From Gammaproteobacteria bacterium (GTDB taxonomy: Bacteria > Pseudomonadota > Gammaproteobacteria > SURF-13), in NCBI GenBank assembly GCA_030655395.1, contig JAURVQ010000109.1, positions 1 to 45,817 on the forward strand: 45,817 bases of DNA, given 5' to 3'. Positions within the stretch are counted from its first letter, which is position 1. Each line of letters opens with the position of its first letter. Positions 1 to 45,817 of this stretch are shown in pieces. Position numbers and translations under genes: made by a program. Below the pieces are notes generated by a model. It saw only the letters and a list, made by a program, of their open reading frames with translations. It ran no database searches and was not told the DNA's origin.

Positions 1-887
1 TTGGCCTGCTCGAACAGCGGGGCGACCAGGCCGTAGCTCTGGCCACGATGCTGCACGCATTCGCCTACGGCGTAGATGGCGGGATCGTAGGTTTGCATCG
101 TGTCACTCACCACGATGCCGCGTTCGCAGTGGATGCCCGCCTTTTTCGCCAATTCCATATTGGGCCGGATGCCCACCGCCATCACCACCAGATCGGCATA
201 CAACTCGGCGCCGTCCTTGAAACGCACACCGCGCACGCGCTCCTCGCCCATGATTTCCACGGTTTGCGCGGGCATGTGGAAGTGCATGCCGCGTTGCTCC
301 AGCGATTTACGCAACATCAGCCCCGCGTTTTTATCCAGTTGCCGTTCCATCAACGTCTCGTTGATGTGCACCACGGTCACGCTCATGCCCTGACGCATCA
401 GTCCATTGGCCGCCTCCAGCCCCAACAGACCGCCGCCGATGACTACCGCGTGCTGATATTTTTTCGCGGCGTCCATCATCAAATACACATCGCGGATATC
501 ACGGAAGGTCACCACGCCCGGCAGATCGTGCCCCGGCACTGGAATAATGAATGGATTGGAACCCGTGGCGAGCAGCAGTCGGTCGTACTCCGCCACTGTG
601 CCGTCCGCGGCGGTCACGCGGTGCCTTTTGCGGTCTATCTGTACTACCTCTGCGCCGGAATGGAGCGTGATGCCGTGCTCGGCATACCACGGTCTGTCAT
701 TCAGCATGATCTCCGGCAGCGTCTTCTCGCCCGCCAGCATGGGTGACAGCAGAATACGGTTGTAATTACCGTAAGGCTCGGTGCCAAACACGGTAATCTC
801 ATATTTATCCGGCGCAATCTTCAGCAGCTCTTCCAGGGTGCGCACGCCCGCCATGCCGTTGCCGACCAGAACCAATTTCTCTTTCAT
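1..887 (-). CDS. nirB: Nitrite reductase [NAD(P)H] large subunit-like FAD-dependent oxidoreductase, N-terminal part (runs off the window start)
   Basis: Reverse-strand translation from ATG at 887 gives MKEKLVLVGNGMAGVRTLEELLKIAPDKYEITVFGTEPYGNYNRILLSPMLAGEKTLPEIMLNDRPWY..., NirB-like Rossmann/FAD N-terminus; open to base 1, so absent from the complete-ORF track. Confidence 0.85.
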   Translation of the reverse strand, partial: MKEKLVLVGNGMAGVRTLEELLKIAPDKYEITVFGTEPYGNYNRILLSPMLAGEKTLPEIMLNDRPWYAEHGITLHSGAEVVQIDRKRHRVTAADGTVAEYDRLLLATGSNPFIIPVPGHDLPGVVTFRDIRDVYLMMDAAKKYQHAVVIGGGLLGLEAANGLMRQGMSVTVVHINETLMERQLDKNAGLMLRKSLEQRGMHFHMPAQTVEIMGEERVRGVRFKDGAELYADLVVMAVGIRPNMELAKKAGIHCERGIVVSDTMQTYDPAIYAVGECVQHRGQSYGLVAPLFEQA

Positions 888-1182
888 AGGTAGCTCTACG
901 CTTCGAATCCAATTGAGAGCTGTTCAGCAAGTTGCGGGCCAATTGCCATTTTAATTTCCATCTTGTTGTTGTATAAGTTATTTTTAGCACAGCACTGACC
1001 CCCAATGATATCCGTGAGGTAAATCCGCACCAAATGAAGACAGCGCAAGGTTTTGATTCACGAAATTGGTGCATATTTTCTGCTGCGACTACGCAAACAC
1101 CTCGCTCAAGCACGATTCCAGTGCGATTTATCATGATGGTATGGCATTTGCTGTCATGAGATATTTAGGGCTCATATCTCTC

Positions 1183-1794
1183 ATGTCATCCATTACGGTA
1201 ACAGGTGTCATACTCGCGGGCGGGCGGGCGCGCCGCATGGACGGTGCCGATAAAGGGCTGATGAATGTTGCGGGTCTGCCCCTGGTGGAGCATCTGCTGG
1301 CAACGCTGCGCGGTCAGGTGCACAGCATCCTGATTAACGCCAACCGCAATGTTGCGCATTATTCGGCTTATGGCGTGCCCGTTTTTACGGATGTGATTTC
1401 CGGATACCAGGGACCGCTGGCGGGCATCCACCGCGCCCTCTGCCTCGCTGATACCGAATATGTGCTCAGCGTACCCTGCGACACGCCCTGCCTGCCGCAT
1501 GACCTGGTGCAGCGCATGCTGGCCGGCGTGCGCCAACGGGGCGCAACCGTCTGTGTCGCACACGACGGCAGACGCCTGCATCCGGTCATTGCGCTGATGC
1601 AGCGCACGCTGGCCGCCGATTTGCTTGACTATCTTGACGCGGGTAACCGGAGGGTGGAAGACTGGCTGTGGCGTCACGCTCCAGCCGTCGCGGACTTCTC
1701 CGATCAGCCTGAAGCGTTTGTGAACCTCAACACCATGGATGAATGCCGCATGCTGGAAGAAAAAATGAAAACTGCATCAGTGGCATCCGCATGA
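1183..1794 (+). CDS. mobA: Molybdenum cofactor guanylyltransferase MobA
   Basis: MSSITVTGVILAGGRARRMDGADKGLM...GPLAGIHRAL, MobA nucleotidyltransferase signature; start moved from the ORF-track 1066 to ATG 1183. Confidence 0.9.
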   Translation: MSSITVTGVILAGGRARRMDGADKGLMNVAGLPLVEHLLATLRGQVHSILINANRNVAHYSAYGVPVFTDVISGYQGPLAGIHRALCLADTEYVLSVPCDTPCLPHDLVQRMLAGVRQRGATVCVAHDGRRLHPVIALMQRTLAADLLDYLDAGNRRVEDWLWRHAPAVADFSDQPEAFVNLNTMDECRMLEEKMKTASVASA

Positions 1795-1846
1795 CTTCGG
1801 CACAGAGCACTGTAGACTTCATGTTGCATTATCTTGGGCTCCCCCG

Positions 1847-3070
1847 ATGACCTCCTCCCTGTTGAGTGCCGACGAAGCGCGGCAGCGTATCCTTGGCGCC
1901 GTGCAACCGCTCGGGGAGCGTGAGTGGATTGAGCTGCGCATGGCGCTTGGCCGCGTCACTGCCGAAGACGTCCGTTCAACACTGAATATACCTCCGTACG
2001 CCAACTCGGCCATGGACGGCTACGCGCTTGCCGCGGGTGATCTGCCCGTCTCAGGCACGCGCGAGCTACGCGTAGTGGGCACGGCGTATGCCGGCAGGCC
2101 TTACTCAGAGACCCCTCAGGCTGGCGAGTGTGTGCGCATCATGACCGGCGCCCTTCTCCCCGCCGGGGCCGACACCGTCGTGATGCAGGAACAGGTCTGG
2201 CGCAACGGTGAGGCAGTCAGCATAGGCGCAGGACACAAGCGCGGACAACACGTGCGTGCGGCCGGCGAGGACATTGCGGCAGGACAGGTCGCCGTACCCG
2301 CCGGTAAACGGCTCACCCCGGCGGATCTGGGCCTGCTCGCCTCGCTGGGCATCGAAAAAGTCAGCGCGGTGCGCCGTCCGCGCGTGGCTATTTTTTCGAC
2401 GGGCGATGAGTTGCGCTCACTGGGCGAAACTCTGAAGCCGGGAGAAATTTACGACAGCAACCGCTATACCGTGCATGGCATGTTAAGCCGCCTGGATACC
2501 GCCGTGCATGATCTGGGCGTGGTGCGCGACCAGCGCGAGGCGGTGCGGAATGCGGTGCGTCAGGCCAGTCATGCGGCGGATGTGGTCATAAGCTCCGGTG
2601 GGGCCTCGGTGGGTGATACGGATTTCATCAAACAGACACTGGAAGAGCTGGGACAGGTCGACTTCTGGCAGGTCGCCATGAAGCCCGGCAAGCCGCTCGC
2701 ATTCGGCAAGGTCGGCAGCGCCCTGTTCTTCGGGCTGCCCGGCAATCCGGTATCGGTGATGGCGACGTTTTATCAGTTTGTACAGCCTGCGTTGCGGCGC
2801 TTGATGGGTGAGAGCGTGGCGCTACCGTTGATGATTAAAGTGGTGTGTAGCGGGCCCCTGAAAAAGGCCCCCGGGCGTACCGAGTTTCAGCGCGGCAGGG
2901 TTGAAAGCGATGCAAACGGGAATCTGGTGGTGCACAGCACCGGGGATCAGGGCTCCGGCATTCTCACGTCAATGAGCCGGGCCAACTGTTTTATCGTGCT
3001 GCCGGCCGAGCGCAGCAATGTTGAGGCGGGAAGCCTGGTGGACATTCAGCTTTTCGACGGACTCATCTAA
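1847..3070 (+). CDS. moeA: Molybdopterin molybdenumtransferase MoeA
   Basis: NSAMDGYAL, MTGALLPAGADTVVMQE, SSGGASVGDTDF, MKPGKPLAFG, GLPGNPVSVM motifs. Confidence 0.95.
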   Translation: MTSSLLSADEARQRILGAVQPLGEREWIELRMALGRVTAEDVRSTLNIPPYANSAMDGYALAAGDLPVSGTRELRVVGTAYAGRPYSETPQAGECVRIMTGALLPAGADTVVMQEQVWRNGEAVSIGAGHKRGQHVRAAGEDIAAGQVAVPAGKRLTPADLGLLASLGIEKVSAVRRPRVAIFSTGDELRSLGETLKPGEIYDSNRYTVHGMLSRLDTAVHDLGVVRDQREAVRNAVRQASHAADVVISSGGASVGDTDFIKQTLEELGQVDFWQVAMKPGKPLAFGKVGSALFFGLPGNPVSVMATFYQFVQPALRRLMGESVALPLMIKVVCSGPLKKAPGRTEFQRGRVESDANGNLVVHSTGDQGSGILTSMSRANCFIVLPAERSNVEAGSLVDIQLFDGLI

Positions 3071-3081
3071 AAAACAGACCG

Positions 3082-3103
3082 CTGGGCCGATTTCCCGGCC
3101 CAG
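3082..3103 (-). terminator. Hairpin, candidate terminator between moeA and the H1-like gene
   Basis: CTGGGCCG-ATTTCC-CGGCCCAG 8-bp stem; on the minus strand a TTTTTT tract follows a few nt after the stem. Confidence 0.45.
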
Positions 3104-3170
3104 TCCGATCCGTCAATCTCCCTCACACAGCGGCGAAGATTTCAGCCGCCGTGTCCAGCCGCTACGGGTT

Positions 3171-3581
3171 TTACTTGCGCCGTGCCAGCTTGCGTGCCGC
3201 CAGCCGTGCTTCACGCCGTGCGATACGCGCCAGCCTTCTGCGCTTCGCCGCTGCGCGCCGGGCCGCGCGTCGCAGCGCCGCAGCCTGTCTGAGATACTTG
3301 CGCTCCCATTTCTTGACGAACGAGGCTACAGCCTTGTCCATCGCGGCCTTCTTTTTCGCGGCCGCACGCGCTACCAGCATCTTGGCGCGCCGTGCCGCCT
3401 TATTGGCCTTTATTTCCGCCGCACGCTTTTTGGCCGCGATGCGCTTTGCCAGTTTCAGTTTTGCCGCGTTGAGTTTTGCACGCGTCATCTTGGCGCCTGC
3501 CTTTTTCTTCACTGCCGGACGTCCGCGTTTTTTAGCTACTTTGCCTTTGGTTTTCTTTGCTGCTTTTTTCATTTTAGCCAT
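3171..3581 (-). CDS. Histone H1-like Lys/Ala/Arg-rich basic protein
   Basis: MAKMKKAAKKTKGKVAKKRGRPAVKKKAGAK...; low-complexity basic protein with an RGRP AT-hook-like core; ATG at 3581. Confidence 0.75.
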   Translation of the reverse strand: MAKMKKAAKKTKGKVAKKRGRPAVKKKAGAKMTRAKLNAAKLKLAKRIAAKKRAAEIKANKAARRAKMLVARAAAKKKAAMDKAVASFVKKWERKYLRQAAALRRAARRAAAKRRRLARIARREARLAARKLARRK

Positions 3582-3760
3582 GGTTGTTTTAACTCCCTCC
3601 ACAGGTTAAGAGCAGTCAACATTATAAACACAAATGTCAAAAGTGCAATCAATTTTAATTTTTTATCACGACGATAATGTGAGCCTGAAATACATGGGCA
3701 CGCATGTTTTCCATGTTGCATTTAATCCATCTCATTTGATTGAACCAATACAGACCTGAA

Positions 3761-4870
3761 TCAGCGCGCCGCACCGAGAGCAAGTGCGCGTTGGCGAGTG
3801 GTCTCATTTTCAAGTGTAGTCTGCGCTGCATTCCAGGCAGCATCAGTCTCCGGCCAGCCGTGCAGATGTTTCTGCAGCAAATCACACAACACCTCTATAT
3901 GAGCAGCGCGATCATTGAGCGCGGGAATGTAGTGATAGTCCTGCCCGCCGGCATGAAGAAAGATGTCACGGTTCACCATGGCCACTTCTTCCAGAGTTTC
4001 CAGGCAGTCTGCGGCAAATCCGGGGCACACGACATCCACGCTCCTGACGCCCTGCGCGGCCCACTGACGCAGGGTGTGGTCGGCATAAGGCTTTAGCCAT
4101 TCCTCACGCCCAAAGCGCGACTGGAACGCGACATGCCAGCGGTGTTGCGGAAGCTGGAGATTTTCCGCCACCAGGCGTGCGGTCTTGAGACATTCGCAAT
4201 GATAGGGGTCGCCCATCAACAGATAGCGCTTGGGTATGCCATGAAATGAAAACAACAGGCGCTCTGACGGTGCGCGTCCGCTCCATGACTCGCGGATGCT
4301 GTCCGCGAGTGCCCGGATGTAGCCGGGATTATCGTGGTAATGATTGATCATGCGCAGCTCGGGCAACCAGCGCCAGGTTTTCAGCTCGGCGGCCACGGCA
4401 TCAAAGGTAGAGGCGGTTGTGGTTGCTGAATATTGCGGGTATAGCGGCAGCACCAGAATACGCCGCACATTCTGCTCACGCAGTTGCCGCAAAGCGCTGG
4501 CAATCGACGGATTTCCGTAACGCATACCAAGTGCCGCTACTACCGGGCCGTTGAAGCGTGCGTGTAACGCGGCCTGAAGCGCTGCCGTCTGACGTTGCGA
4601 GATATCCAGCAGCGGCGAGCCGCGTTCACTCCATACCTTCTGATAGGCGTGCGCGGAACGCGCCGGGCGAATGCGCAGGATGATAGCGTGCAGCACGACC
4701 CACCACAGTGCGCGGTTCATCTCCACCACGCGCGGATCCCACAAAAACTCGCCCAGAAAGCGCCGCAACGCCTTAGGCGTGGGGGCATCCGGCGTGCCCA
4801 GGTTGGTCAGCAATACGCCCGTGACGGATTGCGTGCCATGGGCGTAATCTTCCGCGCCGAGATAGGTCAT
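3761..4870 (-). CDS. hemH: Ferrochelatase
   Basis: [56 protein letters not shown]; start set at ATG 4870, overlapping galU stop by 4 bp. Confidence 0.93.
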
Positions 4871-5760
4871 GGCGTGGTCTTGCGTGCGGCGCAATAAGCA
4901 TCCAGATAGGCGCTGAATTCCCTGCCCAGATGAGGGTGGCGCAAGGCATACTCCACGGTCGCCTCCAGATAACCCAGTTTGCTGCCGCAATCATAGCGCT
5001 TGCCGCTGAACCGGTAGGCGAGCACCTGCTCCGAGTTCAGCAGTTTCGCAATCGCATCGGTGAGCTGAATTTCGCCATGCGCACCACCGCCCAGGGTTTC
5101 CAGGATGCCGAAAATTCCCGGCGTGAGGATGTAGCGGCCCACCACTGCGAGTGTCGATGGCGCCTTTGCCGGCGCGGGCTTCTCTACAATCGCGGTCACC
5201 CGCCCCAGGCCGGACTCCAGAGGCGTCGAGCTGACTATGCCGTATTTGTCGGTGTCGGCGGCCGGGATCTGCTCCACGGCGATGAGCGAACACGCCAGCC
5301 TGCTGTAGAGCGCCGTCATTTGCGCGAGACAGTTGCGCTCGCCGCCGTCAATCAGGTCGTCGGCCAGTATTACGGCAAAGGGATGTTCGCCCACCACATC
5401 CCTGGCGCACAACACCGCATGCCCCAGCCCCAGCGCCTGCGGCTGACGCACATACGCACAGGTAACTCCCCTGGGCAGAATGCCGCGCACCATGGCAAGG
5501 AGGTCCTTCTTGCCGCGCTGCTCCAGTTCCTGCTCAAGCTCATAGGAACGATCGAAGTGATCTTCAATGGCGCGCTTGTTACTGCTGGTGACGAAGATCA
5601 TCTGGGTGATGCCCGCCGCCACCGCCTCCTCCACTGCATACTGGATCAGCGGCTTGTCGACGATCGGCAGCATCTCCTTGGGATTGGCCTTGGTGGCGGG
5701 AAGAAAGCGGCTGCCCAGGCCGGCGACCGGGAATACCGCCTTGGTGATGCCTGCACTCAT
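4867..5760 (-). CDS. galU: UTP-glucose-1-phosphate uridylyltransferase
   Basis: [40 protein letters not shown]. Confidence 0.95.
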
Positions 5761-7658
5761 GCTTTGGATTTATTGAATTTGATGACGTTGGAGACGGGCG
5801 GCAACGGCGCATCAATGAACTCAGGTACCAGCCGTTTGATAAGCTGGCGCAGCATGATCTCGTCATAGGCCGCGCAGGCCTGCTCCATCTTATCCATCAC
5901 CTCGGCCACCTCCCGCTCATCAACGTCGCGCTGATGGGCCAGCAATATCTTGCCGTGCGCGGTGCCGGTCAGATTCTCTTCTGCGTGAAACAGTTCTTCA
6001 TACAGTTTCTCGCCCGGTCGCAAACCGGTATAAACAATCTCGACATCCTTGCCGGGTATCCTACCGGAGAGACGAATCATCTGCTCGGCAAGATAGGCGA
6101 TGCGCACCGGCGCACCCATGTTGAGCACAAAGATTTCCCCGCCCTGCCCCATCACCGCGGCCTGCATGATGAGCTGGGACGCTTCGGGGATGGTCATGAA
6201 GTAGCGCGTGATTTCCGGGTGCGTCACGGTCACCGGACCACCGGAGGCAATCTGACTCTGGAACAGCGGCACCACACTCCCAGCCGAGGCGAGGACATTA
6301 CCAAAACGTACGGTAATAAAGCGTGTAGCGCAGCGTCGGCTGAGCTTTTGACATACGATTTCGGCGACGCGCTTGCTCGCACCCATGACATTGGTGGGGT
6401 TGACGGCCTTGTCCGTTGAAATGAGCACAAAGGTCTGGCAGCCGTGTTTGTCCGCCGCGAGCGCGACCCGGCGCGTGCCGAGCACGTTGTTGTGCACCGC
6501 CTCACGCGCCTGCCCTTCCAGCATCGGCACGTGTTTATAGGCCGCCGCGTGAAATACGAGATCAGGACGGTAGGTGGCGAAGACATGCTCGACTGCGGCC
6601 TGGTCACAGGTATTGCCCAGACACGGATACAGCACAAGCTGTGGAAACGCGGCGCGCAGCTCTTTTTCGATGCTGTACAGATTGAACTCGCTGCTTTCGT
6701 AAAGCACCAGCGCAGAGACTTCAAGACGCGCGATTTGCCGGCATAGCTCGGCGCCGATGGAACCGCCGCCGCCGGTGACCAGCACGGTCTTCCCGCACAG
6801 ACCCGCGGCAATCGAGTGCCAGTCGAGCGTGACGGGCTCACGGCTCAGCAGGTCTTCGATGGCCACTTCACGCAGCGCACTGAGTACCGTCTGCCCGGCG
6901 ATCAGATCATCCAGCCGCGGCATGGTCCGGAACGGCAGGCCGGTTTGTTCGCACAGGCCCACCACGCGCTGCATCTGGGCGCTGCTGGCCGAGGGCATGG
7001 CAATGATGATCATGTCCGCCTGTTTGTGCTTCACCAGCGCAGGCATGTGCTCGATGGAGCCCAATACGGGAAGGCCATGAATCTTCGCGCCCGCGAGGCT
7101 CGGGTTATCGTCCAGAAAGCCGAGCGCAAGATACGCGTTGTCATGCAGCATATCGCGCATGAGTTTCTCGCCGGCGCGCCCCGCCCCCAGTATCAGCACG
7201 CGCTTGCGCGGGCCTCCTGTCGCAGAAAGTATGAGGCTGTGATCCTTCCACATCCGGTAGACCATGCGCGGCGCGCCGAGCAGGATCATGAGGACGAACG
7301 GGTAAAGCAGCAGCGTCAAACGCGGCACACCCTCCAGCCGGTTGAATAAAAACAATGTGAGACTGACCGCCAGCATGCCCAGCGCGACACCGCGCATGAT
7401 ATTCCACAGATCGGGCATGCTCGCGAAGCGCCAGACACTTCGGTAAATACCCATCCACCACAGCATCAGCCCTTGCGCCACGACCACCAGCGGCAGCACA
7501 CGCAGGGCATTGTGCCAGAGAGCAGCATCAGGAAAGTCGGGACGCAGCAGCGAGGCGATACACCAGGCCAGCGCCACCATGACCAGGTCGTGTAACGCCA
7601 CCGCCGCACGGCGGCCTGTGGTGATGAACATGAAGTGGCGATATCGGGAGAGTGGCAT
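5757..7658 (-). CDS. Membrane-bound nucleoside-diphosphate sugar epimerase/dehydratase (CapD/WbpM/PglF family)
   Basis: N-terminal TM helices, two Rossmann domains ([35 protein letters not shown]), [17 protein letters not shown]. Confidence 0.9.
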
Positions 7659-7669
7659 AGTGAGTTTAT

Positions 7670-7821
7670 TTACTCATTAAGTCAGCAAGTAAGATGCACT
7701 ACCCGCTACGTCCCCGCCCCCTGTTTAGGGGGCGGGACAGGGTGGGGGTAGAGTAAACAGGGTTTTTACTCAGGAGTCACACCCTAAGGTAATGTAGCCT
7801 TACTTTGTGACTCCTGAGTAA
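7670..7821 (+). repeat. Interspersed structured repeat, family 1, copy A (152 bp)
   Basis: TTACTCAT...CCCGCCCCCTGTTTAGGGGGCGGGACAGGGTGGGGGTAG...TTACTCAGGAGTCAC...GTGACTCCTGAGTAA; matches copies at 20298, 34923, 40686, 45741. Confidence 0.95.
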
Positions 7822-7865
7822 TACGCTCCATAAGGAGGTAATGTAACACAGGTCATCTTCTCATT

Positions 7866-8900
7866 TCATGAGGCCGGATAATGCTGCCACACCCAGCGCC
7901 ATACCACCCAGCCACCGACAGCAACAGTGAGCAATATGATGGGCAATAAAACAGGTCTGCTCCAGCCGAGCATGGTCAGCGGCCACAGCACCATGACGTT
8001 CACACCGATCAGGCCCAGCAGAACCTGACGGTGACTGTAACCTGCCTGAATCAGGCGCTGATACGTGTGGGAGCGGTGCGCGGCATACCATTTTTCTCCG
8101 CGCAGAATACGCGCGGCCAAGGTGTACCCCGTATCGAGTATGAATACAGCGAGCAGCAGCAACCATAGGGTGAGCGGCAGATCACCCGACTGCTCCGTGC
8201 CGAGTGCGAGCACGGCAAATATGAAACCCAGCAGCCCGCTGCCGACATCGCCCATGAAGATTCTGGCGCGCGGCCAGTTCCAGACCAGAAAACCGGCGCT
8301 CGCGGCAGCGAGGCTGAATGTCGTCAGCGCAACGCCAAAGGCACCGTTCAGGCACAGCAGGAAGCCGGCGGCGCTGGCAGCACACAGCGCCTGTGCGCCG
8401 GCGAGGCCGTCGCTGCCGTCCATGAAATTGTAGAGATTGGTGGCCCACACGATACCGAGCACGGCAACCGCCCAGCCCAGCCACGTGAATGCGGCGGGAA
8501 GACTTCTGTCACCCAGAATTTCTACGCCACCCAGCCAAAACAGCGCCCATGCAGCCGCTGCCACGTGCACCAGCAGCCTCCATTGAATCGCGACATGGTA
8601 CCGGTCATCGCGCCAGCCGATCCATGACACCAGTCCGCCGCCGCCGATCAGGGCCCACGCCAGATTTGACGGGATCAGTTGCTCCCACGCCAGCACCGCC
8701 GTTGCCGTAAAAAAGGTGACGGCAATCGCAAGTCCGCCGCCGCGCGGGGTAGGCACGCTGTGCAGACTGCGCTCGTTAGGGATATCCGATACACCTCGGC
8801 GCAATGCGTAATCACGCATCAATGAGGTCATCCACACGGAGAGTGCGAAGACAGTAGCGGCGGTGAGAGCGGAAAAGAGAAGCACGTGACTCGCAGTCAA
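7866..8900 (-). CDS. Undecaprenyl-phosphate glycosyl-1-phosphate transferase (WecA/MraY-type, GT4)
   Basis: RSLHSVPTPRGGGLAIA, NLYNFMDGSDGLAG, MGDVGSGLLGF motifs with multiple TM helices. Confidence 0.9.
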   Translation of the reverse strand: MTASHVLLFSALTAATVFALSVWMTSLMRDYALRRGVSDIPNERSLHSVPTPRGGGLAIAVTFFTATAVLAWEQLIPSNLAWALIGGGGLVSWIGWRDDRYHVAIQWRLLVHVAAAAWALFWLGGVEILGDRSLPAAFTWLGWAVAVLGIVWATNLYNFMDGSDGLAGAQALCAASAAGFLLCLNGAFGVALTTFSLAAASAGFLVWNWPRARIFMGDVGSGLLGFIFAVLALGTEQSGDLPLTLWLLLLAVFILDTGYTLAARILRGEKWYAAHRSHTYQRLIQAGYSHRQVLLGLIGVNVMVLWPLTMLGWSRPVLLPIILLTVAVGGWVVWRWVWQHYPAS

Positions 8901-8962
8901 AACGGGCTTTCAGGGCCACGAGAGCAAACGCGGCGCACCGTACTTTATGTTACGTGCGCAGC

Positions 8963-9049
8963 CTAGCGCTTGCCAAACAATACAGACACGAGAAAGGCGG
9001 CCACCAGTACCGTCGCCGCCACTCCAAACATCGTCCACGTCAGATCCAT
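8963..9049 (-). CDS. Small single-TM protein (28 aa) immediately downstream of fccB
   Basis: MDLTWTMFGVAATVLVAAFLVSVLFGKR*; AAGGA Shine-Dalgarno-like motif 8 nt before the ATG; 21 bp after the fccB stop; below the ORF-track size cutoff. Confidence 0.55.
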   Translation of the reverse strand: MDLTWTMFGVAATVLVAAFLVSVLFGKR

Positions 9050-9070
9050 GATATTAATCCTTGGTAATCC

Positions 9071-10411
9071 TTAGCCAAACATATCGCCGTATAACGCCTC
9101 TGCCCAGTCGAGAGTGGCCTCGCCCTTGATGGCATCGCGCTTTTCATCCGTGCCGGTGCCTTCCTTGGCGGGGCTGAACGCATTGGTCTGTTTGTCGTAA
9201 TTAAAGCTTACCCACATGCTGATCGCCTCTTTCGGCTCCGCGTTCACCATCGAGTAGCACAAACTGGCGGGGCTGGTCCAATCCATCGCCTTGCCCGCTG
9301 CATGCGCGGCGATGACCTTGGCCACGTATTTGCCCTCGCTGTTGGCGAGGTGTGCGCTCTTGGGGAAGCCCATCGGCCGGCTGTCGCCGGTCACGTATAC
9401 GCGCGGGTCGCCCGGTACGTGGTATTTCTGCACATCTATGCGCGCCTCTTTTTGCGGGCTCTTGGCATCCACCAGGCCCGCCACTTCAATCAATTTTGAG
9501 GCGCGTACTCCGGGATAAATCGCGGCCTCGTCGAACTTATAGGAGTCAAACTCGGTTTCGATGGTTTTCGTGTCCGCGTCCACACCGGTGATGTTGATCG
9601 AGGGTACATATTCCACATAGTCCTTGTACAGCTCATCGAACGCGGCGTGAAATCCGGCCTTCTTCACCGCGATGTCGGGGTTGTTATCCAGCACCAGCAC
9701 CTTGCCCTTGATTTTGTGTTTCTTGAAGTAAGCCGCAATCATGCAGGTGCGCTCGTACGGCGCGGGCTTGCAACGGAAGTTGCCGCCCGGCACGGTCTGC
9801 ACGAAAATTCCACCTTTGAAGTTTTCGATCTTGCGTTTGATCGAGACGTGCTCGTCTCCCATCATCCAGCCGGCCGGATGCTCGGTGCGCAGGCGGTATT
9901 CGGTGTCCGGATCCTTGATGCCGATGCGCTCATAGTCGTAGTCTATGCCGGGCGCCAGCACCAGGTAATCATAGGCGATCTCGCCCTGATCGGTATGCAC
10001 CTTGCGCGCGCTGCGATCCACGCCGGTGCAGGTGGCGCTAAAGAAGGTGTAGCCGCCGTTCCTGGCCGCGTCGAGAAAACTGTGTCCGGCGAGAAACTCC
10101 AGATTGATGACGCCTGCGTACCACAGATTGCTGGCAAAACATGAGCTGTACATGGCGCGCTTTTCCACTAGCACCACGTCGAATTTTGGATTTTCCTTTT
10201 TCAGATACTTGGCGATGGTGAGACCGGAGGTGCCGCCGCCCACCACCACCACGCGCGGGCCCCTGGCCTTGGGCAGATAGGCCTTGCCGCGCGAGTGCAC
10301 CGCTGCGGACTTTGGCGCCGCATCGGCGGGTGCCGCATGCCCACCCAGCCCTGCGGCCGCCAGTGCCGCGCCCGTCAGCTTGACAAAATCGCGTCTCGAT
10401 ATCTTGCTCAT
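9071..10411 (-). CDS. fccB: FAD-dependent sulfide dehydrogenase flavoprotein (FccB/SoxF type), Tat signal
   Basis: MSKISRRDFVKLTGAALAAAGLGG Tat-type leader, VVVVGGGTSGLTIAKYLKK, YVTGDSRPMGFPKSAHLANSEGKYVAKVI, FCSD-like C-terminal region. Confidence 0.85.
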   Translation of the reverse strand: MSKISRRDFVKLTGAALAAAGLGGHAAPADAAPKSAAVHSRGKAYLPKARGPRVVVVGGGTSGLTIAKYLKKENPKFDVVLVEKRAMYSSCFASNLWYAGVINLEFLAGHSFLDAARNGGYTFFSATCTGVDRSARKVHTDQGEIAYDYLVLAPGIDYDYERIGIKDPDTEYRLRTEHPAGWMMGDEHVSIKRKIENFKGGIFVQTVPGGNFRCKPAPYERTCMIAAYFKKHKIKGKVLVLDNNPDIAVKKAGFHAAFDELYKDYVEYVPSINITGVDADTKTIETEFDSYKFDEAAIYPGVRASKLIEVAGLVDAKSPQKEARIDVQKYHVPGDPRVYVTGDSRPMGFPKSAHLANSEGKYVAKVIAAHAAGKAMDWTSPASLCYSMVNAEPKEAISMWVSFNYDKQTNAFSPAKEGTGTDEKRDAIKGEATLDWAEALYGDMFG

Positions 10412-10504
10412 GGCCGTACCTCTGGTAGCACTTTAAGTGTTTCGATTTTGATCCGTAGCCTATACCAAGCGCGCGCCCAAGAAAAGAGGCCGCAGGCTAT
10501 AACT

Positions 10505-11155
10505 TTATTTTTGTGCGGAAGGACAGATACGCGCCAGACAACACGAGTCACAACGCGGGCGCGGGCGGCAGATGTCCTTGACGTGAACCACAATCAGCGC
10601 GTGAAATTCGTTGAACAGCGCGATCCGGTCGTCACTGCGGGCGAGGCGCCGCTCCATCCCGGCGCGCAGCACTTCGTACGTTTCATTACCGGCGATAAGT
10701 CCCAGGCGCCCGAACAGCCGTCGCGTATAGGCGTCGATCACGAACACCGGGCGCTCAAAGGCGTACAGCAGGATATCGTCCGCGGTCTCCGGCCCGATGC
10801 CGTGTTGCGCGAGGAGTTCGGCGCGCAGACATGGCGTGTCGCGCCGGTTCAGTGCGTCGAAGCCGCCCTGCTCGACATACCATGCGCACAAACTGCGCAG
10901 GCGCCGCGCCTTGACATTGAAATAGCCGGACGGCGTGAGCAGCTTCGCCAACCGCGCGGGCGAAGTGCGGATGATGGCTGCGGCGTCCAGCAGACGTGCC
11001 GAGCGTAGATTGGCGATGGCCTTTTCCACGTTGCTCCACGCGGTATTTTGCGTGAGCACCGCGCCCACCATGACCTCGAACGGCGTCTCGCCCGGCCACC
11101 AGTGCTGCGGCCCGTGTTGACGGTAGAGTTTCCGGTATACCGTCGTGAAACGCAT
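10505..11155 (-). CDS. Endonuclease III-like HhH-GPD DNA glycosylase with Fe-S loop
   Basis: MVGAVLTQNTAWSNVEKAI, GIGPETADDILLYAF, C-terminal CRPRPRCDSCCLARICP. Confidence 0.85.
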   Translation of the reverse strand: MRFTTVYRKLYRQHGPQHWWPGETPFEVMVGAVLTQNTAWSNVEKAIANLRSARLLDAAAIIRTSPARLAKLLTPSGYFNVKARRLRSLCAWYVEQGGFDALNRRDTPCLRAELLAQHGIGPETADDILLYAFERPVFVIDAYTRRLFGRLGLIAGNETYEVLRAGMERRLARSDDRIALFNEFHALIVVHVKDICRPRPRCDSCCLARICPSAQK

Positions 11156-11170
11156 ACGTTGTTAGAGTCG

Positions 11171-11989
11171 TTACCCGCCGCGTATGCGCCGCTTGGGTGG
11201 GCTGGGGCGACGCGGCGTACGCACCTTTTCAGCCGAGGCTGGCACTGTTTCCGGCTCCAGACCGGCGAGCACACGCAGGCCGTTGAGTTCTTCCGACTCC
11301 AGTTCTTTAGATTGTCCGCGGCGCAGGGTGCGGCCAAGCTGGATGTCACCGTAGCGTATCCGGATGAGCCGGCTCACCGTGATGCCTTGTGATTCCCACA
11401 GACGCCGCACCTCATGCTTGCGGCCTTCCTTCAGCACCACGTGGTACCAGTGATTCGCGCCGTCGCCACCGGCGTCGGCGATGGAATCGAAATGTGCGTC
11501 GCCATCCTCCAGCATCACGCCTTGCTTCAGGCGCGCGAGCATGGCGGCATCTACCTCGCCCAGCACGCGCACGGCGTATTCACGCTCCACCGCACGCGAC
11601 GGGTGCATGAGACGATGTGCCAGCTCGCCATCGGTAGTGAGCAGAATCAGGCCGGAGGTGTTGATATCGAGCCTGCCGATGGCGATCCAGCGGCCTGCGC
11701 GCAACACCGGCAGCCGCTCGAAGATGGTTTTACGTTGCTCGGGGTCGTCGCGCGTGCATATCTCGCCTTCGGGCTTGTGGTAGACCAGCACGCGGCATTT
11801 CCCGGTGCCGAGTCTGTGTTGCGGCACCGGCTGTCCGTCGATCAGGATTTTATCCTGCACCTCGGCGCGATCACCGAGATTTGCCGGCACGCCATTCAGG
11901 GTGACGCGCCCGGCCTTGATCCAGCCCTCAATCTCGCGCCGCGAACCGTAGCCCGCACGCGCCAGCACCTTTTGCAGCTTTTCACTCAC
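11171..11989 (-). CDS. rluB: 23S rRNA pseudouridine synthase RluB family
   Basis: S4 domain [58 protein letters not shown]. Confidence 0.9.
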
Positions 11990-12620
11990 TTTGTTTAAGT
12001 GACGCTGAGGTCACATCCGCATCCACAACCTCGCCCGAAACTGGGATTTCAATCGCGTGCGCCATGGCCTCCGCTTCCGCGTGAAACACCGTATCCAGCG
12101 CGCTGGTCTCGGGCAGCGGCGGCAATTGCTCCAGGCTGCTGAGATTGAAGTGATCGAGAAACTGCCGTGTCGTGCCATACAGCGCGGGCCTGCCCGGCAC
12201 GTCGCGGTGGCCGACGCTGCGTATCCATTCGCGCTCCAGCAGCGTCTTCATGATCGTGCTGCTCACCGTGACGCCGCGCACCTCTTCGATCTCGCCGCGC
12301 GTGATGGGCTGGCGGTAGGCGATGAGCGCGAGCGTTTCGAACAATGCGCGCGAATAGCGCGGCGCGCGCTCCTCCCACAGGCGGGCCAGCCACGGGCTCA
12401 ACTCCTGCTTTACCTGGAAGCGGAAGCCGCTGCCCACTTCGACCAGCTCGATACCGCGCGTCGCACATTCGTCACGCAAGGCGGCAAGTACGTCACGCAC
12501 CTGCTCGCGTGCAGGGCGCTCTTCGTCGCTGAACAACGCCAGCAGCCGCTCCATGCTCAGCGGTTCTCCGGCGGCAAACAGTGCCGCCTCGATCAGATTT
12601 TTCAGTTGCTCAGGATTCAT
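11982..12620 (-). CDS. scpB: Segregation and condensation protein B
   Basis: [25 protein letters not shown]...[29 protein letters not shown]. Confidence 0.93.
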
Positions 12621-13440
12621 GGAGAGTGCTCGCCGCCCGCACGTAGATCGGTCCCCATGTCTCGCTCTGGGCCAGCTCGATCAGGGATTCTTTAATCAGC
12701 TCAAGCAACGCAAGAAACGTGACCACCACGCCGCTGCGCCCCTCGCTGAGCGGGAACAGCGCGCTGAATTCGACAAACTTGTCCGCGCTCACCAGGCTCA
12801 GCACATGAGACATGCGCTCCCGCACCGACAACGGCTCGCGCCGGATATGGTGGTGGGTGTACATCACCGTGCGCTGCATCACCTCCTGGAATGCGTGCAG
12901 CAGCTCCTCCAGGCTCACCGTGGGCTGCGGCCGGCTGCGTTCGGCGAGATTCACCGTCGCCAGCGCGTGAAATACGTCGCGCCCCAATTGCGGACGCGCA
13001 TCCAGTTGCTCGGCAACCTGCTTGTAACGCTCGTACTCCTGTAACCTGCGCACCAGCTCCGCGCGCGGGTCTTCCTCTTCGGCGGCCAGCGGCGGGCGCG
13101 GCAGAAGCATGCGCGATTTTATTTCCGCGAGCATCGCCGCCATCAGCAGATATTCCGCCGCAAGTTCGAGCCGCAGGCCCTGCATCAGATCGACATATTC
13201 GATATATTGCTGGGTGATGCGCGCGATGGGAATATTCAGGATATCGAGATTCTGGCGCTTGATGAGATAGAGCAACAGATCGAGCGGCCCCTCGAAGGTA
13301 TCGAGAAAGACCTCCAGCGCATCGGGCGGTATATAGAGATCGAGCGGCATGCGCGTGACCGGCGCGCCCTCCACCATGGCGAGCGGTGGTTCGCTCTGCA
13401 CGGCCTCGGGTTCAATGCTTGTCGTCTCGGTGTGCATCAT
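12610..13440 (-). CDS. scpA: Segregation and condensation protein A
   Basis: FEGPLDLLLYLIKRQNLDILNIPIARITQQYIEYV; start set at 13440 because the longer ORF runs into trpS. Confidence 0.92.
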   Translation of the reverse strand: MMHTETTSIEPEAVQSEPPLAMVEGAPVTRMPLDLYIPPDALEVFLDTFEGPLDLLLYLIKRQNLDILNIPIARITQQYIEYVDLMQGLRLELAAEYLLMAAMLAEIKSRMLLPRPPLAAEEEDPRAELVRRLQEYERYKQVAEQLDARPQLGRDVFHALATVNLAERSRPQPTVSLEELLHAFQEVMQRTVMYTHHHIRREPLSVRERMSHVLSLVSADKFVEFSALFPLSEGRSGVVVTFLALLELIKESLIELAQSETWGPIYVRAASTLHES

Positions 13441-13447
13441 CGCGCGC

Positions 13448-14665
13448 TCAACGGTACACCAATCCCATCGCCTGACGGACTTCGTCCAGCGTGTCCCGCG
13501 CCACATCGCGCGCGGCCTCGCACCCTTCGGCGATGATGCTGCGCACCAGCGCGGGATTTTTAACAAACTGCTCCGCACGTTCGCGGATCGGCGCAAGCTC
13601 GGCCTGCACCGATTCGATGAGCGGCTTTTTGCAGTCGAGACAGCCGATGCCGGCGCTGCGGCAACCCTGCTGCACCCAGCCCTTGACCTCGTCCGAGGAA
13701 TATACCTGATGCAGCGCCCACACCGGACATTTTTCCGGCTCGCCCGGATCGGTTCTGCGCACACGCGCCGGGTCGGTCGGCATGGCGCGCATCCTGGTCT
13801 CGATAGACTTCGGGTCTTCCCGCAGCGCGATGGTATTGTTATACGACTTCGACATCTTCTGGCCGTCCAGGCCGGGCATCTTGGGCGTGGGCGTGAGCAG
13901 CGCGTGCGGCTCAGGCAGAATGATGCGCCCGCCGCCCTCCAGAAAACCGAACAGACGTTCGCGGTCGCCGAGCGTAATGTTCTGGCGCGCCTCGATCAGT
14001 GCGCGCGCGGTATCGAGCGCGGCATGGTCGCCCTGCTCCTGATAACGCTTGCGCAATTCGTCGTAGAGTTTGGCATTTTTCGCGCCGAGCTTTTTGACTG
14101 CCGCCGCGGCCTTTTCTTCGAAGCCGCGCTCGCGTCCGTACATATGATTGAAGCGCCGCGCCACCTCGCGCGTCAACTCCACGTGCGCCACCTGGTCTTC
14201 GCCCACCGGCACCTGACCGGCCTTGTATATCAGGATATCCGCGCTCTGCAATAACGGGTAACCGAGAAAACCGTAGGTGGCGAGGTCCTTTTCCCTGAGC
14301 CTTTCCTGCTGGTCCTTGTAGCTCGGCACACGCTCGAGCCAGCCGAGCGGCGTAATCATCGACAGCAGCAGATGCAGCTCCGCATGTTCCGGCACGCGCG
14401 ACTGGATGAACAGCTTGGCGGCGCCGGGATTGATATCCGCCGCGAGCCAGTCGATCACCATGTCCCACACGCTCTCGCCGATGATGGCGGGGTCTTCGTA
14501 GTGCGTGGTGAGTGCGTGCCAGTCGGCGACGAAGAAAAAACATTCGTATTCGTGCTGCAGCCGCAGCCAGTTTTTCAGCACGCCGTGATAGTGGCCGAGG
14601 TGCAACTGCCCGGTCGGACGCATGCCGGAGAGTACGCGCTGGTGTTGTGCAGGTAGGGAACTCAA
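13448..14665 (-). CDS. trpS: Tryptophanyl-tRNA synthetase
   Basis: RVLSGMRPTGQLHLGHYHGVL, GLDGQKMSKSYNNTI. Confidence 0.95.
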   Translation of the reverse strand: MSSLPAQHQRVLSGMRPTGQLHLGHYHGVLKNWLRLQHEYECFFFVADWHALTTHYEDPAIIGESVWDMVIDWLAADINPGAAKLFIQSRVPEHAELHLLLSMITPLGWLERVPSYKDQQERLREKDLATYGFLGYPLLQSADILIYKAGQVPVGEDQVAHVELTREVARRFNHMYGRERGFEEKAAAAVKKLGAKNAKLYDELRKRYQEQGDHAALDTARALIEARQNITLGDRERLFGFLEGGGRIILPEPHALLTPTPKMPGLDGQKMSKSYNNTIALREDPKSIETRMRAMPTDPARVRRTDPGEPEKCPVWALHQVYSSDEVKGWVQQGCRSAGIGCLDCKKPLIESVQAELAPIRERAEQFVKNPALVRSIIAEGCEAARDVARDTLDEVRQAMGLVYR

Positions 14666-14677
14666 AGCGTGGCCTCC

Positions 14678-15334
14678 CTAAAGTCCGGCCAGCGAGTACA
14701 ACATGCCCTGCAAGGCCTGCACCGGCGGATTGAGGATGCTGCTCAACACCCCGCTCACAAGCAACAGGATCAGGATAATCATGCCGTACGGTTCAATGCG
14801 GTTGAGTTGCCACGACCACGGACCGGGCAGCAGGCCCGAGAGCACGCGGCCGCCGTCGAGCGGCGGTATCGGCATCAGATTCAACACCATCAAAATCACG
14901 TTGATGAAGATGCCCGCCCCGCCGACATAAATCATGAATTGCGCCACCCCACCCAAGGATGCGCTCGACATCACGCCGATCTTCATCACCCCCGCCCACA
15001 GCAGCGCCATGAGCAGATTGGACACCGGGCCCGCCACCGCCACCAGCGCCATGTCGCGCTTGGGGTGCTTGAGGTTTTCCCACGTCACCGGCACCGGTTT
15101 CGCCCAGCCGAAGATAAACGGGAATTTGAGTATCACCATGAACAGCGGCAATAACACTGTGCCGAAGGGATCGATGTGCTTGAGAGGGTTGAGCGTGAGG
15201 CGCCCCAGCATCATCGCGGTGGGGTCGCCCAGTTTACGCGCCACCCAGCCGTGGGCGACCTCATGCACCGTAATGGCAAACAATACCGGCAGCGCCCACA
15301 CGGCGATGCGCTGCAACAGACTCAATTCTTCCAT
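14678..15334 (-). CDS. Site-2 protease family (M50) membrane metalloprotease
   Basis: ITVHEVAHGWVARKLGD (HEXXH) and NLMPIPPLDGGRVLSGLLP. Confidence 0.92.
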   Translation of the reverse strand: MEELSLLQRIAVWALPVLFAITVHEVAHGWVARKLGDPTAMMLGRLTLNPLKHIDPFGTVLLPLFMVILKFPFIFGWAKPVPVTWENLKHPKRDMALVAVAGPVSNLLMALLWAGVMKIGVMSSASLGGVAQFMIYVGGAGIFINVILMVLNLMPIPPLDGGRVLSGLLPGPWSWQLNRIEPYGMIILILLLVSGVLSSILNPPVQALQGMLYSLAGL

Positions 15335-15394
15335 CGGCGGATTATAACCGGTTTGGCGGCGGCCCTGTAGCTTCACGCCGCAGGCGGCAGGATA

Positions 15395-16012
15395 TCAGCC
15401 CGTGATGGGCTGTACGTCGCCTTTGCCGTGGCGCGTCACCAGCGGCGTCTCCACCAGGTCCACCACCGTCGTCGGCTCCAGACCACAGTTGCCGCCGTCG
15501 ATGATCATATCCACCTGATGCTTCAACAACGCCTCCATCTCTTCGATGTCATTGAGCGGCAAGCCCGTGCCCGGCATGATCAGCGTGGAACTCATCAACG
15601 GTTCGCCGAGCGTCTCCAGCAGCGCCAGCGCTATGGCATTGTCGGGCACACGCAGGCCGATGGTCTTGCGCTTGGGATGCTGCAAACGGCGCGGCACCTC
15701 GTGCGTCGCGCGCAGAATGAAGGTGTAAGGCCCCGGCGTCAGCGTCTTCATCAGACGATACGCCGTGTTGTCCACCATGGCGTAGGTGGCGATCTCGGAA
15801 AGATCGCGGCACACCAGGGTAAAATTGTGTTTGTCACCGACATTACGGATACGGCGGATACGTTCCATCGCCGTCTTGTCCCCGATGTGGCAGCCGAGCG
15901 CGTAACACGAATCGGTAGGGTAGACGATCACGGCCCCCGCGCGTATCGCCGCCACCGCCTGATTGATGAGGCGCGGCTGCGGATTCTGCGGATGAGGGTG
16001 GAAAATTTGCAC
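15395..16012 (-). CDS. L-threonylcarbamoyladenylate synthase family (Sua5/YciO/YrdC)
   Basis: AVIVYPTDSCYALGCHI..., KRKTIGLRVPDN, STLIMPGTGLP; probable GTG start at 16012. Confidence 0.88.
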   Translation of the reverse strand: MQIFHPHPQNPQPRLINQAVAAIRAGAVIVYPTDSCYALGCHIGDKTAMERIRRIRNVGDKHNFTLVCRDLSEIATYAMVDNTAYRLMKTLTPGPYTFILRATHEVPRRLQHPKRKTIGLRVPDNAIALALLETLGEPLMSSTLIMPGTGLPLNDIEEMEALLKHQVDMIIDGGNCGLEPTTVVDLVETPLVTRHGKGDVQPITG

Positions 16013-16028
16013 GGGATTTCCTGACGGG

Positions 16029-16874
16029 TCAGTGCGGAAGTTTTTCCCATCCGCTCCACACCGGCACACAGATCTTCGGCAGCGGCGGGAGCCTGCCGAG
16101 TTCGAGCCACGGCTGTTCCGGGCCGTGATAGTCCGTGCCGCAGGAGGAGAGCAGGTCGAACTCCTTCGCGTAATTGGCCATGGCGTGATAGTCGTCACGG
16201 CTGTGGCTGCCCGACACTACCTCGATAGCAGCGCCGCCGTGCTGTTTGAATTCGCCCAGCAGTTGACGCAGGCGGGTGGCGGTGAGTTTGTAGCGCGCCG
16301 GATGCGCGATCACGGCCTGCCCGCCGGCGTTGTTAATCCAGTGCAGCGCATCGGGCAGCGTCGCCCACTCGCCCGGCACATAACCCGGCTTGCCCTGGGT
16401 AAGAAAACGCTTGAATACCTGCCCCATGTCGTTGGCGTGCCCGCGCTCAATGAGGTAGCGCGCGAAATGAGTGCGGCTCAGGATGGTGCCGCGCGCATAG
16501 GCGCGTGCGCCCGCGTAGGCACCCTCCACACCGTGTTTTTCCAGACGCCGCGCCATCTCCCCGGCGCGCCAGTCACGAAAGCTGCGCATCTGCGCCAGCC
16601 CCTGTTGCAGCGTAGCGTTGGTGTGGTCGATGCCGAGGCCCACGATGTGCAGGGTCTTCCCCTGCCACGTCACCGACACCTCGACACCCGGCAGCAAGGT
16701 GATCGCAAGCGGCTCGGCGGCAGCCAGCGCTTCGTTCAGGCCGTCGGTGACATCGTGGTCGGTGAGCGCGAGCACATCCACGCCCTGACGCGCGGCGCGC
16801 GTCACGAGTTCGGCCGGGCTGAGCGTGCCGTCGGAGGCGGTGGAGTGGCTGTGCAGGTCGTAGTGGAGGGTCAT
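16029..16874 (-). CDS. PHP-domain phosphoesterase (RNase AM / YciV type)
   Basis: YDLHSHSTASDGTLSPAELVTRAARQGVDVLALTDHDV. Confidence 0.9.
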   Translation of the reverse strand: MTLHYDLHSHSTASDGTLSPAELVTRAARQGVDVLALTDHDVTDGLNEALAAAEPLAITLLPGVEVSVTWQGKTLHIVGLGIDHTNATLQQGLAQMRSFRDWRAGEMARRLEKHGVEGAYAGARAYARGTILSRTHFARYLIERGHANDMGQVFKRFLTQGKPGYVPGEWATLPDALHWINNAGGQAVIAHPARYKLTATRLRQLLGEFKQHGGAAIEVVSGSHSRDDYHAMANYAKEFDLLSSCGTDYHGPEQPWLELGRLPPLPKICVPVWSGWEKLPH

Positions 16875-17018
16875 CAGGATAGGCGCCAATTATAGTTGCG
16901 TATTATGCGCCTTTTCCCATCGCTTTAGGGCATGCCGCAGGTACGACGCTCAACTACGAAACCGGCAAAAAAATGATAATATAGATGTATTAGGTGCTAT
17001 TGGATTGGAGCTGGTTAC

Positions 17019-17342
17019 ATGACCTTTGTCGTTACCGAAAACTGCATCAAGTGCAAATACATGGATTGTGTCGAGGTGTGCCCGGTGGATTGCTTCCACG
17101 AGGGGCCCAATTTTCTGGTCATCGATCCGGATGAATGCATCGACTGCACACTGTGTGAGCCCGAGTGCCCGGCCAATGCCATCTTCGCCGAAGACGCCGT
17201 GCCCGCAGACCAGAAAGAGTTCACCGCACTCAACGCCGAACTCGCCAAGCAATGGCCGGTGATTACCGAAATGGGCGAGCCGCCTGCCGACGCCAAGGAG
17301 TGGGACGGCGTGAAGGGCAAGCTCGCTCAGCTTGAGCGCTGA
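17019..17342 (+). CDS. fdxA: Ferredoxin FdxA, 7Fe-8S type
   Basis: [51 protein letters not shown]. Confidence 0.95.
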
Positions 17343-17369
17343 GAGCGCTCTTGAAAGTATGGTGCGCGC

Positions 17370-20291
17370 GTGACGGAACACGCTCACACCACGCCCCTCC
17401 TGGTGCCTTATCACCAGGATCCGCTTACTCTACTTGCCCACCACCTCCTCGACCACCACGCGGCTGACCTGAGCCGCGTGGTGGTTTTGCTGCCGCAGCT
17501 GCACTCCGCAGCGCGTCTGCGGCACTGTCTGCTCGACGCGGCACGGCAGCGCAGCCATGCGGCACTGCTCGGCCCCCACATCACCACGCTGCGCCACTGG
17601 GTTGCGCGTGCCCCTGCTCACCATGGCCACACATTGGCGCGGCACGCAGCAGAACTCCTGCTGGCCGAATCACTCGCCGAACATCCCGGCCTGCTCGGCG
17701 GGGAGAATCCCTGGCGGCTGGTGGACAGCCTGTTGCAGTTATTCGACGAGCTGACGCTCCATGCCGTGCGCCTGCCGGACGATCTGGGGCATTTCACACA
17801 GCAACTGCTCACCGCCTACGGTGTCACCTCCAAAGTGAGTGGGCTGAGCCGTGAAGCGAATCTCGTCCACACCCTCTGGCGCGCCTGGCACCAGCAGCTC
17901 CAGGCCGAGGGCACTGCCGATGCCAACAGTGCCTATGTGCACAAGCTCGCGGCAAGTCTCGACCAGACCACAGCAAACCTGCATTTCTATCTCGGCGACG
18001 GCCTTGACCTCACGCCGGTCGAGCTGGCCTGGGCACACCGGCTGGCCGGGCAAGGCCGGTTGACGTGGCTGATTCACGGCGTGCCCGCCGCATCCGTTCA
18101 GCCCACGGACTATCATCCTGATGCCCCGCTGCTTGCCCTGATGAATATAATAGAAAATACAACTGAATCAAATATATGTATCGATAACATTACACAATTC
18201 ATTAACTCTGTTTACGCCCCGCCCGCAACACCGCTCCGCCTCCGGGCGCAGGCGTTTGCGCAGCAACAGCCGGCGAGCCCGGTGCAGGATAGCCTGCGCG
18301 TATTCACGGCAGGCGCGCCTGAGCACGAGGCGCAGGCGATAGACCTGCAAATACGGCTCTGGCTGCTGGCAGGCAAAACCCATATCGGCATCATCACCGA
18401 AGACCGGCGCCTCGCGCGCCGGGTGCGCGCACTGCTGGAGCGTGCCGAGGTCGCGGTGCAGGACGACGCCGGCTGGGCCCTCTCCACCACCAGCGCCGCC
18501 AGCGTACTCGAACGCTGGCTGCAAACGCTGGAAGAGGACTTCGCCTGCCTGCCGCTGCTGGATGTACTGAAGTCGCCGTTCGTGTTCGCCGATCAGGAAC
18601 GCACGGGGCTGCTGGCCACGGTCTATCGCTTCGAGCAAGACATCATCCTGCACGAAAATGTCATGCGCGGTCTGGCGCGCTATCGCAAACATCTCGCTTA
18701 CCGTCAGGCGCGCCTGCCTGCCAGCTTCGCCGCTTCGGCACAGGCAGTGGCGCAACTGCTGGATCAACTGGAGCACGCGGCCGCGCCGCTGCTGTTGTTC
18801 ATGGCGGGCAAGCGCCATAAACCGGAGGCGCTGCTCAACGCCTTGCAGGAAAGCCTGCACCGGCTCGGCATCACACAGGCTTGGGCGACAGACGCGGCGG
18901 GGCAATCCATGCTGCGCGAACTGCAGGCGATGCGGCACGCACTCGCCGGACGCACGCTGCGCATGGACTGGACGGACTTCCGCGTCTGGCTGGCGCGCAC
19001 GCTGGAGCGCGCCAATTTCTTCCCCGCCGCGATTGACGCCAGCGTGCATGTGCTGGCGTTGAGGCAGACGGCGCTGATGCGCTTCGACGCCATCGTGATC
19101 GCCGGCGCGGACGCCGCGCACTGGCCGGGCGCCGCCGATGCCTCGCCTTATTTCAATAGCGCGGTACGCCGCGAGCTCGGCCTGCCCACGCCGCACGACA
19201 CCCTCACACGGCGCTATCACGACTGCCGCCGTCTGCTGCAAAGCGCGCCGCAGGTACTCGTTACCGTGTGCCGCGAACAGCAGGGCCAGCCCGTGCGTCC
19301 GAGTCCGTGGCTGGAAATGCTGCAATCCTTCCACCGGCTCGCCTATCAACATGACCTCGAAGACGAAACACTCGCGCGCCTGCTGCAGGACACGCGCACG
19401 CAGGTGTTCCGCTCCGATACCGCCGTCGTGCCGCAGACTATGACCTACCCGCGTCCGTCCGTAGATGCGGCATTGGTGCCCGGTACGCTCTCGGCCAGCG
19501 CGCATCAGCAGATGATCGACTGCCCGTACCAGTTTTTTGCCGCGCGCTGTTTGCGCCTGGAGCCGGTGGAGGCCCTGCGCGAGCGGTTGCAAAAATCGGA
19601 TTACGGCGAACGTGTACACCGCATTCTGAGCGCATTTCATCGCGGCCAAGCCGGGTTGCCCGGCCCGTTCACGGCGGCGCTGACACAGGAAAACCGCGCC
19701 GACGCCGGGGACTGTCTCAGCCAGATCAGCCATGCCGTATTTGCGCAGGACCTCGAAGACAATTTCGAACACCGCGGCTGGCTCAAACGCTGGCTCGCCG
19801 TGCTGCCGCGCTATCTCGACTGGCAGATCGAGCGCGCGCAACACTGGCAGGTCGCAGACTGCGAGGTGGAGATGCAGCGCGTGTACCCGGATATCGAACT
19901 CAAAGGCCGGCTGGACCGTATCGACCACGACGATCATGGCAGCGCCATCATTGACTACAAAACCGGTGCGGCCCTGCCCACGCAAGACGATGTCGAGTCA
20001 GGCGAAGCGGTACAACTCCCGTTTTATGCGCTGCTCGCGCAGGCGTCCGCCCTGCCCGTGACGCGGGTGGAATATGTGGCCATTAAAACCGAAAAAATAT
20101 CCTCCGCCGCGTATCTCGAAGGTGAGGCGCTGACCCGCCTTGCGCACGCCACCGAGCAACGCCTCGTTACACTGCTAAAAGAGTTGCGCAGCGGCGCCCC
20201 GCTGCCAGCGTGGGGCGATGAAAAAACCTGCGCTTATTGCGCAATGTCAGGCTTGTGTCGCAAACAGATGTGGCTCAACGAACCGTCATGA
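17370..20291 (+). CDS. AddB/RecB-family PD-(D/E)XK nuclease (probable DNA repair protein)
   Basis: C-terminal nuclease motifs (ELKGRLDRIDHDDHGSAIIDYKTG) with CPYQFFAARC and CAYCAMSGLC cysteines like the AddB Fe-S clamp; GTG start; partner helicase downstream. Confidence 0.85.
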   Translation: MTEHAHTTPLLVPYHQDPLTLLAHHLLDHHAADLSRVVVLLPQLHSAARLRHCLLDAARQRSHAALLGPHITTLRHWVARAPAHHGHTLARHAAELLLAESLAEHPGLLGGENPWRLVDSLLQLFDELTLHAVRLPDDLGHFTQQLLTAYGVTSKVSGLSREANLVHTLWRAWHQQLQAEGTADANSAYVHKLAASLDQTTANLHFYLGDGLDLTPVELAWAHRLAGQGRLTWLIHGVPAASVQPTDYHPDAPLLALMNIIENTTESNICIDNITQFINSVYAPPATPLRLRAQAFAQQQPASPVQDSLRVFTAGAPEHEAQAIDLQIRLWLLAGKTHIGIITEDRRLARRVRALLERAEVAVQDDAGWALSTTSAASVLERWLQTLEEDFACLPLLDVLKSPFVFADQERTGLLATVYRFEQDIILHENVMRGLARYRKHLAYRQARLPASFAASAQAVAQLLDQLEHAAAPLLLFMAGKRHKPEALLNALQESLHRLGITQAWATDAAGQSMLRELQAMRHALAGRTLRMDWTDFRVWLARTLERANFFPAAIDASVHVLALRQTALMRFDAIVIAGADAAHWPGAADASPYFNSAVRRELGLPTPHDTLTRRYHDCRRLLQSAPQVLVTVCREQQGQPVRPSPWLEMLQSFHRLAYQHDLEDETLARLLQDTRTQVFRSDTAVVPQTMTYPRPSVDAALVPGTLSASAHQQMIDCPYQFFAARCLRLEPVEALRERLQKSDYGERVHRILSAFHRGQAGLPGPFTAALTQENRADAGDCLSQISHAVFAQDLEDNFEHRGWLKRWLAVLPRYLDWQIERAQHWQVADCEVEMQRVYPDIELKGRLDRIDHDDHGSAIIDYKTGAALPTQDDVESGEAVQLPFYALLAQASALPVTRVEYVAIKTEKISSAAYLEGEALTRLAHATEQRLVTLLKELRSGAPLPAWGDEKTCAYCAMSGLCRKQMWLNEPS

Positions 20292-20297
20292 CACACC

Positions 20298-20441
20298 TCA
20301 CTCAGGAGACACAAGAAACACTGCTGACGGGGTGTCTCCTGAGTAAATACCCTGTTAACTCACCCCCACCCTGTCCCGCCCCCTACACAAGGGGCGGGAA
20401 CGTGGCGGAGAGCGCAGTCTTACTCACTGACTTATGAGTAA
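20298..20441 (-). repeat. Interspersed structured repeat, family 1, copy B (144 bp, inverted)
   Basis: Reverse complement matches copy A: TTACTCATAAGTCAGTGAGTAAG...CCCGCCCCTTGTGTAGGGGGCGGGACAGGGTGGGGG...TTACTCAGGAGACAC...GTGTCTCCTGAGTGA. Confidence 0.95.
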
Positions 20442-23400
20442 CGCTAGCGCACCGGAACACAACGTGGTGGTGCTGGCCTCTGCCGGCACCGGCAAGACCT
20501 GGCTGCTCGTCACCCGCATCATCCGCCTGCTGCTGGACGGCGCGCGGCCCGACGCCTTGACCGCCATCACCTTCACGCGCAAAGGCGCGGTCGAGATGCA
20601 GGCGCGCCTGAGCGCGCGCCTGTTCGATCTCGCGCGCTGTGATGAAACCACACTCCATGCGGAACTGGTGGCAATGGGTCTGGCGCCGGACGAGGCCATG
20701 CTCGCACGCGCACAGGGTTTATATGAGGCGCTGCTGAAAAGCGAGCACAGCCTCAAGATCACGACCTTTCATGCCTTTTGCCAGGAGCTGCTGCGCCGCT
20801 TTCCGCTGGAGGCCGCAGTACCTCCGGATTTCGAGCTGATCGAGCAAGGCGGTGTGCTCGAGCGCAGCGCCATGGAGGCGCTGTTCGGCGAGGCGACCGC
20901 TGCGCCCGAGGGCGATCTCGCGCACGCGCTTGAGGTGCTGTTCGATCACGCCGGCGGCCTCGCGGGCACGCGCACTGCGCTGAATGAATTTCTGCAACAC
21001 CGCAGCGACTGGTGGGCCTACACCGAAGCCCAACAAGACCCGGTGCAGTATGCCTCCGCTACACTGGCGCGGCAGTTACAACTGGATGAGAATGGCGACG
21101 CCTGCAGTGATTTCTTCGCCCCCGCGGCCAGCGCCCTGCTCGCCGAGTTCGCCGCGCTGCTGCTGAAACACACCACCGCAACCAACCGCCGGGATGCCGG
21201 GCTGATTCATGCAGCGCTCTCCACCCACGAGAAAGATCAAACCCACTTTCATGAAATCACCCCCGTTTTTCTGAAGGCCGACGGTGCTCCGCGCGCACGC
21301 CCGATCACGGCGACACTTACCAAGGCATTGGGCGATAAAAGTTCGGAACGCTTCATCACACTGCATGAGCAACTTTGCGCTCAGGTCATGCAGGCGCGTG
21401 AACGTGAGGCACGACGCACTACAGCGGCGCTCTCCACGGCCTGGTTTGTCGCCGGTGCGTGTCTGATTGCGCACTACCAGCGCATCAAGAATGAACAGCG
21501 TTTGCTCGACTTCAGCGATCTGGAATGGAAGGCCTGTCAACTGCTGAATCACTCCGACAATGCACAGTGGGTACAATACAAACTCGATCAGCGCATCGAC
21601 CACCTTCTGGTGGACGAATTCCAGGACACTAATCCGACCCAGTGGCACCTGCTGCTGCCGCTGTTGCAGGAACTGGCGGCGGGGCCAACGGAGCGCAGCC
21701 GCAGCGTGTTTCTGGTGGGCGATCTCAAGCAGTCGATCTACAGCTTCAGGCGCGCCAACCCGGAGCTGTTCAGTGCCGCACGCAGCTGGCTGGAGCAACA
21801 TCTCAATGCCATGAGCTACCCGCTCGACACCTCGTGGCGTTCTGCGCCCGTCATCTGCGAATTTCTCAACGCGGTATTTTACGAACGTCTACCGTCGTTC
21901 CAGCGTCACAGCACACATCGGACAACATTGTGGGGGCGTGTCGAGCTGCTGCCGCTCATCCATCACGCTAACGGCGAGGATAAGCCCTCATCGTCCGGCG
22001 CACTGCGTAATCCGCTGCAACAACCGCGCAGCACAGACACCGACCGCCGTCACACTCAGGAAGGCGTTCAGGTCGCGCAGCGCATACGCGCCCTCATGGA
22101 GGCGCGCACGCCGATAGCGGACGGCGCGACGGCGCGTGTTGTCGATTACAACGACATCCTGATTCTGCTGCGCAACCGCACCCATGTGCACGCCTATGAA
22201 AGCGCGCTGCGCGCTGCCGGCATTCCCTTCATCGGCGCCGACCGCGGCACGCTGCTCGATACGCTAGAAGTGCAGGACATGATCGCCCTGCTCGACGTGC
22301 TGATGACGCCCTACGACAATCTCGCGCTCGCCCAGGTGTTGCGCTCACCGCTGTTCGCATGCAGCGACGCCGATCTGATGCAGCTTGCCTCCGGAAGCAA
22401 CGATATCTACTGGATAGACCGTCTCGCCGCGCTCGCCCCTGCCTTCGCAGCGGACGCCCCGCTGCGCCGCGCGCATCACTGGCTGGCCGCGTGGCGTGAA
22501 CGCGCAGGTCACATCCCGGTGCATGATCTGCTCGATCGCATTTATGCCGAGGGCAATGTGCTCGCGCGGTACGAGGCCGCATACCCCGCACCGCTCAGGG
22601 CGCGGGTGCGCGCCAACCTCACGCGCTTTATCGAACTGGCGCTGGAAGTGGACAGCGGACGCTATCCCAGCCCCACCGCATTCCGCGCGCGGCTGCGCGA
22701 TCTGCGCGAGGCGGCGCAGGAGGCACCGGATGAAGCCCCGGCGCCCGCCACCGAGCCGCGCGTACGCATCCTCACTATACATGCCGCCAAGGGGCTGGAG
22801 TCGCCGGTGGTGTTTGTGGCCGACGCAACCGTGGTGCAGTCCGCACGGCGCGCACGCGCGCTCATACACTGGCCCGCGCAAGAAGCACGCCCGAGCCATT
22901 TTCTGCTGCACACAACCGCCGCTGCACAAGATAGCCTGAGCCGCGAACTGCAAACCACGCAGGAAGAGTTTGATCAACGCGAGGAGATGAATTTGCTGTA
23001 CGTCGCGCTCACGCGCGCGCAGCAGTTTTTGTATATCTCCGGTTGCGCGCCGAAGAAAGGAAATAATCTGGGCTGGTACGGAATGATTGCCGAACGCGTT
23101 GCGCCGGAGGCCGATCCACTGCACGCCTCATGGCTGCAGGAGGCTGACACACTGCCTGCGCCATTGACGCTGCCGCCCACGGCGGCAGCGCATGCACCGC
23201 CGGCATTCGATGCACGTCTCGCCCGGCCGATTACCACCGGCAGCAGCAGCACGATTTCACCCAGCCGCGCTGGCCACAGCGTAGCAGACACCGAACATGA
23301 GGACGCTGCCCGCACACGCGGCAGCGCCATCCATCGCCTGCTTGAGCGACTCACGCTGGAATCCGCACCGTTACGCAATGATGTACTGCAACCGCTGGCC

Positions 23401-23805
23401 GATGAACTGCTGCTGGATGTGACCGACCCTGCATTACAAACCTGGTGGGACGAGGCCGTGCGCGTGGTGCAGCATCCCTCGCTCCGTTTCCTGTTCGACC
23501 CCGCCGCCTTTGTGGCGGCGTACAACGAGATGTCTCTGCTTTATGAGGATGAGGATCGCAACGTACATGGAATTATCGACCGGCTCGTTATTACGCCGGA
23601 TACGGTGTGGGTGATCGACTACAAAACTCATCCGGCGGCGCACGCCGGCAACCTCGCGCAACTCGCGGAACCTTACCGCGAACAAATGCGTCTTTACGCG
23701 CGTGGCGCGGCGCGTCTCTGGCCCGGGAAAAGGATACGCCCTGTGCTGTTATTCACCGCGTGTGCGGGGCTGTGTGAGATGGAAGAGTCATGTAGGTTGG
23801 GTTAG
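20434..23805 (+). CDS. UvrD/AddA-like helicase-nuclease
   Basis: VVVLASAGTGKTWLLVTRI (Walker A), TFTRKGAVEM, LLVDEFQDTNPTQW (Walker B), LTIHAAKGLESPVVFV, C-terminal GIIDRLVITPDTVWVIDYKTH nuclease motif. Confidence 0.9.
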   Translation: MSNASAPEHNVVVLASAGTGKTWLLVTRIIRLLLDGARPDALTAITFTRKGAVEMQARLSARLFDLARCDETTLHAELVAMGLAPDEAMLARAQGLYEALLKSEHSLKITTFHAFCQELLRRFPLEAAVPPDFELIEQGGVLERSAMEALFGEATAAPEGDLAHALEVLFDHAGGLAGTRTALNEFLQHRSDWWAYTEAQQDPVQYASATLARQLQLDENGDACSDFFAPAASALLAEFAALLLKHTTATNRRDAGLIHAALSTHEKDQTHFHEITPVFLKADGAPRARPITATLTKALGDKSSERFITLHEQLCAQVMQAREREARRTTAALSTAWFVAGACLIAHYQRIKNEQRLLDFSDLEWKACQLLNHSDNAQWVQYKLDQRIDHLLVDEFQDTNPTQWHLLLPLLQELAAGPTERSRSVFLVGDLKQSIYSFRRANPELFSAARSWLEQHLNAMSYPLDTSWRSAPVICEFLNAVFYERLPSFQRHSTHRTTLWGRVELLPLIHHANGEDKPSSSGALRNPLQQPRSTDTDRRHTQEGVQVAQRIRALMEARTPIADGATARVVDYNDILILLRNRTHVHAYESALRAAGIPFIGADRGTLLDTLEVQDMIALLDVLMTPYDNLALAQVLRSPLFACSDADLMQLASGSNDIYWIDRLAALAPAFAADAPLRRAHHWLAAWRERAGHIPVHDLLDRIYAEGNVLARYEAAYPAPLRARVRANLTRFIELALEVDSGRYPSPTAFRARLRDLREAAQEAPDEAPAPATEPRVRILTIHAAKGLESPVVFVADATVVQSARRARALIHWPAQEARPSHFLLHTTAAAQDSLSRELQTTQEEFDQREEMNLLYVALTRAQQFLYISGCAPKKGNNLGWYGMIAERVAPEADPLHASWLQEADTLPAPLTLPPTAAAHAPPAFDARLARPITTGSSSTISPSRAGHSVADTEHEDAARTRGSAIHRLLERLTLESAPLRNDVLQPLADELLLDVTDPALQTWWDEAVRVVQHPSLRFLFDPAAFVAAYNEMSLLYEDEDRNVHGIIDRLVITPDTVWVIDYKTHPAAHAGNLAQLAEPYREQMRLYARGAARLWPGKRIRPVLLFTACAGLCEMEESCRLG

Positions 23806-23836
23806 GCGCGGTTTTTGCGCCGTAACCCAACCTACA
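23791..23836. repeat. REP-like palindrome TGTAGGTTGGGTTAGGCGCGG...CGCCGTAACCCAACCTACA
   Basis: Near-perfect inverted repeat around a TTTTT loop; overlaps the 3' end of the AddA-like gene. Confidence 0.9.
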
Positions 23837-23847
23837 CAGATGATCGG

Positions 23848-24264
23848 CTATGGCTGCGCGGGGGGTAGTTTCCTGTCCTGCTGCATGCGGTGCTCGCTGC
23901 GTTTCTTGCGCAATGCCTTGCGCTCTTCCGGCGACATCTTTTCCCATTGCTCGCGCAGTTCCTTGCGCTGCTCCGGTGGCAGTTTCTTGAAGTGCTGATA
24001 GCGATCACGGATGCGTGTCTGCTCTTCCGGCGGAAGCTGGCGGAAGCGCTGGAAGTGCTCACGCGCCTGGGTGCGCTGCTCCGGAGTCATCTCTTGCCAG
24101 CGTTTGGCGCCTTTGTGTTTGCCCGCAGGCTGATGTTGCTCTGCTGTGGCCGGCGCTGTGTCTGGTGACGCGTTCTCGGCGCGAGCGGCAAACGCCGCGC
24201 CGCCAAACAGCGTGGATACAAAAACAGCGATGAGGATACGCTGAAATCGCATGTTCATTGGCAT
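23848..24264 (-). CDS. DUF3106-type periplasmic protein
   Basis: Signal peptide MRFQRILIAVFVSTLFGGAAFAA and repeated MTPEQRTQAREHFQRFRQLPPEEQ / KLPPEQRKELREQWEKMSPEERKALRKK. Confidence 0.8.
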   Translation of the reverse strand: MPMNMRFQRILIAVFVSTLFGGAAFAARAENASPDTAPATAEQHQPAGKHKGAKRWQEMTPEQRTQAREHFQRFRQLPPEEQTRIRDRYQHFKKLPPEQRKELREQWEKMSPEERKALRKKRSEHRMQQDRKLPPAQP

Positions 24265-24269
24265 CTGAC

Positions 24270-24638
24270 TCAGGTCTCCGCCTGCATGGCGGTTTGCTCA
24301 TCCAGCCAGTGGTAAAAATCGTAGTCGGTGGCTATCTCCAGATTTTCGTCCGATACCACAATCTCACCTTCCTCCGGTGTCGAGACTGCATGATTGTTTA
24401 ATGGGTTGGACATCCACAACACGCTGCTGACCACAAGCACCAAGGCGGTGCTGGCTAACGCACCGGCCGGTAACAACCAGCCCGGCGTGCGCCATGACGG
24501 CTGCTGGCCTGCGGCTTCCACGGCGCGGCTGCGCGCACTGTGCAGGCGCGACAGCGTGTGCGCATCGAGCGCATTCGCGCTCGCATCCAGGGCGGAGCGT
24601 GCGGACTTGATAAAACCCTGCTCCTGATCTGTATTCAT
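24270..24638 (-). CDS. DUF3619-like single-TM protein, possible anti-sigma factor
   Basis: MNTDQEQGFIKSARSALDASANALDAHTLSRLHSARSRAVE...TM helix; start overlaps the sigma factor stop. Confidence 0.7.
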   Translation of the reverse strand: MNTDQEQGFIKSARSALDASANALDAHTLSRLHSARSRAVEAAGQQPSWRTPGWLLPAGALASTALVLVVSSVLWMSNPLNNHAVSTPEEGEIVVSDENLEIATDYDFYHWLDEQTAMQAET

Positions 24639-25225
24639 GGCTGATGGCCCTCCAACAATACGCGCAGGGTATGCACTGCACGCGAGTAATGCGTTTTGAC
24701 ACTGCCCTCCGAACAACCCATGGCATGAGCGGTTGCGGCGACATCGAAACCTTCCCAGGTGCGTAATAGAAAGGCCTGTTGCTGACGTAACGGTAACTTC
24801 TGCAATGCCTGCTCGAGGGCGCCCATTGCGCGCTGCCCTGCGAGAAGTTGTGCCGGACCCGGAGCGTCGGTGTCCGCCAGATTATGCAGCGGATCTTCCT
24901 CTCCTTCCTCGCCCCCCAGCCAGACGCGCCAGCGGTTGCGTACCCGGCTGCGCCGGTACCAGTCGCGGATGCGGCTCTGAAGTATGCGGTGAAACAACGG
25001 CCCCCATTCCTGCTCGTTACGACGGCCATAGTGCTGCGCGAGCTTGAGCATGGCCTCCTGCACCAGGTCGAGCGCGTCCTCAACGTTGCCGGTGGCAAGC
25101 TGAGCCATGCGGAAGGCACGCCGTTCTACACCGGCGAGAAACCGGTCCAGCGCCTGGGTAGAATCCAGCGTGCCCTCCTCCCTCTTATCGAGTGTGCTAC
25201 TCAGAACCCTGGCAGCAGCCCACAT
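24635..25225 (-). CDS. ECF-family RNA polymerase sigma factor
   Basis: Region 2-like NVEDALDLVQEAMLKLAQHY and region 4-like LRQQQAFLLRTWEGFDVAATAHAMGCSEGSVKTHYSRAVHTLR. Confidence 0.88.
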   Translation of the reverse strand: MWAAARVLSSTLDKREEGTLDSTQALDRFLAGVERRAFRMAQLATGNVEDALDLVQEAMLKLAQHYGRRNEQEWGPLFHRILQSRIRDWYRRSRVRNRWRVWLGGEEGEEDPLHNLADTDAPGPAQLLAGQRAMGALEQALQKLPLRQQQAFLLRTWEGFDVAATAHAMGCSEGSVKTHYSRAVHTLRVLLEGHQP

Positions 25226-25251
25226 GGTAATTACCTTAAATACCAGACTAT

Positions 25252-25680
25252 TTACTTGGCGTCTTTCTGCTTCTTGGCGCGCTCATGCTTATCAGCCTGC
25301 TCAGACTTGTGTCTACGCTCCGCCTTGTGTGCCATGCGCTGCTCGATGCGGTCGCCCTTGCGATCCATGTGATGCTCCGCGCGCTCGCCTTTCATATCCA
25401 TCTTATGCTCCATGCGCGTGCCTTTCTGCTCGAAGCGCTTGGCCTGCTCTTCATGCCCCTTAGCGCGTGCCTCGGCGGCTTTCTCATCAAAATGTTTCTT
25501 CACGGCGTCACCGCGCTCCTCGAAGCGCTGTTTAATATTATCGCCTTTGTCGTCCAGTTTCTGGTTCACGGCGTCACCGCGCTGATCGAGCTTCCCTTCA
25601 GGATGCGCGCTATCGTCGGCCAACAGCGGCACGGCGGCAAACAAGGCCAGCAGGCCTGCAACTGCGATGTGTGTCTTCAT
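25252..25680 (-). CDS. Secreted charged helical-repeat protein with 11-residue repeats
   Basis: MKTHIAVAGLLALFAAVPLLA signal peptide, then KLDQRGDAVNQ/KLDDKGDNIKQ/RFEERGDAVKK/HFDEKAAEARA...RFEQKGTRMEH/KMDMKGERAEH/HMDRKGDRIEQ/RMAHKAERRHK. Confidence 0.7.
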   Translation of the reverse strand: MKTHIAVAGLLALFAAVPLLADDSAHPEGKLDQRGDAVNQKLDDKGDNIKQRFEERGDAVKKHFDEKAAEARAKGHEEQAKRFEQKGTRMEHKMDMKGERAEHHMDRKGDRIEQRMAHKAERRHKSEQADKHERAKKQKDAK

Positions 25681-25732
25681 GGTGCTCTCCTTGAGGATGG
25701 GTTTTTAGGGTACATGGTCATCAACGCAGTGC

Positions 25733-26455
25733 TCAAGAATCGGTTGACATGTCGTGCGTCGGCCCATTAAGCACTTGCGCCAGTTCCTCCAGACAATCCT
25801 CTGCGGTGTGGCCGGCACAAGTCAACGCGGGAAAACCTACCAGCCGCGCACGGCTGCGCCGCACCACCGCGCCGAGCACCCGCCCCGCACCGCTGACACC
25901 TGTGATGCGCACCGGATAGATCGGGCAACCGCTCAGCGCAGCGAGTCTCGCCACCCCGCCCTTGAGTGCGCGCGGCGGATCGCCGTCCAGGTGAATGCGC
26001 CCGTGCGGAAACAGCGCCACCACCTCGCCCGCCTCCAGTGCGCGTAACGCAGCGCGCAACGCGAGCTCCGGGCGCTGCTCGCGCGCCACGGGTATGCAAC
26101 CGAGGGCGCGAAACAGCCAGTTAAGCCCGAAGCGCTCGTATTCTTCCTGCGCGATGATAAAGCGCAGCGGGCGCTGCGCCGCGGCGATCATGAGCAGGGG
26201 GTCGAGACCGGAGACGTGATTGGAGACCAGCAGCGCGCCGCCCTGCGGCGGCAGTGTGATGGGGCCGTGGTTCAGCCGGTGATAATGACGGCAGAACAAA
26301 CGGTTCAGCCCGTCGAGACGGTTCAGCCAGACATGGCCCCAGTCTGTACCGTTGGCCGCCTCACACACTGCGCACAGACGGTGCCCCAGCCACCAGAGAC
26401 CGGCGAGCACCATCGCCAGCACCGCGCCATATCCGTATAACCCGGTGGCGGTCAT
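25733..26455 (-). CDS. 1-acyl-sn-glycerol-3-phosphate acyltransferase (PlsC family)
   Basis: ALLVSNHVSGLDPLLMIAA (variant of NHxxxxD), FPHGRIHLDGDPPRALKGGVARLA. Confidence 0.88.
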   Translation of the reverse strand: MTATGLYGYGAVLAMVLAGLWWLGHRLCAVCEAANGTDWGHVWLNRLDGLNRLFCRHYHRLNHGPITLPPQGGALLVSNHVSGLDPLLMIAAAQRPLRFIIAQEEYERFGLNWLFRALGCIPVAREQRPELALRAALRALEAGEVVALFPHGRIHLDGDPPRALKGGVARLAALSGCPIYPVRITGVSGAGRVLGAVVRRSRARLVGFPALTCAGHTAEDCLEELAQVLNGPTHDMSTDS

Positions 26456-26557
26456 AGGCCGTTCGATTTCATGGTCATAAGCGCATTGGGGGCGGGAATA
26501 TGGCTGTGATAGGATAGCGGTGGGTCACTCATAATACCAACGCACGGGGTACAGTCC

Positions 26558-26923
26558 ATGACACAGAGCGCGCAACCGGATCACCGGCATTACACCCGGA
26601 TACAGTTCGACGCCCAGGTGCGACTGTCACACGGCGCAACGCACTGGAGCAGCACCTTGATCGACATTTCGCTCAAGGGGGCCTTGTTCAGCCAGCCGCA
26701 GGACTGGCCCGGCAAGCCCGGGGACGGACTCCTCGCCGAGCTGGTGCTCGATAACGACGTCGTCATCCGCATGCAGGGCACGGTGGCGCACGTCGAGGCC
26801 GGGCACATCGGGCTGCGCTGCGATCACATCGACCTCGACAGCATCGCGCATCTGAAGCGCCTGGTGGAACTGAACCTCGGCGACGAAGAGCAACTCAACC
26901 GTGAGCTCTCCTCGCTCGGTTAG
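26558..26923 (+). CDS. PilZ domain protein
   Basis: RHYTRIQFDAQVRL...DISLKGALF...HIGLRCDHIDLDS, PilZ (RxxxR, D/NxSxxG). Confidence 0.88.
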   Translation: MTQSAQPDHRHYTRIQFDAQVRLSHGATHWSSTLIDISLKGALFSQPQDWPGKPGDGLLAELVLDNDVVIRMQGTVAHVEAGHIGLRCDHIDLDSIAHLKRLVELNLGDEEQLNRELSSLG

Positions 26924-26926
26924 CAT

Positions 26927-27069
26927 ACATAGCGTCATAAATCGTAGCGAGCGGCTTTCAGGCGGGGGCGGTGGAGCGCAGGAACCGGAGTGTACATTGC
27001 AGTACATGAGGATTCCGAGCACCGCACGCACCCGCATCAAAGACGCGCAGTAGATTTAGGGCGCTATGT
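26927..27069. repeat. Long imperfect palindrome filling the pilZ-radA intergenic region
   Basis: Outer ACATAGCG...CGCTATGT, TAAATC...GATTTA, inner TGTAC-ATTGCA-GTACA; the arms align imperfectly along their length. Confidence 0.8.
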
Positions 27070-28427
27070 TAACCGCGCAGCACGTCCAGCGCCTCTGATA
27101 ATCGCTGCACCGCATGTATCTCCATGCCCTTGAGCCCGCCTTTGGGCACATTTGCGGCAGGGATGATGGCCTGCTTGAAACCGTGTTTCACTGCCTCGCG
27201 CAGACGCGCCTCGCCACTCTGTACCGGACGCACTTCGCCCGCGAGACCGAGTTCGCCGAACACCACCAGGTCGCGCGGTAACGGACGGCTGCGCAGGCTG
27301 GAAAGTGCCGCGAGCACCACGGCGAGGTCAGCGCCGGTTTCCGTCACGCGCACGCCGCCTACCACATTTACAAACACGTCCTGATCGTACATCGCCACCC
27401 CGCCGTGACGGTGCAGCACCGCAAGCAGCATGGCGAGGCGATTCTGATCGAGCCCCAGCGTCACGCGGCGCGGGTTGGACGCATGGCTCTCATCCACCAG
27501 TACCTGCACCTCCACCAGCAACGGACGGCTGCCTTCGCGCGTCACCATGATCACGCTGCCGGGCACCGGCTCCGCGTGGCGCGAGAGAAAAATCGCGGAC
27601 GGATTGCTGACCTCACGCAGGCCCTTCTCGGTCATGGCGAACATGCCGATTTCGTTCACCGCGCCGAAGCGGTTTTTCACCGCGCGGATGACGCGGTAGC
27701 TGCTCGCGCCGTCGCCTTCAAAATAGAGCACCGTGTCCACCATGTGCTCCAGCACGCGCGGCCCGGCCAGCGTGCCTTCCTTGGTGACGTGGCCGACCAG
27801 AAACAGCGCGGTGCCGGTGTGCTTGGCGTAGCGCACCAGTTGCGCCGCGCTCTCGCGCACCTGCGCCACCGCGCCGGGCGCGGATTGCAGCGCCTCGGTA
27901 TAAACGGTTTGAATCGAGTCGATCACCAGCACGCGCGGACGTTCGCGCTCCGCGCAGACAATGATGCGCTCCACCTGGGTTTCAGTGAGCAGACGCAGCG
28001 CTGCGACGGACAGGCCCAGGCGTTGCGCGCGCATGCTCACCTGCTGCACCGACTCCTCGCCCGTAACATACAGCACCGGCTGACGCGCCGAGAGCGCCGC
28101 CATGCACTGCAACAACAGGGTGGATTTGCCGATGCCCGGATCACCGCCGATCAGAATCACCGAGCCCTCGACCACACCGCCGCCCAGCACGCGGTCGAGT
28201 TCGGCCAGCCCGCTCGACTGGCGCACCTCGGCGCCGGCCGCAACATCCTGCATGCTCTGCACCACGGCCGGCGCGTAATCGGCAAAGCGCGCGGTGCGCG
28301 GCGACGCGCCGCTGACCAGTGTTTCCTCCAGACTGTTCCATGCGCCGCAGTCGCCGCACTGCCCCGCCCACTTGGGCGCCTGCGCGCCGCACTGGTTGCA
28401 GGTATAAAGTAATTTATCCTTGGCCAT
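27069..28427 (-). CDS. radA: DNA repair protein RadA
   Basis: YTCNQCGAQAPKWAGQCGDCGAWN zinc finger, GGDPGIGKSTLLLQ, KNRFGAVNEIGMF. Confidence 0.96.
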   Translation of the reverse strand: MAKDKLLYTCNQCGAQAPKWAGQCGDCGAWNSLEETLVSGASPRTARFADYAPAVVQSMQDVAAGAEVRQSSGLAELDRVLGGGVVEGSVILIGGDPGIGKSTLLLQCMAALSARQPVLYVTGEESVQQVSMRAQRLGLSVAALRLLTETQVERIIVCAERERPRVLVIDSIQTVYTEALQSAPGAVAQVRESAAQLVRYAKHTGTALFLVGHVTKEGTLAGPRVLEHMVDTVLYFEGDGASSYRVIRAVKNRFGAVNEIGMFAMTEKGLREVSNPSAIFLSRHAEPVPGSVIMVTREGSRPLLVEVQVLVDESHASNPRRVTLGLDQNRLAMLLAVLHRHGGVAMYDQDVFVNVVGGVRVTETGADLAVVLAALSSLRSRPLPRDLVVFGELGLAGEVRPVQSGEARLREAVKHGFKQAIIPAANVPKGGLKGMEIHAVQRLSEALDVLRG

Positions 28428-29502
28428 GGACTTCCACGCAGCGCACGCGCCGCGCCACGCCGCACAAGAGTTCATACGCAATCGTGGCGGCGTGTTCGGC
28501 CACCTCTTCCACCGGCAGGCCTGCGCCCCACAGCACCACGGGGTCGCCTACGCGCGCGCCCTGCTCGGTGCTCAAATCCACGCAGATCATGTCCATCGAA
28601 ACACGTCCTATCAGCGCCACACGCCTGCCGTTCACCAGCACCGGCGTGCCGGTCTGCGCGTGGCGCGGGTACCCGTCGCCGTAGCCGATGGCCACCACGC
28701 CCACCGGCATGTCGTGCGGACACACATAACTGGCGCCGTAGCCTATGGCGTCACCGCGCTTGAAGTGATGCACCGCAATCAGCGCCGAGCGCAGCGTCAT
28801 CACCGACTTGAGGTTATGCTCTGCGGCGCGCCCGCCGCAAAAGGGCGACACACCGTAGAGCATGATGCCGGGCCTCACCCAGTCGGCGTGGGTTTGCGGC
28901 CAGCCGAGGATTGCCGCCGAGTTCGCGATGGAGCGCTCGCCCGGCAACCCGGCAGCGGCCCGCTCAAGGCACTCCAGTTGATGCAACGTGGCGGGATGGG
29001 AGATGTCATCGGCGCAGGCAAGATGTGTCATCAGGCCGATGGGCTGCGCCACCGCAGCGCACGCCGTCAGGCGTTGCCAGGCGGGCTTTACTTCTACCGG
29101 CGCAAAGCCGAGGCGGTGCATGCCGCTGTCGATCTTGAGCCAGACGGTAACGGGAGATTTCTGTGCCGCGCGCTCCAGCATATCGAGCTGGGCAGCGTGA
29201 TGTACCACCACACTCAACGCATGGCGGCTGATCAGTTCCATCTCAGAGGCCTCGAAGCAGCCCTCCAGCAGGGTGATCGGGCGTGTGACCCCGGCCTCGC
29301 GCAGCACGATGGCCTCGTCGATGCTCGCCACACCGTAGCCGTCGGCTTCGTTCAAGGCGCGCGCCACACGCACGATGCCGTGGCCGTAAGCGTCGGCCTT
29401 GATGATCGCCATCACCCGGCGGCCGGGCGCGGCTTGCTTCACACGCGTGAGATTATGTTGCAGGGCGGAAAGATCGATCAGCGCCTGCGCGGGGCGCGTC
29501 AT
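28414..29502 (-). CDS. alr: Alanine racemase
   Basis: VMAIIKADAYGHGIVRVARAL, KIDSGMHRLGF, RVSMDMICVDLS. Confidence 0.95.
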   Translation of the reverse strand: MTRPAQALIDLSALQHNLTRVKQAAPGRRVMAIIKADAYGHGIVRVARALNEADGYGVASIDEAIVLREAGVTRPITLLEGCFEASEMELISRHALSVVVHHAAQLDMLERAAQKSPVTVWLKIDSGMHRLGFAPVEVKPAWQRLTACAAVAQPIGLMTHLACADDISHPATLHQLECLERAAAGLPGERSIANSAAILGWPQTHADWVRPGIMLYGVSPFCGGRAAEHNLKSVMTLRSALIAVHHFKRGDAIGYGASYVCPHDMPVGVVAIGYGDGYPRHAQTGTPVLVNGRRVALIGRVSMDMICVDLSTEQGARVGDPVVLWGAGLPVEEVAEHAATIAYELLCGVARRVRCVEVHGQG

Positions 29503-30905
29503 GCATAGCCCTCGCCGGAATACACGCTGGGCATGAAGTTTTCAAACCGCGTGTACTGGCCGAGGAAGGTCAAACGCAGGCCGCCGATGGGGCCGTTACG
29601 CTGCTTGACGATGTTGATCTCGGCGAAACCCTTGTCAGGACTCGCTTCGTTATACACCTCGTCACGGTAGATCATCATGATGAGGTCGGCGTCCTGCTCG
29701 ATACCGCCGGACTCGCGCAGATCGGACATCACCGGGCGCTTGTCGACACGGCTTTCCAGGTTGCGGTTGAGCTGTGACAGCGCGATCACAGGCACATTAA
29801 GTTCCTTCGCTAACGCCTTGAGTGACCTTGATATTTCTGATATTTCATTGGTGCGCGTTTCCTTTGTGCCGTTCACCTGCATCAGTTGCAGGTAATCCAC
29901 CACGATGAGCCCCAGGCCGTGCTCGCGCTTGAGGCGCCGCGCACGCGCGCGCAGCTCCATCGGCGTCAGCGAGGGCGTATCGTCGATGAACAGCGGCGCC
30001 TCGCTCAGGATGCCGACGGTGGAACTGAGCCGCGGCCAGTCGTCATCGTCGAGTTTTCCGGTGCGCACCTTGTTGTGGTCGAGGCGGCTCAACGACGACA
30101 GCATGCGCAACGCCAGCTGCTCGGCGGACATTTCCATGCTGAAGATCACGGCAGGCACGGCGTGCTTGATCGCCACATGTTCGGCGATATTCATGGCAAA
30201 GCTGGTCTTGCCCATGGACGGGCGGCCCGCCACGATGATGAGGTCGGACGGTTGCAGGCCCGATGTCATCTGATCGAGGTCATTGAAACCGCTCGCCACG
30301 CCGATGAGCGGATTATCCAGCTGCGACAGCGTATCGATGCGGTCGACGACACGCTCCAGCAATTCCCTGATCGGTGTGAAGTTGCGCCGACCGCGCGAGC
30401 TCTGCTCCGCAATCTGAAACACGCGCTGCTCGGCCGCGTCGAGCAGCTCCGCGACACTGCGTCCGTCCGGACTGAAGGCGCTGCTGCCGATCTCGTTCGC
30501 GACGCGGATGAGCTGGCGCTGCACCGAGCGCTCGCGCACGATCTCGGCGTAGGCGCGGATGTTGGTGGCGCTGGGGGTATTCTTCGCAAGCTGGGCAAGA
30601 TAGGCCAGTCCGCCTACGTTATCGAGTTCGCCGATGCCCCCCAGCCATTCCGACAGGGTAACGACATCGAACGGCTGGTCGCGCGCCGCGAGCCCGTGCA
30701 GGGTGCGAAAGATCAGGCGATGTGCAGCGCGGTAGAAGTCCTCTTCCGCGATGCGGTCGACGATGAGATCCCAGGCGTTGTTGTCGAGCATGAGCCCGCC
30801 CAGCACGGCCTGCTCGGCCTCGGTGGAGTGAGGCGGAATTTTGAGGGCAGAGGTCTCCGCGTCCGGAACGTCTCCTATCCCAAAAGGATACGCTAGCTCT
30901 TGCAT
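29499..30905 (-). CDS. dnaB: Replicative DNA helicase
   Basis: PPHSTEAEQAVLGGLMLDNNAWD, IVAGRPSMGKTSFAMNIAE, VVDYLQLM, LSQLNRNLESR. Confidence 0.96.
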   Translation of the reverse strand: MQELAYPFGIGDVPDAETSALKIPPHSTEAEQAVLGGLMLDNNAWDLIVDRIAEEDFYRAAHRLIFRTLHGLAARDQPFDVVTLSEWLGGIGELDNVGGLAYLAQLAKNTPSATNIRAYAEIVRERSVQRQLIRVANEIGSSAFSPDGRSVAELLDAAEQRVFQIAEQSSRGRRNFTPIRELLERVVDRIDTLSQLDNPLIGVASGFNDLDQMTSGLQPSDLIIVAGRPSMGKTSFAMNIAEHVAIKHAVPAVIFSMEMSAEQLALRMLSSLSRLDHNKVRTGKLDDDDWPRLSSTVGILSEAPLFIDDTPSLTPMELRARARRLKREHGLGLIVVDYLQLMQVNGTKETRTNEISEISRSLKALAKELNVPVIALSQLNRNLESRVDKRPVMSDLRESGGIEQDADLIMMIYRDEVYNEASPDKGFAEINIVKQRNGPIGGLRLTFLGQYTRFENFMPSVYSGEGYA

Positions 30906-30984
30906 GCGGTTACACCATTAAAGCGTGGGGGAAGTACATGCCCACTGTAACATGCGGCGTCCTTGCCGCGTACCTGCGAAGAGA

Positions 30985-31437
30985 TCAAGCCTCCGCGATG
31001 ATAGTGACCTTCACCGGCGTGTTCACATCCGGATGCAGGTGCACCTGTATCTCGTGCTCGCCCGCCACACGCAAGGCCCCCAGCGGCAGGCGCACCTCGT
31101 GTTTCGCCACCGCCACGCCGGCCTCGGTCAAGGCCTCGGCGATGTCCGAAGTGCCCACTGAGCCGTAGAGCTTGCCTTCTTCGCCGCCTTTGCGCGCGAG
31201 GCTGACGGCGCCCAGGGCGGCCAGCGCCGTGGCACGTGCCTGCGCCTGCTTGAGGGTCGCCTCCGCCGCCGCTTCCAGCTCGGCCCGGCGCGCCTCGAAT
31301 TTTGTGATGTTGGACGCGGTCGCGGGCGCTGCCTTGCCGCGCGGGATCAGGTAGTTCCTGCCGTAGCCCGCCTTCACGCGCACGCGGTCACCGAGCACAC
31401 CCAGGTTCTGTATCTTCTCAAGCAAAATCACGTCCAT
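30985..31437 (-). CDS. rplI: 50S ribosomal protein L9
   Basis: [36 protein letters not shown]. Confidence 0.97.
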
Positions 31438-31465
31438 GGTCCACCTCTTGAATTCAAACGATTAG

Positions 31466-32395
31466 CTATTGCCCGGTACGGTCATCCGAAGTCATGCCCG
31501 CAAACCCGACACTGTAAAGCAGCCCGGCCACAGCCAGCGCTACACTCATCTGCGGCAGTATCACCACCAGCAACCCGTACACCGCCACCAGCCACATCCG
31601 GTGCGCGTTACGCAGCGCCACGGTGCGGTGCACGAAGGCGAGCCCCTGAAACATATACACGGCCACCACGACTGCAATCAGTTCCACCAGCCACTGGCGC
31701 ATGACACCCTGCGCCACAACGCCAGCGATGACCAGCACCACGACCGGAAGCGCAAACACGCGCCCGAACCGCAAGGCATGAAACTCGATCCGGAAGCCGC
31801 CCGCATTATACAGCAGCGCCTGCCACCAGCGCGCCAGGAACAGGCTGACGCAGAACGTACTCACCATGGTCGCCGCTATCAGAGCAGTCATCACCCGCGC
31901 CATGTCGCTCAGCAACTGATCCATCTGCGCCGGGTCGTGCATCACACCGGCCTGTTCCAGCGCCGGTCTCAGGCCGCTCTCCAGTACATCGCGCCAGACG
32001 GCCACCGGATCAGCGTTCCAGAGATGTACGCCGCTGACCAGCAACGCACCCATGAAGGCGGCACAGCCCAGCGTGAGCGCGAGCGAACCGGTGCGGTGCA
32101 ATACCACGGCCAGAGCCCAGACCGGCAGCCAAATCAGCACGGCGTAGGCAATGCCCAGTGCCGGACCGCCAAGGGCAAGCAAACCCAGCAGTGCCAGCGC
32201 GGCGCCTGCCCCGCCCATAATCAACAGCCCCTGCGCGGCACCTGCACGCAGCGTCACCAAGCCCACCCCGGCGGCACTGAGATAGGCCAGCGGCCCAGTG
32301 AACGGCGGCAGCACGAGTGCGAGTGCGGCGCATATCGCCACCGCCGCGCCCGCGTGCAGACGCCCGCGCATGATGAATGCGGCCAGCGCCTTCAT
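31466..32395 (-). CDS. DUF2232 multi-pass membrane protein
   Basis: Hydrophobic protein in the rpsR-rplI gap, a typical DUF2232 location. Confidence 0.75.
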   Translation of the reverse strand: MKALAAFIMRGRLHAGAAVAICAALALVLPPFTGPLAYLSAAGVGLVTLRAGAAQGLLIMGGAGAALALLGLLALGGPALGIAYAVLIWLPVWALAVVLHRTGSLALTLGCAAFMGALLVSGVHLWNADPVAVWRDVLESGLRPALEQAGVMHDPAQMDQLLSDMARVMTALIAATMVSTFCVSLFLARWWQALLYNAGGFRIEFHALRFGRVFALPVVVLVIAGVVAQGVMRQWLVELIAVVVAVYMFQGLAFVHRTVALRNAHRMWLVAVYGLLVVILPQMSVALAVAGLLYSVGFAGMTSDDRTGQ

Positions 32396-32446
32396 ACCAG
32401 TTACGCCCGCAGCGTCAGCCGTGCCTGTTCCCGGCCGGGTGCCCGG

Positions 32447-32677
32447 TTACGGGTGGTGTGAATCGCAATACGGAATCAAGGCCAGGAAGCGGGCGCGCTG
32501 GATGGCGGTTCCGAGCTGGCGCTGATAACGCGCCTTGGTGCCGGTGATACGGCTGGGCACGATCTTGCCGTTTTCGCTCAGATAGTTCTTGAGCACGGCA
32601 ATATCCTTGTAGTCGATTTCCTTGACCTTTTCTGCGGTGAAACGGCAAAACTTTCTACGACGAAAAAAACGTGACAT
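32447..32677 (-). CDS. rpsR: 30S ribosomal protein S18
   Basis: [50 protein letters not shown]. Confidence 0.97.
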
Positions 32678-32708
32678 GGTTATTACCTCTCAACAGGGCA
32701 ATGTGGGC

Positions 32709-33137
32709 TCAAGCGGCGTCCGAAGGGGCTGCAACGACCTCTTCTTCGTCTTCAGTGGCCTCTGCCTCTCCGGCTACATCTTCGGCGGCGCTGCGGCGCG
32801 CACTTTCATCGCGCTCTTCCTTCGACTTCGCAAGCAGCGACGGCTCGGTGACCGCCTCATCACGCACGATCACCAGATTACGGATCACGGCGTCATTGAA
32901 ACGGAACGCGCTGGTGAGTTCGTCCAGGGTTTCCTGGCCGCACTCGATATTCATCAGCACGTAATGCGCCTTGTGCACCTTGTTGATAGGGTAGGCCAGC
33001 GGACGCCGGCCCCAGTCTTCCAGACGGTGAATCTTGCCGTCCTTGGCGGCGATGAGCGTGCGATAACGCTCGATCATGCCGGTAACCTGCTCACTCTGGT
33101 CAGGGTGGACCAGAAACACGATCTCATAGTGTCTCAT
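32709..33137 (-). CDS. rpsF: 30S ribosomal protein S6
   Basis: [29 protein letters not shown]...[23 protein letters not shown]. Confidence 0.97.
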
Positions 33138-33159
33138 TAATGCTCCTCATGGCTCAGTA

Positions 33160-33182
33160 GCCTCCCGCAGGTGCGGTGAGGC
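33160..33182 (-). promoter_or_regulatory. Hairpin in the rpsF 5' leader, candidate ribosomal-protein autoregulatory structure
   Basis: Minus strand GCCTC-A-CCGC-ACCT-GCGG-GAGGC, just upstream of the rpsF ribosome-binding site. Confidence 0.35.
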
Positions 33183-33272
33183 AAGGAGTTAGGCTGGTGT
33201 AACAACCGCGTATTGTAATTTGAAAACAGGTGTATTTGCAATCACGTGCCGCCTGAAACGCCCGCCGCAGCG

Positions 33273-33785
33273 TCACTTCGCCTCGTGCGCCGGACTGATC
33301 AGGCGGTCTGTGTAGGCCAACGCCACTGCGGAGATCAGGAAGGTGACGTGAATGATCACCTGCCACATGATGGTTTCTTCCGGTATCTGCTCGGCGTTGA
33401 TGAAAGTCTTGAGCAAATGGATGGAGGAAATCCCGATCAGCGCCATCGCCACCTTCACCTTGATGGAGCCGGCGCTGACGTGCTTCAGCCAGTCCGGCCG
33501 GTCGGGATGCAACTGCAGGTCGAGCCGCGAGACAAAGATTTCATAACCGCCGATGATGACCATGATAAGCAGGTTGGCGATCATCACCACATCAATCAGC
33601 CCCAGCACCATGAGCATGATCATGTTCTCCGTGAGCGTGGGCACGGAGGTAATCAGATGGACGAGCTCCATCATGAAGCGGTAGACATACACGCCCTGCG
33701 CGATGATCAAGCCGACATACAGCGGCGCTTGCAGCCAGCGGCTGGAAAATATGAATCTGCCCAGAAGATCAGTGCCCTTGTTCAC
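33273..33785 (-). CDS. YqhA/UPF0114 family membrane protein
   Basis: FSSRWLQAPLYVGLIIAQGVYVYRF, LMVLGLIDVVMIANLLIMVIIGGYEIFVS; probable GTG start at 33785. Confidence 0.88.
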   Translation of the reverse strand: MNKGTDLLGRFIFSSRWLQAPLYVGLIIAQGVYVYRFMMELVHLITSVPTLTENMIMLMVLGLIDVVMIANLLIMVIIGGYEIFVSRLDLQLHPDRPDWLKHVSAGSIKVKVAMALIGISSIHLLKTFINAEQIPEETIMWQVIIHVTFLISAVALAYTDRLISPAHEAK

Positions 33786-33892
33786 GGCTGTCGCTATCCT
33801 TGAATTAACGTTAAAAAACGCGTGTATACTATCATAATCGCAACGCATCACAGCCACCCCATCGAACACACCCCAGCACAGGCACCCCACCC

Positions 33893-34900
33893 ATGATCTT
33901 TATCACCCTGATTCTCATGTTGCTGCTGATACTGGTAGCGGCGGAAGTCTTTTGTAACGCCCTGGAGCACCTCGGCGAGCGGCTGAAAATATCCGAGGGT
34001 GTGGTGGGCTCGCTATTCGCCGCCGTCGGCACCGCGCTGCCGGAAACCATGGTGCCGATACTCGCTATTTTCGCAGGCACCGACAACATGGAACTCAACC
34101 ACGAAATAGGCGTCGGCGCCATCCTCGGCGCGCCGCTCATGCTGTCCACCCTCACCCTGTTCCTGCTGCTGGTAGCCACCGTGAAAACCCGCGGGATAAA
34201 CGGCCACTTCACGCCGGAAAAAACCGGCCTGACGCGCGACCTTAACTTCTTCCTGCTCGCCTTTTCACTCGCCGCCATCGCCCTGTTCATTCCGCGCGAA
34301 TTCGACGTTATCCGCATCGCCATTGGTTTCGGCCTGGTGTTGGTCTACTTTATTTACATCATGCTCACCCTGCGCGCCTCCAGCAAGCTGGTGCAGGACG
34401 GCCATGCCACAGAAGCCCACGGCGTCATGCTGCTGTGCCGCATGGGGCTGCCGCTCAACTATCCTGTGATCTATCTTCAGCTGGGTCTGGGCCTGACACT
34501 GCTGATACTGGGCGCCAAGGGCTTCATACATGGCATCGAAGAAGTCGCGCCGATCATCGGCATCTCGGCACTGCTGCTGTCACTGCTGATTATCCCCGTC
34601 GCCACCGAGCTGCCGGAAAAGGTCAACAGCATCCTGTGGATACGCAAACGCAAGGACACCCTCGCCTTCGGCAACATCACCGGCGCGATGGTGTTTCAAG
34701 GCACGCTGCTGCCCGCCATCGGCATCATGCTCACCCCCTGGGGGCCGCGCCTGGACGTGGTGCTCGGCGTGATGGTGACCTTGGCGGCGGCGCTCTGGAT
34801 ACGCCTCATGCTGCAGCGCGGCCAGTTACGTGTCTGGCACGTGGCCGTGAACGGGGTTTTATACGTGAGCTATATCGCGGTGGTATTGAGTTTCCCTTGA
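33893..34900 (+). CDS. Sodium/calcium exchanger (CaCA) family membrane protein
   Basis: Two repeats: FCNALEHLGERLKISEGVVGSLFAAVGTALPETMVPI and FIHGIEEVAPIIGISALLLSLLIIPVATELPEKVNSI. Confidence 0.85.
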   Translation: MIFITLILMLLLILVAAEVFCNALEHLGERLKISEGVVGSLFAAVGTALPETMVPILAIFAGTDNMELNHEIGVGAILGAPLMLSTLTLFLLLVATVKTRGINGHFTPEKTGLTRDLNFFLLAFSLAAIALFIPREFDVIRIAIGFGLVLVYFIYIMLTLRASSKLVQDGHATEAHGVMLLCRMGLPLNYPVIYLQLGLGLTLLILGAKGFIHGIEEVAPIIGISALLLSLLIIPVATELPEKVNSILWIRKRKDTLAFGNITGAMVFQGTLLPAIGIMLTPWGPRLDVVLGVMVTLAAALWIRLMLQRGQLRVWHVAVNGVLYVSYIAVVLSFP

Positions 34901-34922
34901 TCTGGCATATCAAACTCGTCAG

Positions 34923-35072
34923 TTACTCATAAGCCAGTAAGTAAGATGCACTACCCGCCACGTCCCCGCCCCTTGTTTAGGGGGCGGGACAGGGTGGGGG
35001 TAGATAAAACAGTGTAGTTACTCAGGAGTCACATCATCAGCATTGTGGCCTAACTTCCTGACTCCTGAGTAA
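34923..35072 (+). repeat. Interspersed structured repeat, family 1, copy C (150 bp)
   Basis: TTACTCATAAGCCAGTAAGTAAGATGCACTACCCGCCACGTCCCCGCCCCTTGTTTAGGGGGCGGGACAGGGTGGGGGTAG...GACTCCTGAGTAA; near-identical left arm to copy A. Confidence 0.95.
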
Positions 35073-35817
35073 CATTTGCGCGCTGGCGCACGGCCTCATA
35101 CAGGCAGATGCCGGTGGCTACCGACACATTGAGGCTTTCCACGCTGCCGTGCATGGGGATGCGGATGAGCACATCGCAGTGCTCGCGGGTGAGGCGGCGC
35201 AGGCCTTGGCCTTCACCGCCCATGACCAGCGCCAGCGGGCCTTTCAGATCGGCGTCGTAGAGGCTGGTGTCGGCGGTGCCGTCGGCGCCGATCAACCACA
35301 CACCGGCATCGCGCAGGCTGCGCAGGGTGCGGGCGAGGTTGGTGACCTGGATGAACGGCACGGACTCGGCCGCACCGCTGGCCACTTTGCGCACGGTGGG
35401 CGTGAGGCTGACACTTTTGTCGCGCGGCGCGATCACAGCATGCACGCCTGCGGCATCGGCGCTGCGCAGGCACGCGCCGAGGTTGTGCGGGTCTTGCACG
35501 CCGTCCAGCACCAGTAAAAACGGCGGCGCGGTGAGCGTAGTGAGGATGGCGTCGAGATCGTCTTCGGTGTGCGCCTTGGCCTGCGCGCATTGCGCCACTA
35601 CGCCTTGATGGGGCGCGCCTTCGGCCATTGCGTCCAACTGCTGGCGCGTGACGTTATGCACCGTAACCTTCGCCTGCTGTGCCAGCGTGAGTATTTCCTG
35701 CATGCGCGCATCGCGGCGTGAGTCGTCCACCCACACGCCGGTCACCGCCGTGGCATTCCGGCGCAGTGCGGCCTGCACTGCATGCAGGCCGTGGACGAGG
35801 TCAGTTGCGCGAGTCAT
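35050..35817 (-). CDS. rlmB: 23S rRNA 2'-O-methyltransferase RlmB (SpoU family)
   Basis: FLLVLDGVQDPHNLGACLRSADAAGVHAVI, LALVMGGEGQGLRRLTREHCD, SLNVSVATGICLYEAVRQR. Confidence 0.94.
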   Translation of the reverse strand: MTRATDLVHGLHAVQAALRRNATAVTGVWVDDSRRDARMQEILTLAQQAKVTVHNVTRQQLDAMAEGAPHQGVVAQCAQAKAHTEDDLDAILTTLTAPPFLLVLDGVQDPHNLGACLRSADAAGVHAVIAPRDKSVSLTPTVRKVASGAAESVPFIQVTNLARTLRSLRDAGVWLIGADGTADTSLYDADLKGPLALVMGGEGQGLRRLTREHCDVLIRIPMHGSVESLNVSVATGICLYEAVRQRANVTQESGS

Positions 35818-35836
35818 GGATGGCGGTAGTGAGCGC

Positions 35837-36289
35837 TCAGCGCACGGTGATGTCTTTCAGCAGTGGCTTGCAGGTCTGCTCGCGCGTGAATTCGACATCG
35901 AGCTGATAGGTGTGACCCGCCTCCACCTGCACCGTGAGCGGCACTCGTGACTGGCGCATAATGGAGTGACGCGTGATTGGGGTCAGTGGGTCGAAGTCGG
36001 TGCCGAGCAGCGTGGGTTTGATACGGAAGCTGCATTGCACCTCCACGGTATGCGTGCCGGGCAATACGTCGATGCGCAGCACCGTGCCGCGTACGTGGGC
36101 CCCGTCCACGCTGCCGAAGAGCGCGCCGCGGGCGGTGAAGTCGTGCATCATCGGGTTGGCCTCGATGACGGCGACTTGATCGCGCGGCAGTTCAGGGCCG
36201 GAGTAGAGTCGCGCAGTGGCGGCACAGCCGGCGCTGAGGAGTGCAGCCAGTGCGAGACTGACAAAAAGCAGGTGTCTTGAATGAGCCAT
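35837..36289 (-). CDS. Hypothetical lipoprotein
   Basis: MAHSRHLLFVSLALAALLSAGCAATARLYSG, lipobox LSAGC; start set at ATG 36289. Confidence 0.75.
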   Translation of the reverse strand: MAHSRHLLFVSLALAALLSAGCAATARLYSGPELPRDQVAVIEANPMMHDFTARGALFGSVDGAHVRGTVLRIDVLPGTHTVEVQCSFRIKPTLLGTDFDPLTPITRHSIMRQSRVPLTVQVEAGHTYQLDVEFTREQTCKPLLKDITVR

Positions 36290-36320
36290 GAGGGCAAACT
36301 CCGGATCAGAACTTATCTCA

Positions 36321-36434
36321 AAATTCCTTCCCCCTTGACGGGGGAAGGTTGGGATGGGGGTGAAAAGTCCATGCACAAGGTGCTTTACACACCCCCACCC
36401 TCGCCCTCCCCCATCGAGGGGGAGGGGAAATTCT
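36321..36434. repeat. Two-hairpin C/G-tract palindromic element, family 2
   Basis: CCTTCCCCC-TTGAC-GGGGGAAGG (36326-36348) and CCCTCCCCC-ATCGA-GGGGGAGGG (36404-36426) flanked by AAATTCC and GGGGAAATTC; GGTTGGGATGGGGGTG faces CACCCCCACCCTCGCC. Confidence 0.88.
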
Positions 36435-36440
36435 TGGGCT

Positions 36441-38711
36441 TTAACGTTTCGAGCGTCTGCGCTTGGGCCGCGATTTTGGCTTCTTCTCCTGTTGCGGCGG
36501 CTGCCCTTTGTCTTTGGTTTTGACTGTGGTCTGCGCCAGTTCAAAATCCATCTTGCGATCATCCATGTTCACGCGCATCACCTTGATGCGTATCTTGTCG
36601 GCGAGGCGGTACACCGTGTGGGTACGCTCGCCCAGCAGGCGATGCTTGCCGGCGTCGAAGTGGTAATAATCATTGTTGAGCGCGGTGACGTGCACCAGGC
36701 CTTCAACATAGATATCCTTGAGCTCGACGAACAGGCCGAAACTCGTCACGCCGCAGATGACACCGTCGAACTCCTCGCCGATCTTGTCCATCATGTATTC
36801 GCACTTGAGCCAGGTAACGGCATCGCGCGTCGCCTCATCCGCACGCCGTTCCGTCATCGAGCAATGCTCGCCGTGCGACTGCATGGCATCGTGCGTGTAA
36901 TCGAATTTCGCAATGGCCTGGCGCGAGAGGCAGTGACGAATGGCGCGATGCACCAGCAGGTCGGGATAACGGCGGATAGGCGACGTGAAGTGCGTGTAGC
37001 CCTCCAGCGCGAGGCCGAAGTGGCCGGTATTGTCGGGCGTGTACACCGCCTGCGCGAGGCTGCGCAGCAGCACGGTCTGAATCAGGTGCGTATCCGGGCG
37101 TTCCTGAATGCTGCCGAGCAACTTGGCATAGTGCTTCGGCTCCGGCTTGTCGCCCCCCCCGAGGCTCAGGCCCAGTTCGGCGAGAAATCCGCGCAGATCG
37201 GTAAGCTTCTCCGCGCCGGGGCCTTCGTGCACGCGGTACAGAGCAGGGATTTTGTGTCCGAGCAGGAATTCAGCGGCGGCGACGTTGGCGGCGATCATGC
37301 ATTCCTCGATCAGCTTGTGCGCGTCGTTGCGCACCACCGGCACGATGCTTTCGATTTTGCGTTGCGCGCCGAAGATGATGCGCGTCTCGGTGGTTTCAAA
37401 GTCCACCGCGCCGCGCTGATCGCGCGCATGGCGCAGCGCCTGATAGAGCGCGTGCAGTTCCTGCAGGTGCGGCAGCAGCGAGGCGTGTTTTTGTCCCAGC
37501 GCCGTATCGCCTTCGATGACCATCGCCGCCACTTCGTCGTAGGTGAGGCGCGCGTGCGAGCGCATCACACCCTCGAAAAACCGGTGACGCTCCACCTTGC
37601 CGGCGCTGTTCACCTTCATTTCGCACACCATGCACAGGCGGTCGGTGTGCGGATTGATCGAACACAGTCCGTTTGACAACACCTCCGGCAGCATGGGAAT
37701 CACGCGCTGCGGGAAATACACCGAGGTGCCGCGCAGCCGCGCCTCAGCGTCGAGCGCCGTACCCGGCACCACATAACTCGATACATCGGCGATGGCGACC
37801 AGCAGGCGCCAGCCCTTGCCCTCGCGTTCACAGAACACGGCATCGTCAAAATCGCGCGCGTCGGCGCCGTCGATCGTGACCAGCGGCAGCGTGCGTATAT
37901 CCTCACGGCCCTGCTTGGCCTGTTCCGGCACCTCGGCGCCGAGTCGCGCAATCTCGGACTCGACCTGCATCGGCCATTCCAGCGGCAGGTTGTGCGCGCG
38001 GATGGCAACGTCGATCTCCATGCCCGGCGCCATGTGGTCGCCGAGGATTTCGACGATCTTGCCCGTGGTCTTGGCGTAGGCGCTGGGCTGGGCGATGATC
38101 TCGGCCATCACGATCTGGCCGTGCGCGGCGCCGGCCTGCTGGTCGGCGGGAATGACGATGTCCTGGCTGATGCGTTTGTTGTCCGGTGAGACAAACCCGA
38201 TGCCTTGCTCGCAATAAAAGCGGCCCACGACGCGGGTGGTATTGCGCTCCAGCACCTCGACGATGGCGCCCTCGCGCCGGCCGCGCCGGTCGATGCCGGA
38301 GACGCGCGCCATGGCACGGTCACCGTGCAGCAGCACGCGCATCTCGCGCGCGGAGAGGAACAGGTCGTCGCCGCCCTCCTCCGGCGCAAGAAAACCGAAG
38401 CCGTCTGGGTGGCCGATGACACGGCCGCGCACCAGATCCATCTTCTGCACCAGGCCGTAGCCGCCGCGCCGGTTGCGGATCAACTGGCCGTCGCGCTCCA
38501 TCGCCTTGAGGCGGCGGCGCAGGGCCTCCAGGTCTTGTTCATCCTGGATTTTCAGCTCGGTGGCGATTTGCTCCTGGCTGAGCGGAACGCCCTCTGCCGC
38601 GAGGCATTCCATGATGTATTCACGGCTTGCGATGGGGCGCTCGTACTTCGACGCCTCGCGCCCGGCATGCGGGTCCTGGTTCGGTGTGGTAGTGGACTGC
38701 TTCTTCTTCAT
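36441..38711 (-). CDS. rnr: Ribonuclease R
   Basis: RNB motifs TIDGADARDFDDAVF, YFPQRVIPMLPEVLSNGLCSINPHTDRL, YTHFTSPIRRYPDLLVHRAI; S1 domain; basic tail. Confidence 0.95.
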   Translation of the reverse strand: MKKKQSTTTPNQDPHAGREASKYERPIASREYIMECLAAEGVPLSQEQIATELKIQDEQDLEALRRRLKAMERDGQLIRNRRGGYGLVQKMDLVRGRVIGHPDGFGFLAPEEGGDDLFLSAREMRVLLHGDRAMARVSGIDRRGRREGAIVEVLERNTTRVVGRFYCEQGIGFVSPDNKRISQDIVIPADQQAGAAHGQIVMAEIIAQPSAYAKTTGKIVEILGDHMAPGMEIDVAIRAHNLPLEWPMQVESEIARLGAEVPEQAKQGREDIRTLPLVTIDGADARDFDDAVFCEREGKGWRLLVAIADVSSYVVPGTALDAEARLRGTSVYFPQRVIPMLPEVLSNGLCSINPHTDRLCMVCEMKVNSAGKVERHRFFEGVMRSHARLTYDEVAAMVIEGDTALGQKHASLLPHLQELHALYQALRHARDQRGAVDFETTETRIIFGAQRKIESIVPVVRNDAHKLIEECMIAANVAAAEFLLGHKIPALYRVHEGPGAEKLTDLRGFLAELGLSLGGGDKPEPKHYAKLLGSIQERPDTHLIQTVLLRSLAQAVYTPDNTGHFGLALEGYTHFTSPIRRYPDLLVHRAIRHCLSRQAIAKFDYTHDAMQSHGEHCSMTERRADEATRDAVTWLKCEYMMDKIGEEFDGVICGVTSFGLFVELKDIYVEGLVHVTALNNDYYHFDAGKHRLLGERTHTVYRLADKIRIKVMRVNMDDRKMDFELAQTTVKTKDKGQPPQQEKKPKSRPKRRRSKR

Positions 38712-38780
38712 TGAAAAAATACCGCCTGTAGAGTAAAGTGCGCACCTTCGGCACACATCTCACCATGAGGTGCCGATGCG

Positions 38781-38867
38781 CCGGGGTGGCGGAATTGGTA
38801 GACGCGCTAGCTTCAGGTGTTAGTGGGGGTAACCCCGTGGAGGTTCAAGTCCTCTCCTCGGCACCAT
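38781..38867 (+). tRNA. tRNA-Leu (anticodon CAG), CCA encoded
   Basis: GCCGGGGTGGCGGAATTGGTAGACGCGCTAGCTTCAGGTGTTAGTGGGGGTAACCCCGTGGAGGTTCAAGTCCTCTCCTCGGCACCA; anticodon loop TTCAGGT, long variable arm, acceptor stem pairs. Confidence 0.96.
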
Positions 38868-38872
38868 TATCG

Positions 38873-38940
38873 TAGGTCGGATCAAGCGTAGCGGATCCGA
38901 CGCATGTCGGTTCCGCACTGCGTGCTTGAACCGACCTACA
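38873..38940. repeat. REP-like inverted repeat GTAGGTCGGATC...GAACCGACCTAC
   Basis: Outer stem GTAGGTCGG/CCGACCTAC; alternative inner stems GTCGGATC/GATCCGAC and GTCGGTTC/GAACCGAC. Confidence 0.88.
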
Positions 38941-38944
38941 TGAT

Positions 38945-39511
38945 TTATGTCTTTGGCAACGTCACTCCCGTCTGCCCCTGATACTTACCGCCGCGATCTT
39001 TGTACGATACCTCGCATATCTCGTCGGACTCAAAAAATACCACCTGCGCCACGCCTTCGTTGGCATAAATCTTCGCGGGCAGCGGTGTGGTGTTGGAAAA
39101 CTCCAGCGTCACATAACCTTCCCATTCCGGCTCGAACGGCGTCACGTTGACGATGATGCCGCAGCGCGCGTAAGTGGACTTGCCGAGACAGATGGTGAGC
39201 ACATTGCGCGGGATGCGAAAGTACTCGATGGTGCGCGCCAGCGCAAATGAATTCGGCGGAATGATGCATACGTCCGCCTTCACATCGACAAAACTGTTGG
39301 CATCGAAGTTTTTCGGATCGACGATGGTCGAATTGATGTTGGTGAAAATCTTGAAGTCGTTGGAACAGCGGATGTCGTAACCGTAGCTCGACGTACCGTA
39401 GGACACAATCGGCCCCTTGTCCGTGTACTTCACCTGGCCCGGCTCGAACGGCTCGATCATGCCATGCTGCTGCGCCATACGGCGTATCCACTTGTCTGAT
39501 TTGATGGTCAT
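38945..39511 (-). CDS. dcd: dCTP deaminase
   Basis: [27 protein letters not shown]...[18 protein letters not shown]...[14 protein letters not shown]. Confidence 0.96.
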
Positions 39512-39520
39512 AGTGTTGTG

Positions 39521-40642
39521 TCAGGTATTTTGAATCACGATCTTGGGAAACTTGGCACTGAAATCCTTGGCGCGCAATGAAAGCTTGGCGGCCACGCGGC
39601 GCGCAATCTCACGGTAAATCTGCGCGATGCGGCCTGCGGGATCGGCAATCACGCTGGGATGTCCGCCGTCTGCATTTTCACGAATACTGATATCGAGCGG
39701 CAACGCACCCAGCAGGTCCACATTATACTGCGCGGCCATGCGCTCGCCGCCGCCCGCGCCGAAAATATGCTCTTCATGTCCACACTGGCTGCAAATGTGC
39801 GTGTTCATGTTCTCTATGATGCCGAGCACCGGCACCTCGACCTTCTCGAACATCTTGAGCGCCCTGCGCGCATCCAGCAGTGCGATGTCCTGCGGCGTGG
39901 TCACTATCACCGCACCACTCACCGGAATTTTCTGCGCCAGCGTCAGTTGAATGTCGCCGGTGCCGGGCGGCAGGTCGATGACGAGATAATCCAGCGCCTT
40001 CCATTGTGTATCGTTGAGGAGTTGCTCCAGCGCCTGGGTGACCATCGGGCCGCGCCAGATCATGGGCGCCTCCTCGTCAATCAGATAGCCGATGGACATG
40101 GACTGGATGCCGTGGCTCATTACCGGCTCCATGCCTTTGCCGTCTTTCGAGGTCGGGCGTGTGTTCACACCCAGCATGAGCGGCTGGCTGGGGCCATAGA
40201 TGTCGGCATCGAGTATGCCGACGCTGGCGCCCTCAGCCGCCAGCGCGAGCGCGAGATTCACCGCCGTCGTGGACTTGCCCACGCCGCCCTTGCCGGAAGC
40301 CACGGCGATGATGTTTTTTATATTGGCGTGCGGCTTTACATTTTTCTGCGCCGCGTGCGCAACCACGCTGGACGAGATATTCACCGTCACCGCGCGCACC
40401 TGAGGCAGCGCTCCGACTTTCGTCCGAATGCCCGCCGCGAGGGTATCCTGATAGCCTTTCGCCGGGTAGCCCAGCACGACGTCCACAATCACGCTACCAT
40501 CGTCGATGGCGATATTCTTTACCGCCTTGGCGGAAACCAGGTCCTGCTGTAAATAAGGGTCGATGACCTCGCGCAAGGCCGCCTCGACCTGCGATTGGGA
40601 AACATTTTCCACTACAATCCTCCGGGGCGCCGCCCCTATCAT
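39521..40642 (-). CDS. apbC: Iron-sulfur cluster carrier ApbC/Mrp P-loop ATPase
   Basis: AVASGKGGVGKSTTAVNLALALA, DADIYGPSQPLMLGV, PPGTGDIQLTLAQ, CSQCGHEEHIFG. Confidence 0.95.
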   Translation of the reverse strand: MIGAAPRRIVVENVSQSQVEAALREVIDPYLQQDLVSAKAVKNIAIDDGSVIVDVVLGYPAKGYQDTLAAGIRTKVGALPQVRAVTVNISSSVVAHAAQKNVKPHANIKNIIAVASGKGGVGKSTTAVNLALALAAEGASVGILDADIYGPSQPLMLGVNTRPTSKDGKGMEPVMSHGIQSMSIGYLIDEEAPMIWRGPMVTQALEQLLNDTQWKALDYLVIDLPPGTGDIQLTLAQKIPVSGAVIVTTPQDIALLDARRALKMFEKVEVPVLGIIENMNTHICSQCGHEEHIFGAGGGERMAAQYNVDLLGALPLDISIRENADGGHPSVIADPAGRIAQIYREIARRVAAKLSLRAKDFSAKFPKIVIQNT

Positions 40643-40685
40643 AAGCGCATAATTTTACACGGATTCATTGCCGCGCGGTGATCTT

Positions 40686-40837
40686 TTACTCAGGAGGCAC
40701 AAAGTCAGGAGCACACTGTTGACGAGGTGCCTCCTGAGTAAAAACACTGTTTACTCTACCCCCACCCTGTCCCGCCCCCGAAACAGGGGGCGGGGACGTG
40801 CAGGAGGGTTCAATATTAATAATGAACTTATGAGTAA
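40686..40837 (-). repeat. Interspersed structured repeat, family 1, copy D (152 bp, inverted)
   Basis: TTACTCAGGAGGCAC...GTGCCTCCTGAGTAA...CTACCCCCACCCTGTCCCGCCCCCGAAACAGGGGGCGGGGACGTG...CTTATGAGTAA. Confidence 0.95.
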
Positions 40838-40882
40838 CGTCTCGGCTTGCTACAATGGCCACCTTAACATCAGCTCACGGCC

Positions 40883-42964
40883 ATGCCAGACACCCGCAAA
40901 ATCCTCGTCACCAGCGCCCTCCCCTACGCCAACGGGGCGATCCACCTCGGCCATCTGGTGGAATACATCCAGACAGACATCTGGGTGCGCTTTCAGAAGA
41001 TGCAGGGGCACGACTGCACCTACGTGTGCGCCGACGACGCGCACGGCACGCCCATCATGCTGCGCGCACAGCAGGAAGGCATCGCGCCGGAGGCGCTGAT
41101 CGCACGCATCAGCCAGGAGCATCAGGCGGACTTCAAGGCGTTTGGCGTGGCGTTCGACAACTACCACTCCACGCATTCGCCCGAGAACGAGGCGTTTGTG
41201 CGCGACATTTATCTAAAACTGCGCAAGAACGGCCACATCACACAACGCACCATCAAGCAGGCCTACGACCCGGTCAAGGAGATGTTTCTGCCGGATCGTT
41301 TCATCAAGGGCGACTGCCCACGCTGCGGCGCGAAAGACCAGTACGGTGACAGCTGCGAAGTCTGCGGCGCGACGTATTCACCCACGGATTTGAAAAATGC
41401 GGTGTCGGCGCTCTCCGGCGCGAAGCCCATCGAAAAGGAGTCCGAGCATTATTTCTTCAAGCTCGGTGATTTTGAACCCATGTTGCGCGAGTGGTTGAAT
41501 CCGGACATCACTCAAACACGCCACGTACAGTCCGAAGCGGCCAACAAACTCAACGAATGGTTCGACGCAGGATTGCAGGATTGGGATATCTCGCGCGACG
41601 CGCCCTATTTCGGCTTCGAAATTCCCGACGCGCCCGGCAAATACTTTTACGTCTGGCTCGATGCCCCGGTCGGCTACATGGCAAGCTTCAAGAGCTATTG
41701 CGAGCGCACAGGCATCAACTTCGACGACTACTGGCGCAAAGACAGCAAGGCCGAGCTTTATCATTTCATCGGCAAGGATATTCTCTACTTCCACGCCCTG
41801 TTCTGGCCCGCGATGCTGGAAGGCTCCGGCTATCGCAAACCTACTGCGGTTTATGCCCACGGCTTCCTCACCGTGAATGGCCAGAAAATGTCCAAGTCGC
41901 GCGGCACGTTTATCACCGCGCGCACCTATCTGGATCATCTGAATCCGGAGTATTTGCGTTATTACTACGCAACCAAGCTCAACAGCTCGATGGAGGATAT
42001 TGATCTCAGCCTGGAGGATTTTGTCGCGCGGGTGAACAGTGACCTGATCGGAAAATACATCAACATTGCGAGCCGGACTGCCGGCTTCATCCATAACCGC
42101 TTTAGCGGTAAACTGACAGACAAAATATCCCCGCTTGGTCACAAGGTGACGAAACAATTAGAGCTGGGCGCGGATACTATCGCCAGGTTTTACGAGGAGC
42201 GTGAATATTCCAAGGCTATGCGCGAGATTTCCCGTCTTGCGGATATCGCCAATCAGTACGTGGATGAGATGAAGCCGTGGGAGTTGGCCAAAAATCCCGA
42301 TGCTGGTCATCACTTGCATGAGGTATGCAGTGTGAGCCTGAATCTATTCCGGCAGCTTACTTGTTACCTCAAGCCTATTTTGCCCGAGACGGCTAAAAAG
42401 GTTGAATCGTTCTTGAATATCCCACCCCTGAATTGGCATGAAAACATTCACCTGATTCCCTCGGACTCCATCAAGAAATACGAGCACCTCATGACCCGCA
42501 TAGACCCAAAGCAAGTTGAATCCATACTCGTAGCCAGCAAGGAAAGCGGACAAGTTGACCAAATCCCCCCTACCCCCCCTATCCCCCCTTTAACAAAGGG
42601 GGGGGGCGAAGCGGGGGGATTTACGCCCATTATGGAAATCATCAGCATCGACGACTTCGCCAAAATTGATTTGCGCATCGCGCGCATCATCAAAGCCGAG
42701 CATGTCGAAGGCGCGGAGAAGCTGCTGAAACTCACGCTGGACATCGGCGAGGAAAAACCGCGTACGGTATTCGCCGGCATCAAATCGGCTTACCAGCCCG
42801 CCGACCTGGAAGGCAAGCTGACAGTAATGGTGGCGAATCTCGCGCCGCGCAAGATGAAGTTCGGCCTGTCGGAAGGCATGGTGCTTGCTGCGGGGCCGGG
42901 TGGGAAGGACTTGTGGATATTGGAGCCTCACGCGGGCGCACAGCCAGGTATGCGCGTGAAATAA
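40883..42964 (+). CDS. metG: Methionyl-tRNA synthetase with C-terminal tRNA-binding domain
   Basis: [42 protein letters not shown]-terminal [34 protein letters not shown]. Confidence 0.96.
42561..42622. repeat. C/G-tract palindromic element inside metG, family 3
   Basis: AAATCCCCCCTACCCCCCCTATCCCCCCTTTAACAAAGGGGGGGGGCGAAGCGGGGGGATTT; terminal AAATCCCCCC/GGGGGGATTT inverted repeat. Confidence 0.85.
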
Positions 42965-43013
42965 TTCGCCCCCCTTACATGGGGAGGACAATTAAAAAAG
43001 CAGGAGACAATGC

Positions 43014-43217
43014 ATGCCGGAATATCATGTTCACGTCCACGGTGCACACGAGCACGAAGTTGAGCATGAGACGCAGCATGGGTCTGGGTTGGCGCAATCC
43101 GTGACGCTGCTGCAAATCGCCATTGCGCTTGCGTCGATCACCGTGTTGACGTGCAAGAAATGGCTGCTGGTATTCGCCGGTGCTGCGGCTGCGGGCGGTT
43201 GCGCGCTGTGGGCCTAG
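43014..43217 (+). CDS. Short His-rich membrane protein, possible shortened DUF4337-like protein
   Basis: MPEYHVHVHGAHEHEVEHETQHGSGLAQSVTLLQIAIALASITVLTCKKWLLVFAGAAAAGGCALWA. Confidence 0.55.
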   Translation: MPEYHVHVHGAHEHEVEHETQHGSGLAQSVTLLQIAIALASITVLTCKKWLLVFAGAAAAGGCALWA

Positions 43218-43242
43218 GCATGGCTCGCGTAGGCACTTCGTC

Positions 43243-43869
43243 ATGAAGGAAATCCTGTATGACTGGAACGGCGCCAACGTCTGGCTGTTTCATTTCATTA
43301 ACGATATCCGTGGCGACACACTTGACCGCGTAATGACATTCGGCTCGCAGTTGGGCGCGCCTTTGAGTTTTTCCAATTATCTCGGGCTGATTGCATTGTT
43401 TGCGGTCGCGCACGTGGCCCACGTCACGCGCCGCCATGCCACGTTGGTGCATGAACAGACACTGCGTTGGCTCGCGCTGATCGCGGTGTTTGCCATCGCC
43501 TACGTCATCGACACCGTGATCGTGAGTATGCTCAAGTACTGGCTCGACTTCCCCCGCCCTCCGCTCGCGCTGGGTGCGGCGGCGGTGCACAGCATCGGCG
43601 CGCCGGAGTTTCATCACAGCCTGCCGAGCGGACATGCCTCGTTCGCCGCGCTGCTCGCAGCGAGTCTGTGGCCCGCACTCAACCGCTATGGGCGCATCGC
43701 GGCCATCCTGTATGTGCTATGGGTAGGTGTGTCGCGCGTCAGCCTTGGCGTACACTTCCCCGCCGACGTCTTGTTGTACAGCTTTACCTTGAGCCTCGCG
43801 GTCGTGCTGCCCATCCGCAGCTTCGTCTACTCCACTCTGGGCGTTGTACCGTCACGGCCTGCTGTATAA
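43243..43869 (+). CDS. PAP2-family phosphatase, membrane
   Basis: [39 protein letters not shown]: the three PAP2 motifs; start at ATG 43243. Confidence 0.92.
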
Positions 43870-43880
43870 TAAAGCTGACC

Positions 43881-44546
43881 ATGCCCTGCGCTGCCATTAC
43901 CCTGACTGCGGAGGTCGAACGCGATCCGCTCACGGAAAAAATCGACGCACTGCTGCCGCAGACACAATGTCGCCAGTGCAGTTATGCAGGTTGCCGTCCC
44001 TATGCCGAGGCTATCGCCAAGGGCGAGGCGGACATCAACCAATGTCCTCCCGGGGGCGAGGCAACCATCGTCGCGCTCGCGGACTTGCTCAGGCGCAATC
44101 CGAAGACGCTCAATACCCAATATGGTGTGAGCAAGCCGAAGATGCTCGCTGTGATTGATGAGCAACTCTGCATCGGCTGCACCTTGTGTATACAGGCCTG
44201 TCCAGTGGACGCCATCCTCGGAGCCGCGAAACAGATGCACACGGTAATCGCCGATGAATGCACCGGCTGCGAACTGTGCCTGCCGCCCTGCCCCATAGAC
44301 TGTATTCACATGACGCCTCTGTTCAATTACATCGAGTGCGACACCTCTGCGGCAGTGCGCCCGAGCCCTATGCCGCGGGTACAGCATTATCGCTACAAAG
44401 ATGAAATCACGTCACACGAGCATGAAAAACAAAAGGCTGACATTGCGCGCCAGCGCCATAAATTCCGCCTTGCCCGCCTGGCGCGGGAACAAGCCGAGCG
44501 TGAAGCGCGCCACGCCGAAAAAAAGACAGCGCTCGCCAAGCAGTAG
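43881..44546 (+). CDS. rsxB: RnfB/RsxB-like Fe-S electron transport protein
   Basis: [32 protein letters not shown] and two 4Fe-4S motifs [14 protein letters not shown] / [14 protein letters not shown]; start at ATG 43881. Confidence 0.9.
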
Positions 44547-44653
44547 GCGCTACGGGAAGAAAGGTGCATTGACGGAATTTGACTGTATTCGCAGCAGCGC
44601 CCACGCAATATAAAATAGCTTGCACAGCCGTCCACAAAGAAAACCGAATCGAA

Positions 44654-45304
44654 ATGAACCCGCAAAAACGCCGTGCGATCTTCACGCGTCTTCAGCGCGC
44701 CAACCCGACGCCCGCCACCGAGCTGAATTACAGCAGCCCATTTGAGCTGCTGATCGCCGTGATTCTGTCCGCACAGGCCACGGACAAGAGCGTTAATCGG
44801 GCCACCGCGCGGCTGTTTCAGGCCGCCAACACCCCGCAGGCCATACTCAAGCTGGGCGAAGACGGACTCAAGAACCATATCAAGACTATCGGACTCTATA
44901 ACAGCAAGGCACGCAATATCATCAAAACCTGTGCGTTGTTGATGGAAAGACACCACGGCCAGGTACCGCACGAACGCGCCGCGCTAGAGGCCCTGCCCGG
45001 CGTTGGCCGCAAGACTGCCAACGTCGTCCTCAACACCGCTTTCGGTGAACCTGTCATCGCCGTGGATACGCATATCTTTCGTGTCGCCAACCGCACCGGG
45101 CTTGCGCCGGGAAAAAATGTGGCCGAGGTGGAAAGGAAGCTGATGCGGCTTGTCCCCGCCGAGTTCAGGCAAGACGCACATCACTGGCTGATTCTGCACG
45201 GGCGTTACACCTGTGTTGCGCGCAAACCGCGCTGCGGTGCGTGCCTGATTTATGATTTATGTGAATATAAAAACAAGACTGAAAGCGAGGAAGAACAGGT
45301 ATGA
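44654..45304 (+). CDS. nth: Endonuclease III
   Basis: LLIAVILSAQATDKSVN, LPGVGRKTANVVLNTAFGEPVIAVDTHIFRVANR, C-terminal Fe-S loop CVARKPRCGACLIYDLC. Confidence 0.95.
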   Translation: MNPQKRRAIFTRLQRANPTPATELNYSSPFELLIAVILSAQATDKSVNRATARLFQAANTPQAILKLGEDGLKNHIKTIGLYNSKARNIIKTCALLMERHHGQVPHERAALEALPGVGRKTANVVLNTAFGEPVIAVDTHIFRVANRTGLAPGKNVAEVERKLMRLVPAEFRQDAHHWLILHGRYTCVARKPRCGACLIYDLCEYKNKTESEEEQV

Positions 45305-45762
45305 TATTCGCCCAGGATCGACGCGAGATGCGGCGTATTTTCTTCAACGCGTGGATAAAATATCGCGCGCAACAACCACTGGAGGACATGGAACAGCAGA
45401 TTGCGGATGTCATCCTGCTGCATCCTGAATATCATGCCCTGCTCGCGGATGAAGAGGTCGCGCTCGACAGCGACTACACGCCCGAACAGGGAGAGTCAAA
45501 CCCTTTCCTGCACATGGGCCTGCACATCGCGATTCGTGAACAACTGACCACGCGACGCCCGCCAGAAATCAACGAACTCTATCAGCAGCTGTTGGAAAAA
45601 TTGCGTGATGCGCACGAAGCGGAACATCGCATGCTGGAATGTCTGGGAGAAGTGTTATGGCGCGCACAGCGCGATGCCGTCGAGCCGGATGTGGCGGAGT
45701 ATGTGATGTGCCTGCGCCGCGCTGCTGGGCTGAAGCCGCCTTGCTCAGGAATCACAAAGTAA
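45301..45762 (+). CDS. DUF1841 family protein
   Basis: MIFAQDRREMRRIFFNAWIKYRAQQPLEDMEQQIADVILLHPEYHALL...NPFLHMGLHIAIREQ. Confidence 0.82.
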   Translation: MIFAQDRREMRRIFFNAWIKYRAQQPLEDMEQQIADVILLHPEYHALLADEEVALDSDYTPEQGESNPFLHMGLHIAIREQLTTRRPPEINELYQQLLEKLRDAHEAEHRMLECLGEVLWRAQRDAVEPDVAEYVMCLRRAAGLKPPCSGITK

Positions 45763-45817
45763 GGCTGCACTTCCCGCCACGTCCCCGCCCCTTGTTTAGG
45801 GGGCGGGACAGGGTGGG
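45741..45817 (+). repeat. Interspersed structured repeat, family 1, copy E (cut by window end)
   Basis: TTGCTCAGGAATCACAAAGTAAGGCTGCACTTCCCGCCACGTCCCCGCCCCTTGTTTAGGGGGCGGGACAGGGTGGG; matches the left half of copies A and C. Confidence 0.92.

Follow-up and report, generated by a model that had tools for sequence, protein, structure and literature searches.

The window analysed here, a stretch of 45,817 bases, carries several copies of a repeat of about 150 bp, which raises the question of whether this repeat is a mobile element, a dispersed structured RNA or a member of an already catalogued family, and whether the copies that have settled in the genome do anything there. We examined its copies in the window, in the genome from which the window comes (G000; a MAG of 1.72 Mb in 120 contigs, 97.9% complete) and in a sister species (G001; also a MAG, collinear with the window at about 91% identity), as well as its relatives across the class.

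Copies in the window

The five copies listed in the original prediction were all recovered with the same coordinates and strands (Table 1). Complete copies in the window are 144–152 bp long, and all four either lie between genes or extend a few codons into a gene end; the rlmB reading frame, for example, terminates within copy C. Copy E is incomplete because the window is a whole contig that ends inside it, and several other contigs likewise end inside copies. The left end of copy E (TTGCTCAGGAATCACAAAGTAAGG) is similar to the usual right end of the family.

Table 1. Coordinates of the copies in the window, of the parts of copy A, and of variant forms at other loci
Feature	Position	Strand	Remark
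Copy A, complete	7670..7821	+	flanked by the minus-strand genes 5757-7658 and 7866-8900
Copy A, target duplication (TA)	left 7671..7672, right 7819-7820	+	from filled/empty comparison
Copy A, GC hairpin CCCCGCCCCC-TGTTTA-GGGGGCGGG	7712..7736	+	
Copy A, G-rich conserved block ACAGGGTGGGGGTAG	7737..7751	+	alignments A1 and A2
Copy A, terminal palindrome TTACTCAGGAGTCACA...TGTGACTCCTGAGTAA	7766..7821	+	arms 7766-7781 and 7806-7821
Copy B, complete	20298..20441	-	apparent addB-addA operon, within 5' end of addA
Copy C, complete	34923..35072	+	between convergent genes 33893-34900 (+) and rlmB 35050-35817 (-)
Copy D, complete	40686..40837	-	between divergent genes apbC 39521-40642 (-) and metG 40883-42964 (+)
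Copy E, first 77 bases only	45741..45817	+	cut by contig end
Long form, three extra hairpins in first loop	L145:1500-1725, L136:1297-1523, L139:1500-1729, L225		
Subfamily with other ends	L105:6318-6450, L101:6725-6866, L035:1444-1589, L102:6008		

Copy B is inserted at codon 4 of addA, and its own end (CTTATGAGTAAC) provides an in-frame ATG at 20434 that restores the addA frame, so that the N-terminus of AddA reads MSNASAPEH in G000 and MTHLNNASAPEH in G001. By eye, the original addA start in the addB-addA junction (20289-20434) appears to run through copy B, and this frame apparently stops at a TGA overlapping the new ATG. Since addB-addA has the look of a single operon, copy B is probably transcribed.

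Copy number and distribution

The expectation of many further copies in the genome was borne out: a profile built from the copies found 67 in G000, of which 56 are nearly full-length, and another 65 in the searched part of G001. If up to 3 mismatches are allowed, the 22-nt left end has 25 occurrences in the genome, as against 0 for the pattern read backwards; this control is informative for the left end and uninformative for the G-rich core, because the core is nearly symmetrical. According to a covariance model, whose e-values are rough, 10 of the 369 genomes sampled from the class contain convincing relatives, and these 10 come from five families. In at least four other families, the relatives retain the layout and the GC/G-rich core, with ends of the form TTACT...AGTAA and the core GGGCGGGACAGGGTGGGGGTAG. 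The sequence of their terminal palindrome, in contrast, differs completely between lineages yet still pairs, as in GCTAAGGCGAAACA...TGTTTCGCCTTAGTAA (L256) and TTACTGACACAGTCATTG...CAATGACTGTGTCAGTAA (L259). Weak R2 matches in about 19 more genomes were left out of the count; of the three inspected, L351 is a different G-rich repeat, L349 is doubtful, and L350 holds part of the core and comes from a genome already found by R1.

Searches for a catalogued counterpart drew in nothing. No family of Rfam 15 matched the element above its gathering threshold, and a loose threshold gave only noise; the plasmids and phages searched held no match, nor did blastn at e ≤ 0.01 against 5,426 genomes of E. 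coli, a carrier of ERIC. The core 12–15-mers retrieved only unrelated human or viral sequences from open-access papers, and closed literature may differ. We therefore regard this family of non-autonomous, TA-targeted mobile elements of about 150 bp as undescribed, with the reservation that it may bear another name in closed literature. Two other features of the window were noted. At 36331-36430 lies a G-rich double-hairpin repeat of another kind, CCCCCACCCTCGCCCTCCCCC...GGGGGAGGGG, which resembles the core of the element and has counterparts at other intergenic sites in G001 (L311:15614) and in other genomes (L351). At 26933-27007 (-) there is an Rfam match to the Xanthomonas sRNA sX9, scoring 46.3 against a threshold of 44 bits.

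Anatomy and predicted fold

In the sense direction the element begins with a left end, TTACTCATAAGTCAGTAAGTAAG, followed by a variable stretch, a hairpin of the form CCCCGCCCC(C)-loop-GGGGGCGGG, the block ACAGGGTGGGGGTAG, the motif GAGTAAA, a short spacer, and finally TTTACTCAGGAGTCAC-loop-GTGACTCCTGAGTAA. The previously noted inverted ends, TTACTC...GAGTAA, are indeed terminal inverted repeats; left and right ends are alike beyond the first six bases, with up to 24 of 30 positions matching. The internal GAGTAAA/TTTACTC brings the end motif to four occurrences per element, which is why the predicted fold consists of two adjacent stem-loops, the first comprising the GC hairpin and the G-rich block and the second the terminal palindrome. 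The predicted folding energy is -71 kcal/mol, whereas simple shuffles give -40 kcal/mol. The aligned copies contain indels, and their stops fall in different frames, which bears out the view that no internal ORF is conserved. From the hairpin to the G-rich block the sequence is almost invariant in alignment A1 (64 copies), and the block itself is the most conserved part of the family in both A1 and A2. Conservation is higher inside the element than at its ends, unlike in most MITEs.

The terminal palindrome shows strong compensatory change. Among the 15 sequences of A2, both sides have changed in 14 of the palindrome's 16 pairs, and the cells with such double changes number 48 as against 16 in shuffles, with no slid version coming close. 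Pairing is retained in 89% of cells, compared with 74% in shuffles and about 40–52% in slid versions. The GC hairpin hardly varies, and covariation is therefore uninformative on its pairing.

A long form of 225–232 bp occurs in G004, G002 and G000, its extra hairpins lying within the first loop in the order GGGGTGAGGC-hp-GCCGAAC-hp-CTGGACTTTTGCGC; the helices of these hairpins also differ in compensating ways. The hairpin module of the long form is also found alone (L179:4030-4129, L198:7173-7250), and a subfamily in the same genome combines the same core with other ends (TACTAAG... / ...TTTCTTCTTGGTA).

Insertion polymorphism and target duplication

Comparison of the two sister species allowed filled and empty sites to be distinguished directly. 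Twenty-five full-length copies in one species face an empty site in the other: where both flanks of a full-length G000 copy are present in G001, 16 sites are empty, 10 filled and 5 occupied by other sequence, and the reverse comparison gives 9 empty, 8 filled and 2 with other sequence. In the window, copies A and B are missing from G001 (empty sites L113:5294-5298 and L113:18459-18465), while the G001 copies at L113:10122, L113:13333 and L114:7767 are missing from the window. The element is thus mobile, a conclusion that we hold with near certainty, and its many copies at many polymorphic sites are the opposite of a few copies at identical syntenic positions. Such mobility makes a family of dispersed transcription terminators or immobile RNA genes barely credible: the stable predicted folding would suit these, but clean empty sites with a target duplication contradict immobility, and a terminator would be expected to have a T-run after the GC hairpin, which is lacking, and not to be under-represented between convergent genes (see below). 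Nearest-neighbour copies in G000 are up to 98% identical, which indicates recent spread there.

The original prediction had seen no clear target-site duplication; this proved wrong, as the empty sites reveal a duplication of 2 bp, usually TA. About 21 empty sites could be read by eye, with the targets TA (10), TG (5), TC (2), CA (2) and GA (2). At L100:10084 (TG) and L174:6698 (TC) the non-TA dinucleotide flanks the copy twice and is present once in the empty allele, and hence it is duplicated target and not sequence of the element. The target dinucleotide of copy A is CA in the empty allele of G001. Of 92 copies, 59 are flanked by TA at both ends, the flanking bases show a preference for T-TA-A, and the duplicated TA usually lies within TTAA. 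As the terminal TTA/TAA includes the target duplication, the element proper is CTC...GAG. Taken with the terminal inverted repeats, the lack of a conserved ORF and the high copy number, this insertion polymorphism with clean empty sites and 2-bp TA duplication upholds the earlier reading as a non-autonomous MITE, a label that we consider very probably right. The same-site pairs L181/L118, L090/L161 and L107/L125 are a separate case, in that the copies are very different despite orthologous flanks; we attribute this to replacement by recombination or to repeated insertion.

Search for a transposase partner

A TA duplication is typical of IS630/Tc1 elements. No IS630-type transposase (DDE_3) was found in G000–G003, G005 or G027, and the terminal repeats at the DDE_3 loci of G004 (one locus) and G313 do not match the element; an IS630 partner among these loci was accordingly rejected. 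DDE_Tnp_1, an IS5-type candidate, is absent from G000–G002. On account of the TA duplication we infer that a DDE transposase of IS630/Tc1-like type, acting in trans and now lost or unsampled, would have spread the element.

The other mobile reading put forward at the outset, a REP/BIME element moved by a RAYT (Y1 transposase), appears very improbable. It would fit a palindromic, intergenic, high-copy repeat, and RAYTs do occur in most of the relatives that carry it; however, G000, with about 65 copies, has no Y1 transposase, no copy lies at the RAYT loci of repeat-bearing relatives, the four RAYTs of G001 being without flanking copies, and neither a 2-bp target duplication nor a length of 150 bp suits REPs, which are palindromes of 20–40 bp associated with a RAYT that the repeat flanks.

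Constraint on resident copies

Column conservation was ranked in 73 copies outside the constraint test, and the ranked columns were then compared in copies that occupy the same site in both species. In eight pairs that look vertically inherited, a small sample defined by a cut-off of ≤20 differences chosen after the data had been seen, differences were found at 9 of 434 positions in conserved columns (2.1%), compared with 38 of 331 in variable columns (11.5%) and 125 of 1094 in the 80-bp flanks (11.4%; Fisher p ~1e-10). With all 11 same-site pairs the direction is unchanged (2.6% for conserved columns, 23% for variable columns and 14.3% for flanks). Because conserved columns diverge far less than the flanks, resident copies look constrained rather than decaying, and we lean slightly towards their having a function.

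Two other readings of these figures have to be weighed. In the first, the element is a plain MITE without a host role, its core being needed for transposase binding or folding and its inserted copies being neutral. The core common across families, the bipartite similarity of left and right ends and the recent burst in G000 are all as this predicts, but it would not lead one to expect orthologous copies to keep their conserved columns five times better than their flanks while the variable columns change at the flank rate, nor the lack of decayed remnants at orthologous sites in the G000/G001 comparison; we judge it unlikely. In the second, gene conversion between copies, and not selection, keeps the core uniform. 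Three same-site pairs, which differ at 27–46 positions, far above the flank prediction, do look as if replaced. In the other eight, the variable columns drift like the flanks and the conserved columns are still fixed, so that conversion does not explain these pairs, and as a general account we find it quite improbable.

The suggestion that the repeat is a dispersed structured RNA is upheld in part, by the strong compensatory change in the second helix and the apparent constraint on resident copies; its transcription is putative.

Gene context

Genes were called with a home-made hexamer gene finder and an overlap cut-off of 40 bases. By this measure, 85 of 91 classified copies from G000 and G001 overlap no predicted gene by more than 40 bases, and in many cases the nearest start or stop codon is only tens of bases away. 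The neighbours of these 85 copies are co-directional in 68 cases, divergent in 13 and convergent in 4, against expected counts of 62.5, 11.0 and 11.5 (p ~0.06 overall). There being no enrichment between convergent genes, a terminator role was rejected. Resident copies set tightly between co-directional genes would be co-transcribed with them and, by analogy with ERIC and Correia elements, might act as folded mRNA segments that affect processing or stability. The reading that we favour, and regard as probable, is accordingly that of an undescribed TA-targeted MITE family mobilised in trans, whose resident copies would serve as co-transcribed folded segments of mRNA. Counting against it are the failure to find a transposase with matching ends at the loci inspected, the higher conservation of the interior and the GC-rich core.

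Relationship to known elements

Since its empty sites show a 2-bp TA duplication, the element belongs with the TA-targeted MITEs of the ERIC, Correia and RUP kind and not with REP. At <200 bp, non-autonomous and without a protein, it agrees with the description of this group, although the rarer long form exceeds that length. It departs from the A+T-rich character of MITEs, as its core is GC/G-rich and A+T richness is confined to the ends; that character is attributed to 'most' elements and so is not exclusive (PMC2229807).

ERIC (IRU/RU-1; enterobacteria, 127 bp) is likewise TA-duplicating, non-autonomous and intergenic with a long stem-loop, has no known autonomous partner and may sit inside operon transcripts (PMC2229807, PMC2759123), whereas the present element has two stem-loops, a GC/G-rich core and the end motif four times. 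Correia/NEMIS (Neisseria, 107 and 155 bp) is also bounded by TA on each side, has long terminal inverted repeats, and comes in a short form and a long one that are set apart by an internal insertion (PMC2229807, PMC10969869), and it, too, lacks a known autonomous partner; in our element, however, conservation is higher inside than at the ends, and the first loop of the long form holds additional covarying hairpins. RNase E or III processes the transcripts of ERIC and Correia elements, RNase III being the enzyme in the case of Correia/NEMIS (PMC10969869, PMC2229807). RUP (Streptococcus pneumoniae, 107 bp), also a TA-targeted MITE, is the sole case in bacteria for which an IS630 partner has been proposed (PMC2229807), in contrast to our element, for which none with matching ends was found. 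YPAL/RU-2 (Yersinia, 167–168 bp) is of similar size, palindromic, intergenic and of high copy number (PMC2759123), but a comparison by eye revealed no obvious sequence relation. Among TA-MITEs the unusual features of the element are its conserved core and its lineage-specific palindromes.

Implications

It has long been asked whether bacterial MITEs are parasites or working parts. Here two sister species with about 65 copies each, at many polymorphic and many shared sites, make gain, loss and constraint directly measurable, and the first measurement of constraint, with conserved columns changing five times more slowly than flanks, favours function. The family also provides an ERIC-like element outside the enterobacteria in which the palindrome sequence changes between families and the pairing is kept. 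We put forward, tentatively and as a possibility that falls short of an even chance, that the element is modular, with a fixed folded core that is selected at its landing sites and exchangeable terminal palindromes, which lineages would have replaced outright without loss of the pairing, the layout or the TA target; if this were true, it would be a mobile mRNA-control cassette and not a decaying parasite.
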